Source: Nonlabens antarcticus (GTDB lineage Bacteria; Bacteroidota; Bacteroidia; Flavobacteriales; Flavobacteriaceae). From it: a DNA stretch of 64,000 nt. The stretch covers positions 62,001 to 126,000 of the forward strand of contig NZ_JADFCO010000060.1 of assembly GCF_015356755.1 (NCBI RefSeq), written 5' to 3'. The position numbers and the translations under genes were made by a program. The notes below the pieces were generated by a model. The model saw nothing but the letters and a program-made list of their open reading frames with translations. It did not search any database and was not told the DNA's origin. Shown piece by piece: positions 1 through 64,000 of the stretch; position 1 is the stretch's first letter; each line of letters opens with the position of its first letter.

Positions 1-232
1 CGACAGCTTGTTCGGTCTAGGTGGTGGAATCTTTACGGAAGATGAGGATGCAGCTTTTGAAATGGCGGCCAAACATTTTGATACGGGAATGGTATTTATC
101 AACTCCTTCGGGCTTGCGCAACCTAATATGCCCTTCGGCGGTGTAAAACGTTCTGGTTATGGACGCGAGCACGGTGGCTTTGGTGTGAAGGAATTTGTAA
201 ACGCTAAAGCGATCATGAGATTGGAGATGTAA
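1..232 (+). CDS. Aldehyde dehydrogenase family protein, C-terminal fragment (succinate-semialdehyde dehydrogenase-like)
   Basis: This is the last ~77 residues of a gene that begins before the window. The frame is open from base 2 and stops at TAA 230-232. The fragment reads FGLGGGIFT, then FINSFG, then PFGGVKRSGYGRE and FVN.K. This is the C-terminal signature of NAD(P)-dependent aldehyde dehydrogenases, where the GGVK.SG.GRE stretch belongs to the oligomerisation and cofactor region. The wording is closest to succinate-semialdehyde dehydrogenases (GabD type), which oxidise succinate semialdehyde to succinate in the cytoplasm. The catalytic Cys and Glu lie upstream of the window, so substrate assignment is inference. 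A strong terminator follows 44 bases after the stop, so the gene ends its transcript. Confidence 0.85.
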   Translation, partial: DSLFGLGGGIFTEDEDAAFEMAAKHFDTGMVFINSFGLAQPNMPFGGVKRSGYGREHGGFGVKEFVNAKAIMRLEM

Positions 233-275
233 TTTCCGGTTCTCAATTAAATTGAATTTGAAATTTATTTAGAGT

Positions 276-306
276 AAAAAACCACGGCTGCGCCGTGGTT
301 TTTTTT
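276..306. terminator. Rho-independent terminator, bidirectional
   Basis: A 7-bp GC-rich stem (CCACGGC 282-288 with GCCGTGG 292-298, loop TGC) is flanked by an A-run on the left and eight Ts on the right. It closes the aldehyde dehydrogenase transcript on the plus strand. Its A-run could also stop a minus-strand transcript. Confidence 0.9.
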
Positions 307-770
307 GACTTCCTGTTTCTTTCATCTTTTCAATTCAATGATTAGTATTGCATCATTTAATTTGAAATCGGCTGGTTAATTGACAGCCTTTGCGTTGTAG
401 AAGTGTGCATAATCGTCGGATCGGTGTGCGATGTGAAATATGAGGTATGTGGTATGAGGTATGAGCTAAAATTTAAGAAATGGATAATTAAAAAATAAAT
501 TTTATGTCACTAAATGCACATTAAAATTCTAGAATTGGTAAGTGGAAGGTAGAAAGTGAAAATTTAAAAAATCACCTTCAATCCAAATTAATGCTAGCAT
601 GACGCTCCTACCCACTTTTAATTTATGCAGTAAACAGATAAAACAGAAATTTTCCCGAGAACTATAGGAAGTGGCCAAAATCAAATTTTGAAAAATTGGT
701 AATAAAAATCAAAATTTGCGTAGCAGAAAGAGAGTGTAATCTGGTAACTGGTCACTAATAACTTAGAAAA
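307..770. other. Gene-free AT-rich stretch
   Basis: No open frame of convincing length or composition on either strand. The sequence is AT-rich with scattered short words and no hairpin or repeat that I could support. It lies downstream of both flanking transcripts (the aldehyde dehydrogenase on plus, the trmB operon on minus), so a promoter is not expected. Confidence 0.5.
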
Positions 771-1109
771 TCATTCCAATGCTTCCAACTCCAACAAAGG
801 ATCCCAAAACACCTCATCAAAATCCTGCACTTGGTCTTTATCAACCATAATTCCTTCACTTTCCAGCAGTTGCTGCATCAGATTTGTGCCTGGGAAATGA
901 TGTTTTCCCGTCAACAATCCATTGCGGTTTACGACCCGCTGCGCGGGCACTTCTGGTCTGGAATGTGCTGCATTCATGGCATAACCTACCGCACGGCTAC
1001 TACGTGGCGTTCCCAGATATTTGGCAATCGCACCGTAGCTCGTGACCCGACCGGCTGGAATTTGTTCCACGACATCATAAACGCGTTTAAAAAAGTCCGC
1101 ATTTGCCAT
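771..1109 (-). CDS. Alkyltransferase-like protein (MGMT family without the acceptor cysteine)
   Basis: This 112-residue protein has the DNA-binding fold of O6-alkylguanine-DNA alkyltransferases. The helix-turn-helix reads IPAGRVTSYGAIAKYLG, and the SSRAVG segment carries the arginine finger (about R39). The active-site motif, PCHRV in true alkyltransferases, reads PAQRV here (residues 55-59), so the alkyl-accepting cysteine is missing. Proteins of this kind (ATL/YbaZ) bind O6-alkylguanine, flip the base out and hand the lesion to nucleotide excision repair. In characterised ATLs the cysteine is usually Trp or Ala, so Ala fits. It is the third gene of the trmB operon, and its ATG overlaps the stop of the exporter gene by one base (TAATG), which suggests translational coupling. 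Confidence 0.82.
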   Translation of the reverse strand: MANADFFKRVYDVVEQIPAGRVTSYGAIAKYLGTPRSSRAVGYAMNAAHSRPEVPAQRVVNRNGLLTGKHHFPGTNLMQQLLESEGIMVDKDQVQDFDEVFWDPLLELEALE

Positions 1110-1729
1110 TATGTGATTCTTATAAAGGTGAAAATGGCAATCGCCAGAGTCATTACTCCAAGTAAATAATTTATTTTTCTCGCAAAGGTGTCACTATCAA
1201 ATCCAAAGCGTTTGACGTATTTTATATAGGCACACAACATCAAAAAAGTTCCCAGCGTCGCTCCCAGAATAAATAAATGCGCCATGGGAAATTTAAAGGT
1301 AAAAGCACCACGGCCGGCAAGAAAAGCGCTAAATCCTATGTAAAACGGAATGGGAAACACATTTAACGCAGACAAAATAATTCCTTGCCCGAATAGCTTG
1401 TAATCTGCATTGTGGACTGGCTTTAAGGTAGGTTTTGTATCGAGCCGTGCGCGTATGAAAAAATAGACGGACAGTCCCACAAAAATGATGATCGCAAAAC
1501 GTTCCACCATCAACAACGCATCTGGATTGTTACTCAATAATTCAGAAAAAAAGACACCTATATAAACCTGGGCTATGACGACCAGTGAAGCGCCCATTGC
1601 AAAAATAATGGCAGCGCGCCGGCCTTGTTTTACACTGATTTTAGCCGCGGTTAAGTTCAGCAATCCTGGCGGTATGACACCTACAAAACCTATGGCAAAG
1701 CCAAAAATAAAGTGTAAAAAACTACTCAT
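1109..1729 (-). CDS. LysE/RhtB family transporter
   Basis: A 206-residue protein, almost wholly hydrophobic, with about six membrane segments. The N-terminus has GFVGVIPPGLLNL followed by a basic QGRR loop. This matches the LysE/RhtB/ArgO exporter family, which has an N-terminal P-G-P-like motif and usually 190-220 residues. Characterised members export amino acids or homoserine lactones across the inner membrane. No substrate can be read from the sequence. The start codon overlaps the trmB stop as ATGA (4 bases), and the stop overlaps the next gene by one base, so the three genes form one compact operon. Confidence 0.8.
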   Translation of the reverse strand: MSSFLHFIFGFAIGFVGVIPPGLLNLTAAKISVKQGRRAAIIFAMGASLVVIAQVYIGVFFSELLSNNPDALLMVERFAIIIFVGLSVYFFIRARLDTKPTLKPVHNADYKLFGQGIILSALNVFPIPFYIGFSAFLAGRGAFTFKFPMAHLFILGATLGTFLMLCAYIKYVKRFGFDSDTFARKINYLLGVMTLAIAIFTFIRIT

Positions 1730-2397
1730 CCACGTAACTTGAACTTCATATAAGTAATAGGTTTGCCTATGTCAAGATACTGTTTTTCGTAGAAAGTCTG
1801 AGTTCCCACCACTTCGTCTGGCGCTTCTGTATTAGTGTAAATATTATGGTGCGCATATAAAATCTCTTCACCCATGCCCTCCAGAAGACCCAGCGTGTAG
1901 CCGTGCATGTATTCTGAGTCGGTTTTTAGGTGGATAATTCCGTCTGGTTTTAAGATCTGGCGGTATTTATCCAGGAATTCTGGATTTGTCATGCGGTGTT
2001 TTGTGCGCTTGTATTTGATTTGCGGGTCTGGAAAAGTGATCCATATTTCTGAAACTTCCGCTTTCGCGAAAGCGGAATCCACCAGCTCAATCTGGGTTCT
2101 AATAAATGCTACGTTGTCCAGACCTTCTTCAATCGCCGTTTTTGCACCACGCCAGAATCTTGCGCCCTTAATGTCGATTCCTATGAAATTGCGTTCTGGA
2201 TATTTACGAGCGAGTGCTACTGTATACTCACCCTTACCACAGCCCAATTCCAATGTAATGGGTTTATCATTCTTAAAGAATTTTGCCCATTTTCCTTTCC
2301 ACTCAAAATCCGCTACCATTTCCTCACGGGTGGGCTGGATCACGTTTGGGAAAGTTTCATTCTCCCTAAAACGCTTCAATTTATTTTTACTTCCCAA
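1726..2397 (-). CDS. trmB: tRNA (guanine-N7-)-methyltransferase
   Basis: A 223-residue class I SAM-dependent methyltransferase that makes m7G46 in the variable loop of tRNAs. The SAM motif LELGCGKGEY lies at residues 49-58 and GIDIKG follows at strand 2. The TrmB signature FPDP.IKYKRTKHR lies near residue 121, and a C-terminal TNTEAPD.V.GTQTFYE segment contacts tRNA. Length and motif order are normal. One oddity is the palindromic repeat at 2056-2077, which is translated as SAFAKAE (residues 108-114) just before the WITFPDP strand, at a point where other TrmB proteins are shorter or variable in my memory. First gene of the three-gene minus operon. Confidence 0.95.
   Translation of the reverse strand: MGSKNKLKRFRENETFPNVIQPTREEMVADFEWKGKWAKFFKNDKPITLELGCGKGEYTVALARKYPERNFIGIDIKGARFWRGAKTAIEEGLDNVAFIRTQIELVDSAFAKAEVSEIWITFPDPQIKYKRTKHRMTNPEFLDKYRQILKPDGIIHLKTDSEYMHGYTLGLLEGMGEEILYAHHNIYTNTEAPDEVVGTQTFYEKQYLDIGKPITYMKFKLRG
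2056..2077. repeat. Dispersed palindrome, copy 1 (22-bp perfect dyad, in trmB)
   Basis: Core CGCTTTCGCGAAAGCG, extended to 22 bp of perfect symmetry (outer arms TTC and GAA). Translated as AFAKA on the minus strand. Confidence 0.95.
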
Positions 2398-2428
2398 AAC
2401 AATTATTTAAAGGTTAGATAATCTACCG

Positions 2429-2462
2429 TTTGCCATACCGTTGATAGTAGGCAGTATCTTTA
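2429..2462 (+). promoter_or_regulatory. Putative flavobacterial promoter for the glycosyltransferase gene
   Basis: TTTG at 2429-2432 and TATCTTTA at 2455-2462 are separated by 22 bases. This is one mismatch from the Bacteroidota consensus TTTG-N17-23-TAnnTTTG. The ATG follows only 4 bases after the box, so the transcript would be nearly leaderless. Pattern match only. Confidence 0.35.
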
Positions 2463-2466
2463 TCGC

Positions 2467-3576
2467 ATGCAAATATCTAAAAACATTTTGGTTGCACCAC
2501 TAAATTGGGGATTGGGTCATGCGACTCGATGTATTCCGGTGGTCCAAGCGATTTTAGATAATGGCGATTGCCCCATTGTAGCTAGCGATGGGCCTGCTCT
2601 TGAACTATTGAAGAAGGAATTTCCAGACCTTCTCGCTCTTGAATTACCCTCTTATCATATCAAATATGGAGCAGAGGGTGAAAATCTAAAATTAAAATTA
2701 CTTAAAGATTCTCCTAAAATCTGGAATGCCATACGAGCAGAGCACAAACTATTATCGCATATCATCCATAGATATCATCTGGATGGAGTCATAAGTGATA
2801 ACCGGCTAGGTTTGTATAATGCTACTATTCCATGCGTAATCATATCACACCAGTTGCAGGTATTGTCTGGAGGAACGACCTGGTTGAGTACCCAGCTGCA
2901 TTTACATTATATCAAAAAATTCCATGCTTGCTGGATTCCCGACCATGAAAATTATCCAAATCTCACCGGAAAGCTTTCCTTGAACACTGATAGCTCCCTA
3001 AAAAAAGTTTATTTAGGACCCATAAGTCGATTTAATGAGAACGGAATTAAAATGCACAAATATGATTTACTAATACTGCTTTCTGGTCCAGAACCTCAAC
3101 GCAGTATTGTAGAAAAAAAACTGCTGGAACAAGCAAGCACTTATAATGGTAGGATTCTTTTTATCGCTGGAATTGTAGAATCTACCCAAACAGTTCATAA
3201 AAAGGGCAACCTCACCTATCATAATTTTTTATCTACTGAAGGTTTACAAAAAGCAATGGATAGGTCTGAAATAGTACTTTGCCGCAGTGGCTACACCAGT
3301 ATTATGGATTTGAGCGCCCTAAAAAAGAAAGCATTCTTTATCCCCACACCAGGTCAATTTGAACAAGAATACCTGGCAGCACACTTAGAGGAACAAAATC
3401 TAGCACCTTTTGCCACTCAAAATAATTTTGAGATGAGCATGCTGGATCGAGTAAAGGGCTATTCAGGATTAGGAAGTCTTCAGGAAGGAAGGACAGATTT
3501 AGGTTCTTTAATAGCAGCAACCTTTTCTAAAGTAAACGAGAACTCAGACCCTATACCCAGCTCGCTATCCACATAA
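2467..3576 (+). CDS. MurG-like glycosyltransferase (GT28-like, GT-B fold)
   Basis: A 369-residue protein. The N-terminus ILVAPLNWGLGHATRCIPV has the glycine-rich GxGH loop that opens GT-B enzymes of the MurG/GT28 type. The C-terminal half contains LCRSGYTSIMDLSALKKKAFFIPTPGQFEQEYLA, which resembles the nucleotide-sugar-binding segment of MurG (SG..ti.E....p.i.iP.p...dq...A). No membrane segment or signal peptide is seen. It probably transfers a sugar from a UDP or similar donor to a lipid or envelope acceptor at the cytoplasmic face, but the acceptor is unknown. Its last 97 bases overlap the 3' end of the convergent histidine kinase gene. Start chosen at the only ATG before the conserved motif. 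Confidence 0.75.
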   Translation: MQISKNILVAPLNWGLGHATRCIPVVQAILDNGDCPIVASDGPALELLKKEFPDLLALELPSYHIKYGAEGENLKLKLLKDSPKIWNAIRAEHKLLSHIIHRYHLDGVISDNRLGLYNATIPCVIISHQLQVLSGGTTWLSTQLHLHYIKKFHACWIPDHENYPNLTGKLSLNTDSSLKKVYLGPISRFNENGIKMHKYDLLILLSGPEPQRSIVEKKLLEQASTYNGRILFIAGIVESTQTVHKKGNLTYHNFLSTEGLQKAMDRSEIVLCRSGYTSIMDLSALKKKAFFIPTPGQFEQEYLAAHLEEQNLAPFATQNNFEMSMLDRVKGYSGLGSLQEGRTDLGSLIAATFSKVNENSDPIPSSLST

Positions 3577-4565
3577 GCTCTCTCGTTATGAGCTTCTACT
3601 ATGTGTTTTACAATCGCAAGTCCTAATCCAGAACCACCTTCTTTACGAGAACCTGTTCGGTCTACTCTAAAAAAACGTTCAAACAATCGCGGGACGAAAG
3701 GTCTTGCAATTCCCTCACCATTATCTGTAACTCTGACTATGACTTTGTTGTTGATTAGGTCTTCAATAGCAATTTCTGTAGTACCATTTTTTTTGCCGTA
3801 CTTAATAGAATTGACAAGTAAGTTTGCTATCACTTGTTGTATGCGTTCTTGATCCGCTCGCACCATGATCGGTTTTCTATACACCATATCAAAATCAATC
3901 GTTATGCTTTTTTTGGCCGCTTTCATTTCAAATTGGTCAAATACCTGGCGTATCAAATCGACAATATCAAATTCGGTTTTTTCTAGACTCATATCGCCTA
4001 TTTCTAGTTTTGTAATCATGTCTAGATCATTCACGATATAAGTCAATCGTTCTACCCCTTTCTGTGCTCTTGCCAGATACTTTTTACGAATAGCTTTATC
4101 CTTATGAGCACCTTCAATTAAAGTATCGATATATCCCTGTACGGTGAATAGCGGCGTTTTAAGTTCATGAGAAATGTTACCTAAGATTTCTTTTCTATAG
4201 GCCTCACGCACTTTTAATGTTTCTATCTCGATTTTTTTGTTTCGTGCAAATTGTTCGACTTGCTTAGTAAGTGTGCGCATGTCAGTTGCAACTTCTCTTT
4301 CTGCAAAATCTGTGGACTCCAGTAAACTCACATCTTCGTAGATCTTTTTGATGCGGCGGTAGATAAATTTTTGCACTCTGTATTGAATAACAACAATACA
4401 TACAAGGAAAATACAAGGGATTAAGGTCAGGAACTGCCACGGTAATATTGTTGCTCCTGATATGTGAAGCAAACCAAGAAACCCGCCAAATATCATCGTT
4501 ATAAAAAATGATGATCTTAACGCAAATCTATAGCTGCGCCTTGTGCTGTTACTTTGACTGGACAT
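3480..4565 (-). CDS. Sensor histidine kinase, PhoR-like
   Basis: A 361-residue inner-membrane sensor kinase. Two hydrophobic segments (about 16-36 and 40-60) leave almost no periplasmic loop, so the input is probably membrane-embedded or intracellular. A coiled linker leads to the HisKA helix with ISHELKTPL, phospho-acceptor H133. The ATPase domain shows the N box NLLVNSIKYG, G1 DNGEGI, F box LFERFFRVD and G2 GGSGLGLAIV, so it should be catalytically complete. The start overlaps the end of the response regulator gene by 17 bases, a standard coupled pair. Bacteroidota often call this pair PhoR/PhoB-like, but no phosphate genes lie nearby, so the signal is unassigned. Its 3' end overlaps the opposite-strand glycosyltransferase gene. 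Confidence 0.9.
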   Translation of the reverse strand: MSSQSNSTRRSYRFALRSSFFITMIFGGFLGLLHISGATILPWQFLTLIPCIFLVCIVVIQYRVQKFIYRRIKKIYEDVSLLESTDFAEREVATDMRTLTKQVEQFARNKKIEIETLKVREAYRKEILGNISHELKTPLFTVQGYIDTLIEGAHKDKAIRKKYLARAQKGVERLTYIVNDLDMITKLEIGDMSLEKTEFDIVDLIRQVFDQFEMKAAKKSITIDFDMVYRKPIMVRADQERIQQVIANLLVNSIKYGKKNGTTEIAIEDLINNKVIVRVTDNGEGIARPFVPRLFERFFRVDRTGSRKEGGSGLGLAIVKHIVEAHNERAYVDSELGIGSEFSFTLEKVAAIKEPKSVLPS

Positions 4566-5241
4566 ACTTATATCCTACCCCTTTAACTGTTTTGAATCTT
4601 TTATCGCCTAGTTTTTCCCTTAATTTCCTTATGTGAACATCAATCGTACGACCTCCAACGACAACATCATTTCCCCATACTACGTCAAGTATTTCCTCCC
4701 GGGTATAAACTTTACCTGGTTGCGTAGTAAGTAAGGAAAGCAGTTCAAATTCCTTACGAGGTAAAATAAGTTCTTCTTTTTTAAAGAAGATTTTATACTG
4801 ATCTCGATCTATAATTAGATCGCCCAGTTTTTTTGTTGTGTCTTCTAATTCCTTGTCGGTTGAATTGCGTCTGAGTAAGGATTTTACTTTAGAAACGAGA
4901 ACTCTAGGTTTTACTGGTTTTGTAATATAATCATCTGCACCTGCGTCAAACCCAGCAATCATAGAATAATCCTCACTACGAGCCGTGAAAAAGGTAATAA
5001 TCGTTTTATCTAATTCTGGCATTTTGCGCATTTTTTCACAGGCTTCAATGCCATCCATTACGGGCATCATAACATCTAGAATGATCAAGTCAGGCTTTTT
5101 CTTTTTAGCTTTTTTGATTGCTTCCTCGCCATTCTCTGCTGTATAGACCTGATAACCCTCGTTCTTGAGATTATAACTCACAATTTCCAGAATATCTGGC
5201 TCATCGTCAACGAGTAAAATTTTTGCTTTAGACTCTTTCAT
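4549..5241 (-). CDS. Response regulator, OmpR/PhoB family
   Basis: A 230-residue two-domain regulator. The receiver domain (about 5-125) has the acidic pair VDDEPD, the phospho-acceptor D56 in LIILDVMMPVMDG and the conserved lysine in ITKPVKP. The C-terminal winged helix (about 135-228) has the REEILDVVWG, GRTIDVHIRKLREKLG and VKGVGYKY motifs of Trans_reg_C. It should be phosphorylated by the kinase encoded immediately downstream (17-base overlap) and bind direct-repeat operators as a dimer. The upstream gap to the divergent cargo gene contains two inverted repeats that could be autoregulatory sites. The target regulon is not visible here. Confidence 0.92.
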   Translation of the reverse strand: MKESKAKILLVDDEPDILEIVSYNLKNEGYQVYTAENGEEAIKKAKKKKPDLIILDVMMPVMDGIEACEKMRKMPELDKTIITFFTARSEDYSMIAGFDAGADDYITKPVKPRVLVSKVKSLLRRNSTDKELEDTTKKLGDLIIDRDQYKIFFKKEELILPRKEFELLSLLTTQPGKVYTREEILDVVWGNDVVVGGRTIDVHIRKLREKLGDKRFKTVKGVGYKYVQSK

Positions 5242-5280
5242 AGGACTTTAAATGGACTGCTAATTTAGGTAAATCTACCT

Positions 5281-5354
5281 ATAAGCTATTTCTTGTAAGG
5301 TTAGCTTATGGTTAACTCTTTGTCACCACAACCATTTACTTTAAATGTAGTGGT
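5281..5354. promoter_or_regulatory. Two inverted repeats in the divergent intergenic region
   Basis: ATAAGCTA 5281-5288 is mirrored by TAGCTTAT 5302-5309. ACCAC 5325-5329 with a CATTT core is mirrored by AAATG and GTGGT up to 5354. Both lie upstream of the response regulator gene (minus) and of the T9SS cargo gene (plus). They could be operators or an unusual hairpin pair. No T-run supports termination. Confidence 0.35.
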
Positions 5355-5367
5355 ATTGATGTGAGTT

Positions 5368-5383
5368 CGCTTTCGCGAAAGCG
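5368..5383. repeat. Dispersed palindrome, copy 2 (intergenic)
   Basis: Perfect 16-bp CGCTTTCGCGAAAGCG between the response regulator and the T9SS cargo gene. Confidence 0.95.
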
Positions 5384-5510
5384 GACTTACTTTATCGTTC
5401 TATTACAATAAGAGTCGATAACGGTCCAATCAAGCTTACGGAAACACAAATACTGCAGGATAATTACATCAAACTAATTGATTATCATATATTTGAGAAA
5501 ATACCTACTC

Positions 5511-7550
5511 ATGAAACAAACTTACTTTCTAATCGTATCATTCTTAATAACGGCTGTCGCATTTGCGCAACAACCGTTGATCACAGGAATTCTAGATGGC
5601 AGTTGTAGTGGAGGTGAACCTAAGGTCGTTGAGATTTTTGCAGATGGCGCTGTAGATTTCACACTCTATTCTGCAGAAAAATCTAGTAATGGCGGCACAT
5701 TTGGCACCATAGTAGATCTTTCTTTTTTTGAAACCGTTACCAATGATTTTGTATATCTGGTAAATAACAAAGTAGAATTTCAAGCAGAATTTCCCGATGT
5801 GGCAGATGCTAATATCCTACAATCTGGGACCGCTTCCATCAACGGCGATGACCCAGTGAGAATAATTCTTACCAGTTCTGGAGATGTTGTTGATCAGTAT
5901 GGTTTTGTAGATTCTGACAATGAACCTTTCAACTGGAATTACATGGATTCGTTTGCTAAACGCATCAATGGGACTGGGCCGGACGCTACATTTATACCTG
6001 ATAACTGGAATTTTAATGCTGCTAATACATTAGATAATCAAGGTTTATGTAATGGAGGAACGCTTTTATCAGCAGTAATTGATGCAGGTTCCTACAATTC
6101 AACTGCTACTACAAACCCCACTATAAAAGTCAACGCAGCTATAACAGGTTTAAGTTATTTTGAAAATAATGGTCCCTCAAACGAGGATTCGTTTTCTTTA
6201 TCCGCAATGAATTTAACTGGTAATGTGACAGTAACTTCTAGTATTTTTAGAATTTCACTTACTTCCGGGTCTGGTTATACAACCAGTATTGCTGTTTCTC
6301 CTACTACTGGAACCGTACCCAGCACAATTATATATGTACGACTGCCTGCGGGACTATCTCCTGATGAATATGCAGAGACTATCATGCTTACATCTCCTGG
6401 TGCCATTGATAAAGAAGTAAATGTTTCAGGAACGGTAACAGCAGATGATCCACAGGTTACTATTACCGCAAACCTAGATAATTTGCAATATTCAGTTGGA
6501 AACGGCCCATCTGAGCCCGAGAACTTCTCTGTTTCTGGATTGTTTCTGGACACTGATGGAATAACCGTCACCGTACCAAACCCGTTTGAGATTTCTACCA
6601 CAGCTGGCGGTACATACTCGCAGACACTATCGTTCCCTGCAAATACTAGTGGAACTGTAGCATCAACTGATATCTTTATTAGACTTAATGCTGGGCAAAA
6701 CATAGGCGACTATACCGTTGCATTAATCGCAAGTGCGACTGGTGCAAACGATCAATCACTTAATGTTTCAGGTAGTGTCTCAGCAGCTGTTGCCTGTGCT
6801 TCTGAAGGGAGTATTATTATTACTGAAATTATGAAAAATCCTCAAGTCGTGGGTGATAACACAGGAGAATACTTTGAATTATACAACACAACATCTGACG
6901 ATATAGACCTGCAATCCTGGGTCATTAAAGATGACGCAACTGGTAGCGAAATGCATGTTATCGAAAACTCAGTTATCATTGCTGCTGGTCAGTACATTCT
7001 TTTAGCTAGATCCAGCACAGACAATGGTGGCCTATCACCTGCGTACGTTTATGGAGGAACTGGTAACGTCAGCTTAGGTAATGGAACTGATGGTTTAATC
7101 ATAGAATGTAATGGCGCTACCGTTGATCAGGTAATTTATAACAACAGCACGTTTCCTAATGATGTAGGAAAAAGCATGGAGCTAGCTGCCACTAAACTAG
7201 GCGCGACAGATAATGATAATGGTGTAAACTGGGGCAGTGCAACAACAACTTTTGGTGCTGGGGACTTTGGTACTCCAGGAACTATAAATGATTTTACGTT
7301 ATCCATCAAAGGAATTCAAAAACTCACTTTCTCTTTATATCCCAATCCAGTAGCTTCAGGAGTTTTAAACATTCAATCATCTAATGGAAGTGTTTTTGAT
7401 GTTACCATTTATTCAACCTTAGGACAACAAGTGATCTTTAAAAAATCAGTCACAAGTTCCATTAATATAGATAATCTAGCCAGCGGACTTTATATTGTGA
7501 AAATTGTGCAGGGAGACAACTCTCAAACGCGCAAATTGATCGTCAATTAG
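5511..7550 (+). CDS. Secreted protein with lamin-tail domain and T9SS type A sorting domain
   Basis: A 679-residue exported protein. I take ATG 5511 as the start because it gives a clean signal peptide (MKQT...ITAVAFA, cleavage before Q). An upstream TTG in frame adds only residues that spoil it. After an N-terminal lamin-tail-like segment (GSCSGGEPKVVEIFADG) come two tandem Ig-like modules of ~110 residues; each contains an F.NNGPS or VGNGPS element, a GTV.ST segment and a final NVSG. A second lamin-tail domain (IIITEIMKNP, GEYFELYN, LQSWVIKDD, ILLAR) follows. The last ~80 residues form the T9SS type A sorting domain, with LYPNP, TLGQQV, LASGLYIVKI and a KLIVN end. The protein should cross the outer membrane through the SprA translocon and be surface-attached or released. 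Function unknown. Confidence 0.85.
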   Translation: MKQTYFLIVSFLITAVAFAQQPLITGILDGSCSGGEPKVVEIFADGAVDFTLYSAEKSSNGGTFGTIVDLSFFETVTNDFVYLVNNKVEFQAEFPDVADANILQSGTASINGDDPVRIILTSSGDVVDQYGFVDSDNEPFNWNYMDSFAKRINGTGPDATFIPDNWNFNAANTLDNQGLCNGGTLLSAVIDAGSYNSTATTNPTIKVNAAITGLSYFENNGPSNEDSFSLSAMNLTGNVTVTSSIFRISLTSGSGYTTSIAVSPTTGTVPSTIIYVRLPAGLSPDEYAETIMLTSPGAIDKEVNVSGTVTADDPQVTITANLDNLQYSVGNGPSEPENFSVSGLFLDTDGITVTVPNPFEISTTAGGTYSQTLSFPANTSGTVASTDIFIRLNAGQNIGDYTVALIASATGANDQSLNVSGSVSAAVACASEGSIIITEIMKNPQVVGDNTGEYFELYNTTSDDIDLQSWVIKDDATGSEMHVIENSVIIAAGQYILLARSSTDNGGLSPAYVYGGTGNVSLGNGTDGLIIECNGATVDQVIYNNSTFPNDVGKSMELAATKLGATDNDNGVNWGSATTTFGAGDFGTPGTINDFTLSIKGIQKLTFSLYPNPVASGVLNIQSSNGSVFDVTIYSTLGQQVIFKKSVTSSINIDNLASGLYIVKIVQGDNSQTRKLIVN

Positions 7551-7574
7551 TGGTGAATCGTTTTATATCAAACT

Positions 7575-7604
7575 AGCGCCTCAGATCATCCTGCGGCGCT
7601 TTTT
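7575..7604 (+). terminator. Rho-independent terminator of the cargo gene
   Basis: AGCGCC 7575-7580 pairs with GGCGCT 7595-7600, followed by a short T-run. It sits 25 bases after the stop codon of the T9SS cargo gene and separates it from the LuxE-like gene. Confidence 0.65.
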
Positions 7605-7631
7605 GTTTATTTTTGTACCAAAGCCTTTACA

Positions 7632-8606
7632 TTGAGATTTCCCGTTTTTGACATTAAAACTACTGAGCATTTTGAGAAACTTGCTTTGGATATTTACCGT
7701 TATCAATTAGAAAACTGTGCCGTTTATAAGGAGTATTGTTCCTTTCTAGGACAATCAATAGCGACTCAAGTTGCAGAGATTCCGTTCCTGCCCATTTCCT
7801 TTTTCAAAACCCACGATGTAACGACCAATTCTAAAATTGAAGAAGAAATAACATTTACCAGCAGTGGTACAACGGGTCTCACAACTTCATCACATAAGGT
7901 TCTGGATATAGAAATCTATAATGACAGTCTAGATTGTAGCTTTAAACAGTTTTATGGCAATCCTGAAGACTATACCGTTCTTGCATTGTTACCCCATTAT
8001 CTGGAGCGCACAGGCTCCTCTTTAGTTTATATGGTGGATCGATGGATCAGACAGTCCAAAGATGAAACAAGCGGGTTTTACCTCAACAACATCAAAGATC
8101 TTTCTGCAGTTCTTAAATCGTTGCAGGATGCTGATCGTAAAGTTATTTTGATAGGCGTCACATTTGCATTACTGCAACTCGCAGAAGAATTCCCGATGGA
8201 ACTTCCCAACACCATCATTATGGAAACCGGCGGGATGAAAGGCATGCGTAAAGAACTTATTAAATCTGAACTTCACGATATTCTAAAAACTGCTTTCCCT
8301 AAGGCTCAAATTCACAGCGAATACGGGATGACAGAATTGCTTTCACAAGCCTATGCTCCTGACGGCGTCAAATTCCAAACACCTGCCTGGATGCAGGTAA
8401 GCGCTAGAGATACAAACGACCCGCTTACCCGAATTTCCCACGGTAAAACGGGCGGGTTGAATGTGATTGATCTAGCCAATATCGAATCCTGCGCATTTAT
8501 TGCCACTCAAGATTTATGCAAAACCTATGTTGATGGAACCTTTGAGGTTTTGGGACGGTTTGACCATTCTGATGTCCGTGGTTGTAACTTACTGGCGATA
8601 GGTTAA
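7632..8606 (+). CDS. LuxE-like acyl-protein synthetase
   Basis: A 324-residue protein of the LuxE/acyl-protein synthetase group, a branch of the adenylate-forming superfamily. The phosphate-binding loop reads TFTSSGTTG, followed later by METGGMKG, HSEYGMTELLSQ and a C-terminal GRFDHSDVRGCN. LuxE activates a fatty acid as acyl-AMP and transfers it to a cysteine. In non-luminous Bacteroidota the substrate is unknown, and no luxCDAB genes are present here. The start is uncertain: the frame has no ATG before the conserved N-terminus, and TTG 7632 is the best candidate. It is a single gene between a terminator and a convergent tyrS operon. Confidence 0.72.
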   Translation: MRFPVFDIKTTEHFEKLALDIYRYQLENCAVYKEYCSFLGQSIATQVAEIPFLPISFFKTHDVTTNSKIEEEITFTSSGTTGLTTSSHKVLDIEIYNDSLDCSFKQFYGNPEDYTVLALLPHYLERTGSSLVYMVDRWIRQSKDETSGFYLNNIKDLSAVLKSLQDADRKVILIGVTFALLQLAEEFPMELPNTIIMETGGMKGMRKELIKSELHDILKTAFPKAQIHSEYGMTELLSQAYAPDGVKFQTPAWMQVSARDTNDPLTRISHGKTGGLNVIDLANIESCAFIATQDLCKTYVDGTFEVLGRFDHSDVRGCNLLAIG

Positions 8607-8728
8607 AATTGACGTATGACTAGCTTATGTTGTTCTACGCACAACTCTCGCTGACGTATGACCTACATGTTGAAAGCTTGAAGTTGACAATAATTATTTA
8701 GAAAACTCAAAACCTACTTTTAGTGTCA

Positions 8729-8762
8729 AGCCGTCGCAGGACGGCTCCGCCTCTAGTTTGAC
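8729..8762. repeat. REP-like hairpin
   Basis: AGCCGTC 8729-8735 pairs perfectly with GACGGCT 8740-8746 over a 4-base loop. A flanking GTCAA (8725-8729) is mirrored by TTGAC (8758-8762). There is no T-run, so this looks more like a short repeat element than a terminator. It lies between two convergent genes. A direct repeat TGACGTATGAC occurs at 8610 and 8652 just before it. Confidence 0.4.
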
Positions 8763-8795
8763 GCAATCTTGTTTGAGATTAACTCACCCAAAAAG

Positions 8796-8972
8796 TCAAC
8801 TCGTCTTGCGGAAAATCAAAACAGCAAATCCTACAAATATCAATAACCCGGCGAGAGCTGCATAAAATTGCCAACTGTCTGGTCTATTAATTTGCTGAAA
8901 AAAGAATATGCCGGCGGCGACACAAGCCGCAACTACCATAATTCTTGCCATAATGCTGTTTGACTTTCTCAT
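8796..8972 (-). CDS. Small two-segment membrane protein downstream of tyrS
   Basis: A 58-residue frame from ATG 8972 to TGA 8796. The product has a basic start (MRKSNS), a hydrophobic segment at about 9-25, a short polar loop QQINRPDSWQ and a second hydrophobic segment at about 37-54 ending RKTS. The frame starts 4 bases after the tyrS stop, so it is probably co-transcribed and translationally coupled. Residue composition is that of a real double-spanning membrane peptide rather than a random frame. I do not recognise the family and assign no function. Confidence 0.6.
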   Translation of the reverse strand: MRKSNSIMARIMVVAACVAAGIFFFQQINRPDSWQFYAALAGLLIFVGFAVLIFRKTS

Positions 8973-8976
8973 AATG

Positions 8977-10275
8977 CTAGTCTACTAATACTAAGAAATA
9001 ATTTTTCTTCCCACGCTGCAGTAAGATCATGCTTCCTGCAATCACGTCTTCCATTCTCACAATCTTATCATCCTCAAACTTCTCCTTATTGATCGCAAGG
9101 CTGTTTTCTTTCAATGCTCTACGTGCCTCACTGTTTGAACTCAAAAAGCTTGTTGAATCTGTCAAAAATGGAATGATTTCAATTCCTTGTTCAAGATCTG
9201 CTTTAGAAACATGCGCTTGAGGAACACCTTCAAAAATGTCTAGCAAGGTTTCTTTATCAAAACGGTTCCATTGATCCATGGACACTTTTTTGCTGAATAA
9301 TATTTTACTTGCCTCTTCAGCGGTTTCATAAGCCTCTAGACCATGAACCATCACTGTTACTTCTTCTGCTAGCTTTTTTTGTAGTATTCTAAACCCTGGA
9401 TCTTTTGAATGCTCTTCAATCAAATCGTTGCAGGCTTTTTCATCCAGAAACGTAAAGATTTTGATCCAGTTGATCGCATCTTCATCGGTCGCATTGAACC
9501 AAAACTGGAAAAATTTATAGACACTAGTTTTATCAGTATCCAGCCAGATGTTTCCAGTTTCTGTTTTACCAAATTTTGTTCCGTCAGCCTTGGTTACTAG
9601 CGGTGTGGTTAGAGCATAAGCTTTACCACCCGTCATACGACGCACTAATTCTGTTCCTGTAGTGATATTTCCCCACTGGTCAGAACCGCCTATTTGTAGT
9701 TTACAGTTCAGTTCTTTGTAGAGGTGCACAAAATCATAACCTTGGAACAATTGGTATGTAAATTCTGTAAAACTCATTCCGTCGCCTTCTCCAGAAACTC
9801 TCTTTTTAACGGACTCCTTAGCCATCATATAATTGACCGTAATGTGTTTACCTACATCACGAGCAAAATCAATCAGGGTAAAATCCTTCATCCAGTCGTA
9901 ATTATTGACTAAAAGCGCCCGGTTTTCTTCTTTGCCTCCTTCAAAATCAATAAATCTAGAAATAACTGACTTTACTCCAGCGATATTTTTATCAAGAATT
10001 TCTTGGGTCAGCAAGTTACGTTCCGCGCTTTTTCCAGATGGATCGCCTATCATTCCTGTTGCTCCACCTACCAGTGCAATCGGTCTGTGACCGGCACGTT
10101 GCAGGTGCATTAATAGGATAATTTGAACCATACTTCCTATGTGTAGGGAATCAGCCGTCGGGTCAAATCCTATGTAGCCGCTCACGATTTCAGAATTCAT
10201 TAATTCTTCCGTTTCAGGCATAATATCGTGAATCATTCCACGCCAGCGCAGTTCATTTACAAAATCGTAGGACAT
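8977..10275 (-). CDS. tyrS: Tyrosyl-tRNA synthetase
   Basis: A 432-residue class I aminoacyl-tRNA synthetase that charges tRNA-Tyr. The HIGH motif appears as HIGS (residues 45-48) after GFDPTADSL. The tyrosine and tRNA recognition helix contains QIGGSDQWGNI. The KMSKS loop reads KFGKT (234-238), as usual in bacterial TyrRS of the TyrS type. The C-terminal ~65 residues form the S4 RNA-binding domain. Length is typical. A TATCTTTG promoter box lies 20 bases upstream of the start, inside an inverted repeat. A small membrane-protein gene follows at once. Confidence 0.97.
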   Translation of the reverse strand: MSYDFVNELRWRGMIHDIMPETEELMNSEIVSGYIGFDPTADSLHIGSMVQIILLMHLQRAGHRPIALVGGATGMIGDPSGKSAERNLLTQEILDKNIAGVKSVISRFIDFEGGKEENRALLVNNYDWMKDFTLIDFARDVGKHITVNYMMAKESVKKRVSGEGDGMSFTEFTYQLFQGYDFVHLYKELNCKLQIGGSDQWGNITTGTELVRRMTGGKAYALTTPLVTKADGTKFGKTETGNIWLDTDKTSVYKFFQFWFNATDEDAINWIKIFTFLDEKACNDLIEEHSKDPGFRILQKKLAEEVTVMVHGLEAYETAEEASKILFSKKVSMDQWNRFDKETLLDIFEGVPQAHVSKADLEQGIEIIPFLTDSTSFLSSNSEARRALKENSLAINKEKFEDDKIVRMEDVIAGSMILLQRGKKNYFLVLVD

Positions 10276-10284
10276 ATCTATAGT

Positions 10285-10338
10285 TTAAAGCCTGCAAAGA
10301 TATAGGCTTTAAGCAACTTGCGGGCGCACAAAGCCTGC
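10285..10338 (-). promoter_or_regulatory. tyrS promoter region with inverted repeat
   Basis: On the minus strand TATCTTTG (10302-10295) matches the -7 box TAnnTTTG. It sits between TTAAAGCCT (10285-10293) and AGGCTTTAA (10304-10312), a 9-bp inverted repeat. AAAGCCTGC occurs twice, at 10288-10296 and 10330-10338. The nearest upstream TTTG is 26 bases from the box, longer than the usual spacing. Confidence 0.4.
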
Positions 10339-10358
10339 TATTGTGTATTTTTACAGGT

Positions 10359-11360
10359 ATGATTCTAGTCACAGGAGGAACTGGTATGGTGGGCAGCCAC
10401 TTGTTATATCGCTTTCGCGAAAGCGAAATACCCATCAATGCCATATACAGAACAGAGGATTCTATCAATAAAACACGTGCCGTTTTTGACTCTTACCGAA
10501 AGGGTGATGCGGCTATGGTCAACGACATTAACTGGATTCAAGCAGATTTACTGGATATTCCCAGTATGGAAGATGCCATGGAAGGTATCTCTCAAGTTTA
10601 TCATTGTGCGGCTGCACTAGGCGATCTTTCGTTTGAGGAAATAACAAACATTAATGTTACTGGCACACAGCGCATTATTGATATTGCGATTGCCATGAAG
10701 GTGAAAAAATTCTGCTATGTAAGCAGTATTGCAACATTGGGAAACCCAATAGGAAGCAATCCCATAACCGAAGAGGATTTTTTCAATCCAGATGCTCTTA
10801 ATACAGATTATGCGCTGACAAAATATGGCGGAGAAATGGAGGTATGGCGCGCCTCGCAGGAAGGACTTAAGGTGGTAATCGTAAATCCAGGGGTCATCTT
10901 AGGAGAAGGTAATTACAAGGAAGGCAGCGGCCGGATCTTCTCAAAAACCTATCAAAGTCAGCCGTTTTACACGTCTGGCAGTACGGGAGTTGTTGATGTC
11001 GCAGATGTTGTTGAGATCATGGAACTCCTCATGAATTCTGAAATTTATAACGAACGCTACATTATCGTTGCAGAGAATCTAAGTTTCAAACCCCTTCTAA
11101 CTAATGTCGCTCGGGCTCTGGGTAAAAACCCTCCACAATTTAAAGTAAGAAAGTGGATGCTTTATGGGTTTTATGCTCTAGTAAAAATACCTATGATTTT
11201 AGGAGTTACTGAAGGTATATCTCGAGCTCAAATCAATACGTTAACTTCTGATTCAAACTATGATAATACCAAAATTAAAAAGGCACTAGGGTATAAATTC
11301 CGCACGGTGTCAAAAACAATAGACCGGATTTCCTTAAACTATTTAAAGAATCTAAATTAA
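10359..11360 (+). CDS. NAD-dependent epimerase/dehydratase (extended SDR)
   Basis: A 333-residue extended short-chain dehydrogenase. From ATG 10359 the Rossmann motif is immediate (MILVTGGTGMVG, GxxGxxG at residues 6-12). An ATG-less extension upstream is not needed. The catalytic pair is in DYALTKYGGE (YxxxK), preceded by the serine region CYVSSIATLG, and the substrate part carries VNPGVILGEG. It may act on a nucleotide sugar, a sterol-like or a dihydroflavonol-type substrate; the sequence does not decide. The dispersed palindrome is translated as RFRESE (18-23), in a surface helix right after the Rossmann glycine loop. Its stop shares bases with the stop of the convergent DUF4296 gene. Confidence 0.85.
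   Translation: MILVTGGTGMVGSHLLYRFRESEIPINAIYRTEDSINKTRAVFDSYRKGDAAMVNDINWIQADLLDIPSMEDAMEGISQVYHCAAALGDLSFEEITNINVTGTQRIIDIAIAMKVKKFCYVSSIATLGNPIGSNPITEEDFFNPDALNTDYALTKYGGEMEVWRASQEGLKVVIVNPGVILGEGNYKEGSGRIFSKTYQSQPFYTSGSTGVVDVADVVEIMELLMNSEIYNERYIIVAENLSFKPLLTNVARALGKNPPQFKVRKWMLYGFYALVKIPMILGVTEGISRAQINTLTSDSNYDNTKIKKALGYKFRTVSKTIDRISLNYLKNLN
10409..10426. repeat. Dispersed palindrome, copy 3 (in the epimerase gene)
   Basis: Core CGCTTTCGCGAAAGCG at 10410-10425 with one more symmetric pair. Translated as RFRES, a different frame from the copy in trmB. Confidence 0.95.
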
Positions 11361-11791
11361 TTTTCGATCTGGTTGTCAGGGTCTTCAATGTCATTTATTA
11401 AAACCCTGTCAGTATTCTTATATTGAGCTTCTTTAAGTCTCATCTCTTTTTCCTGACGCACTGCAACACTGTCCCTTAAAATATCAAGTCGTTCTTCCAC
11501 CAGGTCAATAACATTCTCGTATTTCTCGATTCGATCTGAATAATAATATAGATTTTCTTTAAAAACGATACTATCAGTATCATGCTTTTTATAAATATAA
11601 TCGTGGGGCAACATTTCCAGAGCTGTAAAGGCACCTCTATCAGAGGTCATGGATGCCTCCATCAAATATAGATCTGTCATAATTTCTGCCATTTTATCAT
11701 CACCATAAAAATCTTCTGGTTTAGGCGCCTCTAAAACGCTCGAACAAGAAGCAATAATGAGTAAAAACAAAAGTGACATTAGTTTCTTCAT
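11357..11791 (-). CDS. DUF4296 lipoprotein
   Basis: A 144-residue lipoprotein. The signal peptide ends in IASC with the lipidated cysteine near residue 16, and the mature part begins after a short spacer. The helical body (FYGDDKMAEIMTDLYLMEA, then DSIVFKENLYYYSDRIEKYENVIDLVEERLDILRDS) matches my memory of the Bacteroidota-specific DUF4296 family. Function is unknown. It is probably a periplasmic-facing lipid-anchored protein. Its ATG overlaps the dihydroorotase stop by 4 bases (ATGA), and its stop overlaps the convergent epimerase stop, so there is no room for a terminator. Confidence 0.8.
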   Translation of the reverse strand: MKKLMSLLFLLIIASCSSVLEAPKPEDFYGDDKMAEIMTDLYLMEASMTSDRGAFTALEMLPHDYIYKKHDTDSIVFKENLYYYSDRIEKYENVIDLVEERLDILRDSVAVRQEKEMRLKEAQYKNTDRVLINDIEDPDNQIEN

Positions 11792-13128
11792 CTTTCAAAA
11801 GTTAAGGCTTGTGCTGCCTTGTTTTCATTCACTTGGAAATTGTGATAGGCCAGATGTCCATTAACTAAGGTATGTGTAATGCGGCTCTTAAAAGTAACTC
11901 CTTCAAAGGGAGACCATCCACATTTAGCAAGTATATTAGATTTTGTAACAGTCCATGGGTTGTTGGTATCCACGATGACAAGATCTGCTTTAAAACCTTC
12001 CCGGATGTAACCACGATCTGGAATGTCAAAAAGGATCGCAGGGTTATGACACATTTTCTGAACTACTTTCTCTATTGAAATGCGTTCATCATGAACAAAT
12101 TGTAGCATCGCTGTCAAAGCATGTTGAACAAGTGGCCCGCCACTAGGGGCTTTTAAATATTTGCCATTCTTTTCTTCTAAAGTATGAGGTGCGTGATCTG
12201 TTGCAATGACATCAATACGGTCGTCTAACAAAGCCTTCCAAAGTTGTTCCCGATCTGCTTCTGACTTTACGGCGGGATTCCATTTAATTTTAGAACCCTT
12301 TGATGCATAATCCTTATCTGTAAACCAAAGATGGTGCACACAAACCTCAGCAGTGATTTGCTTGTCTTTTAGAGCTGTTTTCTTTTCGAAAAGTGCGGTT
12401 TCCTTTCCAGTGGATAAATGAAATACATGAATGCGCGCACCGGTTTTTTTTGCAAGCTCTACCGCTTTAGAACTACTTATATAACACGCTTCCTCACTTC
12501 TAATCACAGGGTGTTGATCAAAGGGAATATCGTCGCCATATTTATCTATAGCCTTTTGCAGGTTCACTTTAATCGTTTCTTCATCCTCACAATGCAAGGC
12601 GATGCGCAATTTAACGCTGGAGAAAATTTTCTTTAGAACTTCTACATCATCCACTAACATATTACCAGTTGATGATCCTAGGAAAAGTTTTAATGCTGGA
12701 ACTTTAGAAGTATCTGCATCAAGAATTTCTTGCAAATTATCGTTTGTTCCACCCAGCATGAAAGCATAATTTGCATAACTATCACTAGCTGCAATATCCA
12801 TTTTCTTTTGCCACTCTTCCATACTCGTGGTTTGTGGAGTGGTATTAGGCATTTCCATAAAAGAGGTTATTCCACCAGCAACAGCAGCAGCGCTCTCTGT
12901 GGCGATGTTACCTTTATGAGTCAATCCTGGCTCACGGAAGTGTACCTGGTCATCAATGACCCCTGGAAGTACATACTTCCCTTCTGCATCTATGATCTTC
13001 GTATCGGCGCTTTTTGCGCTGATGCTATCTGCCACTTCAATAATCGTATCTCCTTCAATGTAAATATCGCCATTCACGACTTTCATATCTGTAACAATAC
13101 GAGCATTTTTTATCAACGTCTTTTTCAT
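11788..13128 (-). CDS. pyrC: Dihydroorotase (PyrC-like)
   Basis: A 446-residue amidohydrolase-fold protein that should interconvert carbamoyl aspartate and dihydroorotate in pyrimidine synthesis. It shows PGVIDDQVHFREPGLTHKG (residues 55-73), EMPNTTP, KLFLGSSTGN, HCEDE, HLSTGKETALF and DVIATDHAPHT. The first metal motif, HxH in most dihydroorotases, reads QVH (61-63) here, so one zinc-binding histidine is replaced by Gln. I recall the same DDQVHF spelling in other Bacteroidota, so it seems a lineage trait rather than a local mutation. Middle gene of an operon with 4-base overlaps on both sides. Confidence 0.85.
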   Translation of the reverse strand: MKKTLIKNARIVTDMKVVNGDIYIEGDTIIEVADSISAKSADTKIIDAEGKYVLPGVIDDQVHFREPGLTHKGNIATESAAAVAGGITSFMEMPNTTPQTTSMEEWQKKMDIAASDSYANYAFMLGGTNDNLQEILDADTSKVPALKLFLGSSTGNMLVDDVEVLKKIFSSVKLRIALHCEDEETIKVNLQKAIDKYGDDIPFDQHPVIRSEEACYISSSKAVELAKKTGARIHVFHLSTGKETALFEKKTALKDKQITAEVCVHHLWFTDKDYASKGSKIKWNPAVKSEADREQLWKALLDDRIDVIATDHAPHTLEEKNGKYLKAPSGGPLVQHALTAMLQFVHDERISIEKVVQKMCHNPAILFDIPDRGYIREGFKADLVIVDTNNPWTVTKSNILAKCGWSPFEGVTFKSRITHTLVNGHLAYHNFQVNENKAAQALTFER

Positions 13129-13856
13129 AATTCCAACTTGCCCACAAGGCTTTTCAATTTCATACTTAGTATTCCCATCACGGCTTCTCCTATGATGCCA
13201 CTGCTCATTTTTGACTGACCTCTAGACCTGTCTGTAAATATTACTGGTACTTCTATAATCTTTGCCTTCAATAAATAGGCCTTAAATTTCATTTCTATCT
13301 GAAAAGCATAACCTACAAACCGTATTTTGTCAAGATTCAGCTTTCGCAAAAGCGAAACTCTATAACATACAAATCCAGCGGTTGTATCACTTATATTCAT
13401 TCTCGTTATGAGCTGCACATATTTTGAAGCTGTATAAGAAAGTAGTACTCGCGACATAGGCCAGTTTACCACATTCACACCGCGCACATATCTACTGCCT
13501 ATGGCAAGATCTGCCTGATGAATATGACAAGCATCGTGAAGAACTTGAATATCTGCTGGATTGTGAGAAAAATCGGCATCCATTTCAAAAAGATACTCAT
13601 AATTTCTTGCGAGCGCCCACTTAAATCCATGAATATAAGCGGTTCCCAATCCATTTTTCTTTTTCCTAACTTCTAAAAATAACCTGTCAGGATATTGCTG
13701 CATTTTCTCCCTGACAAGACCAGCAGTGCCATCTGGCGAATTATCGTCCACAATCAGCAAGTGAATTAGCGGGTAATCACGTAAAATAGCATCGACAATC
13801 AACGTGATATTCTCACGCTCCATATAGGTAGGAATAATGATTAAAGTGTTCTTCAT
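13125..13856 (-). CDS. Polyprenol monophosphomannose synthase-like glycosyltransferase (GT2)
   Basis: A 243-residue GT-A enzyme. It has IIIPTYMERENI at the N-terminus, VDDNSPDGTA (36-45), GLGTAYIHGF, the metal-binding DAD (93-95) in EMDADFSHNP, GSRYVRG, and DTTAGFVCYR near the acceptor site. These are the hallmarks of DPM1-type enzymes, which transfer mannose (or another hexose) from GDP-sugar to polyprenyl phosphate at the cytoplasmic membrane face. There is no C-terminal membrane segment, as in the short soluble class. First gene of the operon with pyrC and the DUF4296 lipoprotein. The sugar product could feed a DUF2723-type transferase such as the one at 61368, but that link is inference. 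Confidence 0.88.
   Translation of the reverse strand: MKNTLIIIPTYMERENITLIVDAILRDYPLIHLLIVDDNSPDGTAGLVREKMQQYPDRLFLEVRKKKNGLGTAYIHGFKWALARNYEYLFEMDADFSHNPADIQVLHDACHIHQADLAIGSRYVRGVNVVNWPMSRVLLSYTASKYVQLITRMNISDTTAGFVCYRVSLLRKLNLDKIRFVGYAFQIEMKFKAYLLKAKIIEVPVIFTDRSRGQSKMSSGIIGEAVMGILSMKLKSLVGKLEL
13340..13354. repeat. Decayed dispersed palindrome (in GT2 gene)
   Basis: GCTTTCGCAAAAGCG differs from the core by one base at the centre. Translated on the minus strand as SLLRK, which is the third possible frame. Confidence 0.7.
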
Positions 13857-13930
13857 TCAGCGTACAAAAATAACTAATTAATGCGCTAGGCTCTCAAGGG
13901 TTCGTTAAATCCGCTTATTTTTACCAATCC

Positions 13931-14584
13931 ATGGAAGCCATCAATCGCATCGCTGGATCCCTTGACTGGATAAGTATCATACTTTTTGCCAGCTTGCTTA
14001 CTATTGCTGCGATTAGGCAGATTTCTAGCGTTTCCATTACAGAGTTTCTAAGCGTTTACACGAGCTCGAGATTTGTTAAAATCACACGTGATGATCGCGT
14101 GGATAACTACCTTTTACTGCAACAGACGGGAATTATAGTTTACACGACTGGAATCTCGCTCATGTTATATAAGATATATACGATTAGTACAGAGCCAAAT
14201 GCCGGTTTTACAGACTTCCTTTTGATTCTAACTGCCGTGAATGCTTTTCTACTTTTCAAACATTATTTATCAAAACTAGTCGCTACCATAGGTGATTTTG
14301 ATGAAATAGTACTTATGATCGATCACCAGCGCAATTTATATCGCGCTGCCTTTAGCTTTGCCTTCCTGACAGTCAACGCTTTAATATTTTATGTTTTCCC
14401 ATATGAATACCATATTATTTATGGGATATGTATAAGTGTCTGTGTGCTTCTTTTACTTTATCACCTTATTCTCCTTTATAGCCATCGAAGACTGCTAGGA
14501 TCATCACTGTTCTATTTTATTTTATATCTTTGCACGCTGGAAATCGCACCTTATTTGCTTTTGTATAAGTATTTTATCGTGTGA
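13931..14584 (+). CDS. DUF4271 membrane protein
   Basis: A 217-residue integral membrane protein with six or so hydrophobic segments. They begin after SLDWISIILFASLLT and are followed by ITEFLSVYTSSRFVK and a DEIVLMIDHQ loop. I recognise this as the Bacteroidota DUF4271 family, whose function is unknown. It commonly sits directly before hemD, as here (28 bases to the hemD ATG), so a role near the envelope or in haem metabolism has been a guess. Starts at the ATG following the -35-like AT-rich leader shared with the divergent GT2 gene. Confidence 0.8.
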   Translation: MEAINRIAGSLDWISIILFASLLTIAAIRQISSVSITEFLSVYTSSRFVKITRDDRVDNYLLLQQTGIIVYTTGISLMLYKIYTISTEPNAGFTDFLLILTAVNAFLLFKHYLSKLVATIGDFDEIVLMIDHQRNLYRAAFSFAFLTVNALIFYVFPYEYHIIYGICISVCVLLLLYHLILLYSHRRLLGSSLFYFILYLCTLEIAPYLLLYKYFIV

Positions 14585-14612
14585 AGCCTTGCCAAACAAA
14601 CAAAACTGCTGT

Positions 14613-15353
14613 ATGAAAGTGAAAACGATTTTAGTTTCCCAACCTGAACCTAAAATGGAAAATTCACCTTACCAAAGTCTCGTTGATCGGACGAAGGTCA
14701 AGATAGATTTCCGTTCCTTTATTCACGTGGAAGGTGTTCCCGCTAAAGAGGTAAGGGAACAGAAAGTAGATCTATCTAAATTTACTGCTATTATCCTTAC
14801 AAGTCGCAACAGCGTTGACCACTTTTTTAGAGTGGCAGAAGAAATGCGCTATAAAATTCCAGACAGTCTGAAGTATTTCTGCCAGAGTGAAGCCGTTGCT
14901 TTCTACCTACAGAAATATGTTGTTTACAGAAAACGTAAGATTTATGTGGGAAAACGTACTTTCCCAGAACTGATCCCCTTGATCAAGAAACATAAAAATG
15001 AAACATATCTGGTACCAAGTACCGATAAATTAAAGGATCTCGTTCCTGAAGAACTAGATGCTCTAGGCATTAAATGGAAAATTGCTACATTTTTCAAAAC
15101 TGTTATCAGCGACCTTTCAGATCTTGCAGATGTTAAGTATGATGTATTAGTGTTTTTTAGCCCTAGTGGAATTGAATCATTATTTCAGAACTTTCCTGAA
15201 TTTGAGCAAGGCGAAACTAAAATCGCTGTGTATGGAAATACAACCAGTCAAGCCGCCAAGGATCATAATTTGAGAATTGATATTCAAGCACCTACACCAG
15301 AATCGCCTTCTATGACTATGGCGATAGAAAACTACATTAAGAATCTAGGCTGA
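14613..15353 (+). CDS. hemD: Uroporphyrinogen-III synthase
   Basis: A 246-residue cytoplasmic protein with the bilobed HemD pattern. It starts VKTILVSQPEPKMENSPY, continues AIILTSRNSVDHFF (the conserved S-R-N segment), VGKRTFPELI, YLVPSTDKLKDL, DVLVFFSPSGIESLF (the second lobe's SPSG) and IAVYGNTTSQAAKDH. HemD closes hydroxymethylbilane with ring-D inversion to give uroporphyrinogen III. I choose ATG 14613. A TTG 24 bases upstream is in frame but adds unconserved residues. It is co-directional with DUF4271 and ends near a strong terminator. Haem from this pathway supplies the many cytochromes encoded at 40-52 kb. Confidence 0.88.
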   Translation: MKVKTILVSQPEPKMENSPYQSLVDRTKVKIDFRSFIHVEGVPAKEVREQKVDLSKFTAIILTSRNSVDHFFRVAEEMRYKIPDSLKYFCQSEAVAFYLQKYVVYRKRKIYVGKRTFPELIPLIKKHKNETYLVPSTDKLKDLVPEELDALGIKWKIATFFKTVISDLSDLADVKYDVLVFFSPSGIESLFQNFPEFEQGETKIAVYGNTTSQAAKDHNLRIDIQAPTPESPSMTMAIENYIKNLG

Positions 15354-15368
15354 TATAGAAATAAATTC

Positions 15369-15382
15369 GCTTTCGCGAAAGC
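15369..15382. repeat. Dispersed palindrome, copy 4 (intergenic)
   Basis: 14-bp perfect core GCTTTCGCGAAAGC between hemD and the pckA terminator. Confidence 0.93.
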
Positions 15383-15399
15383 AATCTCAACCAAAAACA

Positions 15400-15433
15400 A
15401 AAACGTCCCGAATTTACATTCGGGACGTTTTTT
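15400..15433. terminator. Bidirectional terminator between hemD and pckA
   Basis: A 13-bp stem (AAAACGTCCCGAA 15400-15412 with TTCGGGACGTTTT 15419-15431) over a 6-base loop. It has an A-run on one side and a T-run on the other, so it serves both convergent genes. Confidence 0.92.
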
Positions 15434-15452
15434 ATGTAGCAAATTGAACTTA

Positions 15453-17060
15453 CTATTTCAGCGGGCCTCCAGCTAATATTTCTGGCGTGGCTTGAGCTTC
15501 GTACTTCTTAAAGTTCTCTCTGAAAAAGGTAGTCAGTTTGTGAGCGGTCTCATAATAACCTTTATCGTTATTCCATGCTCTACGCGGGCTCAAAACCTCT
15601 GTCGGTACATTGGGACAAGTGCGTGGTTGCGCCAGTCCGAACATAGAATGCTCGTGGTATTGACCTTTGTTTGCTTCTTCTAATGATCCATCTAATGCTG
15701 CAGCTATCATTGCTCGAGTATATTTGAGCGGCATGCGCTTCCCTATACCATAAGGTCCACCGGTCCATCCAGTATTTACTAACCAGACAGTAACATCAGC
15801 ATCGCGCATTTTTTCACTGAGCATCTCAGCATATTTTACGGGATGTAACGGCATGAATGGAGCACCGAAACAAGCTGAAAAATTAGGAGTAGGCTCCGTA
15901 ACACCAGCTTCTGTTCCTGCAACTTTTGCAGTGTAACCACTGATAAAGTGGTACGCTGCCTGTCCTGGAGTCAATTTTGAAATAGGAGGCAAAACGCCAA
16001 ATGCATCTGCCGTTAAAAAGAAAATATTCTTAGGATTTTTTCCTACAGATGGTACTTTTATATTATCGATGTGATAAATAGGATAACTTACTCTCGTGTT
16101 TTGAGTAATACTGATGTCTTCAAAGTTTACCGTCTTATCCTCATTCATCACGACATTTTCTAGAATCGCACCTGGCTTGATAGCCTTGAAAATCTCTGGT
16201 TCCTGCTCCTCACTTAAGTTAATGACTTTAGCATAACAACCACCTTCAAAATTGAAGATCTCATTGTCTGCTGTCCAGCCATGCTCATCGTCACCTATTA
16301 ACTCGCGGTTTGGATCTGTAGAAAGGGTCGTTTTTCCAGTACCACTCAAACCAAAAAATATGGCAGTGTTCCCATCCTTGCCCACGTTTGCACTACCGTG
16401 CATGGGTAAAGTGTTTTTATCTACTGGTAATATAAAATTTAATGCACTAAATATTCCTTTTTTAATCTCGCCGGTATAACCAGTTCCACCTATCAAGGCA
16501 ATTTTATCTGTAAAGTTTAAGATAGCAAAGTTATGCTGGCGTGTGCGATCAATTTTAGGATCTGCCATGAATCCTGGAGCGTTGATAATCGTCCATTCTG
16601 GATCAAAATTTTCCAATTCTGAATCTTCAGGTCTTAAAAACATATTATAAGCAAACATGTTAGACCATGGATATTCATTGATAACCCTTAAATTCATGCG
16701 GTAATCCTTGTGCGCACAGGCATATGCATCACGCACGAATAATTCCTTACCATCTAAATATTCTGTGACTCGACCCAGAAGATTGTCAAAATCTTTTTTA
16801 TTAAAGGGAATGTTGATGTTTCCCCACCAGACTTTATCTTCAGTGATAGAATCTTTGACGATAAAACGGTCTAAAGGGGATCTCCCTGTAAACTCTCCTG
16901 TGTGTACCGCAAGTGTGCCATTAGCGGTTTCTTTACCGCCGTAGGACTTTACAGATAGACCCTGTAATTCTTCCGGAGAAAGTTGGTAATTAATTTTTGA
17001 ATTCTCGATCCCGTATTTGGTTAACGAAATCGTTTTCGCTACTAAAGCTTTTGAGCTCAT
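15453..17060 (-). CDS. pckA: Phosphoenolpyruvate carboxykinase (ATP)
   Basis: A 535-residue enzyme that converts oxaloacetate and ATP to phosphoenolpyruvate and CO2, the gateway to gluconeogenesis. The P-loop FFGLSGTGKTTLS lies at 235-247 and kinase-2 LIGDDEHGW at 254-262. The oxaloacetate-binding part includes GRSPLDRFIV near residue 59. ATP-type spacing and length are normal. A good flavobacterial promoter lies ahead of it, and it is a single-gene transcript ending in the shared terminator. Together with the malic enzyme at 32.4 kb it suggests growth on organic acids or amino acids. Confidence 0.97.
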   Translation of the reverse strand: MSSKALVAKTISLTKYGIENSKINYQLSPEELQGLSVKSYGGKETANGTLAVHTGEFTGRSPLDRFIVKDSITEDKVWWGNINIPFNKKDFDNLLGRVTEYLDGKELFVRDAYACAHKDYRMNLRVINEYPWSNMFAYNMFLRPEDSELENFDPEWTIINAPGFMADPKIDRTRQHNFAILNFTDKIALIGGTGYTGEIKKGIFSALNFILPVDKNTLPMHGSANVGKDGNTAIFFGLSGTGKTTLSTDPNRELIGDDEHGWTADNEIFNFEGGCYAKVINLSEEQEPEIFKAIKPGAILENVVMNEDKTVNFEDISITQNTRVSYPIYHIDNIKVPSVGKNPKNIFFLTADAFGVLPPISKLTPGQAAYHFISGYTAKVAGTEAGVTEPTPNFSACFGAPFMPLHPVKYAEMLSEKMRDADVTVWLVNTGWTGGPYGIGKRMPLKYTRAMIAAALDGSLEEANKGQYHEHSMFGLAQPRTCPNVPTEVLSPRRAWNNDKGYYETAHKLTTFFRENFKKYEAQATPEILAGGPLK

Positions 17061-17087
17061 AATTTAGTTGTAATTCAAGTTGTTCTG

Positions 17088-17119
17088 CAAAAATAGAAAT
17101 CTTAGAGGCTGTTCTCCAA
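17088..17119 (-). promoter_or_regulatory. Putative promoter of pckA
   Basis: On the minus strand TTG (17119-17117), 21 bases, then TATTTTTG (17095-17088), matching TTG-N17-23-TAnnTTTG. The box ends 27 bases before the pckA ATG. Confidence 0.5.
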
Positions 17120-17124
17120 TTATT

Positions 17125-17511
17125 CTAGCGTCTAAATATTGAAATTTTGACAATTCCATATATCCAGCCAGAAATAAGCAATAGTCCACCTATTGGGGTA
17201 ATCGGTCCTAAAAAACGAAGTTCTAAACCAGTTATTGCCGAAGTTGATAACAAATAAATGCTAAAAGAAAAGAGAATAGTACCGCATAAAAAGAGTATCC
17301 AAATTATATTTTTTGCTCTGATCGATAACATGTTTACTTGAGAAAATATGAGCAGAGCAAGTCCATGATAAACCTGATAACGCACTCCGGTCTCAAAACT
17401 ATTCAATTGATCTGCATTTAAATAACCTTCCAGAGCGTGCGCAGCCATAGCTCCTAAAATAACTGCTATTAACAGCAACAAACTTCCTGTTATCAATAAC
17501 TTCTTTTCCAT
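17125..17511 (-). CDS. DUF423 family membrane protein
   Basis: A 128-residue protein with four hydrophobic segments. LLLIAVILGAMAAHALEGYL is followed by SFETGVRYQVYHGLALL and RFLGPITPIGGLLLISGW. This GA.gAHAL...Y..GV.Y...H.l..L pattern identifies DUF423 (YgdD-like). The family's function is unknown. The gene stands alone, divergent from the saccharopine dehydrogenase family gene with a 53-base gap. Confidence 0.88.
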   Translation of the reverse strand: MEKKLLITGSLLLLIAVILGAMAAHALEGYLNADQLNSFETGVRYQVYHGLALLIFSQVNMLSIRAKNIIWILFLCGTILFSFSIYLLSTSAITGLELRFLGPITPIGGLLLISGWIYGIVKISIFRR

Positions 17512-17564
17512 ATCGTGGGTTTTTCAATTAGAGAATTTTACCTTGGACTAAAATTACGATAGCT

Positions 17565-18929
17565 ATGCGACACATACTGATTATAGGTGCTGGAAAATCA
17601 ACAGGAGTTCTTGTCGATTACCTTTTAAACAAATCAACGGAAGAAGAATTGCGACTTACCATCGCAGACAAGGATATATCACACGCCACAAGGTTATGCA
17701 ATAACCACCCTAATGCGACAGCCATTGAGCTGGATGTATTTGATCAGAAGGAAAGAACTGATCGATTAAAACAAGCAGATATTGTCATCTCTATGCTTCC
17801 AGCACGTTTTCATATTGAAGTAGCGAGAGATTGTGTTGAACTGGGAATTCACATGGTTACTGCTAGTTATGTAAGTCCAGAAATGCAGGAACTTGATAGT
17901 GAGGCAAAAAAGAAAAATCTTGTTCTTATGAATGAGATAGGTGTAGATCCAGGAGTAGATCACATGAGTGCCATGAGAGTTATTGATAAAATACGTGATA
18001 AAGGTGGTAAAGTGATACTCTTTGAATCCTTTACTGGTGGTCTTGTGGCTCCAGAAAACGACGATAATTTATGGAATTATAAATTCACATGGAACCCTAG
18101 AAATGTAGTTACGGCAGGACAGGGCGGAGCCGCAAAATTTATTCAAGAAGGGAAATTTAAATACATTCCCTACCACCGACTCTTTCGCAGGACAGAGTTT
18201 CTAGATGTGGAAGGTTATGGACGATTTGAAGCACTGGCAAACAGGAACAGTCTTAAGTATATGGAAGTTTACGGACTTGAAAATGTTTTGACCTTATATA
18301 GAGGGACGATGCGTCGTGTAGGTTTCAGCCGTGCGTGGAATATGTTTGTACAACTAGGAATTACAGATGACACGTATCAAATGGAGGATTCTAAAGACAT
18401 GAGTTATCGCGATTTCATAAATAGTTTTCTTCCCTACTCTCCTACTGATAGCGTGGAGTTAAAAATGCGTCTAGAACTCAAGATTGATCAAGACGACATC
18501 ATGTGGAGTAAGTTGTTAGAGCTCGACATCTTTAACGATGAGAAAAAAATAGGACTTGAAAACGCCACGCCAGCGCAGGCACTTCAAAAGATCCTAGAAG
18601 ATAAATGGACGCTACAACCAGGAGAGAAAGATATGATCGTGATGTATCACAAATTTGGATACGAGCTGGATGGTGAGAAGAATCAGATCGATAGCACTAT
18701 GGTATGTTTAGGAGACGGCAATGAACAAACCGCTATGGCAAAAACGGTAGGGCTACCAGTTGGAATGGCCGCATTGCGCATATTGAATGGCCAGATCAAA
18801 ACCTATGGTGTGCAAATCCCTATTCTAAAAGAGATTTATGAACCTATTTTAAAAGAGTTAGAGGCCTATGATATTCGCTTTCGCGAAATCGAAACGCCCT
18901 ATCTAGGGTACAATGCTTTACACCTTTAG
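17565..18929 (+). CDS. Saccharopine dehydrogenase family protein
   Basis: A 454-residue two-domain oxidoreductase. The Rossmann start MRHILIIGAGKSTGVLVDYLL is followed by ADIVISMLPARFH, GIHMVTASYVS and the substrate region NEIGVDPGVDHMSAM, with SFTGGLVAPENDDNLWNYKFTWNPRNVV. This is close to the saccharopine reductase/LYS9 type, which cleaves saccharopine to glutamate and aminoadipate semialdehyde. In Bacteroidota such genes are thought to belong to lysine catabolism. No partner gene is next door. A decayed dispersed palindrome (18874-18889) is translated RFREIE near the C-terminus. Its stop overlaps the stop of the convergent peptidase gene. Confidence 0.85.
   Translation: MRHILIIGAGKSTGVLVDYLLNKSTEEELRLTIADKDISHATRLCNNHPNATAIELDVFDQKERTDRLKQADIVISMLPARFHIEVARDCVELGIHMVTASYVSPEMQELDSEAKKKNLVLMNEIGVDPGVDHMSAMRVIDKIRDKGGKVILFESFTGGLVAPENDDNLWNYKFTWNPRNVVTAGQGGAAKFIQEGKFKYIPYHRLFRRTEFLDVEGYGRFEALANRNSLKYMEVYGLENVLTLYRGTMRRVGFSRAWNMFVQLGITDDTYQMEDSKDMSYRDFINSFLPYSPTDSVELKMRLELKIDQDDIMWSKLLELDIFNDEKKIGLENATPAQALQKILEDKWTLQPGEKDMIVMYHKFGYELDGEKNQIDSTMVCLGDGNEQTAMAKTVGLPVGMAALRILNGQIKTYGVQIPILKEIYEPILKELEAYDIRFREIETPYLGYNALHL
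18874..18891. repeat. Decayed dispersed palindrome (in saccharopine dehydrogenase family gene)
   Basis: CGCTTTCGCGAAATCG: left arm and centre intact, one base changed in the right arm. Translated RFREI, the same frame as copy 3. Confidence 0.75.
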
Positions 18930-19612
18930 CGTTTGCGCAAGAAGATTGAAATAAAGTATAATAGGGTAGCAAGTGAGCCTATCGCAGCAACGAGATAGGT
19001 TCTAGCTGCCCATTTAAGCGCATCCTTTGCACCCGCATGTTCTTTAGGGGTCAACATGTTTTCGTTTTCTAACCATGCCAGTGCTCTATTGCTAGCATCA
19101 TATTCCACCGGCAAGGTTATGAAAGCAAATAAAGTTCCTAATCCATACATAATGATGCCTAAAAGAAATATGTAGTTTCCAAATGCCGTACTCGCTGCCA
19201 GAACAAGTCCACCTATCAATACCCATTGAGAGTATTTAGAGGCTATACTCACCATAGGAACTAATTTAGAACGCATTCCTAACCAGGAATAAGCGGTAGC
19301 ATGTTGCACGGCATGACCGCATTCATGAGCCGCCACTGCAGCTGCGGCTGCATTTTGATGTGAGTAAACTGACTCACTAAGGTTTACTGTTTTATTAGAA
19401 GGGTTATAGTGATCTGTTAACTGGCCTTTTACTGAGATTACTTGAACATCTCTAATACCATTGTCGGCCAGCATTTTCTGTGCGATTTGTGCGCCAGTCA
19501 TTCCATTTTGTAAATGGATCTGAGAGTACTTTTTGAATTTTGACTTGAGCTTGTTACTCACAAAAGCGCTGATCAAAAAAATAGCGCCAGCAATAATATA
19601 ATATCCCATCAT
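18926..19612 (-). CDS. Zinc metallopeptidase, YugP-like
   Basis: A 228-residue membrane peptidase. There is a hydrophobic N-terminal segment (1-20), then MTGAQIAQKMLADNGI, the family's conserved LTDHYNP..KTVNLSESVY segment, and the zinc site AAHECGHAVQH (HExxH at 96-100). Three further hydrophobic segments follow, with PVEYDASNRAL containing the third-ligand glutamate region. This is the neutral zinc metallopeptidase family typified by B. subtilis YugP (Zn_peptidase_2). Physiological substrates are unknown. It is a monocistronic gene whose stop codon overlaps that of the convergent dehydrogenase gene. Confidence 0.9.
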   Translation of the reverse strand: MMGYYIIAGAIFLISAFVSNKLKSKFKKYSQIHLQNGMTGAQIAQKMLADNGIRDVQVISVKGQLTDHYNPSNKTVNLSESVYSHQNAAAAAVAAHECGHAVQHATAYSWLGMRSKLVPMVSIASKYSQWVLIGGLVLAASTAFGNYIFLLGIIMYGLGTLFAFITLPVEYDASNRALAWLENENMLTPKEHAGAKDALKWAARTYLVAAIGSLATLLYFISIFLRKR

Positions 19613-19683
19613 AATGACATCACTTACAATTCAAAAACCGACTATTAGTTACTAGTGTTAAAACATTGTTCTAATGCAATTTA

Positions 19684-21789
19684 CTACCTATCAAAGCTCC
19701 AGTTCATTATATCAGTGCGGATTCCAAAGTTGAACCAGGTAGTTGTCGCTTCTTGAACTACTGCGTTATCTACTTCTGGACTTATATTTCTATAAATAAA
19801 CTGACCGTAAACTTTCAAATTACTTGCTGGATTTATCAGGTAACCAGCTTCCAGCTCTCCATAAAAGAAAGGTGCGTTGTTTCCTTGAGCTACCATATTG
19901 CCATTGTCTGCAATGCGATCATCCTCGGTTCTGTAAATATTTCCTCCATAATAGGCGTTATCACCATTTGCAAGAATATCAAAACCACGCTCTCCTATAA
20001 TTGCCTTTGCAATTCCATACCAGCGATCCTGAGTATATCGACCTATCAAAATAGCTTCATAAAAACTCGCTCCCCATGGATGTGCTAGTGCTTGATTTGA
20101 ATTACCATAATTTAAAACTACCGTATTATGGCTGTAAGTGTAGGGGCGCACCCGGTTATATTCTGCCTGCAACATTAAGTTAGGTACGCTAAACGCGTTC
20201 TGATATTTTAATCCCAGCTGGTAACCGCTTTTATTTTGATAACCGCCGTTACCACTTGTTATGGCCTCACTAGAGAATTCATCAAGAACCAGCTGACCGT
20301 AGGCTGTAACCTGATCTGTAAGCTTATATTTTCCCGTAATTCCCAACAATGCATTTCCACCGCGTGAGCCGGTTTCTAGTTCTACGGTTTGATAAAATAT
20401 GAGTGGATTAACGTAATTGAAGTCAAAGCCGCGGCCATTATCATTTTGCCATAATACACTTTCAAAAAAGCCTAATGTCAATCTTTTAGTTGCATTCCAA
20501 CTCAAATAATGATGGGTCATATATTTTGTACGGAAGGAATCATCCGCAGTGACTTCAGATCTTACATCACGTAACGAGGTATAAAGTACCGTATAATCCA
20601 GTTTCCAAAATTTAGCGTTTAATTTAAAATACGGAAATGGCTGCGAATTATCACTAAGTACAAGCGACCTATATCCATCGCCTATAAAGTGCTGACCATG
20701 ACCTATCTGTAAATTAAAATATTTACTAGGTCTGTAATTCACATAACCAGTCGCTACTGGGTAATCATAGATGTTCTCACCGCCGTCTTCTGCAATACCG
20801 CGTCCAGGAACAATTCCTGGATTCCCACCATCTGGAGCTCGATTTGTGATTTCCCGATTAAAATACTCTGCAAAACGACCTTGAGATTCCTGGATGGTAG
20901 CGCCAAAAGTTAATTGTTTTCCTATGCCACCATTAATAGCAACCAATCGCGTGTTGTTAAAAGTGTTGGTATCTTCACCCGTATCCTTACCTAATTGCAA
21001 ATCAACCCCAGGATCTGCAACAAACCAGTAATCATCGCCAGCTACTTCAATAAAATGCTCGTTCCATAACTTACGACCTAACCAGCTTTCTGCATCTTTT
21101 AACAACGAGGATCGTTCTGTCTCTAGATCAAAATAATCACTGACATATTCAAATGTATATGGTTTTACTGCGGTGTGGGCATTACTCCCCACGCGATTCA
21201 TCGCCGCCTCATACCTGTGGTATCTCTGGTAAGAAAACGGAATCAAAGCATTAGACCGCAATTCTTGCCCGTTGTAACCTTTGGAATTTGTTTTGATGTA
21301 ATCGTTATTCGCTTTCGCGAAAGCGATATCATCCAATTTATTGTTTGCATCATTCTCATCTGTCTTATCACCGGTATCTATGCGGGTAAATGAACCACCT
21401 TGAGCCATAGGCACCTGGAAGTTTACGATAAATTGCATAAATGTGGGGTTGCCGTTGTACGTCGCTGGTTTAATCACGGGTAATTGCTCAAAGGCTGTAT
21501 TGAGCGCAGATTTTACAGTGGCACTCCTGGCGTCAAATAATATAGGAATAAAGGCACCGTTGCGATCGACTTCAAACCTTAAGGTGACCCTACTTGTTTC
21601 AGCAGCACTGGGATGCTGGTATTTTGAAAATAATTCTTGATACAACTGATCGTAAAAACAAGAGGCTAGTGCGCTGTCCTTAATAGAGTCACAAGTTGTA
21701 AAGCTAGGGAACTGCTCCACGTCAGTTTGTGCCGTTACACATACACTAAAAAATAGGGCCAAAAAAGCAATTCTAAATCTCATAAACAT
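19684..21789 (-). CDS. RemB-like outer-membrane protein (gliding motility / Wzi-like barrel)
   Basis: A 701-residue exported protein. The signal peptide (FRIAFLALFFSVCVTA) can start at ATG 21789 or two codons later at 21783. Residues ~25-130 resemble a TonB C-terminal-type domain: paired cysteines, then VTLRFEVDRNGAF and LPVIKPATYNGNP. The rest is rich in aromatic beta-strand patterns, with NLQIGHGQHFIGDGYRSLVLSD as in Wzi/capsule-assembly barrels, and ends in an aromatic strand. I recall the annotation gliding motility protein RemB for such proteins in Flavobacterium, where RemB helps mobile adhesin function. The dispersed palindrome is translated IAFAKAN. It follows two tonB genes on the same strand. 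Confidence 0.62.
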   Translation of the reverse strand: MFMRFRIAFLALFFSVCVTAQTDVEQFPSFTTCDSIKDSALASCFYDQLYQELFSKYQHPSAAETSRVTLRFEVDRNGAFIPILFDARSATVKSALNTAFEQLPVIKPATYNGNPTFMQFIVNFQVPMAQGGSFTRIDTGDKTDENDANNKLDDIAFAKANNDYIKTNSKGYNGQELRSNALIPFSYQRYHRYEAAMNRVGSNAHTAVKPYTFEYVSDYFDLETERSSLLKDAESWLGRKLWNEHFIEVAGDDYWFVADPGVDLQLGKDTGEDTNTFNNTRLVAINGGIGKQLTFGATIQESQGRFAEYFNREITNRAPDGGNPGIVPGRGIAEDGGENIYDYPVATGYVNYRPSKYFNLQIGHGQHFIGDGYRSLVLSDNSQPFPYFKLNAKFWKLDYTVLYTSLRDVRSEVTADDSFRTKYMTHHYLSWNATKRLTLGFFESVLWQNDNGRGFDFNYVNPLIFYQTVELETGSRGGNALLGITGKYKLTDQVTAYGQLVLDEFSSEAITSGNGGYQNKSGYQLGLKYQNAFSVPNLMLQAEYNRVRPYTYSHNTVVLNYGNSNQALAHPWGASFYEAILIGRYTQDRWYGIAKAIIGERGFDILANGDNAYYGGNIYRTEDDRIADNGNMVAQGNNAPFFYGELEAGYLINPASNLKVYGQFIYRNISPEVDNAVVQEATTTWFNFGIRTDIMNWSFDR
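21310..21325. repeat. Dispersed palindrome, copy 5 (in the RemB-like gene)
   Basis: Perfect 16-bp CGCTTTCGCGAAAGCG, translated AFAKA on the minus strand between the N-terminal domain and the barrel. Confidence 0.95.
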
Positions 21790-21834
21790 AGGGGTAATCC
21801 GGGCTAAATATAATTGATTTAGATGGTGGAACGC

Positions 21835-21868
21835 AAAAATGCTTGCGACATTGCCGCAAGCATTTTTT
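21835..21868. terminator. Terminator between tonB-2 and the RemB-like gene
   Basis: GCTTGCG 21841-21847 pairs with CGCAAGC 21855-21861, with an A-run before and a T-run after. It is placed to stop the minus-strand tonB transcript, so the RemB-like gene may have its own promoter. Confidence 0.85.
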
Positions 21869-21882
21869 TAAATGATTCTCTA

Positions 21883-22692
21883 TTATTGAACTTTAAATCG
21901 TATCGGTAAGGCATAGGTTGTATTGACCACAGCACCATCAAACTTTCCAGGCTTCATCTGTGGCAAACTTGAGATGAGACGTTTTGCTTCTTTTTCTAAA
22001 AGAGCATTAGGCGCGCGTACTTGTATATTCTTGGGAAAACCATCAACTCCTATGGTGAAGAGAACGGTAATATTTACGATATCCTTTCCATCCATCTCAT
22101 TTGCTAGGGAGGTGTCAAACTTCCGCTGTATAAACCTAGCCATCTTTTCATTGAGACATTCAATGCGCTCGTTATTATCCAGCTTTGCGCTACATCCTGG
22201 AAATAATGGCACCTCAGACACAGCAACTAAGTTAAAACTAGAAGGCAATTCTGGTTTTGATATTTCTACGGGTGTTTCTGTATTTGAGTTGTCAATCACA
22301 GGATTGTTATCTTGAAAAGGTTCTACATCAACTATAGGGTCTGGTTCTGTATTTTCAACGATGACAGGAGGTTTATTTCTATCAACTTTTTGAACACGCT
22401 CTACAGGTTGCTTTTTTATAGTTTTCTTAGGCTCTGTTTTAGGTTGCGGTTTTTCAATAATGAACCGATCCATATTAACTTCCATTGCCGTTTCCTGATT
22501 TGAAACCGTAGGATAGCTACGTTCTTTAATGGGCGTTTGCAATTCAATGATTAAAAAAGCAACTAGCATCGCTGCAGTAAGGCCTAAAAGGAAATTGATA
22601 AACGGGTTGACTTTTACGTTTGTCAGCTTTTTGTCTGACCTACGACTAGCAGTTGACGTTGCAGCATCGACACTTTTGTGGAGAGTTCTCAT
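21883..22692 (-). CDS. Energy transducer TonB (paralogue 2)
   Basis: A 269-residue TonB-family protein. A cytoplasmic N-terminal stretch (~1-30) is followed by one membrane helix (FINFLLGLTAAMLVAFLII). A charged Pro/Lys/Glu-rich periplasmic linker follows, and then a C-terminal domain of ~100 residues (VPLFPGCSAK, ERIECLNEKMARFIQRKFD, VTVLFTIGVDGFPKNIQVRAP, LPQMKPGKFDG, YALPIRFKVQ). TonB couples the proton motive force, via ExbBD, to TonB-dependent receptors in the outer membrane. The paired Cys in the P.CE..C element are typical of the Bacteroidota version. It lies 105 bases downstream of a close paralogue, with a terminator between them. Confidence 0.88.
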   Translation of the reverse strand: MRTLHKSVDAATSTASRRSDKKLTNVKVNPFINFLLGLTAAMLVAFLIIELQTPIKERSYPTVSNQETAMEVNMDRFIIEKPQPKTEPKKTIKKQPVERVQKVDRNKPPVIVENTEPDPIVDVEPFQDNNPVIDNSNTETPVEISKPELPSSFNLVAVSEVPLFPGCSAKLDNNERIECLNEKMARFIQRKFDTSLANEMDGKDIVNITVLFTIGVDGFPKNIQVRAPNALLEKEAKRLISSLPQMKPGKFDGAVVNTTYALPIRFKVQ

Positions 22693-22740
22693 AATTAATG
22701 GTTTAGTGTTCTATAAAACCAGTTTCAAAAAATATACCAC

Positions 22741-22774
22741 AAAAAAAATCCGCTACAGTAACTGTAGCGGATTT
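22741..22774 (-). terminator. Terminator downstream of tonB-1
   Basis: AAATCCGCTACAG 22746-22758 pairs with CTGTAGCGGATTT 22762-22774 around a 3-base loop. The A-run on its left is a T-run on the minus strand, so it ends the upstream tonB transcript. Confidence 0.9.
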
Positions 22775-22796
22775 GTAATTTATAACTGATTGTTAT

Positions 22797-23528
22797 TTAG
22801 TTCTGTACTTCAAATATGATAGGCAATCCGTAGATTACACCTACTGGCTTACCACGTTGTTTACCTGGAGTCATTTTTGGTAATTTGTTAATTACACGTG
22901 CTGCCTCAACTTGTAGTTTAGGATCTTTCGCTCTTGACTGTACTCCAGTTATCGATCCGTTTTTATCAATCTTAAACTGAACACTGATCGTTTGCTTACC
23001 AGACAATCCTAATTCATTAGCCAGACCTGTATCAAAATTCTTATTCACAAACCTTGTGATTTTCTCCTGCATACATTTTTTACGATCGTTGTTGTTCTTT
23101 TCATTCTCACAACCTGGATAGATCGGCACATTCTCAATAATTGCAAAAGGAACATCTGCTATTACTTCTTCTTTAACACCTACTTCAACAGCTACATCCT
23201 CAATTTCAACAATCTCTTCTTTCTCCGTAGTTTCTGTAGTTTCAATAAGAACTTCCTCAATTTCAACTTCGTCTTCTACAACAAGAATTACTTCCGGTGC
23301 TGGTGGCGGTGGTGGCGGTGGTGGTGGTGTATTTAGCATTTGCGTGATGGGAATATCTTCCTCAACGGGTGCCATTGTCACAACCTCGTAAACTTCTTCT
23401 TTCTCAACTTCTTTAGTTTCGAATTCTAAGCCCTGCCATGACATTAATAACATAAAGGCTAAACCCATAAGGGCATAGACCGTAATGTTTTTACGCAAGT
23501 CTGCTTTTTCTGATTTTTTGATTTCCAT
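22797..23528 (-). CDS. Energy transducer TonB (paralogue 1)
   Basis: A 243-residue TonB-family protein. A short cytoplasmic tail and membrane helix (ITVYALMGLAFMLLMSW, about 16-32) are followed by a run of nine prolines (TPPPPPPPPPAPE) and an acidic Glu/Val linker. The C-terminal domain reads VPIYPGCENEKNNNDRKKC, FKIDKNGSITGV, LPKMTPGKQRGKPV and YGLPIIFEV. Proline-rich linkers let TonB span the periplasm. The acidic linker, without the usual Lys/Pro repeats, differs from its neighbour and suggests different receptor partners. It follows VanZ and gcvH on the same strand. Confidence 0.92.
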   Translation of the reverse strand: MEIKKSEKADLRKNITVYALMGLAFMLLMSWQGLEFETKEVEKEEVYEVVTMAPVEEDIPITQMLNTPPPPPPPPPAPEVILVVEDEVEIEEVLIETTETTEKEEIVEIEDVAVEVGVKEEVIADVPFAIIENVPIYPGCENEKNNNDRKKCMQEKITRFVNKNFDTGLANELGLSGKQTISVQFKIDKNGSITGVQSRAKDPKLQVEAARVINKLPKMTPGKQRGKPVGVIYGLPIIFEVQN

Positions 23529-23590
23529 GATCGGATTGCTTTAAAGGCTAAAAATATGTAAATACTTATTCAAATGAAAGACAATTTTCA

Positions 23591-24007
23591 TTATCTCTTT
23601 GAAATAATTCGTGAAATGATCCACAATATAATGGATGCAATAATAATGCCAGCCAAATTTGCCATCATATCATAGCCATCCATGGTCCTGTATTGAGAAA
23701 AATATTCTTGCCCTATTTCTATCAAGCCACCTATAACTAAGGAAAACGCTCCTGCTGCAACTGCAATCGTATTTGACCATTCAGAAAGGATCGTAATGAT
23801 GTTGTATTCGAAATGCAACTGTCTTTCTAAAAAACGATGGTAAAAAAATAGATACCAAAGCCCCATCATAATAGCATATGCCAGACCGTGATACAATTTA
23901 TCTGCATACAGGTAGGAGACATCTGGTAAAGGCGGACTATCAGCCAGCGACCCATAAGCTACGACCAGCGTATAAAAAGGTGCTAACCAGTAGAGCAGTT
24001 TACGCAT
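23591..24007 (-). CDS. VanZ family membrane protein
   Basis: A 138-residue membrane protein with three or four hydrophobic segments. YGSLADSPPLPDV is followed by YADKLYHGLAYAIMMGLWYLFF, then GGLIEIGQEYFSQYRTMDGYDMMANLAGIIIA. The D.l.H..ay..l and E..Q.f...R..d..D...N..G sequence is the VanZ-like signature. VanZ lowers teicoplanin sensitivity in enterococci, but the wider family has no known role. It starts 2 bases after the gcvH stop, so it belongs to that transcript. Confidence 0.85.
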   Translation of the reverse strand: MRKLLYWLAPFYTLVVAYGSLADSPPLPDVSYLYADKLYHGLAYAIMMGLWYLFFYHRFLERQLHFEYNIITILSEWSNTIAVAAGAFSLVIGGLIEIGQEYFSQYRTMDGYDMMANLAGIIIASIILWIISRIISKR

Positions 24008-24009
24008 GT

Positions 24010-24387
24010 TTACCCTACTAATTCTTTGTAAGCATCAGCAGTAAGCAATTCTTCTACTTGACTAGCATCGCTAATTTTCATTTTAATCATCCATCCATCA
24101 CCATAAGGATCAGAATTAACTAATTCTGGATCATTTTCCAGCTTTTCATTAAATTCAATGATCTGTCCAGTCAGTGGTAAAAACAAGTCTGAAACCGTTT
24201 TAACAGCCTCAACAGTTCCAAAAATTTCTTCTTGATCCAGTGTTTCATCTACAGTTTCTACTTCTACATATACGATATCACCCAACTCGCTTTGAGCAAA
24301 GTCTGTGATTCCTATAGTAGCGGTATTTCCATCAATTTTGATCCACTCGTGATCCTTGGTATATTTTAATTCTGCTGGGATATTCAT
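24010..24387 (-). CDS. gcvH: Glycine cleavage system H protein
   Basis: A 125-residue lipoyl carrier of the glycine cleavage complex. [13 protein letters not shown] opens the protein and the lipoylated lysine is K63 in [16 protein letters not shown]. The C-terminal [14 protein letters not shown] element is typical. It shuttles the aminomethyl group between the P, T and L proteins, whose genes are not in this window. It lies 60 bases downstream of sprA and 2 bases upstream of vanZ on the same strand. This location next to secretion genes looks like a Bacteroidota synteny rather than a functional link. Confidence 0.97.
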
Positions 24388-24447
24388 AGTATATTTTTAA
24401 AGTCGGTAAATTTAGAAAATTAGGGTTGATTTAAGTAGTAAAAACGT

Positions 24448-27400
24448 TTAATTACCAAAGGTATATCGCAAGGTGATACCACTTCTAATGGTGGTTTGAG
24501 GAAACGCTGTTGAAATCGCAAATTTAGAGAACGAGTGATCATAATAGAATAAGGCTTGGAATGCTTTGCTCAAAGCATATTCAGCAGTGAATTTTGCACC
24601 ATAAATTGTTTGACCAGCCGTCGCTTGACTGTTTTCTATATCGAGATATCGTATTACAGTAACATTATCCCGTACAGACCCATCCAGTCGCAGGTTCAAA
24701 TCACTTTTAATCACCTGACTTCTTCCACTAAATTTAGTGCGGAAGGGCACATCCTTAATCCGGTATCCTATTCCCAGCACTAATTCATTACCGCTAATTT
24801 CAGTTAAAAGATTATTATCAAAGCTCAAGGATATAGCGCGGTCTTTATTTAATTGCGCGGAAAGCGAAAATGAATTCTTCATTTCAAAATCTACTTTAAT
24901 CAATGGGTTGAAACGCTCTGCAAGATTCACGTTAAAAAAAAGGTCCTGGGCTTTAAAATCACCATTTTGATTGAGCGTCTGCTGGTTTTGCTGGGCATAA
25001 TCAAGACCACCGTTCCCTGGTGCAAAGTCTAAATTTGTCTGAAATCTATTTATGGTATAAGCAGCAACATAGCCATGTTGTAAAGAGAAACGTTTGAATC
25101 TTTTCTGGAACCATTTCATTTTCATTAACCCAGTGTACTTGATATCCCAGTTGGGCAACGGGATATCTTTAAAAGCATTGTTTTTCTGACTATCTGAATC
25201 CCGGCCTTCGTAAGCGGCTAGAAATGATGGCAGTAACACATTCTGACTGTTGCGACTAAACCCGTTTGGAAAACCATCCTCGTCCCTGGTGAAATTATTG
25301 TTACCGTAAAAATCCAACGCCAGTCGGTTTGCTACTTCCAGTCGGTTTTCTCTAAAATCGTTGAATACCGCAGAGTTATCAATACTATTGTCGCTGAACG
25401 CCGTACCTATCATAATCGTGGAAATACTAAAGTTTCCATAGGTCTGTGGGGTTAAAGACTGATATGTCAATTCATCTGGATCGACTCTAAAGTTTTCTGT
25501 AAAGGTCTCTGCATATTCGCGGTTAGACTTAATGTCAATTTTTAAATCTGGAAGTAAGTCAATGTTGAAGTTTACACTTAATTTCTTCCGCTCTACTTCT
25601 GTATATTGTTCGTTGAAATCTTGATATAAGGTCAACCAACCCTGTCTCGCTGCAAGGTCTCTAATTTCTGCCTGGCTTCCAAAAGTAAATCCTGTCGTAG
25701 GTTTCAATGTCCCTATAAACCCAACGCTAGGCGTATAGCCTGGAAGGAAAATACCATTAGTCTCCTCATAATTTACAGTAGCGCGTTTTATCGACGTTAA
25801 CACTCCTACCACCGTGTTGTAGGTTTTATTTGCAAAGTTCTCCTTAGGTATATCTACCTCATCCTGTTGCTTATCTGCGGTCGCGTTTCCGGCTTCTTCA
25901 TTTGCTTTAGGCAACCTGCTTCTGGACCTACTTCTAGAGCGTTGCTGTGCTTCCTTGCGAGCTGCAGCGCCAAATTTTTTCTTCTCTAAACCTACATAGG
26001 AATACAATTTATCTAAATCTAGATTTCCGTTAATACGGTGCGTGTTTGCATTCTGGATGCTATTTCCCAAGTTAGAAATACCATCCAGTTGCTGGAATTG
26101 CTGGGAGTTGCGCTGCCATTGAAAGTTTGCATCATAGGTATAGGTCGCTTTCGCGAAAGCGAGGAAAGGAAATTTCTCTAACGGTAATTCATAAGTAGCG
26201 GTAAATTTCTGAGTGTGGTAATCGGGAATCCCTTCATCTAGGAAGTTGCTCCACAGTGTGTAGTTCTCGTCAATCGTACTGTCTTGATCGTCAATATAAC
26301 TGCGCACCACACGATCATTATTTGCAGAAATATTCAGGTTGAGAGATCGGGTCAAATCCCAAGTTATTGCATATTGATTGCCCAGTGTAAAATTGCGGTT
26401 TGTCAATGGTGCAATAGCGATATTTTGTGCATCAGGAATTCCATCGCCGTCCAGATCCACGGGATTTGTATCCAGTTGAAGGTTCCTGAACGTCTGGGTA
26501 TTAAACTGGCGCACGATGGAACCGCTGGCGGTAAAATTATTAGGCAATAAGTTGAAGTTGATGTCTCTAATGAATTTGAAATAATCACCAGCTAGCGTTG
26601 TATCTGCTTCTTTAAAAGGTTCAAATGGCAACTGTGGAAATGCATAATTATAAGTAGCATTAACGTTTACCGCCTGGTTTTGGAATTGTTCAATCTCAAA
26701 ATTGCGTTGATCTGTTTGATTGTAAGAACCAGAAAATACAAAATTCTCTATATCGTACGGCATGGGCTTGCTTTCACCGGTTCTATCTTTACGTAAACCT
26801 ATCAAATTGATACTTTGGCGTCTGGTATAATCTTCTGACTGGTTTTTAATGGCATCACGCTCTTCATCACTAGCAGCATTAGATAGTCGCGTGTCTAACT
26901 CAATATCTTCAAACTGTGGATCGTACTGTGGTGTGACCGTCTCCTCTTCAATTCTATAAGAAACTGGGATATTCAATCCCCATTTTCTAGGAAACAATTG
27001 TCCAAAACCAATGCTTGTGGTAACATCGTATTGTGTGAGGTCTTCCCGACTGCGCTCGTTAGGACCTTGTTCAATAGACCCAAAACCGACGGTGCTTCTT
27101 CTACCGTTTGCGCTAATGGTGGCAAAATCTGCCACGTTTGCGTCCATATTTAAAACCGCGGCGTAACCTCCTTGATTCTTTAATCCAGACAGTCGCAATT
27201 CATTCAACCACACCTCACCATTTATCGTTCTGTTTGTGCTGTTGCGCACTCCCAGCATTAAGGAACGTACATCTCCAAAGTTAGGATTTCCCTTAATTCC
27301 ATAGATCTGCTGGTTGGGCTCTCCTGCAGAGTCTGGATCTAGATCTGCTTGATCAAAAAAGTTGATTTCACTTACTTGCAAGGAAGGATCGCTTAGAACC

Positions 27401-30400
27401 CTTGACTTAATCTCTTGCAGCAATGATAAATCGATATCAAATTCATTAGCATCTGGCCAGATTTCTGACGGTGTCGTTGTGCCGAATGCCGTAGGCGATA
27501 ACGGCAATCGTATCTCATAATAGTTGTTGGTAAAATCTACACCTATTCTTATAAATGCTTCCATCTCACCGTCAGCAAGAACTCCTTGGTTAGGCAAGGC
27601 TTCTGCATGTACAAACATTTGAAGGTTTTCATATTGACGCATGTCAATGCGTAAATTCTTGAAAACTGCTCTTCTATCCAGCGGTTCTAATCCTTGCACT
27701 CTTAGAGAAAGAGATTGTTCATTCTGGCGAATATTTTGGTTTTGCGTGCGCAATTCCTCACGGTTCACTCCGGGTGGCAAACGGTATGGAATAGGCGTGC
27801 GTGCGTCATTATTCTCAATATTTACTGCTTGAACTTCAAATGTGGTAGCATCATTTTCCACATCGGGATCATCATCGTCCAGGGATGCTGTAAAACGGCG
27901 GTAATCACCACGGACTAAATCCATAGCTCCAAAACGTAAGAAGGTGTCTTCCTCAAAATCGGATAGATACAATCTCATGAAACGGATAGCCCTGAAGTCG
28001 TTAATCCCACCTATTTTTCTAAAATTAGGATTCTGTACCCCATTTACCAACTCTGGCTGATTCAACGGAACTCTGAATTGCACCCACCTGGTTTCTATCG
28101 TGGAACCGTTAGGCAGAGTTGTATTTACCAGTCTGGAATCAGATATATTTTCATTGTTCCCTACATCCATACCTGGATAAATGTCGATATCGTATTCAAA
28201 ATAGCTATCGATAGTATTCATGGTATTATCCCGATTGATATCTTCAACATCTGGTAATGTTGTGGAACCGCGATTCGTTTGGGAAACTTGTGTGGGTGAA
28301 TTTCCCTGCGTGTTGTTATAGCGTTTATAGCGCTCCACGATGTCACCACTAGCGGCAAGAAAGTATTCATAGTTATCACTAGCAGGATCTTCTGGACCGA
28401 ATTGTGGAAAATCAGCATTTTCCTCTGCATCGCTGTAACCATCTAGACCTATATCTTGATTTGTACGTTCCTGACCTTCCGTATCAAAAGCATATACGAG
28501 CGATTGATTCAATGGCACCTTACCAAATGATGTTGCTACCGTTAAATCATTTCCACCATCGTCTGGCAATCCGTTTTCATATTGCTTGCGGTTGTCCTTT
28601 AATATGTCTTCTGAGATACTACCTAAGTTGAGTGTAATAGTTCCACCATTATTTGTAGGCTCATAAAGGAAAGGATCCATTACCCAGAACTGTACGTACT
28701 CCACATTTGTCTGTTCGAAATCTGTGCTTAGAAAAGTCCTGGTAATTCCTCCCCAGTTGTTTGCTGGATTTGGTAAGACATTAGTTCCCGCTGCGGCAGG
28801 ATTGTAATTGTATGAACCACGTTCTTGAGGATAAAAAGATAAATCCAGCGTATTGATAACCTGTGTTTGACCTTGCTGAATATCGACTTGTGGAAAAATT
28901 TCATCTACAAATACACGTCTTGTTCTATATTCAGAAACATCAGCATCCGTGATTTCTCCGGGTCGCTGATTCCCGTAGAATATGGGATCAATGCTATACC
29001 ATGCGAGACGACCACGACTGTAGTTATAAGCTAACGGATTAGTAGGACTTCCGGCCCCTTGAAACGCTAATGGTGTACTGGACAGGTTCCAACTGAGCGG
29101 TGATAAAATATCAATAGAGGTTTGTGAGCCCTCAAAATCATCAACATAGGCTGCTGGCCTTCCCTCAAAGTTATCACTATCAGGCGATCCCGGGAAAAGA
29201 TAAGCTACTTCACCTCTCAACGAAAGGTTAGACATCACGTCAGTATCAATGTTAGGCAAACGATTTGCTAGCCTGGTAAGGAATGGAAGTTCTGTATTGT
29301 AAAGGAAATTTGCCCCTATAATGGTGTTGTTTATAGGCTCCGTTCCATAGGTTGACTTTTGGGTTATGGGTCGTTCCTTAAGGTTTAGGAATGTACCGCC
29401 TAAAATGAAATCCTTACTAAATTGATGTTCTACATTTATCCCAGTAAATCGTTTGGTCTGTTGATTGAACGTAGAATTATTCTCTGTTGAAACCTGAATA
29501 GGAACATTTGAATTTAACAGCGCTTGATCTAGGATAATCACAACACCACGGGCATAATCGACCGTATAATCAATGCCTTCTTGAAGGATTCTTCCTCCAG
29601 CATTTACAGTCACTGACCCACGTGGAATATTAAAGCCACCGATAGGAATTCCTTGTTGACCGCTTGATTTATACTCTCCTTTGATAAGGTATTTGTTTTT
29701 CTCTGTATTCTGTAATGCTTGTGCTTTAGTAGTGCGGTACATCTCTCGATATACATATTGTGCCTGGTTTGCATTATAAGTGGTAGGGTCGTTGTAGTTT
29801 TCTGGTCCTGTCGCTGGCGTATTATCCAACTTTTGAAATAGATTTTGTCCAAAAGGTTCGACCGTCGTAAAAATAATTCGGCCAGATTCTGGATCAATTG
29901 TAATTCCTGGAACAAAGTCGAAAAACCCATCACCAGAAGGTTGTGGATCCAGTTGCTTATTCAAACGATCCAGATTAAAAACCCTAATCAAAGTAGTTTG
30001 ATCTACATCTGCAGGTAATGGAACAGCTGGATTTGCCAAGGTTCCTGTAGCAGCAGTTAAATAATTGAGTTCTGGAGGATATTGATAAAAGATATTCAAC
30101 TTAAAATCTTCTGGAGATAAACGGCTTCCTCCTAGATTGTAAATGTTTTTCATCATCAAATCCCAGATAGGTTCTGACACATTCGTCAAGTTACTCTTCA
30201 ATAATTTTACAACGAGATTTTGATTTGTAACCGCTTGCTGGTTTGCATTTGGATTTTGATTGACTTCAGTAGCATTTACTCCATCGTTTGCAAATTCACC
30301 TACCTGAAAAACTTGACCACCTACCGTGTATTGAAACGCAACAGCGACCACTTCATCATTATTCAAACGCTGGTTCAATGAAATGTATCCTAGCTGCGTA

Positions 30401-31722
30401 TTGAGTGTATATTCATTAGGATTAAGCTGGCGCGCATTTTCTAAAGTAACATAATCAAACCCTTGATTGACTTCTGCATTGCCGAAGCCTTGCTCTACCG
30501 TTGCAATATCACGTATCTGTCGGTTTAAAATAGTCTCACCACCAGAATTAATGGCGGTAGGGTTAAAATCGTTATTTCTATTGCTAGGAAAACTTCCTGC
30601 TGGTGCATTTATAAATCCAGGAGGCAAGACATCCAGACCTATGTTCGTAATATCTGATTCCCCTATGTCCTGAATCGCTACAAGATTACGAACATCCTCT
30701 GTACGATTGCCACGGTTGGTAATCCATACTTCCGCACGGGTAATTTGAATGTTTGTATTGAGGAATGGGTAATCTGCAAGTGTTTGATCGTAAGTATCCC
30801 TAAAGTAATGGGCCAAGAAAAAATGCCTATTCTCATCATAATCCAAAGAGAAAAAGTCAAAATCATTGATCGTTGCACCACCAGCCGCTTGTACCGTTCT
30901 TGACTCAGATTGTTGTTCTGAAAATACTCCCGTTATTCTGGTCTTCCCAAATTGCAATTCTGTTTTTACCCCAAAAAGACTTTGAGCACCACGTATCAAT
31001 TGTGAATTGAGCGGCATACTCACGTTACCTACTTCTATACTTTGGAGAATATCATCCTCTGTAGGCGTGTAATCTAATTTGATTTGATTCTGAAAATCAA
31101 ACGATCCTTCCGTGTCATAATTTGCATTCACATTGAGTCGGGTTCCCACGGTTCCCACTAAACTTAAATTGATGCGCTGATTAAAATCAAACGTAAGATT
31201 CTGACGGTTTCTGGGAGAAAAACTAGGATTATCTGTCTTATTGTAGAGCAATCCCAGGTCGATAGCGACGTTTCCTTGAGGAATGATCGCTATTTCATTC
31301 CCACCAAAAATACTGGTAAAAAGATCTGAATCAACATAGAAGTTAGGAAGCAGATTTTTTTGTTTTTCTTTATCGGCAGCTGTTTTCCCGGCGAGAGCGG
31401 CAGATTTTTCCCTAAAGTAATTACGCATTTGCTCCTTGACGACCATTTTCTGGTATTCCTCACGAGTTAATGTGAAGGGATATTGAATGCGGTACTGAGC
31501 AAAACGACTGGAGAATATATAACGATCAAGGTTTGCATCATACAAATAGAGTGTAGTAATGCTAGGCGGATCCGGCAAGGTCAATTTACCGACTTTAAAT
31601 CCCGTTTTAGTAGAATCTTGTGGCGTTGATGATGGGTCTTGCGCTTTCGCGAAAGCGAAAACAACTACACACATTACGACATATAAATACTTGCGTATCC
31701 CCTTAATATAATCGTACCTCAA
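24448..31722 (-). CDS. sprA: SprA, translocon pore of the type IX secretion system
   Basis: A 2424-residue giant outer-membrane protein. SprA forms the single-chain 36-strand beta-barrel through which folded T9SS cargo leaves the periplasm, and it is needed for gliding. After the signal peptide come repeated barrel segments with alternating aromatic strands. Features I recognise are the N-terminal YQKMVVKEQMRNYFREK, the YLFPGSPDSDNFEG region, VDDFEGSQTSIDILSP, and a C-terminal strand ending TLRYTFGN. Two dispersed palindromes lie inside: one at the signal-peptide cleavage site, read FAFAKAQ, and one in a barrel strand, read AFAKATYTYD. ruvA lies 3 bases upstream and probably shares the promoter. 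Confidence 0.95.
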   Translation of the reverse strand: MRYDYIKGIRKYLYVVMCVVVFAFAKAQDPSSTPQDSTKTGFKVGKLTLPDPPSITTLYLYDANLDRYIFSSRFAQYRIQYPFTLTREEYQKMVVKEQMRNYFREKSAALAGKTAADKEKQKNLLPNFYVDSDLFTSIFGGNEIAIIPQGNVAIDLGLLYNKTDNPSFSPRNRQNLTFDFNQRINLSLVGTVGTRLNVNANYDTEGSFDFQNQIKLDYTPTEDDILQSIEVGNVSMPLNSQLIRGAQSLFGVKTELQFGKTRITGVFSEQQSESRTVQAAGGATINDFDFFSLDYDENRHFFLAHYFRDTYDQTLADYPFLNTNIQITRAEVWITNRGNRTEDVRNLVAIQDIGESDITNIGLDVLPPGFINAPAGSFPSNRNNDFNPTAINSGGETILNRQIRDIATVEQGFGNAEVNQGFDYVTLENARQLNPNEYTLNTQLGYISLNQRLNNDEVVAVAFQYTVGGQVFQVGEFANDGVNATEVNQNPNANQQAVTNQNLVVKLLKSNLTNVSEPIWDLMMKNIYNLGGSRLSPEDFKLNIFYQYPPELNYLTAATGTLANPAVPLPADVDQTTLIRVFNLDRLNKQLDPQPSGDGFFDFVPGITIDPESGRIIFTTVEPFGQNLFQKLDNTPATGPENYNDPTTYNANQAQYVYREMYRTTKAQALQNTEKNKYLIKGEYKSSGQQGIPIGGFNIPRGSVTVNAGGRILQEGIDYTVDYARGVVIILDQALLNSNVPIQVSTENNSTFNQQTKRFTGINVEHQFSKDFILGGTFLNLKERPITQKSTYGTEPINNTIIGANFLYNTELPFLTRLANRLPNIDTDVMSNLSLRGEVAYLFPGSPDSDNFEGRPAAYVDDFEGSQTSIDILSPLSWNLSSTPLAFQGAGSPTNPLAYNYSRGRLAWYSIDPIFYGNQRPGEITDADVSEYRTRRVFVDEIFPQVDIQQGQTQVINTLDLSFYPQERGSYNYNPAAAGTNVLPNPANNWGGITRTFLSTDFEQTNVEYVQFWVMDPFLYEPTNNGGTITLNLGSISEDILKDNRKQYENGLPDDGGNDLTVATSFGKVPLNQSLVYAFDTEGQERTNQDIGLDGYSDAEENADFPQFGPEDPASDNYEYFLAASGDIVERYKRYNNTQGNSPTQVSQTNRGSTTLPDVEDINRDNTMNTIDSYFEYDIDIYPGMDVGNNENISDSRLVNTTLPNGSTIETRWVQFRVPLNQPELVNGVQNPNFRKIGGINDFRAIRFMRLYLSDFEEDTFLRFGAMDLVRGDYRRFTASLDDDDPDVENDATTFEVQAVNIENNDARTPIPYRLPPGVNREELRTQNQNIRQNEQSLSLRVQGLEPLDRRAVFKNLRIDMRQYENLQMFVHAEALPNQGVLADGEMEAFIRIGVDFTNNYYEIRLPLSPTAFGTTTPSEIWPDANEFDIDLSLLQEIKSRVLSDPSLQVSEINFFDQADLDPDSAGEPNQQIYGIKGNPNFGDVRSLMLGVRNSTNRTINGEVWLNELRLSGLKNQGGYAAVLNMDANVADFATISANGRRSTVGFGSIEQGPNERSREDLTQYDVTTSIGFGQLFPRKWGLNIPVSYRIEEETVTPQYDPQFEDIELDTRLSNAASDEERDAIKNQSEDYTRRQSINLIGLRKDRTGESKPMPYDIENFVFSGSYNQTDQRNFEIEQFQNQAVNVNATYNYAFPQLPFEPFKEADTTLAGDYFKFIRDINFNLLPNNFTASGSIVRQFNTQTFRNLQLDTNPVDLDGDGIPDAQNIAIAPLTNRNFTLGNQYAITWDLTRSLNLNISANNDRVVRSYIDDQDSTIDENYTLWSNFLDEGIPDYHTQKFTATYELPLEKFPFLAFAKATYTYDANFQWQRNSQQFQQLDGISNLGNSIQNANTHRINGNLDLDKLYSYVGLEKKKFGAAARKEAQQRSRSRSRSRLPKANEEAGNATADKQQDEVDIPKENFANKTYNTVVGVLTSIKRATVNYEETNGIFLPGYTPSVGFIGTLKPTTGFTFGSQAEIRDLAARQGWLTLYQDFNEQYTEVERKKLSVNFNIDLLPDLKIDIKSNREYAETFTENFRVDPDELTYQSLTPQTYGNFSISTIMIGTAFSDNSIDNSAVFNDFRENRLEVANRLALDFYGNNNFTRDEDGFPNGFSRNSQNVLLPSFLAAYEGRDSDSQKNNAFKDIPLPNWDIKYTGLMKMKWFQKRFKRFSLQHGYVAAYTINRFQTNLDFAPGNGGLDYAQQNQQTLNQNGDFKAQDLFFNVNLAERFNPLIKVDFEMKNSFSLSAQLNKDRAISLSFDNNLLTEISGNELVLGIGYRIKDVPFRTKFSGRSQVIKSDLNLRLDGSVRDNVTVIRYLDIENSQATAGQTIYGAKFTAEYALSKAFQALFYYDHSFSKFAISTAFPQTTIRSGITLRYTFGN
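26146..26161. repeat. Dispersed palindrome, copy 6 (in sprA)
   Basis: Perfect 16-bp copy, translated LAFAKAT in the barrel region. Confidence 0.95.
31642..31657. repeat. Dispersed palindrome, copy 7 (in the sprA signal peptide)
   Basis: Perfect 16-bp copy, translated AFAKA. It supplies the AKA residues just before the likely signal peptidase I cut (AKA before QD). Confidence 0.95.
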
Positions 31723-31725
31723 ATC

Positions 31726-32307
31726 TTATAATTGTTTAAGTGCTTGCTTGATAAGTTGCTCTGTGGTCGCATCTGGGTCGCTGGAAAGAATCTTATCGAC
31801 TACTTTCTGAGCCTGTTTGCGCAAATACCCTAAAGTTTCCAGTGCAGATAACGCTTCTTCTCGACCTCTATTGCTCGGCAAGACAGAAATCTGTGGATCC
31901 TCCAGCACCTGAAGTATTTTATCCTTGAGATCAAGTATCACGCGCTGTGCAGTTTTTGCTCCTATACCTTTCACACTTTGAATGGTTTTCACATCGCCGT
32001 TTGCGATCGCTTGTGCGATTTGTGAAGGATCAAGACTGGACAACATCGTACGGGCCGTATTTGCCCCTATTCCAGAAACAGATATTAACAGCTTAAAAAC
32101 GGCTCGCTCGCTCTTTTCCATAAACCCAAACAGTCGTTGAGCATCCTCGCGCACCATTAAATAAGTGTACAACTTTAGATGTTCCCCATCAGGAATCAAA
32201 GAATAAGTGTGAAGTGAAATCTCCACAAAATAGCCTACTCCAGCGCAGTCTATAATAACGTCAGTAAGGTTTTTCTCGACCAGCTGGCCTTGAATTTGAG
32301 CAATCAT
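31726..32307 (-). CDS. ruvA: Holliday junction branch migration protein RuvA
   Basis: A 193-residue protein with the three RuvA domains. The N-terminal OB fold is MIAQIQGQLVEKNLTDVIIDCAGVGYFVEI. The tandem helix-hairpin-helix motifs are LISVSGIGANTARTML and IQSVKGIGAKTAQRVI. The C-terminal domain III (AL..LGY..KQAQKVVDKIL) contacts RuvB. RuvA tetramers hold four-way junctions for the RuvB motor. ruvB is encoded separately at 38.9 kb. A TACATTTG box (32338-32331) lies 24 bases ahead of the start. Confidence 0.96.
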   Translation of the reverse strand: MIAQIQGQLVEKNLTDVIIDCAGVGYFVEISLHTYSLIPDGEHLKLYTYLMVREDAQRLFGFMEKSERAVFKLLISVSGIGANTARTMLSSLDPSQIAQAIANGDVKTIQSVKGIGAKTAQRVILDLKDKILQVLEDPQISVLPSNRGREEALSALETLGYLRKQAQKVVDKILSSDPDATTEQLIKQALKQL

Positions 32308-32330
32308 TTAACAGGATATTTGCAATTGAC

Positions 32331-32338
32331 CAAATGTA
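32331..32338 (-). promoter_or_regulatory. Putative -7 box of the ruvA-sprA operon
   Basis: TACATTTG on the minus strand fits TAnnTTTG, 24 bases before the ruvA ATG. No convincing upstream TTG at the proper distance, so only half a promoter is supported. Confidence 0.35.
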
Positions 32339-32342
32339 ATAA

Positions 32343-32377
32343 AATTAAAACAAGGATGCCGGCTATAAACCGGCATC
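32343..32377 (-). terminator. Probable terminator of the malic enzyme gene
   Basis: GATGCCGG 32355-32362 pairs with CCGGCATC 32370-32377, followed on the minus strand by a broken T-run (CTTGTTTTAATTTT). It sits 25 bases after the stop codon. Confidence 0.65.
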
Positions 32378-32401
32378 AATATCATTTGAAAATCATAGAA
32401 A

Positions 32402-34720
32402 TTAATCAACGTTCGCAACTGGTTTTGATTGTTGCGCCTCCTTTTTTTCTTTCTGTTGTGCATCAATAACGGCAACTGCAGACATGTTCACGATCTCATC
32501 CACACTGGCTCCCAGTTGTAAAATATGACAAGGTTTTTGCATTCCCATCATAATAGGCCCTATGGAATCTATCCCGCGCATTTCCTTCAATAATTTATAA
32601 GTGGAGTTTCCACTTTCAAGATTAGGAAAAATTAGCGTATTTACTTTTTTTCCAGCTAGCTTAGAGAATGGAAATTTCTCCTTCAACATTGTAGGGTTTA
32701 GGGCAAAATCTGTTTGAATCTCACCGTCAACAACGATGCTAGGGTAATATTGATGTAAATATTTAACCGCTTCGGTCACCTTGCTCGCATTAGGATGTTT
32801 ACTAGAACCGAAATTTGCATAAGAAATCATCGCAATTATTGGGTCCACACCAAACATTGCTGCGGTTTTACCAGTCATTTGTGCGATTTTAGCCAGTTCT
32901 AAAGCATCGGGTTCAATATTAATGGAAGTGTCAGAAATAAACAATGGACCGCGATCTGTAACCATAAGGTTTGTCGTCGCTATTTTTTCAACGCCTGGTG
33001 CCATACCGATAATCTCCATCATAGGACGTACAGAACGCGGGTAGGATTGAGCAACACCGGTAATTAAACAATCTGCATCGCCTAATTTCACCATCATTGC
33101 CGCAAAATAATTACGTTGACGCAATGTTTTACCTGCATCAAATTCCGTTATTCCCTTACGCTGGCGCAACTTCCAGAATTCATGCGCATATCGATCCCTG
33201 CGAGTGGACTCTTCATCTGTTTTAGGGTCAATAATCAAACAGTGCTGATCAAATTCCAGTTCGTGCATCAAACCTTCAATAACATCTTTACGACCCAGCA
33301 GAATAGGGATTCCTATTCCTTCTTCCATAACGATTTGTGCCGCTTTTAAAACGTCAAGGTTATCAGCTTCTGCAAAAACGATGCGTTTTGGATTGGTACG
33401 GGCACGGTTCAATATCAATCGCACCATCTTGTTATCAGAACCCATTCGGGACAATAATTCTTCCTCATAGGCAGCCCAGTCTGTAATGGGCTCCTGAGCA
33501 ACGCCAGATTCCATAGCCGCTCTCGCTACTGCAGGCGGTACGGTTGTAATCAATCGTGGATCAAATGGTTTAGGAATGATATAATCACGACCAAAGTTGA
33601 GTCGCAACTCTCCGTACGCAATGTTCACTTGCTCAGGAACAGGTTCTTTAGCAAGCTGAGCGATGGCTTTAGTAGCAGCCAGCTTCATTTCTTCATTAAT
33701 CTTAGTAGCACGCACATCCATAGCACCTCTAAAGATGAATGGAAAACCTAATACATTGTTCACTTGATTAGGATGGTCGCTGCGACCTGTCGCCATAATG
33801 ATATCCTCACGGGCGGCCATGGCGAGATCATAATCGATTTCTGGATTTGGATTTGCCATGGCAAACACGATAGGATCGGTATTCATACTGCGCACCATAT
33901 CCTGACTTACAATATTCCCTGCAGAAAGGCCTAAAAATACATCTGAATCCACCATAGCCTCCGCCATAGTCATGGAATCATGGTGCGACGCAAATTGCAT
34001 TTGCAATTCTCCCAGGTCTGTACGGGATTTGGTAATCATGCCCTTGCTATCAAACATTACTATATTTTCTACACGAGCGCCTAACTTCACATATAAAGAG
34101 GTACAAGAAATCGCAGCGCTACCAGCGCCCGAAACAACAATCTTTACATCCTCAATCTTCTTATCAATTAATTCCAAGGCATTCAACAATGCCGCACTAG
34201 AAATAATTGCAGTTCCATGCTGGTCATCGTGCATCACCGGAATGTCCAGTTCTTCCTTCAATCGACGCTCGATCTCAAAAGCCTCTGGAGCCTTAATGTC
34301 TTCTAGGTTAATACCTCCAAAAGTAGGAGCGATATTTTTTACCGTAGCAATGAATTCCTCAATGTCTTTAGTATCAATTTCTATGTCAAAACAGTCTAAA
34401 TCAGCAAAGATCTTGAATAGCAACGCTTTACCTTCCATTACTGGCTTGCTTGCTTCTGGACCTATATCGCCCAGACCTAAAACTGCCGTACCATTTGTTA
34501 TTACCGCAACCAGATTTCCTTTGACGGTATATTTATAGACATTAGCCTTGTCCTTTACAATCTCTAAGCAAGGTTCTGCAACCCCAGGACTGTAGGCAAG
34601 CGATAAATCGCGCTGACTGCTGTATTTTTTTGTGGGAACAACCTTAATCTTTCCAGGCGTGGGTTTTGCGTGATATACCAGCGCTTCTCTTCTTCTACTA
34701 GGCTTCTGACTTTGACTCAT
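32402..34720 (-). CDS. maeB: NADP-dependent malic enzyme fused to a phosphotransacetylase-like domain
   Basis: A 772-residue two-part enzyme. The N-terminal part (~1-420) is a malic enzyme: YSPGVAEPCLEI, the malate-binding VMHDDQHGTAI, Rossmann VVSGAGSAAISC and FAMANPNPEI. It oxidatively decarboxylates malate to pyruvate. The C-terminal ~330 residues (from about RIVFAEADNLDVLKAA) match the phosphate acetyltransferase fold. In MaeB-type enzymes this part is regulatory, binding acetyl-CoA, and usually lacks transferase activity. Size is normal for the fusion. A TATCTTTG box lies 22 bases upstream of the start. The pair of pckA and maeB links the citric-acid cycle to gluconeogenesis and NADPH supply. 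Confidence 0.95.
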   Translation of the reverse strand: MSQSQKPSRRREALVYHAKPTPGKIKVVPTKKYSSQRDLSLAYSPGVAEPCLEIVKDKANVYKYTVKGNLVAVITNGTAVLGLGDIGPEASKPVMEGKALLFKIFADLDCFDIEIDTKDIEEFIATVKNIAPTFGGINLEDIKAPEAFEIERRLKEELDIPVMHDDQHGTAIISSAALLNALELIDKKIEDVKIVVSGAGSAAISCTSLYVKLGARVENIVMFDSKGMITKSRTDLGELQMQFASHHDSMTMAEAMVDSDVFLGLSAGNIVSQDMVRSMNTDPIVFAMANPNPEIDYDLAMAAREDIIMATGRSDHPNQVNNVLGFPFIFRGAMDVRATKINEEMKLAATKAIAQLAKEPVPEQVNIAYGELRLNFGRDYIIPKPFDPRLITTVPPAVARAAMESGVAQEPITDWAAYEEELLSRMGSDNKMVRLILNRARTNPKRIVFAEADNLDVLKAAQIVMEEGIGIPILLGRKDVIEGLMHELEFDQHCLIIDPKTDEESTRRDRYAHEFWKLRQRKGITEFDAGKTLRQRNYFAAMMVKLGDADCLITGVAQSYPRSVRPMMEIIGMAPGVEKIATTNLMVTDRGPLFISDTSINIEPDALELAKIAQMTGKTAAMFGVDPIIAMISYANFGSSKHPNASKVTEAVKYLHQYYPSIVVDGEIQTDFALNPTMLKEKFPFSKLAGKKVNTLIFPNLESGNSTYKLLKEMRGIDSIGPIMMGMQKPCHILQLGASVDEIVNMSAVAVIDAQQKEKKEAQQSKPVANVD

Positions 34721-34741
34721 AAAATGCTTTTTAGGCTCTTA

Positions 34742-34749
34742 CAAAGATA
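34742..34749 (-). promoter_or_regulatory. Putative -7 box of the malic enzyme gene
   Basis: TATCTTTG on the minus strand, 21 bases before the ATG. A TTG at 34766-34764 is only 14 bases away, shorter than expected. Confidence 0.4.
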
Positions 34750-34798
34750 GCGATTAAAGGATTCAACCCGTTTTAAGGTCAGGCTAGATTTCACTAGA

Positions 34799-34885
34799 CA
34801 CGAGCGGGACGCTCGCGCTAGCTAATAATATAGAAGTTGGCGCGAGCGTCCCGCTCGTGCCCGCCCAATTAGTCCCGCTCGTGCC
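34799..34885. repeat. REP pair upstream of the tyrosine transposase
   Basis: CACGAGCGGGACGCTCGCG (34799-34817) is repeated in perfect inversion at 34841-34859 after 23 bases. Each unit is itself a hairpin, GAGCG and CGCTC over a GGA loop. A third partial unit (GTCCCGCTCGTGCC) lies at 34872-34885. This is the head-to-head REP arrangement expected beside a REP-associated tyrosine transposase. Confidence 0.85.
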
Positions 34886-34940
34886 GATCATCTCTAAAAC
34901 TAATCGACTATCTTTTACTATTCCTAACTTCCAAAAAACC

Positions 34941-35492
34941 ATGAGCAGAAAATACAAGTTCTTAGAAAAGGATGGCGCTTATTTTATCTCGTTTGCAGTT
35001 ATTAATTGGATAGACGTTTTTACACGCGAGGTTTATTTTGATTGTATGATTCAATCGATGGATTATTGTAGGAAAAACAAAGGCATGGAAATCTACGGTT
35101 ATGTCATCATGACCAATCATGTTCATTTGATATTTAGATCTGCAACTGGCGATCCATCTGGGCTAATAAGAGATTTTAAAGGATTTACCTCTAAACAGCT
35201 CCTAAAGTCTATTGCGGAAAACAAAAAAGAAAGCCGTAAGGACTGGATGCTTCCCATGTTTGCAGCCGCTGGCGCTAAAAATAGCAACGTTACCAACAAC
35301 CAATTCTGGCAACAAAACAACCAACCTATCCAGGTCTGGAGCTCTAAGGTCTTTGAGCAAAAGCTAAATTACATCCACCAGAATCCTGTAAAGGCCGGTT
35401 TTGCGGCAAACCCAACTGGATGGAAATACAGCAGCGCACGAAATTATATGGAGGATGACCAGTCAGTTTTAGAGATAGATATAGATTTTTAG
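34941..35492 (+). CDS. REP-associated tyrosine transposase (RAYT, Y1/HUH superfamily)
   Basis: A 183-residue single-strand DNA nuclease of the IS200-related RAYT family. From ATG 34941 the protein starts MSRKYKFLEKDGAYF. An upstream in-frame extension runs through the REP repeat and is rejected. The HUH pair is H60-V-H62 in IMTNHVHLIF, and the likely nucleophile is Y144 in KLNYIHQNPVKAGF. RAYTs nick and rejoin REP hairpins and are thought to have spread them, but they are usually single-copy and not classically mobile. The flanks carry the cognate hairpins in inverted pairs. The gene appears intact. It lies alone between malic enzyme and P450 genes. Confidence 0.9.
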   Translation: MSRKYKFLEKDGAYFISFAVINWIDVFTREVYFDCMIQSMDYCRKNKGMEIYGYVIMTNHVHLIFRSATGDPSGLIRDFKGFTSKQLLKSIAENKKESRKDWMLPMFAAAGAKNSNVTNNQFWQQNNQPIQVWSSKVFEQKLNYIHQNPVKAGFAANPTGWKYSSARNYMEDDQSVLEIDIDF

Positions 35493-35502
35493 AATATCTA
35501 TA

Positions 35503-35590
35503 GCACGAGCCGGAGGCTCGCGCCAACCCGGAGGCTCGCGCTATCTCTTAGTATAATTTATATATGTTGGCGCGAGCCTCCGGCTCGTGC
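35503..35590. repeat. REP pair downstream of the tyrosine transposase
   Basis: A 25-base unit at 35503-35527 (core CACGAGCCGGAGGCTCGCG) is repeated in perfect inversion at 35566-35590. A third partial unit, CCGGAGGCTCGCGCTA, lies at 35528-35543. Compared with the upstream REPs the stem base pair next to the GGA loop is changed on both sides (GAGCC/GGCTC instead of GAGCG/CGCTC), so pairing is kept. The right copy ends 11 bases before the P450 stop codon. Confidence 0.85.
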
Positions 35591-35600
35591 GGTTACTAAT

Positions 35601-36938
35601 TTATTTTCTACTTCTGAAAGTAACTAAAGCATTTTTGGGTCGCAACGTGATCAACGGATGGTATTCAATGCTATCGTTGACAGCCTTGAGGTCATAGTCT
35701 CGCAGCATGTTTTTTAAGACCAGCGCCATTTCAAACACCGCAAAGTTATTCCCTATGCACATGCGCGGTCCAGCGCCAAAAGGAAAATAGTGATCACTGT
35801 AACTTTTACGCTTGTCCGCATCAAAGCGCTCTGGAAGGAATTCATCCGGTTGATTCCACAAATCTTTACGTCGGTGCATTTCATAAAACGAAATCAACCA
35901 GATGCTGTCTTTCTTTAATTCTATATCACCACAAACATCGTCTTCTACTGCAACACGATCTGTCACATAAGCCGGCGGATATAATCGCATGGTTTCATCC
36001 AAAACCTGTTTTGTGTATTCCAGTTCTTTCAACTGCTCCATTAAATCTGGCGAACTTAAATCTGCTATTTCTTTCTGGACTAAATCTGCTTTTTCAGGAT
36101 GTTGCGCTAGCAATTGGGTGGCAAAAGTCAATACGTTTGATGTCGTTTCATGGCCAGCAATAAAAAGTACCAGAATCTCGTCAATAAGCTGGCGGTCGCT
36201 CATGTGAGTTCCATCTTCATAGGTAGACTGCAAGAGCATGTCCAGCAAATCGCCGTATTCCTTTTTTTCTTTGCGGCGCTGATCAATAATATCTTGTAGG
36301 ATCGCTCTAGCTTCATCGATCAATTCCAAATGGTAGGCAATGCTGGAATCTCCAGACATCCAGCGGCGGTCATAATACCACATAAGGAACGGCAGTCGCA
36401 GTTCTTTTATGAGCATTTTTTGGGCTTGCTCGGTAATGAACTGGAGTCTGGCAATCTTCTCGTCCATGTCTTCCAAATAAAACAAACTGCGGGCCACCAC
36501 TTTAAAAGCAAGATCGCTGAAGATGGCGTGAATGTCTGTTTCAACATCAGGCTGGATTCTGGAAAGTTCTTTCTGAATCACTTCTTCCATAGAATCAACG
36601 AGCGTTGCCAGCTGCTTTTTATAAAAAGCTGGTTGTATGAGTTTTCGGTTCTTGCGCCATTCTTCACCGTTTGCAGTTAATAAACCATGACCTATGTATT
36701 TACCTAAATCGTCTGTTTGTAGGCTGGACTTGTGGTAATTGCGCTGGTTTTTTTGAAGAATGTGTTGGGTAATGTCAGTATCACAAGTAAAATGGATGGT
36801 CAACCCAGGCTTGGGACTGATCTTAAAGGTATTCCCGTACTTCTGAAAATTATCCCTATGAAACGGCAGCGGATTCTTATAAATCGCTCTGGATCGAGAA
36901 AGAAAATTAAAAGCGGAAACTTTGTGGATGGTGCGCAT
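35601..36938 (-). CDS. Cytochrome P450
   Basis: A 445-residue haem monooxygenase. The oxygen-activating I-helix reads FIAGHETTSN. The K-helix ExxR is ETMR in VLDETMRLYPPAY, followed by the PERF-type FLPERFD. The haem loop FGAGPRMCIGNNFA has ligand C394. No membrane anchor is evident, and no ferredoxin or reductase gene lies beside it, so redox partners must come from elsewhere. The sequence reminds me of bacterial CYP4/CYP102-like fatty-acid hydroxylases, but the substrate is unproven. Its 3' end abuts the downstream REP pair. Confidence 0.93.
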   Translation of the reverse strand: MRTIHKVSAFNFLSRSRAIYKNPLPFHRDNFQKYGNTFKISPKPGLTIHFTCDTDITQHILQKNQRNYHKSSLQTDDLGKYIGHGLLTANGEEWRKNRKLIQPAFYKKQLATLVDSMEEVIQKELSRIQPDVETDIHAIFSDLAFKVVARSLFYLEDMDEKIARLQFITEQAQKMLIKELRLPFLMWYYDRRWMSGDSSIAYHLELIDEARAILQDIIDQRRKEKKEYGDLLDMLLQSTYEDGTHMSDRQLIDEILVLFIAGHETTSNVLTFATQLLAQHPEKADLVQKEIADLSSPDLMEQLKELEYTKQVLDETMRLYPPAYVTDRVAVEDDVCGDIELKKDSIWLISFYEMHRRKDLWNQPDEFLPERFDADKRKSYSDHYFPFGAGPRMCIGNNFAVFEMALVLKNMLRDYDLKAVNDSIEYHPLITLRPKNALVTFRSRK

Positions 36939-37223
36939 GAGTTATTGGTCGGAATGTTTGGTGGTTCTTGCGGTGTAAGGATAGTGAATTTACAAATCGT
37001 ATTTCTGGTCGAGAGAAATAGGTATAAATGAAAACACCATGACTGTTTGGGTCGAGATAATTTTAAATTACTTTAGCCTATAGCAGGCTGCACCATTCAT
37101 TTACCGTAGATTTCATGGAATTACCACCTTTCAAAAGCATTGCTTTAATCTCTGGAGAAAACGTTCGTTAATGTTCTCGTGATTATACTTAGCAAAAAAT
37201 CAAATCTAATTTTTATGCAAGAT
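36939..37223. other. Intergenic region without a visible gene
   Basis: About 285 bases, AT-rich. The only structure I see is a weak dyad AGCCT/AGGCT near 37077-37091, which may help end the secreted-protein transcript from the right. No open frame with gene-like composition. Confidence 0.4.
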
Positions 37224-38549
37224 TTAAATTTTTACGATCCCTAAGTGTAAAAGGTCTGCCTCATACATCTTCGGAGTTGCACTAGAAAAAAAATATTGAA
37301 CATTTATAATTTGATTAGCTGTAAAAAAATATTGAAAAACGCCTGATGTTCCGAAAAACTCAGCCTTTGTGGAACTATTAATAAATCCACGAGTTAAGTA
37401 ACCTAAACGATTTGAACCTTGAAATACTGCTAATATGTATTTTGTATTTCCCGAACCCAGGTTTTGAATCGAAATACTACTTGAAATGAGGTATGAACCA
37501 GTTTTTAGCACTCGGATGCTACCATTACTTAAAATTTTAAAAGTATCACTATCGATTTCTTGAATATCAGTTGATATCCCACCTAAAGGCATGTTATTAA
37601 AATCTGTGTTTGCATTTATAATGTTTGCGCCACCAAAATCTCTATATAAAGTTAATCGTTTACTTCTTGCTTCAACTTGAGAACCAACCTGTTTCCAAGA
37701 GTTATTAATCCAATAATAGAAACCAGGACTTACAGCATTTACTCCACTTTCTGATGTGTTGGTATTGTATACTAGAAGCCCATCTGCTGGACTAATTACA
37801 GGTGATGCCAAATTTGCATTGGTCAATAACACCCGATTAATTAATAAGCCTTTATCGTTTGCTGCCAAGTCCAATGAAGCGCTACCATCAGGATTATTTT
37901 TGCCTATAGCGACTCTTCCTTGTGTATAAATATTATCGGTTATTGCATTGGGCGGCCTATTTGTACTAGCTTCAAACCAGTCTAGATTTGCACTTGTGAG
38001 TGCTGTTTGCAAATTTAATTTAACAACAGAACCATCTATAGCCAGTCCCATTAAATTTATTGGAGTACCGTTAAATCTATTACCGGTATACCTATTTAAG
38101 AGTAAACTACCATCGCTTTCAAATTGAAAATTTGGTTGTGCACCATTCGCGAATGTCAATTTTCTTCCACTAAAATTTATGTTTCTATTTGCCGTAAGGG
38201 TACCATCTGTAGTATAAATGTTCTCACTATCCGCACCACCAGCAAGCAATTTCACCCACTTCACACCATCCCAATAATAAAATCCTTTGTTTATTCCCTG
38301 CGAAGCATTCACAGAAGTATTGTAAACCAAAAGACTCTCTACCAAAGCACCCTCAATAGTCGCCTGATCAGTCAGACCTGTTAGACTTACTCTTGGTATA
38401 AGTACACCCTTATCTGAAGCATCAACGTCCAGGATTGAAGATTCCTTAGGCAATATCGTACCTATACCCACCTGAGCAGTTACTCCAGTAATGGTACATA
38501 CAAGAATTAAAGCAAGAATGTAATTTTTAAAGTGTAGAGACCTAATCAT
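37224..38549 (-). CDS. Modular secreted protein with duplicated surface module and C1q-like C-terminus
   Basis: A 441-residue exported protein: signal peptide FKNYILALILVCTITGVTAQ, cleaved before VGIGT. Two ~75-residue modules are related. The first runs from VGIGTILPKESSILDVDASDKGVLIPRV to GFYYWDGVKWVKL. The second runs from VAIGKNNPDGSASLDLAANDKGLLINRV to GFYYWINNSWKQV. The last ~150 residues (from SKRLTLYRDFGG) form a beta-rich unit with alternating hydrophobics, suggestive of a C1q/TNF-like jelly roll. There is no T9SS sorting tail. Such proteins are common in Flavobacteriia, where they resemble phage tail-fibre or adhesin parts. I do not know its function. Confidence 0.65.
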   Translation of the reverse strand: MIRSLHFKNYILALILVCTITGVTAQVGIGTILPKESSILDVDASDKGVLIPRVSLTGLTDQATIEGALVESLLVYNTSVNASQGINKGFYYWDGVKWVKLLAGGADSENIYTTDGTLTANRNINFSGRKLTFANGAQPNFQFESDGSLLLNRYTGNRFNGTPINLMGLAIDGSVVKLNLQTALTSANLDWFEASTNRPPNAITDNIYTQGRVAIGKNNPDGSASLDLAANDKGLLINRVLLTNANLASPVISPADGLLVYNTNTSESGVNAVSPGFYYWINNSWKQVGSQVEARSKRLTLYRDFGGANIINANTDFNNMPLGGISTDIQEIDSDTFKILSNGSIRVLKTGSYLISSSISIQNLGSGNTKYILAVFQGSNRLGYLTRGFINSSTKAEFFGTSGVFQYFFTANQIINVQYFFSSATPKMYEADLLHLGIVKI

Positions 38550-38887
38550 ATTTTAATATTTATAGACAATACGTAAAAATACGTCTAGAAACTAAAATTG
38601 GTTTTAAACTGGCCTCATTTCTTTCCGTAACTATTGGTACGACTCAATTCTACGATTAAACACATTAAAATTTGAAAAAGATTGAACATATGTGGAATTA
38701 CGACAAACAGGTCTTTAGTTTTATTCGGTTGCATTTCCGTTTACACCTAAAAAATTGTAGCGTAATTATTCCATGAAATATTCGTAATCTTCAAATTACG
38801 AGTAAGTAAGCCCAAGAAGTCAATCGAATCATAGCGGGTACAAACAGAAACGTTCAAAATTGTGACTAAGAAGTCATATCTGATGCT
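38550..38887. other. Gene-free stretch between the secreted-protein gene and ruvB
   Basis: About 338 AT-rich bases without a credible open frame. A short direct repeat AATACGT occurs at ~38567 and ~38577 near the start of the secreted-protein gene and may be part of its promoter region. Nothing else supported. Confidence 0.4.
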
Positions 38888-39913
38888 TTAATCAAAAAGT
38901 CCCCCATTTTTTGCAGCAGGCGTTCTGCCCAGATGTTTGTAAGCATGTTCGGTAACTTCACGACCTCGAGGTGTTCTTATGATGAAACCTTGTTGGATTA
39001 AGAAGGGTTCGTAAACTTCCTCAATGGTTTCGGCGCTTTCTGAGACAGCGGTGGAAAGGGTGGTGATCCCTACAGGGCCGCCTTTGAATTTATCGATAAT
39101 CGTGGTGAGGATTTTGTTATCCATTTCATCCAGTCCGTGAGCATCTACATTCAGTGCTTTGAGTGAATATTGTGCGATTTCCAGATCAATATTTCCTGTT
39201 CCTTTAATCTGTGCAAAATCTCTAACGCGACGTAATAATGCATTTGCAATTCGTGGTGTTCCGCGACTGCGGCCTGCGATTTCAATAGCGGCGTCTTGAT
39301 CGATTTCTACTTGTAGAATCTCTGAGCTGCGTTCTACTATTGTTGATAGCAATTCGGTTGAATAATATTGCAGTCTGGAAGATATTCCAAACCTCGCTCG
39401 CATAGGAGCCGTGAGTAAGCCGCTGCGTGTGGTGGCTCCAATTAGGGTAAAGGGTGCAAGATTGATCTGAACGGTGCGCGCATTGGGGCCAGATTCAATC
39501 ATGATATCAATCTTGTAATCCTCCATCGCAGAATACAAATATTCCTCAACAATGGGACTTAACCGATGGATCTCATCAATAAAAAGCACATCGCGCTCAT
39601 CCAGATTTGTCAATAATCCGGCTAGATCGCCAGGTTTATCTAGGACTGGTCCAGAGGTTACTTTTATACCAACACCTAACTCTGCCGCTAGAATATGTGC
39701 CAAAGTCGTTTTCCCTAAACCTGGTGGGCCATGAAATAAAGTATGATCTAGCGCATCGCCACGCTGGTTTGATGCTTGAACAAATATCTTTAGATTCTCT
39801 AGTATTTGATCCTGACCCGCAAAATCATCAAACGATAACGGTCGCAACGCCCGCTCTATATCATGTTCCTCAGGTAATAGGTTTTCGTTAGTGGCATCAA
39901 GATTTTCATTCAT
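38888..39913 (-). CDS. ruvB: Holliday junction branch migration ATPase RuvB
   Basis: A 341-residue AAA+ motor of the RuvAB complex. [12 protein letters not shown] opens the ATPase, Walker A is GPPGLGKTT (62-70), Walker B is VLFIDEIHR, sensor 1 is [12 protein letters not shown], and the Arg-containing [17 protein letters not shown] forms the sensor-2 region. The C-terminal winged helix ([12 protein letters not shown]...[14 protein letters not shown]) binds DNA. RuvB pumps DNA through RuvA-bound junctions. The TATCTTTG box at 39925-39918 ends only four bases before the ATG, which predicts an essentially leaderless mRNA. Confidence 0.97.
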
Positions 39914-39917
39914 GTTT

Positions 39918-39925
39918 CAAAGATA
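39918..39925 (-). promoter_or_regulatory. Putative -7 box of ruvB
   Basis: TATCTTTG on the minus strand, four bases from the ATG at 39913. I see no matching upstream TTG at 17-23 bases. Confidence 0.4.
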
Positions 39926-39974
39926 CTCGATAGAATAATTGGTTCTCTATGTTGTTCTAATGATGTGGGATATT

Positions 39975-39990
39975 CGCTTTCGCGAAAGCG
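39975..39990. repeat. Dispersed palindrome, copy 8 (intergenic)
   Basis: Perfect 16-bp copy between the divergent ruvB and peroxiredoxin genes. Confidence 0.95.
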
Positions 39991-40109
39991 ATCATCCCAA
40001 CAAAATCTGCAATAGCATACGGTGTCTTTACCTCGATTTCAAAGTTCTGCTAATTAGCTTCAATTTAATAAATAACTGATTCTTGAAAATTATCTTCAAA
40101 AGAAAAATA

Positions 40110-40616
40110 ATGAAACCACAAGAAAAAGTACCCAGCTTACATGTTGACCTTATAAACGACACGAAATGGTCCATGGAAAAGCAAGATCCAGATAAATACA
40201 CGATGATTATTTTCTATCGCGGTTTGCATTGCCCTATTTGTAAAAAGCAACTCGAAAGTCTTAAGGATAATATGAACGAATTTATAGATCGAGGTGTAAA
40301 TGTCATCGCTGTAAGTATGGATTCTGAAAAGCGTGCGAAACAAGCTGGTGAAGAATGGGATATAGAAAGCATTCCCGTAGGATTTGAAATGACTGAGAAA
40401 CAAGCGAGAGAATGGGGATTGTACCTTTCTAAAGGAATAGGCGATACTGAACCAGATTTGTTTTCTGAACCTGGGTTGTTTCTGATTAAAAAAGACGGCA
40501 CACTGTACAGCTCATCTGTTCAAACAATGCCATTTGCAAGACCAGCATTTGAAGATGTACTAAAAGCGATTGACTTTATAGAAGATAAGTCATACCCAGC
40601 ACGAGGGGAAGCCTAA
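40110..40616 (+). CDS. Peroxiredoxin-like (AhpC/TSA) protein
   Basis: A 168-residue thioredoxin-fold protein. From ATG 40110 it starts MKPQEKVPSLHVDL. The upstream in-frame TTG is not needed. The active-site loop is IIFYRGLHCPICKKQL with C41-x-x-C44, more like thiol-disulphide oxidoreductases than the T.VCP motif of classical peroxiredoxins. VIAVSMDS and EPGLFLIKKDGTLY match the AhpC/TSA fold. No signal peptide, so cytoplasmic; it probably reduces peroxides or disulphides. A strong shared terminator follows. Confidence 0.82.
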   Translation: MKPQEKVPSLHVDLINDTKWSMEKQDPDKYTMIIFYRGLHCPICKKQLESLKDNMNEFIDRGVNVIAVSMDSEKRAKQAGEEWDIESIPVGFEMTEKQAREWGLYLSKGIGDTEPDLFSEPGLFLIKKDGTLYSSSVQTMPFARPAFEDVLKAIDFIEDKSYPARGEA

Positions 40617-40701
40617 TAATATGATCGATTCATGATTACATCATTCAACGGATTATGAATCTATGAATCATTGAACAACTAAACGTCAACTGGTTTAAAA
40701 C

Positions 40702-40734
40702 AAAAAAGGTGGAGCAAATGCTCCACCTTTTTTT
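40702..40734. terminator. Bidirectional terminator between the peroxiredoxin gene and coxA
   Basis: AAAAAGGTGGAG 40703-40714 pairs with CTCCACCTTTTT 40721-40732 around CAAATG. A-run and T-run flank it, so it ends both the peroxiredoxin and the long act-cox transcripts. Confidence 0.92.
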
Positions 40735-40752
40735 GTTCTCTAGAATCATGTT

Positions 40753-42576
40753 CTAGTGATTCATTTCTTCTTCTTTAGGTTGTAAAGGAATATGCTGCGG
40801 CACATAATCTTGTCCAGCAATTACATACTCATCTTCCTCATTCAACTTACTATAATCATAAGGCCACCTGTGCACGTGAGGGATTGCTCCAGCCCAGTTC
40901 CCGTGAATATGTTTATCTCCAGTTGTCCATTCCAACGTGTTAGATTTCCATGGATTAAGCGGAGCTTTTTTACCGTAGAATATACTTTTTACAAAATTGT
41001 AAGCAAAGAATAACTGAGCAACAGATGTGAAAATAGCAAAATAGGTAATTAACGAATTCGTATCTGCTAAATCATCAAAGTATGGAAAGTTCGTATTGGT
41101 ATAATATCTTCTAGGCAATCCTGCCATCCCGACGAAGTGCATCGGGAAAAATACACCGTACGCCCCAATTAAAGTCAACCAGAAATGAACATAACCTAGG
41201 TTTTTATCCATCATGCGGTTAAACATCTTAGGGAACCAGTGGTAAACTCCCGCAAAGAATCCGTAGAGGGCAGAAATTCCCATTACAAGGTGAAAGTGAG
41301 CAATTACGAAATAGGTATCGTGAACATTAATATCCAGCGTACTATCTCCTAATATAATACCGGTAAGACCACCCGTGATAAATGTTGATACAAAACCTAT
41401 CGAAAACAGCATCGCCGTATTCATCTGGAGATTTCCTTTCCACAAGGTAGTAATCCAGTTAAAGGCTTTTACTGCCGAAGGAATGGCAATCAACAAAGTT
41501 GTAAAAGTAAATACAGATCCCAAGAACGGGTTCATCCCTGATACAAACATGTGGTGACCCCATACAATGGTAGATAAGAAAGCAATTGCTAGTATGGAAG
41601 CTACCATCGCACGATATCCGAAAATAGGTTTACGTGAATTAGTTGCCAGGATTTCTGAAACCAGACCCATCGCAGGTAAAATAACGATGTAAACCTCTGG
41701 GTGACCTAAGAACCAAAATAAGTGCTCAAAAAGAACTGGTGAACCACCTTGATGTGCAAGTACTTCTCCTTTAATATATATGTCAGAAAGAAAGAATGAG
41801 GTTCCAAAACTTCTATCCATTATAAGCAATAGAGCAGCAGCAAATAATACCGGGAAGGAAACAATACCGATTATCGCTGTCACAAAAAATGCCCAAATGG
41901 TAAGAGGTAAACGTGTCATTGACATCCCCTTCGTACGCAGGTTAATGACAGTAACGACGTAGTTTAATGATCCTAAAAGTGAAGATGCAATAAATATCGC
42001 CATAGAAACTAACCATAAAGTCATACCCAATCCAGAACCTGACATTGCTTCTGGCAATGCACTTAATGGAGGATAAACAGTCCATCCGGCAGCTGCTGGA
42101 CCTAATTCTACAAATAAAGACCCTATCATTATTGCGGCAGAAACAAAGAACAACCAATAAGAAACCATGTTAAGGAATCCTGATGCCATGTCTCGTGCTC
42201 CTATCTGTAGCGGAATCAGAAAGTTAGAGAACGTACCACTCAATCCTGCGGTAAGAACAAAGAATACCATAATGGTACCGTGAATAGTTACTAACGCAAG
42301 GTAAATACCTGGATCCATAACACCGTCCGGTGCCCACTTACCTAAAAGCATTTCAAAAACAACACTAGGCTGCTCAGGGTTTGCGATTTGCATTCTCATA
42401 AGTACAGACATAGCTATACCTATAACACCCATAATAAGACCCGTAATAAGATATTGCTTTGCAATCATCTTGTGGTCTTGGGAGAAAATATACTTCGTTA
42501 CAAAAGTTTCTTTGTGGTGGTGATGTCCATCGTCATGTCCGTGGTCATCATGCTCAACTGCAACAGCTTGTCCCAT
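40753..42576 (-). CDS. coxA: Cytochrome c oxidase subunit I (aa3 type)
   Basis: A 607-residue haem-copper oxidase subunit with about 12 membrane helices. The N-terminus is rich in Asp and His (HDDHGHDDGHHHH), unlike most relatives. Markers include HPEVYIVILPAMG with the CuB and crosslinked Tyr region (WFLGHPEVYI), WGHHMFVSGM, and HDTYFVIAHFHLVMG with the haem ligands. It reduces O2 to water and pumps protons. Last gene of the act-cox operon, 5 bases downstream of coxB, and ends near a strong terminator. Subunits III and IV are not in the window. Confidence 0.96.
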   Translation of the reverse strand: MGQAVAVEHDDHGHDDGHHHHKETFVTKYIFSQDHKMIAKQYLITGLIMGVIGIAMSVLMRMQIANPEQPSVVFEMLLGKWAPDGVMDPGIYLALVTIHGTIMVFFVLTAGLSGTFSNFLIPLQIGARDMASGFLNMVSYWLFFVSAAIMIGSLFVELGPAAAGWTVYPPLSALPEAMSGSGLGMTLWLVSMAIFIASSLLGSLNYVVTVINLRTKGMSMTRLPLTIWAFFVTAIIGIVSFPVLFAAALLLIMDRSFGTSFFLSDIYIKGEVLAHQGGSPVLFEHLFWFLGHPEVYIVILPAMGLVSEILATNSRKPIFGYRAMVASILAIAFLSTIVWGHHMFVSGMNPFLGSVFTFTTLLIAIPSAVKAFNWITTLWKGNLQMNTAMLFSIGFVSTFITGGLTGIILGDSTLDINVHDTYFVIAHFHLVMGISALYGFFAGVYHWFPKMFNRMMDKNLGYVHFWLTLIGAYGVFFPMHFVGMAGLPRRYYTNTNFPYFDDLADTNSLITYFAIFTSVAQLFFAYNFVKSIFYGKKAPLNPWKSNTLEWTTGDKHIHGNWAGAIPHVHRWPYDYSKLNEEDEYVIAGQDYVPQHIPLQPKEEEMNH

Positions 42577-42581
42577 AAATA

Positions 42582-43658
42582 CTAGTTTTTAGCTTTCGCT
42601 AATGATTTTTCAAATGTTTCTTGAGTAGATAACCACTCATTAAATTCTTCTTCCGTCTCTACAATAATCTTTGCTTGCATATTGTAATGAGAATTTCCAC
42701 AAATTTTGTTACACAAAATGTAATAATCAAATTCATAAGGATCTAGTGCAACGTCTCCGTCAGCTATGAGTTCCTTACTTTTTTGTCGTCGGATTTCATT
42801 AATCTTACGAACTTTGCGGTTCATAAACTCCGTATTTCTATAATCCTCTGAAGTTACGGTAGGTGTAAATTTAAATTGTGTCACCATTCCCGGAACAACA
42901 TTCATTTGTGCTCTAAAGTGTGGCATGTAAGCAGAGTGCAAAACATCCTGACTACGGAATTTAAATAGAACAGGTCTATTTACAGGTAAATGTATCTCTT
43001 GCGCAACAGAATCATCCATACCATCAGCATCTGTAGGATCAATACCCAATGCATTTGTACCCTCAATAAAGCGAACATTAGCATCACCTAGTGTATTGTC
43101 TGCACCACTGTATCGAATTTTCCAGCCAAACTGATAAGCATAAACTTCTACTATTAATGGATCGTCATCTAGATTAGCATCCATCAAGTCATTCCAAGAG
43201 AAAAGACCCCATAGGATCAATCCAGCTAGCACCACAACAGGAACTGCTGTCCAGATAAACTCCAAACGATCATTATCTGCATAAAACAAAGCTCTTTGAC
43301 CTTTCTTTCCGTGGTATTTATAAGCAAACCAGTGAAGTAAAGCTTGGGTTAAGAACTGAACGATCATGATAACGACACCCGTTAAAAGCAAAAGGTTGTC
43401 GTATTCCGCACCATGCTTTGAACCAGCATCTGGGAGGAAAAAATCTTTGTAGGCAATAAAACAAGCGATCATCATGATATAGAACGCTACAACGAAAACA
43501 AGCATACCTTGTCCGTTACGCTTATTGTCAATGTCGTTTGCCACATCACTCATCTCTGTGTCTGGATCAGGTGATTTACCAAGCTTTATAATCTTAGTGA
43601 TTTGCCAGATAGAAACAGCAAGAAGAGCTGCAATAAATATGATTAGAAATGCTGTCAT
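42582..43658 (-). CDS. coxB: Cytochrome c oxidase subunit II
   Basis: A 358-residue subunit with three hydrophobic segments, one at the N-terminus and two before DNDRLEFIWTAVPVVVLAGLI. The periplasmic cupredoxin domain holds the CuA centre: H in VLHSAYMPHFRAQMN, and C-x3-C-x3-H-x2-M in CNKICGNSHYNM. No fused cytochrome c domain, so electrons must arrive from an external or complex-bound cytochrome (ActE or the ActA head). The N-terminal extra segment and a long insertion before CuA make it larger than the 250-300 residues of classical subunit II; this is usual in Bacteroidota. Next gene coxA starts 5 bases later. Confidence 0.95.
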   Translation of the reverse strand: MTAFLIIFIAALLAVSIWQITKIIKLGKSPDPDTEMSDVANDIDNKRNGQGMLVFVVAFYIMMIACFIAYKDFFLPDAGSKHGAEYDNLLLLTGVVIMIVQFLTQALLHWFAYKYHGKKGQRALFYADNDRLEFIWTAVPVVVLAGLILWGLFSWNDLMDANLDDDPLIVEVYAYQFGWKIRYSGADNTLGDANVRFIEGTNALGIDPTDADGMDDSVAQEIHLPVNRPVLFKFRSQDVLHSAYMPHFRAQMNVVPGMVTQFKFTPTVTSEDYRNTEFMNRKVRKINEIRRQKSKELIADGDVALDPYEFDYYILCNKICGNSHYNMQAKIIVETEEEFNEWLSTQETFEKSLAKAKN

Positions 43659-43680
43659 TACAGTTTAATTCTATAAATTT

Positions 43681-45117
43681 TTAATAATGGAAATGTTTAC
43701 TTTCTCCTAGATAAGGATCGCCTTTAGGAAGCAATGGTGCTTTGGTCAGTGAATTGAAAATGTATAATAAGAACAATCCAGCAAAGAATAAGAACGCTCC
43801 GATTTCAGGAAAACCAATAAACCAAGAGGCGCCAACTGTACCCGGCATGACCATTACAAAGATATCAAGATAATGACCTACTATAATGAAAATACCAGCC
43901 GTTACAACGAACCAATTGATACGTTTAAAGTCGGAATTCATTAGGATTAATATCGGGAAAAGGAAGTTAATTACAACCATTCCGAAAAATAATAAGTTAT
44001 AGTCCTGAATACGAGCGACAAAGTAGGTGACTTCTTCTGGAATGTTTGAGTACCAAATCAGCATAAATTGGGAAAACCATAGATATGTCCAGAAAATACT
44101 GAAACCGAACATGTATTTTGCCAAGTCATGAATGTGAGAGTCGTTTACAAATTCAAGATGTCCTGAACCTTTCAAAAAGATGGTCACTAATGCAATCATG
44201 GTAATTCCAGCAACAATCATACTGGACAACACGTACCAGCCGAACAAAGTAGAGAACCAGTGTGGATCTAAACTTAAAATCCAGTCCCAAGACATAATGG
44301 ATTCCGTTACTATGAAAAACACTAAAAACATCGCACTGTGCTTGAAGGCCTTTTTATACCAGATATTTCCTTCTGGACTATCATCCTGCTTCAGACCGAA
44401 TCTACGGACGTTCCACATGTAGATGTTCCAACCTACTATAAATATACCCGCACGAATTAACCAGAATGGAACATTTAAGTATGCAGTTTTACCCGCAATT
44501 ATATGGTCGTAAGCTGGACTTGTAGGATCATCAACTCCTGGAGCCATCCATGTAAATAGATGATTTAAACCTAGACCGCTAAGTAGTAACAAAACAAACA
44601 TGAGGATACCACCTGGTAGTATGTAACTACTAACCCCTTCCATTACTCGAAACAAAACTGGTGACCAGCCTGCTTGTGCAACTTTTTGAAGAGCTAGAAA
44701 TACCAGAGCACCTAAGGCAATCATGAAAAAGAAAAAACAAGCTACATAAACTGCAGACCATGGTCTGTTAACAAGCTGATGATAAACATGCTCTGCATGT
44801 GAGCCTGAATGATCTTCCGCCTCGTGTGGTGTAACGGTGTGCTCATTGGATGTCAACGATGCCTCTTTGTTTTCTGTAACATGACCAGTCTCCATTTGAG
44901 AATCATCACCATGTTCCATCGCATTGCCACCTTCCATTGTAGCCTCGTGATCTGAAGCAGCAGCACTATCACCGCCGTGTGAGGCTTCCTCGCTAAGCAT
45001 TTGTTCTACAGCGGCTTCATTTTCCGGTACATTGAAAAAACCTACAGCTGTCAACAATCCTCCCAATACCATCAGGATGATTGCAAAAACTTTCAATTTG
45101 GTTGTAAGAGTATACAT
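43681..45117 (-). CDS. actF: Alternative complex III subunit ActF (quinol:cytochrome c oxidoreductase)
   Basis: A 478-residue integral membrane subunit of alternative complex III, related to NrfD/PsrC and to ActC. Around ten membrane helices are visible. An N-terminal helix is followed by an unusual His/Asp/Glu-rich periplasmic or loop segment (about 30-120, with SHGGDSAAASDHEAT and HTVTPHEAEDHSG). Then come NRPWSAVYVACFFFFMIALGALVF and SIMSWDWILSLDPHWFSTLFGWYV, which are ActF hallmarks. ActF and ActC form the membrane core where menaquinol is oxidised and protons are moved. Its position between actE and coxB is the standard Bacteroidota order. Confidence 0.9.
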   Translation of the reverse strand: MYTLTTKLKVFAIILMVLGGLLTAVGFFNVPENEAAVEQMLSEEASHGGDSAAASDHEATMEGGNAMEHGDDSQMETGHVTENKEASLTSNEHTVTPHEAEDHSGSHAEHVYHQLVNRPWSAVYVACFFFFMIALGALVFLALQKVAQAGWSPVLFRVMEGVSSYILPGGILMFVLLLLSGLGLNHLFTWMAPGVDDPTSPAYDHIIAGKTAYLNVPFWLIRAGIFIVGWNIYMWNVRRFGLKQDDSPEGNIWYKKAFKHSAMFLVFFIVTESIMSWDWILSLDPHWFSTLFGWYVLSSMIVAGITMIALVTIFLKGSGHLEFVNDSHIHDLAKYMFGFSIFWTYLWFSQFMLIWYSNIPEEVTYFVARIQDYNLLFFGMVVINFLFPILILMNSDFKRINWFVVTAGIFIIVGHYLDIFVMVMPGTVGASWFIGFPEIGAFLFFAGLFLLYIFNSLTKAPLLPKGDPYLGESKHFHY

Positions 45118-45140
45118 ATATAATATCTTCTTGTGTCCGG

Positions 45141-45893
45141 TTACTGGCCGTCGTTTGTTTGTTGATCTTGTGGGTCTGTCGGAGCGTTTCCTGCAGCAGT
45201 CGTCATAGTACTATCCGCAGCCACGTTTGTAGTTTCAGAAGAATCCGTTACTTGTTGCGCTGCTCCAGACTCTGGCATAACTATTTTACCATCTTTATCC
45301 ATTACTGGCTTTCTAGGAACTCCCATAAGGTCTGCCCTTAAAGCTTCTACAAAATGAACGATTTCCCAACGCTCTTCAATGCTGGTCTGTGAAGCATAGG
45401 ATCCCATATAATTAATACCATGATACATTACATGATAAATGGAACCTTCCGTAATCTCTCTTGCGTCATAACTAGGAACTCCTAAGATCTTCTCGGTCTC
45501 CACTAAGTAACCTACACCGTTACCTTTAGCTCCGTGACATATAGCACAATAGATGCCATATAGGGCTTGTCCATTAGACAGGTGATCTTCCGTTAAGGGA
45601 ACAGGGTTGATTAAGTTCGCTTTCGCGGAAGCGTACCCGTCATTATCATCCTCGTACTCATAAGGCATCCACCCTCTGGAAACAGTTCCATCTACCGGTT
45701 TTTGCGCTTCCATGTTTCCAGGAAAGATTGCTCCTTCCTGATAAGCCTCATAACCTACAGATTCATACATATTAGGAAAATACTGAAAACTGCGATTGGA
45801 TTTTGCATCCACTTCTTTTGTACCGTCATCCCCACATGAAATGAGAAGCAAGGTACAAGCAGCATATATGAATGGTTTCAAATAAATATTCAT
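45141..45893 (-). CDS. actE: Alternative complex III monohaem cytochrome c subunit ActE
   Basis: A 250-residue lipoprotein cytochrome. The signal peptide ends LLLISC with lipidated C20. The single haem site is C116-A-I-C-H120 in YGIYCAICHGAKGNG, with a later Met-rich segment (VMYHGINYMGSYASQ) offering the sixth ligand. The C-terminal ~50 residues are low complexity. In the Flavobacterium ACIII structure ActE passes electrons outward from ActA. A decayed copy of the dispersed palindrome is translated YASAKAN upstream of the haem motif. The stop codon of actD touches its start. Confidence 0.92.
   Translation of the reverse strand: MNIYLKPFIYAACTLLLISCGDDGTKEVDAKSNRSFQYFPNMYESVGYEAYQEGAIFPGNMEAQKPVDGTVSRGWMPYEYEDDNDGYASAKANLINPVPLTEDHLSNGQALYGIYCAICHGAKGNGVGYLVETEKILGVPSYDAREITEGSIYHVMYHGINYMGSYASQTSIEERWEIVHFVEALRADLMGVPRKPVMDKDGKIVMPESGAAQQVTDSSETTNVAADSTMTTAAGNAPTDPQDQQTNDGQ
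45618..45633. repeat. Decayed dispersed palindrome (in actE)
   Basis: CGCTTTCGCGGAAGCG, one base from the core. Read ASAKA instead of AFAKA on the minus strand. Confidence 0.8.
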
Positions 45894-46426
45894 TAATGTT
45901 CTTCTTTGTCGATTAGTACAAGCTCTACAGCACCGGTATCGTATAAAAACTTTGTAATGGAGTCTACATCCTCGCCGTAAGCGTCAACCTCCATTAGAAA
46001 GTGGTCGTCTGTTGTTCTAACATCTGGATTCTCTGCTTTTTTGAATGGCCATAATCTACTACGTAAGTAAAAGGTAATTACCATCAAGTGGGCTGCAAAA
46101 AACACGGTTAATTCAAACATGATCGGTACAAATGCCGGCATGTTTTGAATAAAACTAAAACTAGGCTTTCCTCCTATGTCCTGCGGCCAGTCCTCAATCA
46201 TGATATAATTCATCATTACTGTAGCTACTGCAAGACCTACTATTCCAAAAAGAAATGAGGTTACCGCTAGTCTTGTATCCTTTAAACCCATAGCTTTTTC
46301 AAGGCCATGAACAGGGAAAGGACAAAATATCTCTTCTATGTGATATCGTTGCTCTCTGATTTGTTTTACTGCATTCAGTAAAATATCGTCATCGTTATAA
46401 AGAGCATGTATTTTATGTGTCGCCAT
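45893..46426 (-). CDS. actD: Alternative complex III subunit ActD (DUF3341)
   Basis: A 177-residue membrane subunit. The N-terminal soluble part (ALYNDDDILLNAVKQIREQRYHIEEIFCPFPVHGLEKAMG) has the DUF3341 pattern. Two membrane helices follow (AVTSFLFGIVGLAVATVMMNYI and FVPIMFELTVFFAAHLMVITFYL), then a C-terminal domain ending DTGAVELVLIDK. ActD is a peripheral stabilising subunit on the cytoplasmic side of the ActC helices. It sits 5 bases downstream of actC, and its stop overlaps the actE start by one base. Confidence 0.93.
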   Translation of the reverse strand: MATHKIHALYNDDDILLNAVKQIREQRYHIEEIFCPFPVHGLEKAMGLKDTRLAVTSFLFGIVGLAVATVMMNYIMIEDWPQDIGGKPSFSFIQNMPAFVPIMFELTVFFAAHLMVITFYLRSRLWPFKKAENPDVRTTDDHFLMEVDAYGEDVDSITKFLYDTGAVELVLIDKEEH

Positions 46427-46431
46427 TATAT

Positions 46432-47868
46432 TTACTCGCTAGGATGTGCCATCGGGTCACCGGAAGCAGCATTTGGGTTAGACGTCGCTTTTTGTTCTCT
46501 CAATTCCTTGTACTTATTACCACTGGCTTTAAGTATAGATTTAACTTCTGCTTGCGCGATTACAGGGAATGTTCTCGCATACAACAAGAATAACACAAAG
46601 AAGAATCCTATAGTACCTATGAAAATTCCTATATCTACGAATGTAGGTGAGAACATAGTCCATGAGGAAGGTAAATAATCACGGTGCAATGAAGTTACGA
46701 TAATTACAAATCGTTCAAACCACATTCCTATGTTTACCACTATGGATATTGCAAAGGAGAATACAATGCTCGTACGTAATTTTTTGAACCACATAAACTG
46801 CGGAGAGAAAACATTACAGGTCATCATACTCCAGTAAGCCCACCAGTAAGGACCGGTAGCCCTGTTTAAAAATGCAAACTGCTCATATTCCACACCGGAA
46901 TACCATGCCATGAACAGCTCTGTGATATAAGCTACACCTACAATGGATCCCGTAATCATGATTACAAGGTTCATCAATTCGATGTGCTGTATTGTAATAT
47001 AGTCTTCCAGATGACAAACCTTTCTCATAACAATGAGAAGTGTGTTCACCATCGCAAAACCAGAGAATACCGCTCCTGCCACAAAATATGGTGGGAAAAT
47101 GGTCGTGTGCCATCCTGGAATTACAGAGGTTGCAAAGTCAAAGGATACAATCGTGTGAACTGAAAGTACCAGCGGCGTCGCTAATCCTGCAAGTACTAAG
47201 GATACTTCTTCAAAACGTTGCCAGTCCTTAGCTCTACCAGACCAACCGAAGGAAAGTATTCCGTATATTTTTTTATTAAATGGTGTAATTGCTCTATCAC
47301 GAATCATAGCAAAATCAGGAAGTAACCCTGTCCACCAGAATACAAGGGATACAGACAAATAAGTTGAAATTGCAAATACATCCCAAAGTAACGGAGAGTT
47401 GAAATTCACCCATAAAGAACCGAATTGGTTAGGGATAGGCAATACCCAGTAAGCTAACCATGGACGACCCATGTGGATAATTGGGAATAAACCTGCCTGA
47501 ATAACTGAGAAAATAGTCATCGCCTCTGCAGACCTGTTAATCGCCATCCTCCATTTTTGACGGAATAGCAACAATACTGCTGAAATCAAGGTTCCAGCAT
47601 GGCCGATTCCTACCCACCATACAAAGTTTGTAATATCCCAAGCCCAACCTACGGTCTTGTTCAATCCCCAAACTCCAATACCGGTAGAGATGGTATAAGT
47701 AATACATCCTATTCCATAAAGAAAGGCAATCATGGCAATTGTGAACACAAACCACCACTGCTTGTTTGCTGGTCCTTCTACAGGAAAAGCAATATCTCTA
47801 GTAACGTCGGCATACGTTTTGTCACCGGTTACTAAGGGTCTTCTTATGGACGCTTCATAATGAGCCAT
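46432..47868 (-). CDS. actC: Alternative complex III subunit ActC (NrfD/PsrC-like)
   Basis: A 478-residue polytopic subunit. A soluble start (RRPLVTGDKTYADVTRDIAFPVEG) leads to about ten membrane helices, with GVWGLNKTVGWAWDITNFVWWVGIGHAGTLISA as the conserved N-terminal block. SVHTIVSFDFATSVIPGWHTTIFPPYFVAGA follows later. Such proteins contain the quinol site next to the iron-sulphur subunit ActB. In ACIII, ActB and ActC form the electron pathway from menaquinol. It is co-transcribed between actB (25 bases) and actD (5 bases). Confidence 0.95.
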   Translation of the reverse strand: MAHYEASIRRPLVTGDKTYADVTRDIAFPVEGPANKQWWFVFTIAMIAFLYGIGCITYTISTGIGVWGLNKTVGWAWDITNFVWWVGIGHAGTLISAVLLLFRQKWRMAINRSAEAMTIFSVIQAGLFPIIHMGRPWLAYWVLPIPNQFGSLWVNFNSPLLWDVFAISTYLSVSLVFWWTGLLPDFAMIRDRAITPFNKKIYGILSFGWSGRAKDWQRFEEVSLVLAGLATPLVLSVHTIVSFDFATSVIPGWHTTIFPPYFVAGAVFSGFAMVNTLLIVMRKVCHLEDYITIQHIELMNLVIMITGSIVGVAYITELFMAWYSGVEYEQFAFLNRATGPYWWAYWSMMTCNVFSPQFMWFKKLRTSIVFSFAISIVVNIGMWFERFVIIVTSLHRDYLPSSWTMFSPTFVDIGIFIGTIGFFFVLFLLYARTFPVIAQAEVKSILKASGNKYKELREQKATSNPNAASGDPMAHPSE

Positions 47869-47893
47869 AGTGCGTTAATTAGTTTCTTAGTTA

Positions 47894-50800
47894 TTATACG
47901 TTTCTTACCTTAACCTGATACATCACGTTAGGCTCAGTTCCTACTTCTTCCAACAAGTGATACATACGATCTTGTTGTTTCACTTCGAAAATCTCAGACT
48001 CCTTGTCATTAATATCACCGAATGTAATGGCTCCATTATAACAGGCATTTGAACAAGCCGTAGCAAATTCTCCATCCTCGATCATTCTACCGTCTTTCTT
48101 AGCTTCTAGAATCGTCATTTGAGTCATCTGAATACACATAGAACATTTTTCCATTACCCCACGGGAACGAACGGTAACATCTGGATTGATTACCATGCGA
48201 CCTAGATCATTATTCATGTGGTAATCAAACTCATCATTACCATTATATAAGAACCAGTTGAATCTACGTACTTTATAAGGACAGTTGTTAGCACAATATC
48301 TTGTACCTACACAACGGTTATAAATCATGTGATTCTGACCTTGACGACTGTGTGATGATGCTGCAACAGGACAAACTGTTTCACATGGTGCGTGGTTACA
48401 GTGCTGACACATAATAGGCATAAATGCCACTTGTGGTTCGTCCGCTGGAATTTCCAATTCACCGAATCCTCCTAAAGAACCATTATCACCGAATAGCCCA
48501 GAAAAACCATCTTTCTTAGATTCATCATCTTCAAAACTATCTGTGGAAGAGTAATATCTATCGATACGCAACCAGTGCATATCTCTTGAACGTCTTACTT
48601 CTGTTTTACCAACGACAGGAACATTATTTTCTGCATGACATGCTACTACACAAGCACCACAACCGGTACAAGCGTTTAAGTCAATTGACATATTGAAGTG
48701 ATGCCCTACAGAGCGGTCAAAACTTTCCCAGAGATCAACATCTGGAGATGTTACGGGTGTTCCTATATGATTCAAGGAAACCTCGATCATAGGATTGAAC
48801 TCGTCTCTATTACCTTTTAAATAAGTTCCCATGTCAGTCTCGCGAATAATATCACGACCCATCATGGTATTTTGTAGTTGTGTACAAGCAAACTCATGAA
48901 CGCCACCTGCAACTTCAACACTTACAGATTGAACTGTCCTTCCGTTCTTGAAGAAAGGAAAAGCGTTAACACCGGTTTGCATTTCTTCTTGTATTGAAGA
49001 AGTCTGACCATATCCTAAAGCAAGACCAATAGTTCCTACTGCTTGACCAGGCTGTATTATCGCTGGGATCTTACGTTCCACTCCATCCATTCTAACGATC
49101 GCATAAGAACCATCCAATGCTCCATTTGCAACGTTGAAATTCTCAATCCCTAAATTGTCAGCATCTTTTTGGGAAACTGTAATGTAATTATCCCAAGTTG
49201 TTCTAGTAATAGGATCAGGAAGTTCTTGCAACCATGGGTTATTTGCTTGCGTTCCATCACCCATGGAAATCTTAGTGTATAACACTAATTCGTAATCACC
49301 AGTAGCTTTTGAAGCACCCAGATCGCGCAATGCAGCTGCATTGTTTATTGTTGGGACTTCTGATTCTGTACCTGAGGTTTCAGAAAGAGTAGCGGTGTAA
49401 AATCCATCCTGTAACGACTGATTCCAGCTGGAACCATTTGCAGTGGAACTTGTTTTTAGGTAATCTTTATATGTTTCATTGCTACCAGACCAGACTAACA
49501 AAGAGTCTTGCAACTGGCGCGTATCAAACAACGTATTGATCGTAGGTTGCATCAAGGAAACAGTTCCTTTCTTCATTTCTACATCACCCCAAGATTCTAA
49601 ATAATGCGGTGTAGTAGCTACATAATCAGACTGCTCTGCTGTAGCATCTAGACGTGATGCTAATGATACCTTGAGTGGTACATTCTTCCACGCTTTCGCG
49701 AAAGCTTCATTGTCGTCATAACTATAAAAAGGATCTACACCTGCAACAAAAACAGCACCTACAGCACCACTTTCCATGTCTTTAACCAGCTGGTTAACCG
49801 CCCGGCGGCTACCTTGTCTCGTAAGAATAGGATTAGCAGTATCAATAATAGTACTACCTAGTTGCTCGTTAATTTCAAGTGCTAATTGTTGTGCTCCTTG
49901 ATCTGGAAGACCGCAAAGAACAACGCCTTTGCTTCCTGCACGACGCAATTTTTGCGCCGCTTGTTCAACAGCTTTAGAAACTTTATCAGACAGGTTACTA
50001 TTTGCAGAACCACCTACAACTTTACTGTAAAGGGCTGCAATAATTTGTTTTTGCTCGGTAGGTGTTACAGGATAACGTTGGTCTGCATTTGCACCAGCCA
50101 GAGACATATTAGACTCAAACTGCACGTGATGTGACATTTTACCATTCTTAGGAACGCGAGATTGTGCATAGTTGGTATCAAAACTACCACCTTGCCAGTC
50201 TCCTACAAAATCTGCTCCTATACTAACGATGCATTCTGCATCCTTAAAATCATAATCTGCAAGACCGCGCTGGAAGTATTTAGCCTCAAAGGCATCCAGT
50301 GCAGCATCTTCACCAACAGTGTCGTAGGTTACCTGACGAACATTAGGATACGCAGCTTTGAAGTCTTCCATCAATTTTGCTGTTGATGGACTGGCAAAAG
50401 TCTGTGTTAGAAAAACGATCTGCTTTCCTGCATTAGCATTTAACTGCTGACGCACTTCCTTATCTAATTCTGACCAGGTGGATTCTTTTCCTTTTACTAG
50501 TGGGGTTTTAAGACGATTATTGTCATACAAACCTAAAACAGATGCATGGACACGGGCGCTGGCATTACCGCGAGCAGCAATATCTCTATTACCTTCAATT
50601 TTAATAGGTCTTCCCTCACGAGTCTTAACAAGAACACTTGCAAAATCATACCCGTTAGCAATGGTAGTCGCATAATAGTTTGCGATTCCTGGAATAAGCC
50701 TTTCTGGTTGATTCACATAAGGAACAGAGTTGATAACAGGACCTTCACAGGCAGCAAGTGATGCTGCAGCGGTACTGAAACCTACGTATTTCAAGAAATC

Positions 50801-50959
50801 ACGACGTGTGGTGCTGGAAGATTCCATCGCCTTATCGTCTCCTAGAAATTCTTCAGTTGGAACAGGCGTTGCAAACTCGTTTTGCTCGAGACTTTTGATC
50901 ATCTCATTGCTCGTATCGAGTTGCGCAGTACTTTTCCAGTATTTTTTAGTAGTAGCCAT
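47894..50959 (-). CDS. actB: Alternative complex III subunit ActB (iron-sulphur, molybdopterin-fold)
   Basis: A 1021-residue exported subunit. A twin-arginine signal (R52-R53 in TTRRDFLKYVG) is followed by a lipobox with C71 (SLAAC), so it is probably folded in the cytoplasm and lipid-anchored outside. The large middle part resembles molybdopterin oxidoreductases but lacks the cofactor residues, as known for ActB. The C-terminal part carries iron-sulphur ligands in four groups: CTGCGACVVAC, CQHCNHAPCETVC, CVGTRYCANNC and CSMCIQ...CSNAC. These hold three 4Fe-4S and one 3Fe-4S cluster in homologues. A dispersed palindrome is translated EAFAKAW in the middle domain. Confidence 0.96.
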   Translation of the reverse strand: MATTKKYWKSTAQLDTSNEMIKSLEQNEFATPVPTEEFLGDDKAMESSSTTRRDFLKYVGFSTAAASLAACEGPVINSVPYVNQPERLIPGIANYYATTIANGYDFASVLVKTREGRPIKIEGNRDIAARGNASARVHASVLGLYDNNRLKTPLVKGKESTWSELDKEVRQQLNANAGKQIVFLTQTFASPSTAKLMEDFKAAYPNVRQVTYDTVGEDAALDAFEAKYFQRGLADYDFKDAECIVSIGADFVGDWQGGSFDTNYAQSRVPKNGKMSHHVQFESNMSLAGANADQRYPVTPTEQKQIIAALYSKVVGGSANSNLSDKVSKAVEQAAQKLRRAGSKGVVLCGLPDQGAQQLALEINEQLGSTIIDTANPILTRQGSRRAVNQLVKDMESGAVGAVFVAGVDPFYSYDDNEAFAKAWKNVPLKVSLASRLDATAEQSDYVATTPHYLESWGDVEMKKGTVSLMQPTINTLFDTRQLQDSLLVWSGSNETYKDYLKTSSTANGSSWNQSLQDGFYTATLSETSGTESEVPTINNAAALRDLGASKATGDYELVLYTKISMGDGTQANNPWLQELPDPITRTTWDNYITVSQKDADNLGIENFNVANGALDGSYAIVRMDGVERKIPAIIQPGQAVGTIGLALGYGQTSSIQEEMQTGVNAFPFFKNGRTVQSVSVEVAGGVHEFACTQLQNTMMGRDIIRETDMGTYLKGNRDEFNPMIEVSLNHIGTPVTSPDVDLWESFDRSVGHHFNMSIDLNACTGCGACVVACHAENNVPVVGKTEVRRSRDMHWLRIDRYYSSTDSFEDDESKKDGFSGLFGDNGSLGGFGELEIPADEPQVAFMPIMCQHCNHAPCETVCPVAASSHSRQGQNHMIYNRCVGTRYCANNCPYKVRRFNWFLYNGNDEFDYHMNNDLGRMVINPDVTVRSRGVMEKCSMCIQMTQMTILEAKKDGRMIEDGEFATACSNACYNGAITFGDINDKESEIFEVKQQDRMYHLLEEVGTEPNVMYQVKVRNV
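49692..49705. repeat. Dispersed palindrome, copy 9 (in actB)
   Basis: 14-bp perfect core GCTTTCGCGAAAGC, translated AFAKA. Confidence 0.93.
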
Positions 50960-50980
50960 AAAATTCTTAAGCTATTTTTT

Positions 50981-52348
50981 TTAGTAGTGGCACTTGCCAC
51001 ATTCAATTCCTCCCAAGTCTGCAACCGTCAATTGACGACCACCACGTTTCTCTGATAATTCCTTATGAATCTCTTCATAGTATCCATTACCTGCTAAATC
51101 TACATTAGTTTCTCTGTGACAGTTAATACACCATCCCATCGTTAATGGAGAATATTGATACATAACTTCCATTTCTTCTACGGGACCATGACAAGTCTGA
51201 CATGCAATATTACCAGCAGTAACGTGTTGCGCGTGATTGAAGTAGGCGAGATCAGGCAAGTTGTGAATGCGCACCCATCTTACCGGCTGCTCTTCTCCTA
51301 CAAACGCTTGCTCGTCTTCACTCCATCCTGTAGCAGAATATAGTTTTTGGATCTCTTTATTATAATCGATACCGTACTCCTCTATACCTTCTTGATAGGT
51401 TCCATCTGCAACCTCTGCAATGGATTTGTGACAATTCATACAAACATTAAGAGAAGGAATCCCAGAGTGTTTAGACTCTCTTGCACTAGAGTGACAATAC
51501 TTACAATCAATCTGGCTTACACCAGCGTGAATTCTGTGCGAGTAGTGAATAGGTTGCACTGGGGCATACCCTTGATCTACACCTACACTCATTAAAGCAC
51601 CATAAACAAAGTAAGCACTTGCAAGCAATAAAAATATTGCCGTCACTAGTACTAGGAATTGATTTTGTACAAATGCTTTCCAGATAGGAGTTCTTTCTGT
51701 TCTATCCTCTTCTTCAAATTCCGTTTGAATACCGTTTGCAGTAGCAAATCTTTTTAAGGTAGTATTTACCGCAAAAAGAACAACAATCAATACTATTAAA
51801 ACAAGAGCTAATGCACCTAACACAATATTGTTTGTCATAGAACTGGTTCCACCGCCGCCAGCAGCAGCCTCTCCATCAACAGGTGCAGCAGTTGTTGCAA
51901 CGGGTTTAGGAGTATCTGTATAAGCCAGAATATTATCAATATCTTGATTTGAAAGCCCTGGAAAGGCATTCATGTTAGATTGATTATACTCGTTGTAGAT
52001 CGCTAGAGCCTCCGCATCACCTGTAGCAATAAGCGCGGCAGAATTTTTGATCCACTCGTACAACCATTCTCGGTCGTGACGTTTAGTAACTTCAAAAAGA
52101 GCTGGCCCTACAGCTTTTTTATATAGTTTGTGACAGGAAGCACAATTTGCTTTAAAAAGCGCTTCACCTTGGGTCGCATTACCACCTGAGGTATCTGATT
52201 CACTTGGGGTCGCTTCTACTGGCGTTGCAGATTCAGCATCTGATGTAGTGGCATCTTCTTGAGCTTGAGCTCCCATCATGGAGAAAACCAGGAACAGGGA
52301 AGCTAAAAATAGCTGTAGCGTAGAAAGATGTAATTTCTTTTTTATCAT
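50981..52348 (-). CDS. actA: Alternative complex III multihaem cytochrome subunit ActA
   Basis: A 455-residue cytochrome with six CxxCH sites. Signal peptide MIKKKLHLST...MMGAQAQ. First an N-terminal monohaem domain with C69-A-S-C-H73 (FKANCASCHKLYKKAVGPAL), a Gly/Ala linker and a membrane helix (LGALALVLIVLIVVLF). Then come a second membrane segment and a five-haem domain: CKYCH, CMNCH, CQTCH, CINCH and a C-terminal CGKCH. The pentahaem part is the usual ActA. The extra N-terminal monohaem domain is tethered by a flexible linker and could shuttle electrons to the oxidase. First gene of the act-cox operon. Confidence 0.95.
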   Translation of the reverse strand: MIKKKLHLSTLQLFLASLFLVFSMMGAQAQEDATTSDAESATPVEATPSESDTSGGNATQGEALFKANCASCHKLYKKAVGPALFEVTKRHDREWLYEWIKNSAALIATGDAEALAIYNEYNQSNMNAFPGLSNQDIDNILAYTDTPKPVATTAAPVDGEAAAGGGGTSSMTNNIVLGALALVLIVLIVVLFAVNTTLKRFATANGIQTEFEEEDRTERTPIWKAFVQNQFLVLVTAIFLLLASAYFVYGALMSVGVDQGYAPVQPIHYSHRIHAGVSQIDCKYCHSSARESKHSGIPSLNVCMNCHKSIAEVADGTYQEGIEEYGIDYNKEIQKLYSATGWSEDEQAFVGEEQPVRWVRIHNLPDLAYFNHAQHVTAGNIACQTCHGPVEEMEVMYQYSPLTMGWCINCHRETNVDLAGNGYYEEIHKELSEKRGGRQLTVADLGGIECGKCHY

Positions 52349-52387
52349 CTCGTTTAATGATTATTACAATAACTTTGGCACAATAAT

Positions 52388-52426
52388 TACAGTAGTCTAC
52401 TGTATCCTTAAAGCCTTGCAAAAATA
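52388..52426 (-). promoter_or_regulatory. Putative promoter and operator of the act-cox operon
   Basis: TATTTTTG on the minus strand (52426-52419) fits the TAnnTTTG -7 box. Fourteen bases downstream lies TACAGTAGTCTACTGTA (52388-52404), a 17-base perfect dyad with one central base, placed at about +9 to +25 of the transcript. An upstream TTG at the right spacing was not found. Confidence 0.45.
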
Positions 52427-52496
52427 GGTCAAAAATGGTTTATTTTTGGGAGGAGCTAATGAAGAAATTAATTTATAAAGGTTCTAAATAGAAGTT

Positions 52497-52512
52497 CGCT
52501 TTCGCGAAAGCG
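52497..52512. repeat. Dispersed palindrome, copy 10 (intergenic)
   Basis: Perfect 16-bp copy, 20 bases before the SPOR gene start and between divergent transcripts. Confidence 0.95.
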
Positions 52513-52532
52513 GGCTCATCACACCCATTGCT

Positions 52533-52913
52533 ATGATTACAAAAACGATAAAAAGTATCTTATTAATTGGAAGTGTGGTTCTTACGTCCCAATTAGGTTT
52601 TGGACAAAGTACTACAAAGGTCAATGAAGCAGATCTGGAACGCCTGGTTGCCGCTAAAGTTGCCATGGATAAAGAGGGAGCTTTCAATGATCGATACACG
52701 ATTCACATCTTTCAAGGCGAAAATCAGGAGGCTGGATCTGTAAAATCAAGATATGACGCGCTAGGGCTTCTATGGAAGTCTGAATTAAAGTATGAGCCGC
52801 CCTATCATAAAGTATGGATAGGCAAATACCGCAGTAGACTTGAGGCTGAACGTGCGCTGTTAGAGGTTAAAAAGTCATTTCCTCATGCTTTCGTAATGAA
52901 GCCAAAAGGTTAG
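52533..52913 (+). CDS. SPOR domain-containing exported protein
   Basis: A 126-residue exported protein. The signal peptide (SILLIGSVVLTSQLGFGQ) is followed by a short helix (EADLERLVAAKVAMDKE). A SPOR-like unit then covers the rest: DRYTIHIFQGENQEAGSVKSRYDAL, HKVWIGKYRSRLEAERALLEVKKSFPHAFV. SPOR domains bind denuded peptidoglycan glycan strands, often at division sites. Length and order suit a minimal periplasmic SPOR protein. Single gene followed by a large hairpin. Confidence 0.8.
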   Translation: MITKTIKSILLIGSVVLTSQLGFGQSTTKVNEADLERLVAAKVAMDKEGAFNDRYTIHIFQGENQEAGSVKSRYDALGLLWKSELKYEPPYHKVWIGKYRSRLEAERALLEVKKSFPHAFVMKPKG

Positions 52914-52936
52914 TTTCTTAAAAATTCCTAGTTCCT

Positions 52937-52989
52937 AAACAAAGCATCGCTTAATACCTTTTGAATTGGTATTAAGCGATGCTTTGTTT
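52937..52989. terminator. Large inverted repeat, probable terminator of the SPOR gene
   Basis: A 22-base arm at 52937-52958 is perfectly mirrored at 52968-52989 with a 9-base loop. It lies 24 bases after the SPOR stop. The following T-run is short and broken (TTTGTTTA), so termination is likely but the length of the dyad is unusual. Confidence 0.6.
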
Positions 52990-53661
52990 ATCCCAATTTT
53001 GTCAATCGCATGGGATTGAAAACACATTTTATCTAATCTCGTTTACACTGTATGAATTGAGCAGTTCAATATTTTCAAACTGGTTTACGTATTACGGTAA
53101 ACTTAGGATTTGCGAATTTTAAGCACTACGAGGTTCTAACTTCATAGGTCAGTGTTAAGAGTCCCAACAGCAATCTGTTCTTCCCTAGGTCATAAATTAG
53201 TAATCCTTATAATTAAACATGGTTAGAGGTTCAAGAGGTTCTGCGTATAAAGGCCGAATTAATGACTTTAAATAGCTGTGGAAATGAATATTTTCAGACT
53301 TGTGATTAATTTCAATATCCTCAAGTAGTCACTTAACAATTCAAATTTCAGGATAACCACAATTGCTACTCCTAATCACCTCCACATTCTAAATTTCTTG
53401 ACCAATATTAAATGTTGCATTGGCAATTTGTTCTTCCCCATCATTTCATTATCGATTTGATTAAATTTTAAAGCAAGGGTAAAACATGAAGATCCTCCAT
53501 TTAGCATATAAATCTTTAAGTGAAGTGAATTGCGTAGAGAAAACTATCTATCCATAATACAATAGCTAAAACATCTAGTTAAATGATATGAGCAAATCAT
53601 ACCATTCCATTTATGGTTTTCAACTAAAAACATCTACTTCCCTCGATCAATTCAAGCCAAT
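52990..53661. other. Gene-free stretch downstream of the SPOR and infB genes
   Basis: About 670 bases between two convergent transcripts. Stop codons are frequent in all frames and composition is AT-rich. The longest open pieces are short (for example an 18-codon frame at 53219). No repeat, RNA gene or promoter that I can support. It may be decayed sequence. Confidence 0.45.
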
Positions 53662-53692
53662 AAAAAAGCCGTTCCAAAACTGAAACGGCTTT
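53662..53692 (-). terminator. Terminator of the rimP-nusA-infB operon
   Basis: AAGCCGTT and AACGGCTT pair over a 10-base loop, and the A-run at 53662-53667 is a T-run on the minus strand. It lies 24 bases after the infB stop. Confidence 0.85.
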
Positions 53693-53715
53693 CTGTCTTT
53701 ATTAAGCTCAGTATA

Positions 53716-56640
53716 TTATTTGAGTTTCTTTCTTACTTCTACTTCACGGAAACTTTCAATGATATCATTCTCTTGAACATCGTTGTAGTTCTTAATCTGG
53801 ATACCGCATTCATAACCTTTGGCAACATCTTTAACGTCATCCTTGAATCGTTTAAGAGTAGACAGTTCACCTGTGTAAACTACAACTCCATCTCGTATCA
53901 ATCTCACGCCGCTGTTGCGGTAGATCTTACCATCCTGAACCATACAACCTGCAATAGTTCCCACTTTAGAAATCTTGAATGTTTCTCGAACTTCAGCAGA
54001 CCCTGTGATCTCTTCTTTAAGTTCTGGAGAAAGCATTCCTTCCATCGCATCTTTAAGGTCATTGATTGCATCATAAATGATTGAATACATTCTGATATCA
54101 ACTTCTTCCTGCTCTGCCACAGATCTTGCATTCCCTTGCGGACGAACGTTAAATCCTATGATAATTGCGTCTGAAGCACTCGCCAGCAATACGTCACTTT
54201 CTGTGATCGCACCTACTGCCTTATGTATGATATTCACTTGAATTTCTTCTGTAGACAACTTCTGGAATGAATCTGTCAATGCTTCAACAGAACCATCCAC
54301 GTCACCTTTAAGAATCAAGTTCAATTCTTTAAAGTCTCCTAGAGCAATACGTCTACCGATCTCATCAAGAGATAAAGTTTTCTGAGTTCTTACAGATTGC
54401 TCACGTTGCAATTGAGTACGTCTAGAAGCAATAGATTTAGCTTCTCTTTCATCCTCAAATACATGGAATTTATCACCTGCTTGTGGAGCACCATCTAAAC
54501 CTAGTATAGAAATTGGGGTTGACGGTCCTGCCGTTTTAACCTCATGACCACGTTCATCTTGCATCGCTTTCACTTTACCGTGAGTACGACCTGCGAGTAC
54601 ATAGTCTCCTACTTTTAATGTTCCTGCCTGTACTAATATAGTGGAAACGTATCCACGACCTTTGTCTAGGAATGCCTCTACAACAGTACCGGTAGCTTGT
54701 TTATTAGGATTCGCTTTAAGATCTAATAATTCTGCTTCTAACAATACTTTTTCTAGAAGCTCTGCAACTCCCAGTCCAGTTTTAGCAGATATATCATGGG
54801 ACTGAATTTTTCCACCCCAATCTTCCACCAACAAGTTCATATTAGCTAACGATTCTTTAATTTTTTCTGGGTTTGCCGCATCGCGGTCAACCTTATTGAT
54901 AGCAAATATGATTGGCACATTTGCTGCTTGTGCGTGACTAATAGCCTCTTTAGTTTGAGGCATCACATCATCATCTGCTGCTATTACGATAATAGCAATG
55001 TCAGTTACTTGAGCACCACGTGCACGCATCGCGGTAAAGGCCTCGTGTCCTGGTGTATCAAGGAAGGACATTTTCTGACCACCTTTCAACTCCACACCAT
55101 AAGCACCTATGTGTTGGGTAATTCCACCACTTTCACCAGCAATAACATTCTCTTCACGTATATAATCCAGTAAAGAAGTTTTACCGTGATCTACGTGACC
55201 CATAACGGTAACAATAGGAGCACGAGTGATCAATTGATCTTCAGTATCTACAGTCTCTGCAATACTTTCTTCAATATCTGCATTAACAAAGTCCATCTCA
55301 AAGCCAAATTCCTCAGCAACGATACTCATCGTTTCAGCATCAAGACGCTGATTCATGGTTACCATCATACCTAATGACATACAGGCTCCAATCACCTGGT
55401 TGACTGGAACGTCCATCATGGTGGAAAGGTCGCTAACAGTTACAAACTCTGTAACCTGGATTTTCTTGTCTTCTGCTTGTTCTTGTTCTTGAGCCTCTAC
55501 CTTTTCACGGTGGGTATCTCTTTTATCGCGACGGTATCTTGCCGCTTTAGATTTGGAGGATTTACTTTGAAGTTTTTCAAGAGTTTCTCTAACCTGTTTT
55601 TGGATTTCTTCTTCTGTAGGCTCTGCCTTAACAAGAGTTTTTCTTGCAGCACCTGGAGCGCCTCGTCTTGCACCAGGACCGCTTTTTGCACCAGCACCAC
55701 CAGCTCCTGGCTTAGAAATACGTTTACGCTTGCGCTTGTTATCTTCTTTTTTCTTAGGCTTGGCAAATTTCGACAAATCGATCTTTTGCCCTGTCACTTT
55801 AAGCCCACCTAGTTTCTTATACTCGGTTTTAATCACCTCTGACTCGGCCGTTTGACCTTCTGCTTGTTCTACAGTAGCGTCTTTAGGTACTTCAGCTGTT
55901 ACCGGAGTTTCATCAGCCTTAGCGACTTCTGGTTCTGGTTTAGCCTCTTCAACCAGTTTAACGGTTTCTTTTTTCTCTTCTGGCTTAGCAGCTTCTGTTT
56001 TCGCCACTGGAGTAGCAGGTTTAGGAGCTTCTGCCTTAGGAGAATCAGCTTTAGGGGTTTCCTTCTTAGGAGCCTCCGCTTTAGCAGTTTCTGGTTTTGA
56101 CTTTGCCTTTGGCCTTGGCTTGTTTTTATCAAGATCGATTTTCCCCTTGATTGTCGCTCCTGAAGCTTTAGGTCTGTTAGAAATAACGGAAGGATCTGCT
56201 ACCGCCTCTTTAACAGCCTCAGCTTTTTTCTCTTCTGGCGCTTTGTTCACTGGAACATCTGCAGTAGATTTCTCTGGAGGAGTTTTCTTACTCGCATCCA
56301 GATCTATGGTGCCTACAGTTTTAGGACCCGTCACTTCAGCTTTAGCTCTAACGACCTCTTGCTGCTTACGTTGTCTTTCTTCCTGTTCTTGCTCCCGTTG
56401 TAAGCGCAATTCCTCCTGCTCTTTACGACGCTCTGCTCCAACTTCCTTAGAAGCTACCTTTTTGCTTTTGTCTGTTTGAAACTCATCTGCTAGTGCTTGA
56501 TAGACGGATTCGTCAATTTTTGTGGTAGGGCGAGCCTCTATCTCAATACCTTGGGCAGAGAGATGTTCCACAGCACGGTCTAGAGAAATATTAAATTCTC
56601 TAAGCACTTTATTGAGTCTCATGTTTTTTACTTCGGCCAT
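53716..56640 (-). CDS. infB: Translation initiation factor IF-2
   Basis: A 974-residue GTPase that brings fMet-tRNA to the 30S subunit. The N-terminal IF2N domain ([21 protein letters not shown]) is followed by a very long low-complexity linker (~60-360) of Lys, Glu, Pro and Ala repeats with a basic [12 protein letters not shown] run. The G domain near residue 475 has [10 protein letters not shown] (G1), DTPGHEAF (G3) and NKVD (G4). Domains II, III and the fMet-tRNA-binding C-terminal domain ([19 protein letters not shown]) are complete. Third gene of the operon. Confidence 0.97.
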
Positions 56641-56668
56641 AAAATACCTATGGGTTGTCTTTTAATTC

Positions 56669-57901
56669 TTAATCTTCAAATTCTGACTTCAGGATATTCA
56701 TCAACTCGACGATTGTTTCCTCTTCCAGATCTGTTCTTTTTACTAAATCCTCTACATCCTGCTCTAATACGCTCTTTGCCGTATCCAGACCAGCTTTACT
56801 CAATTCTTCTATAATCCATCCTTCGATTTCATCAGAGAATTCTGTCAATTCTACATCTTCCTCTACTCCTTCACGGATCACATCTATTTCATAACCAGTC
56901 AACTTCCCAGCTAGTCTAATATTATGACCGCGACGACCTATGGCTTTAGAAACTTCCTCAGGATTCAGTCGTACTTCTGCTCTTTTCTTTTCTTCATCAA
57001 TTGTAATAGATACAATTTTTGCAGGACTTAAAGCACGTCCTATGTATAACTGTGTGTTTGCAGTCCAGTTAATAACATCAATATTTTCGTTTCCTAACTC
57101 ACGAACTATACCATGAATACGACTTCCTTTAACACCTACACAAGCGCCTACTGGATCGATTCTATCATCATAACTATCCACCGCAACTTTAGCTTTCTCA
57201 CCTGGTTCACGAACGACAGCCTTAACGGTAATTAAACCATCAAAAACTTCAGGGATTTCTTGTTCAAACAATTTCTCTAAGAACTTAGGAGATGTTCTAG
57301 AAAGTATAATATTAGGCTTATTACCTCTAAGCTCTACACTTTCTATAATCCCACGAACATTCTCCCCTTTACGGAAAAAATCAGATGGAATCTGTCTGTC
57401 CTTAGGCATGATTATCTCATTACCGTCATCATCTAAAAGAATAATCGCACGATGTCTTATATGGTGCACTTCAGCACTGTACAACTCACCTTCTAACTCC
57501 TTAAAGTGTTTGAAGATATTAGTATTATCGTGCTCATGAATTTTTGATATCAAATTTTGACGTAATGCAAGAATCGCACGGCGCCCTAACTGAATTAACT
57601 TCACCTCTTCGGCAACATCTTCACCAACCTCATAATCAGGCTCGATTTTACGTGCTTCAGTAAGTGAAATTTCTGAGTTATCGTCTTCAACCTCATCATC
57701 AGCAACAACCACACGGTTGCGCCATATTTCTAAATCGCCCTTATCTGGATTGATAATGATGTCAAAATTGTCATCCTCACCATATTTCCTTTTAAGCGCA
57801 CTTCTAAAAACATCTTCCAAGATCGCCATCAATGTGACGCGATCTATCATTTTATCATCTTTAAACTCAGAAAAAGACTCGATCAATGCGAGATTTTCCA
57901 T
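56669..57901 (-). CDS. nusA: Transcription termination/antitermination factor NusA
   Basis: A 410-residue RNA polymerase-binding factor. The N-terminal domain (MENLALIESFSEFKDDKMID...ALKRKYG) precedes an S1 domain (GELYSAEVHHIRHRAI) and two KH domains (GACVGVKGSRIHGIVREL and EEVSKAIGRRGHNIRLAGKLTGYEI). A short C-terminal helical tail follows, without the full acidic repeats of E. coli NusA, as usual in Bacteroidota. I choose ATG 57901. A GTG two codons upstream is also possible. Sits between rimP and infB as in most bacteria. Confidence 0.96.
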   Translation of the reverse strand: MENLALIESFSEFKDDKMIDRVTLMAILEDVFRSALKRKYGEDDNFDIIINPDKGDLEIWRNRVVVADDEVEDDNSEISLTEARKIEPDYEVGEDVAEEVKLIQLGRRAILALRQNLISKIHEHDNTNIFKHFKELEGELYSAEVHHIRHRAIILLDDDGNEIIMPKDRQIPSDFFRKGENVRGIIESVELRGNKPNIILSRTSPKFLEKLFEQEIPEVFDGLITVKAVVREPGEKAKVAVDSYDDRIDPVGACVGVKGSRIHGIVRELGNENIDVINWTANTQLYIGRALSPAKIVSITIDEEKKRAEVRLNPEEVSKAIGRRGHNIRLAGKLTGYEIDVIREGVEEDVELTEFSDEIEGWIIEELSKAGLDTAKSVLEQDVEDLVKRTDLEEETIVELMNILKSEFED

Positions 57902-57910
57902 ATTCACTTT

Positions 57911-58378
57911 TTAATTAAATGTTATAACAACTTTTGCTTGTTTGATCTCTTCATAAGGAAGTGTCAATTCCTTTTCAACAGTCACTTTTCCTTTTCCCAC
58001 TGGTTTCGGCTCTCTAGCTTTCCACGTGATGGTCACTTCATTTTCATCTGCCTTTTCAAGCACTCCAGTTTCTTTGGATTTTTCCCTGTCTGTTATTTCA
58101 AGGGTACGACCTATATTCTTGACAAACTGTCGATGATGCTTGAGCGGCTTGCCCACTCCAGCACTGGTAACTTCCAGAGAAAAATCTTCCTCCTCGCGAT
58201 CAAGCTGGTGCTCGACGGCTCTTGATACAAAAATACAATCTGAAACCATGACATCCTTATCGCCGTCAACAATGACCTTAATCACGTTGCCGGCTGCAAT
58301 ATCCAGGTCTATCAGATATAGATCTGTTCTTTCTTCAAATGCTGCATCTAGCAGTTCACGAACTCTTTTTTCCAACAT
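57911..58378 (-). CDS. rimP: Ribosome maturation factor RimP
   Basis: A 155-residue 30S maturation factor. The N-terminal domain contains DLYLIDLDI and VDGDKDVMVSDCIFVSRAVEHQLDREEEDFSLEVTSAGVGKPL, where S-AG--KPL is the family signature. A C-terminal Sm-like domain ends GKGKVTVEKELTLPYEEIKQAKV. It helps assemble the small subunit head. First gene of rimP-nusA-infB. Its ATG is 7 bases downstream of a terminator-like hairpin and U-run in the leader. Confidence 0.95.
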   Translation of the reverse strand: MLEKRVRELLDAAFEERTDLYLIDLDIAAGNVIKVIVDGDKDVMVSDCIFVSRAVEHQLDREEEDFSLEVTSAGVGKPLKHHRQFVKNIGRTLEITDREKSKETGVLEKADENEVTITWKAREPKPVGKGKVTVEKELTLPYEEIKQAKVVITFN

Positions 58379-58385
58379 ATTTTAT

Positions 58386-58411
58386 AAAAAGAGGGGACTT
58401 TTTGTCCCCTC
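58386..58411 (-). promoter_or_regulatory. Terminator-like hairpin in the rimP leader (candidate attenuator)
   Basis: On the minus strand GAGGGGAC (58411-58404), loop AAAAA, GTCCCCTC (58398-58391), then TTTTT (58390-58386). This is an 8-bp GC-rich stem with a U-run between promoter and start codon. No gene on the minus strand ends before it, so it is not the terminator of another transcript. Confidence 0.75.
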
Positions 58412-58430
58412 ATATTGCTCAAATACAGTG

Positions 58431-58460
58431 CAAAGATAGTAATTTTTTAAGCTTCTGCAA
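58431..58460 (-). promoter_or_regulatory. Promoter of rimP-nusA-infB
   Basis: TTG (58460-58458), 19 bases, TATCTTTG (58438-58431) on the minus strand, an exact match to the Bacteroidota consensus TTG-N17-23-TAnnTTTG. Transcription should start near 58425. Confidence 0.6.
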
Positions 58461-58688
58461 TGTATGGTTCCTCATTCATGATTTATAGTGAAAACAGTTT
58501 CAGAATATTATCTTAACCTTTGCATGGAATGTAGTTCTAAAAATGAAGTTACACCGCTTTCGCGAAAGCAAAATTATTACAAAACCTCTAACAATTTAAT
58601 CTATAATTTAATGGTCCAAACAACTTTACTGGGCCTCTAGTTCTGAATTAAAAATTTATTAAAGTTTAGAAATGAGTGAAAAATAATA
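58461..58688. other. Intergenic region upstream of the phosphodiesterase gene
   Basis: Contains the dispersed palindrome copy 11 at 58556-58569. Otherwise AT-rich with no gene. The phosphodiesterase promoter should lie here, but no clear consensus was found. Confidence 0.4.
58556..58569. repeat. Dispersed palindrome, copy 11 (intergenic)
   Basis: 14-bp perfect core GCTTTCGCGAAAGC. Confidence 0.93.
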
Positions 58689-59528
58689 ATGAAATATCCT
58701 GAATTTTTCTTGCAAGGCCATAGAGGAACCAGAGGTTTGATGCCTGAAAACACCATTCCAGGAATGCTAAAAGCAATCCAAGATGGAGCTAACGTATTAG
58801 AAATGGACCTACAGTTTACCGCAGATGGAGTGGTGATTGTTGCTCATGATCCTTTTGTCAATAGAACCTATAGCCTAGACAAGACAGGAGCAGATATTCC
58901 TAAAAGTCAAGCACGGAAACATATTTTTTACAGGATGAATTATAGCGACGTACGTTTATATGACGTAGGCTCCAAAGGAAATCTTAAATACTTACAACAA
59001 CAAAAAGCCAATGCCTATATTCCAGAATTGGGTGAGCTTATTGCCGCAGTAGAGAAGTATGTATCAGATAATAAATTACAACCTGTCTTATATAATGTAG
59101 AAATTAAAGCGGGTCCAGAAGGAGATCTCAAACTCCACCCTGCGCCCATTCATTTAATTGCAAGAGTCGTGTCCATACTTAAATCGGCCAATATTGAAAA
59201 CCGTTACTACATCCAGTCGTTTGATCCCAGACAAATTCAAGAAGTAAAAAAAACATGCCCTGAGATTCCAGTAGCATTTCTAACGGCTGATAATAATAAA
59301 AGTGTAGAACAACATTTAGAACCAATAGGTTTTGAACCAGAAATATTCAGTCCCTATTTTAAGATTGTCACACTAGAAATGGTAAAAGAATCTAAGGATC
59401 GCGGAATCAAAATTATACCATGGACGGTCAATCAGGTCAAAACCATGAAGTCGCTTATGAAAATGGGAGTTGATGGAATCATTACCGATTATCCAGGTGT
59501 TTTGTGTCAATTGCGGAATGAGTCTTAA
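58689..59528 (+). CDS. Glycerophosphodiester phosphodiesterase
   Basis: A 279-residue TIM-barrel enzyme of the GDPD family that hydrolyses glycerophosphodiesters to glycerol-3-phosphate and an alcohol. The start QGHRGTRGLMPENT holds H11-R12-G13 and P19-E-N-T, the metal-site E38-M-D40 and H53-D54 in VAHDP are present, and NVEIK and the C-terminal GIKIIPWTVN complete the motif set. No signal peptide, so either cytoplasmic or poorly recognised. Only this gene in the transcript; the gap to the haemoglobin gene is 289 bases. Confidence 0.92.
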   Translation: MKYPEFFLQGHRGTRGLMPENTIPGMLKAIQDGANVLEMDLQFTADGVVIVAHDPFVNRTYSLDKTGADIPKSQARKHIFYRMNYSDVRLYDVGSKGNLKYLQQQKANAYIPELGELIAAVEKYVSDNKLQPVLYNVEIKAGPEGDLKLHPAPIHLIARVVSILKSANIENRYYIQSFDPRQIQEVKKTCPEIPVAFLTADNNKSVEQHLEPIGFEPEIFSPYFKIVTLEMVKESKDRGIKIIPWTVNQVKTMKSLMKMGVDGIITDYPGVLCQLRNES

Positions 59529-59713
59529 GCTTATCTGTTTATCTGCAATCATAGTTTTAGCATTAGAGCAGCAATCATTTCATAGCTAATCAGCTCCTAC
59601 TTCCTTTATTCTAGGGAGTGCTTTTTTGAACCTTTCCATAATGCCATAAATTCAAGCAAGTGGTTTTAATCTCTATTTTATTTAAGTTATAATTTCTAAA
59701 GGTTAATAGTTCG

Positions 59714-59737
59714 TATTCGGATACTTCTATCCGAATA
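59714..59737. promoter_or_regulatory. Operator-like dyad upstream of the truncated haemoglobin gene
   Basis: TATTCGGATA (59714-59723) and TATCCGAATA (59728-59737) form a perfect 10-bp inverted repeat with a 4-base spacer, 80 bases before the start codon. TTCGG recurs at 59760-59764. No T-run, so it is not a terminator. Confidence 0.6.
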
Positions 59738-59817
59738 TAAGTTTGATATTTGTATCAGATTCGGTTTTGATAATCGGGTCGTGATTTCAGGAAACTAATT
59801 CTATAAATATTTCTAAT

Positions 59818-60207
59818 ATGAAAGCAGATATACTATTTAGAAAAGATATTAAGCTACTGGTAGAGACATTCTATGAAAGAGTAAGGCTAGATCCAACTTT
59901 AGGACCTGTATTTAACAGACACATAAAAGACTGGGAATCTCATCTAGAACTACTCACAGACTTCTGGGAAACTAGCTTATTTAGAACTTCGAGCTACAAG
60001 GGAAATCCAATAACTGCTCACAACGCAGTCGATAAAATAGAACAGTATACCATCGATGAGACTCATTTTGGTATTTGGCTGAACCATTGGGTTCAAACTC
60101 TAGATTATTTATTTGTAGGTGATAATGCTACCACTCTCAAGTTGAGAGCACGTAAAATGGGAACCAACTTAAATTTAAATTTGTTCAACCAGAAACCTAA
60201 AACATAA
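59818..60207 (+). CDS. Group III truncated haemoglobin
   Basis: A 129-residue 2-on-2 globin. Pattern LLVETFYERVRLDPTLGPVFNRHIKDWESHLELLTDFWETSLF, followed by HFGIWLNHW. The proximal histidine is probably H83 in the HFxxWL motif and the distal B10 position Y19. Length is right for group III. Such globins are linked to nitric oxide or peroxide handling in Campylobacter, but the role here is open. The upstream 24-base dyad suggests regulated expression. A terminator follows and a small membrane-protein gene converges on it. Confidence 0.9.
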   Translation: MKADILFRKDIKLLVETFYERVRLDPTLGPVFNRHIKDWESHLELLTDFWETSLFRTSSYKGNPITAHNAVDKIEQYTIDETHFGIWLNHWVQTLDYLFVGDNATTLKLRARKMGTNLNLNLFNQKPKT

Positions 60208-60288
60208 AAGTAGGTCAGACTTTGAAACAGTTATGATCGTTGAAAGGCTTTCTTTTAACTCATTTTACTCATCACTATTAGATCATTA

Positions 60289-60326
60289 AAAACACCCACT
60301 ATTTATCATTTTATAGCGGGTGTTTT
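60289..60326 (+). terminator. Terminator of the truncated haemoglobin gene
   Basis: AAAACACCC (60289-60297) pairs with GGGTGTTTT (60318-60326) and an inner CTAT/ATAG extension. T-run is short but present. Confidence 0.75.
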
Positions 60327-60422
60327 GAATAAACTGCAGAATGTGCTTATAGCGTATATGAGAAAACATCATAACCTTGCAGTTTGACAATGTTTTCAAT
60401 ATTTAATAACAGATCGCTTATA

Positions 60423-60848
60423 CTAAAATAAGTGAAGGCAAATAACAGTCAGGCTCACGAGCACACTCACAATAAGTAAGTTTACTTGAAACTTTTCTTT
60501 TTGCTGAGAAAGAACTGATGCGTTGAATCCCATGCAAAAGATTGTCACTAGAAACAATTCTATCATTTGCACTGGCCGGGAAAACCCAGATGGATTCATC
60601 AGCAACACCATAGCGGCAACAGATGCTAAACAACTCTGCCCTAAAAGACTTATGGTAGCATAAGCCACGGAGCCCGAACGATATTCTTCCATGAAACTAT
60701 TATAAAGATCTAAAACGTAATTTGTACGTGACGTTTCATTTCTTTCAGCTGCTCTACTCTGTGATTGATGAGCGTCTATAACCATGGAAGTTGTATGGTC
60801 GTTAGACATTGAAACTGGGTGTGTGAAGGTTTTTGTAAGTAATTCCAT
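60423..60848 (-). CDS. Small membrane protein of unknown function
   Basis: A 141-residue protein. The first 60 residues are polar with several His (FTHPVSMSNDHTTSMVIDAHQSQ) and a helix (NYVLDLYNSFMEEYRSG). Three hydrophobic segments follow: VAYATISLLGQSCLASVAAMVLLM, then MIELFLVTIFCMGFNASVL and the C-terminal VNLLIVSVLVSLTVICLHLF. The N-terminus is probably cytoplasmic. I do not recognise the family. The upstream region carries TTCGGA elements like those before the neighbouring haemoglobin gene, so the two may share a regulator. Confidence 0.6.
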   Translation of the reverse strand: MELLTKTFTHPVSMSNDHTTSMVIDAHQSQSRAAERNETSRTNYVLDLYNSFMEEYRSGSVAYATISLLGQSCLASVAAMVLLMNPSGFSRPVQMIELFLVTIFCMGFNASVLSQQKEKFQVNLLIVSVLVSLTVICLHLF

Positions 60849-61113
60849 AATATTTTTTATTAATCAGATAATGCTATCTTTTTATCCTTTTATAAGAATA
60901 GTTCGGCTAAATTATCAATACAAAAATAAGCATAATTATTATTCGGACAAATATATCCTTTATTAATTTTATATTTATTTTGATTCGGAATATCTGTTTA
61001 TAATATAGAGTTTATCAGTTTTCAACGGAGTCCTACTATGGACTACTTTAAATTTTGAACTTTCAAACTAGAAACCAACCTCCTTTGAACCTCCAACCAA
61101 ACATGCTGAAAAT
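60849..61113. other. Intergenic region with TTCGG words
   Basis: Very AT-rich. TTCGG occurs at 60902-60906, 60942-60946 (TATTCGGACAAATATATCC, half matching the haemoglobin dyad) and 60983-60987. No gene found. Probably carries the promoter and regulator sites of the minus-strand membrane-protein gene. Confidence 0.4.
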
Positions 61114-61146
61114 AAAAAATCCCGACTCTAAAAAAGAGCCGGGATT
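61114..61146 (-). terminator. Terminator of the tRNA-Gln transcript
   Basis: AATCCCG with CTC pairs with GAG and CGGGATT around an A-rich loop. On the minus strand it ends in TTTTTTATTTT. It starts 7 bases after the tRNA 3' end. Confidence 0.9.
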
Positions 61147-61152
61147 CAACAG

Positions 61153-61223
61153 TTGTCCCACAAGGACTCGAACCTTGAACGACGGTACCAAAAACCGATG
61201 TGTTACCATTACACCATGGGACA
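61153..61223 (-). tRNA. tRNA-Gln (anticodon UUG)
   Basis: A 71-base cloverleaf on the minus strand. The acceptor stem TGTCCCA/TGGGACA is fully paired with discriminator A, the D stem is GTGT/ACAC, and the T arm is CAAGG-TTCGAGT-CCTTG. The anticodon loop TTTTGGT places TTG at 34-36, hence glutamine. The anticodon stem TCGGT/ACCGT has a terminal T-T mismatch at 27-43. CCA is not encoded. Own promoter upstream and terminator downstream, so it is a single-gene transcript. Confidence 0.95.
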
Positions 61224-61233
61224 ATTGCGGGTG

Positions 61234-61263
61234 CAAATTTAGAACAATTCTGATTTTATGCAA
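61234..61263 (-). promoter_or_regulatory. Promoter of tRNA-Gln
   Basis: TTG (61263-61261), 19 bases, TAAATTTG (61241-61234) on the minus strand, a full consensus match ending 11 bases before the tRNA. Confidence 0.6.
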
Positions 61264-61367
61264 CTCTTTTTAAAAAATTTATTTCTGTAAAATGAAAATC
61301 GACTTGTAGCGTTGTATTTACCAGTGTCCTTATATAATTACTACTTTAGCAGCTGTTAAAAATACCT

Positions 61368-64000
61368 ATGAAATTAAGTTATAACAATCTCAATAAAATC
61401 CTAGGATGGACGGTCTTCCTTATCGCTCTAACTATTTACTGGCTTACCGTAGAACCTACCGTAAGTTTCTGGGATGCTGGAGAATACATCACAACATCCG
61501 TTAAGCTTGAGGTGGGTCACCCACCAGGAGCACCACTCTATCAAATGATGATTGCAACAGCCGCCATATTTGCAACAGAGGCGACAAAAATTGCCTACAT
61601 GGTCAATCTCATGTCTGCTTTCTCGAGCGCGCTTACCATTTTATTTATGTTTTGGTCGCTCACTCTGCTCTTAAAAAGACATATTTTAAAAGATAGACTG
61701 GATGAAACCATGATTTTAGGTGCAGCTTTCATAGGGTCGCTAGCGTTTACCGTTTCTGATAGTTTCTGGTTCAATGCCGTTGAAGCAGAAGTTTACGCAC
61801 CCGCTTCACTCATTATGAGCAGCATGTTTTATCTGGGATTGCTGTGGGAACGCGATATGATGCTCCCTCGCGGCAACCGCTGGCTCATTCTCATGTCGTT
61901 CATCATAGGACTCTCTTTTGGAGTTCACTTTTTAGGAATTCTTACTATTCCCGCTATTGGAATGCTATGGTATTTTAGACACTACAGAAAAATCACTCCG
62001 CTTAACTTTATTGTCGCATTGGTTTCTGTAACTGCCGTACTCCTCTTTGTTTTCAAACTATTGTTGCCTTACACACTTAGTATTTTTGGTTATTTAGAGG
62101 TGTTTTTTGTAAATGAAATAGGCTTGCCGTTCAATAGCGGTACCATCATCGCATTCTTACTTATTGTAGCCGTATTTATCGGATTAATTTCGCTTTCGCG
62201 AAAGCGGAACAAACCTCTTTTAAACACCGTGACATTATGTATCATGTTTGTATTGATAGGGTTTTCCAGTTGGACGATGTTGCCTATAAGAGCTAATGCG
62301 GGAACTCCCATAAATGAAAACAACCCTAACGATGCTAGGGCGCTACTCTCTTATTACAATAGGGAGCAATACCCAGCTCCAGCACTTTTCTACGGTGAAT
62401 CTTTTACAGATATGTACTCTGGACTTGATCCAGATGAGCCCTACATAGATGAAAAACCAAAATATGAGCGCAATTATGAGACTGGTGAATATGTAATTGT
62501 GAATGAGTATAAAAATGCTGTACAGAATACAAATAATGCGCATAAAGGTGTTTTTCCTCGCATGACAGATGCCAGCCGTGCTGGGAACTATGTCGATTTT
62601 ATGGGCGGTCTAGAGTATGAGATCAAACCAGGTTACAAGGGCAATCAGGAATTATTGAGTGTTCTAGATGATTATGAGCGGCAGTTTGAACGCGGCAGGA
62701 TCACCTCAGATGAATATATTAAGGTTATATCATCACTAGGAGAAGCTATTGATATTAAAAAACCTTCATTTGCTCAAAACCTAAACTATCTCGCGAGCTT
62801 TCAAATAAGCTACATGTATATGCGTTATTTCATGTGGAATTTTGCAGGAAAACAAAACGATGTTCAAGGGACCTGGGATCGATTTGATGGTAACTGGATG
62901 AGCGGGATTACATTTATTGATTCTTGGCGTTTAGGATCTCAAGATGATTTGAGCCAGGACATGCTCCATAACAAAGGACGTAATTTTTATTTCTTCCTTC
63001 CCTTACTATTAGGCGTTTTAGGAGCTGTATTCCATGCTAAAAATGATCCGAAATCGTTTTTTGTAACGTTGATGCTATTTTTATTCACGGGATTAGCGGT
63101 CATTATTTACCTCAACCAGAGCATGTTCCAGGTGCGAGAACGTGATTATGCCTATGTAGGATCCTTTTTAGTATTTGCCATGTGGATAGGAATAGGTGTT
63201 TATGCTCTTTATGATGCGATACGAGAGAAGGTAAAGAGCCCGGTCATGAAGTATGTTACTCTAGGAATATGCTTTCTTGCCGTACCCTTCTTGATGGGGT
63301 TCCAGAATTGGGACGATCACGATAGGTCTGAAAAGTACACCGCACTTTCCAGCGCTAAAAAATACTTAGACAGTTGTTTACCTAATGCGCTCATATTTAC
63401 CATAGGCGATAATGATACTTTCCCACTGTGGTACGCACAGGAAGTGGAAGGTTATCGTACTGACGTTCGCATAGTTTGTACTTCTCTGTTAAGTACAGAC
63501 TGGTATATGGATGACATGAAAAAACAGGCGTATGAAAGTGCTCCAGTTCCCTCTACTTTAACTCATGACAAGTATGTATATGGGACCCGAGACGCTTTAT
63601 GGTATGCCGAAAAAGAGCGTATTCAAACTAGATTGAGAGAGGCACAAGGAGATCCTAATTATGTATTTCCAGACACTATGAATCTGGATAAATGGATGGA
63701 ATGGGTTGCTAGTGAAAGTAAGCTTACTCAAGAATTGATGCGCAATGATCATAGCGAGCACACCTTCCCAACTCGATCCATACGTATTCCTGTAAACAAG
63801 GAAGCCGTCCTTAAAAACGGAGTTGTTGCCGCAAAGGATGCTGATAAAATTGTGGATGATATAGTCATTACTATTAATTCAAATCTAGTTTACAAAAACC
63901 GCATGTTCATGCTAGACATCATTAATGCAAATAATTGGGAACGTCCTATTTATTTCTCTGGTGGTGCCTTCGGTGATGAGGATTATATCTGGATGAAAGA
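61368..64000 (+). CDS. DUF2723 integral membrane protein (partial, runs off the right edge)
   Basis: The first 877 residues of a large membrane protein; the full family length is roughly 1000-1100. From ATG 61368 (MKLSYNNLNKILGWTVFLI) the protein has WLTVEPTVSFWDAGEYITTSVKLEVGHPPGAPLYQM, where DAGE and GHPPG are the conserved opening of DUF2723. About ten membrane segments follow, with FWFNAVEAEVYA in the second block. A large soluble part then includes a second hydrophobic block and ANNWERPIYFSGG near the edge. The family looks like a GT-C glycosyltransferase (protein O-mannosyltransferase-like), with the acidic DAGE as catalytic site. It could use polyprenyl-phosphate sugar from a GT2 enzyme such as that at 13.1 kb. 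A palindrome copy is translated SLSRKR. Confidence 0.9.
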   Translation, partial: MKLSYNNLNKILGWTVFLIALTIYWLTVEPTVSFWDAGEYITTSVKLEVGHPPGAPLYQMMIATAAIFATEATKIAYMVNLMSAFSSALTILFMFWSLTLLLKRHILKDRLDETMILGAAFIGSLAFTVSDSFWFNAVEAEVYAPASLIMSSMFYLGLLWERDMMLPRGNRWLILMSFIIGLSFGVHFLGILTIPAIGMLWYFRHYRKITPLNFIVALVSVTAVLLFVFKLLLPYTLSIFGYLEVFFVNEIGLPFNSGTIIAFLLIVAVFIGLISLSRKRNKPLLNTVTLCIMFVLIGFSSWTMLPIRANAGTPINENNPNDARALLSYYNREQYPAPALFYGESFTDMYSGLDPDEPYIDEKPKYERNYETGEYVIVNEYKNAVQNTNNAHKGVFPRMTDASRAGNYVDFMGGLEYEIKPGYKGNQELLSVLDDYERQFERGRITSDEYIKVISSLGEAIDIKKPSFAQNLNYLASFQISYMYMRYFMWNFAGKQNDVQGTWDRFDGNWMSGITFIDSWRLGSQDDLSQDMLHNKGRNFYFFLPLLLGVLGAVFHAKNDPKSFFVTLMLFLFTGLAVIIYLNQSMFQVRERDYAYVGSFLVFAMWIGIGVYALYDAIREKVKSPVMKYVTLGICFLAVPFLMGFQNWDDHDRSEKYTALSSAKKYLDSCLPNALIFTIGDNDTFPLWYAQEVEGYRTDVRIVCTSLLSTDWYMDDMKKQAYESAPVPSTLTHDKYVYGTRDALWYAEKERIQTRLREAQGDPNYVFPDTMNLDKWMEWVASESKLTQELMRNDHSEHTFPTRSIRIPVNKEAVLKNGVVAAKDADKIVDDIVITINSNLVYKNRMFMLDIINANNWERPIYFSGGAFGDEDYIWMK
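62191..62206. repeat. Dispersed palindrome, copy 12 (in the DUF2723 gene)
   Basis: Perfect 16-bp copy, translated LSRKR in a loop after a membrane segment. Together with copies 1 and 3 it shows that all three frames are used. Confidence 0.95.

What the first reader, a model, noticed from the sequence alone, without database searches (positions are those of the whole stretch)
2056..62206. A 16-bp palindrome, CGCTTTCGCGAAAGCG, recurs every few kb across the whole window
Twelve copies of the perfect 14-base core GCTTTCGCGAAAGC (nine extend to 16 bases) occur at 2056, 5368, 10409, 15369, 21310, 26146, 31642, 39975, 49692, 52497, 58556 and 62191. Decayed copies lie at 13340, 18874 and 45618. By chance a given 14-mer is expected about 0.0002 times in 64 kb. 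Gaps run from 2 to 8 kb. Copies lie in genes and between them, with no association to strand or gene type. The element is fully palindromic, so it is not directional like KOPS, Chi or DNA-uptake words; it recalls HIP1 of cyanobacteria. It could be a nucleoid-protein site, a methylation or repair target, or a fossil mobile palindrome.
Basis: partly seen in the sequence, partly recalled or inferred. Interest (0 to 1): 0.75.

Follow-up and report, generated by a model that had tools for sequence, protein, structure and literature searches.

The report
Evenly spaced palindrome across whole genomes
A 16-letter DNA palindrome is repeated about 600 times, roughly every five thousand letters, through the genome of a flavobacterium, and nearly every copy compared with a related species has stayed exact while the DNA around it changed, so it is probably a signal, not yet understood, by which the cell handles its own DNA.

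Summary
GCTTTCGCGAAAGC occurs 12 times in the window, 611 times in the 3.27-Mb genome (Markov expectation 0.002-0.012) and 288-857 times in each of 23 genus genomes. Two other genera have 408 and 857 copies; one named MAG has 224 with up to one mismatch.

Copies repel each other (4 of 122 gaps under 1 kb, 27.5 expected), are spread evenly along a chromosome, are threefold enriched between genes, and are kept: 20 of 21 aligned copies are exact between species 77% identical, against 4.6% of random 14-mers. On each strand about 30 nt 5' of the palindrome is poor in C. Phage contigs, at least one with an integrase, carry it. The results do not fit parS/Noc, a mobile palindrome or codon bias.

Function is unproven. 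I favour a two-way own-DNA signal for end processing and recombination, Chi-like in action (0.33), over an uptake signal (0.25) or nucleoid-protein lattice (0.22). E. coli Chi shows neither the repulsion nor the flank, which counts against my choice.

The parts
2060..2073 (.). palindrome copy 1 (16-mer), inside a TrmB-type gene (1726-2397, -), frame AFAKA
5369..5382 (.). copy 2 (16-mer), between divergent genes
10411..10424 (.). copy 3 (16-mer), near the start of a + strand gene (ORF 10341-11360), frame FRES
15369..15382 (.). copy 4 (14-mer core), between convergent genes
21311..21324 (.). copy 5 (16-mer), inside gene 19684-21789 (-), frame AFAKA
26147..26160 (.). copy 6 (16-mer), inside the giant gene 24448-31722 (-), frame AFAKA
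31643..31656 (.). copy 7 (16-mer), in the N-terminal, signal-peptide-like end of the giant gene, frame AFAKA
   Evidence: signal peptide judged by eye
39976..39989 (.). copy 8 (16-mer), between divergent genes, beside ruvB (38888-39913, -)
49692..49705 (.). copy 9 (14-mer core), inside gene 47894-50959 (-) with 4Fe-4S and molybdopterin-oxidoreductase domains; same codons in 21 of 22 genus genomes
52498..52511 (.). copy 10 (16-mer), between divergent genes
58556..58569 (.). copy 11 (14-mer core), between divergent genes
62192..62205 (.). copy 12 (16-mer), inside a large + strand gene that runs out of the window, frame LSRK
13340..13353 (.). one-mismatch copy GCTTTCGCAAAAGC
18877..18890 (.). one-mismatch copy GCTTTCGCGAAATC
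45619..45632 (.). one-mismatch copy GCTTTCGCGGAAGC

Best explanation
SHOWN by sequence: a selected, sequence-specific, symmetric DNA signal, namely a 14-16 bp palindrome inside about 80 bp of strand-asymmetric context (C-poor on the 5' side on each strand), kept about once every 4-5 kb along the chromosome and also kept at matching places in related phages. INFERRED: it marks the cell's own DNA for end processing and recombination and works like a two-way Chi. A helicase-nuclease (candidate: the AddAB-type enzyme found in every genome examined) running in from a broken end on either side meets the palindrome, stops degrading and leaves a 3' single-stranded tail. That tail is the C-poor, G/T-richer 5' flank, suited to RecA loading and little able to pair with itself. 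Being a palindrome, one copy serves breaks on both sides, and a second copy within a kilobase adds little, which would give the repulsion. Incoming fragments that carry the signal survive and recombine, which would help to keep and spread it. No step of the inferred part was tested.
For: Site-by-site constraint: 20 of 21 aligned copies exact between species 77% identical, random 14-mers 4.6%; 21 of 22 genus genomes at one site; divergence 10-50 bp away is like the rest. Symmetric, strand-asymmetric 5' flank in both coding strands, intergenic copies, other rich lineages and viral contigs: read here as a single-strand step. Repulsion below 1 kb, even density in 30 stretches of one chromosome. 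Density 611 per 3.27 Mb, 0.19 per kb, like the 0.2 per kb given for Chi in E. coli and in lambdoid phages without recombinases (PMC3784561, passages). Phage contigs carry copies 3-5 kb apart, two at matching places in phages about 65% identical. AddA-type protein in 23 of 23 genus genomes (two partial, in fragmented drafts); AddB-type in 22 of 22 genomes tried. The half site GAAAGCG(G) resembles AGCGG, the B. subtilis AddAB Chi (PMC4824097, passages): a lead only.
Against: In 300 kb of E. coli K-12, 75 Chi octamers show no repulsion (18 gaps under 1 kb, 16.1 expected), no flank bias and many one-mismatch forms (601). Chi words known to me are not palindromes. AddAB is present in poor genera too, AddAB trees do not single out the rich genera, and SAT51, whose copies are thinner, keeps an open AddB. 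The AddB label is weak: below the NCBIfam cut-offs and no PDB hit by profile. No sign of a recombination hotspot in divergence near sites. At least one site-bearing phage contig has an integrase, so phage copies could have been kept while resident in a chromosome.
Confidence: 0.33

Rival explanations
1. DNA-uptake signal (like USS/DUS): a surface receptor prefers DNA that carries the palindrome, and biased uptake plus recombination spreads and repairs copies (molecular drive).
For: Uptake sequences are evenly spaced, over-represented in non-coding DNA, sit in permissive coding places and have less conserved flanks (PMC1939737, passages); here repulsion, threefold intergenic enrichment and a flank signature. 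One-mismatch copies are over-represented too (16 against 0.06 for control palindromes). Depleted in a recent-looking island of G008 (2 copies in 36 kb).
Against: The same paper states that these sequences are not palindromes. The strand-asymmetric flank is not explained by binding of duplex DNA. G001's unshared 34 kb holds 9 copies, no depletion, though that stretch may simply lie beyond the region fetched from G008. Competence was not examined.
Confidence: 0.25
2. Lattice for a dimeric DNA-binding protein (nucleoid organiser, condensin loader or sliding clamp) that loads at each palindrome and covers a few kilobases.
For: Palindrome suits a homodimer; even spacing and uniform density; enrichment between genes, most often divergent ones (23 of 54 classified).
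Against: No genus-wide second ParB-family protein (16 of 18 genus genomes examined have one match, G000 and G017 have one or two more of about 600 aa). No gap or excess in any of 30 chromosomal stretches that would mark Ter or origin. A duplex binder should not care about C against G over 30 bp on one strand. Phage copies are not predicted.
Confidence: 0.22
3. HIP1-like methyltransferase or other epigenetic site.
For: Palindrome; HIP1 is linked to orphan methyltransferases (PMC4390886, abstract and one passage).
Against: The inner TCGCGA is at expectation outside the sites (O/E 0.99) and CGCG is mildly rare (O/E 0.72); a whole 14-16 bp word and 30-nt flanks are kept, longer than usual methyltransferase words (recalled).
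Confidence: 0.1
4. Mobile or fossil palindrome, or a by-product of codon or mutation bias.
For: High copy number, and low copy numbers in many other genera.
Against: The low-copy stretches examined lie mostly in efflux genes shared between genera (8 of 10 stretches). Exact copies outnumber one-mismatch copies (128 to 16). Flanks differ from copy to copy. At the site examined in detail other genera have a different peptide, not a gap. Markov expectation 0.002-0.012. A RAYT-type transposase was not searched for.
Confidence: 0.03

Closest known systems
HIP1 (GCGATCGC) of cyanobacteria
   Same: A perfect palindrome repeated genome-wide, function not settled (PMC4390886, abstract and one passage).
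   Different: Other sequence, 14-16 instead of 8 bp, about 0.19 per kb, repulsion below 1 kb, strand-asymmetric flanks; no sign of selection on the inner hexamer. HIP1 itself was not measured here.
Chi sites of RecBCD/AddAB (E. coli GCTGGTGG, B. subtilis AGCGG)
   Same: Density near 0.2 per kb, presence in phages (PMC3784561, passages), AddAB-type enzyme in the genus.
   Different: Palindromic, evenly spaced, C-poor flanks, few near copies; E. coli Chi has none of these.
USS/DUS uptake sequences (Pasteurellaceae, Neisseriaceae)
   Same: Even spacing, intergenic preference, permissive coding places, extended less conserved flanks (PMC1939737, passages).
   Different: Those are 9-10 bp cores and not palindromes; flank asymmetry here is on both arms.
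parS (ParB) and Noc sites
   Same: 14-16 bp palindromic recognition site (recalled for parS and Noc).
   Different: Hundreds of copies spread evenly, no cluster or gap seen in 30 stretches, no genus-wide ParB paralogue.

Membership tests
HIP1 | The word GCGATCGC in cyanobacteria | tested here: not met
   Another word, in a family that includes loci named Flavobacteriaceae; the host's own name is not given.
HIP1 | Inner words targeted by orphan methyltransferases | tested here: inconclusive
   TCGCGA O/E 0.99 and CGCG O/E 0.72 outside sites; methyltransferases and methylation not examined.
Chi | Over-represented genome word at about 0.2 per kb | tested here: met
   611 in 3.27 Mb against 0.002-0.012 expected.
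Chi | Acts in one orientation (asymmetric word) | tested here: not met
   Perfect palindrome. Works-like-Chi is not excluded, is-a-Chi is.
Chi | Recognised by a RecBCD/AddAB enzyme | not testable with these tools
   AddA-type protein in 23 of 23 genus genomes; recognition needs biochemistry.
USS/DUS | Non-palindromic core | tested here: not met
   stated for these sequences in PMC1939737.
USS/DUS | Even spacing and non-coding preference | tested here: met
USS/DUS | Raises DNA uptake | not testable with these tools
   Needs transformation assays.
parS/Noc | Sites cluster near the origin (parS) or are missing near Ter (Noc) | tested here: not met
   1-9 copies in each of 30 stretches of 20 kb of G005, no trend; origin and Ter were not located.
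parS/Noc | A ParB-family reader beyond the ordinary ParB | tested here: not met
   One match in 16 of 18 genus genomes examined. That the ordinary ParB reads this site was not excluded.
REP/RAYT-type mobile palindrome | Copies arise by insertion and share more than the core | tested here: not met
   Flanks differ; the site in the 47894-50959 gene aligns with other residues in other genera (one site). RAYT transposase not searched.

The most novel reading that the evidence does not exclude
A symmetric, evenly spaced own-DNA signal with its own reader, unknown so far, that evolved in (or passed between) several lineages of Flavobacteriaceae. It acts on chromosome and phage DNA alike through a single-strand step and serves both directions with one palindrome: a functional counterpart of Chi or uptake signals built on a different principle.
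Probability: 0.45. Interest if true: 0.9.

Novelty: new variant of a known kind. Interest (0 to 1): 0.78.

Why it matters
About 600 copies per genome under visible selection make a strong natural experiment for what repeated genome signals do. The role of HIP1 is not settled (PMC4390886 abstract), and the listing of the one search that named Bacteroid- together with Chi and AddAB (15 of 2,982 papers shown) showed no Chi word for that phylum. The site-by-site constraint, the one-kilobase repulsion and the strand-asymmetric flank are measurable handles that can separate recombination, uptake and nucleoid models. If it is a bidirectional recombination signal, one palindrome doing the work of two oriented sites would be new.

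Tried and rejected
parS idea: in other genera the palindrome clusters within tens of kb, often as a pair 933 bp apart. Ten stretches fetched and read: eight hold efflux genes shared between genera (RND transporters, outer-membrane efflux proteins, metal P-type ATPases; ten proteins from six of the ten stretches, L018 and L021-L025, were checked, the rest recognised by eye); two (L024 and L025) hold other genes. So horizontal transfer is likely, not a partition site. ParB/Noc duplication: not found (18 of 23 genus genomes).

An error of mine, corrected: one search seemed to show one of two alternative positions per genome in the 47894-50959 gene. This was strand orientation of the loci; the site is at the same codons in 21 of 22 genomes. 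An early notebook entry still carries the wrong reading.

Phage and plasmid records searched with a short composed query gave 17 and 8 records with weak matches (E-value 2 or worse).

AddAB as the determinant by presence or by tree: present in rich and poor genera, trees unresolved for the question. The own genus has a longer stem in AddA (2.0) and AddB (1.26) than in a control protein (0.43), roughly 1.5-2 times faster by eye; suggestive at best. Recombination-hotspot signature in divergence near sites: none. PDB search with the AddB profile: no hit. Rfam: only a tRNA in the window.

Literature: GCTTTCGCGAAAGC, an 18-mer around it and CTTTCGCGAAAG are in no paper of the held library; ten papers hold TTTCGCGAAA, none on this by title. 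Eight further searches showed no report of such an element in Flavobacteriaceae in their capped listings. Subscription journals are mostly not held.
Full report
CHECK. In the whole genome (3.27 Mb, 66 contigs) there are 611 exact copies and none of the reversed control. Markov models of order 1 to 5, built from genus sequence with the sites masked, expect 0.002-0.012. All 23 genomes of the genus that are held have 288-857 copies.

DISTRIBUTION. Of 299 genomes drawn from the family (three of them of the own genus), 61 have a copy. Apart from the own genus only G211 (408) and G227 (857), of two other genera, are rich; the other 56 have 1-19. Of 296 genomes drawn from the phylum, 16 have a copy and only the own genome has more than four. 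A named record, MAG 'Cytophagaceae bacterium SAT51', has 224 exact or one-mismatch copies. In 221 kb of it, mostly stretches chosen because they hold copies, the spectrum is 23 exact, 6 with one and 15 with two mismatches, so its set is thinner or decaying. In poor genera the copies often cluster; eight of the ten stretches I read hold efflux genes shared between genera, so transfer from a rich lineage is likely. Eighty loci around tyrosyl-tRNA synthetase from named Bacteroidota records (some titles bear other names) hold no exact copy and five one-mismatch copies, four of them in SAT51.

ANATOMY. Among 169 copies in 840 kb of genus sequence (four species; G001 and G008 are 95% alike, so not independent), 55 lie between genes, which make up 10.7% of bases; for the own genome alone 15 of 44 (p about 1e-4 already for 14 of 44). 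Gene calls were a simple longest-ORF rule. Copies in genes favour the frame reading AFAKA (64 of 114; FRES 27, LSRK 23), several in N-terminal ends that look like signal peptides. On the strand that enters the palindrome 5' to 3', the nearest bases tend to TTC and the next 25-30 nt are poor in C. In intergenic copies of the own genus C is 0.03 and G 0.31 at positions 4-12, then C 0.09 (13-20), 0.12 (21-30) and 0.18 (31-40), against 0.17 for each of C and G at random intergenic places. Copies in genes show it on both strands, as do G227 and viral contigs and, more weakly, G211 and SAT51. Because the complement holds on the other side, the whole element of about 80 bp is symmetric.

SPACING. In 140 kb of the own genome the coefficient of variation of gaps is 0.42 (0.97 expected for random placement; 0 of 5000 simulations as low). 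In the relatives it is weaker by this measure because of large site-free islands: G005 p 0.037, G001 p 0.059, G008 p 0.86. The repulsion is clearer: in 600 kb of G005, 4 of 122 gaps are under 1 kb, 27.5 expected, minimum of 5000 simulations 12; none of 161 gaps in five sequences is under 1014 bp. Thirty 20-kb stretches of G005 hold 1-9 copies each, variance 2.87 on a mean of 4.77, with no trend along the chromosome. A 36-kb set of unshared stretches in G008, one with a phage-type integrase, holds 2 copies where about 8 are expected (p 0.015). G001's unshared 34 kb, all at the end of the stretch fetched, holds 9 and shows no depletion. Stretches of 24 kb (G001) and 30 kb (G008) with SusC/SusD-type and uronate-breakdown genes are free of copies (genes named in G001).

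CONSTRAINT. Of 27 copies in the 140-kb own contig, 21 lie in DNA aligned with G005 (77% identical); 20 are exact and the 21st has one mismatch; random 14-mers are perfectly kept in 4.6% (six unaligned copies are not counted). Other pairings at 76-77%: 20 of 23, 20 of 21, 20 of 25, 27 of 29, 27 of 31. Bases 10-50 away diverge like the rest. In the gene at 47894-50959 the site is exact at the same codons in 21 of 22 genus genomes, with one mismatch in the other; the 23rd genome gave no match. Its codons GCT, TTC and GCG are invariant in 22 of 22, while 5.6% of 604 nearly invariant amino-acid columns have an invariant codon; the 12 other-genus genomes compared, G211 and G227 included, have another peptide there. 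So at this site the DNA word, not the protein, is conserved. My earlier reading that the site had two alternative positions was an orientation error.

OTHER LINEAGES. G211 and G227 group together in three quick protein trees, the own genus apart; with SAT51 added the AddB branching is unresolved and a single origin is not ruled out. Of four site-bearing G211 genes with an own-genus counterpart, three have the site at the same codon; of five in G227, none. Shared descent, transfer or convergence at easy places all remain possible.

PHAGES. A viral-contig scan with the 16-mer gave 41 stretches, some of high G+C and probably unrelated. Ten proteins from five of the contigs were scanned first: one contig has portal, protease-like, major-head and tape-measure proteins, another a terminase. 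One 29.6-kb record has four exact copies and one with a mismatch, 3.1-5.1 kb apart. In two phages about 65% identical, two copies sit at matching places. Near-identical phages also show a one-mismatch form at one of these. Five relatives with 41-43% portal identity have no copy. One site-bearing contig (L195), 98.6% identical over 5.3 kb to one of these phages, carries an integrase, so at least that one is probably temperate. Hosts are not known.

MECHANISM. The shown part is a selected symmetric signal with strand-asymmetric flanks that works at a scale of kilobases and is also kept in phage DNA. The flank suggests a single-strand step, the palindrome service in both directions, and the phage copies an effect on resident DNA in general. 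Chi-like control of an AddAB-type enzyme fits all three. AddA is in 23 of 23 genus genomes (two partial) and matches solved AddA and RecB by sequence; AddB-type proteins are in 22 of 22 genomes tried, though they score below NCBIfam cut-offs and have no PDB hit by profile. Against it, the E. coli Chi yardstick shows none of the special features, and AddAB does not mark out the rich genera. Uptake signals share the spacing and placement (PMC1939737, passages) but not the palindrome. A nucleoid lattice fits palindrome and spacing but not the flank. I therefore give 0.33, 0.25 and 0.22, with 0.10 for methylation, 0.03 for mobility or bias, and the rest for the unforeseen.

MEMBERSHIP. I file it under no known family: HIP1, Chi, USS/DUS, parS/Noc and REP each fail at least one tested feature. 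By inference it works most like Chi or an uptake signal. Papers: passages of PMC4390886, PMC4060949, PMC4824097, PMC3784561, PMC5443536 and PMC1939737 were seen; the others only as search listings with the start of their abstracts. The link of GT-rich flanks to Chi in E. coli is recalled (PMC3763553's abstract start, says RecA prefers TGG repeats); the features of parS, Noc and REP are recalled.

Noticed in passing
L016-L023 (G108, G099, G236, G122, G132, G222, G033), e.g. L017:9498-10715: Closely similar efflux gene sets (RND transporter, outer-membrane efflux protein, metal P-type ATPases) in several genera of the family carry palindromes at the same places, in several as a pair 933 bp apart inside one outer-membrane efflux gene; they look like recent transfers from a palindrome-rich lineage.
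   Followed up: partly
L289-L308, L321-L325 (AddAB regions): AddA and AddB change fast in this genus (AddA 40-76% identical within it for complete copies) and sit on long stems compared with a control protein.
   Followed up: partly
L304 and L307 (G009, G003): In these two genus members AddA is not beside AddB as in the other AddB regions fetched; it lies elsewhere on the chromosome.
   Followed up: partly
G000:C60:5326-5760 and G000:C66:20046-20462: Two extra ParB-family proteins of about 600 aa in the own genome, one with a counterpart score in G017.
   Followed up: no
L147 / G614 (MAG SAT51): A thinner palindrome set with many two-mismatch copies: a possible case of the signal being lost or being built up.
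   Followed up: partly
L215 and L208 (viral contigs): Phages of unknown host whose palindromes lie 4.3-5.1 kb apart, in or near structural genes.
   Followed up: partly
window 24448-31722 (-): A very large gene (about 2,400 aa) with a signal-peptide-like start near ruvB-type and malic-enzyme genes; it may be the gliding/secretion protein SprA (recalled, not tested).
   Followed up: no
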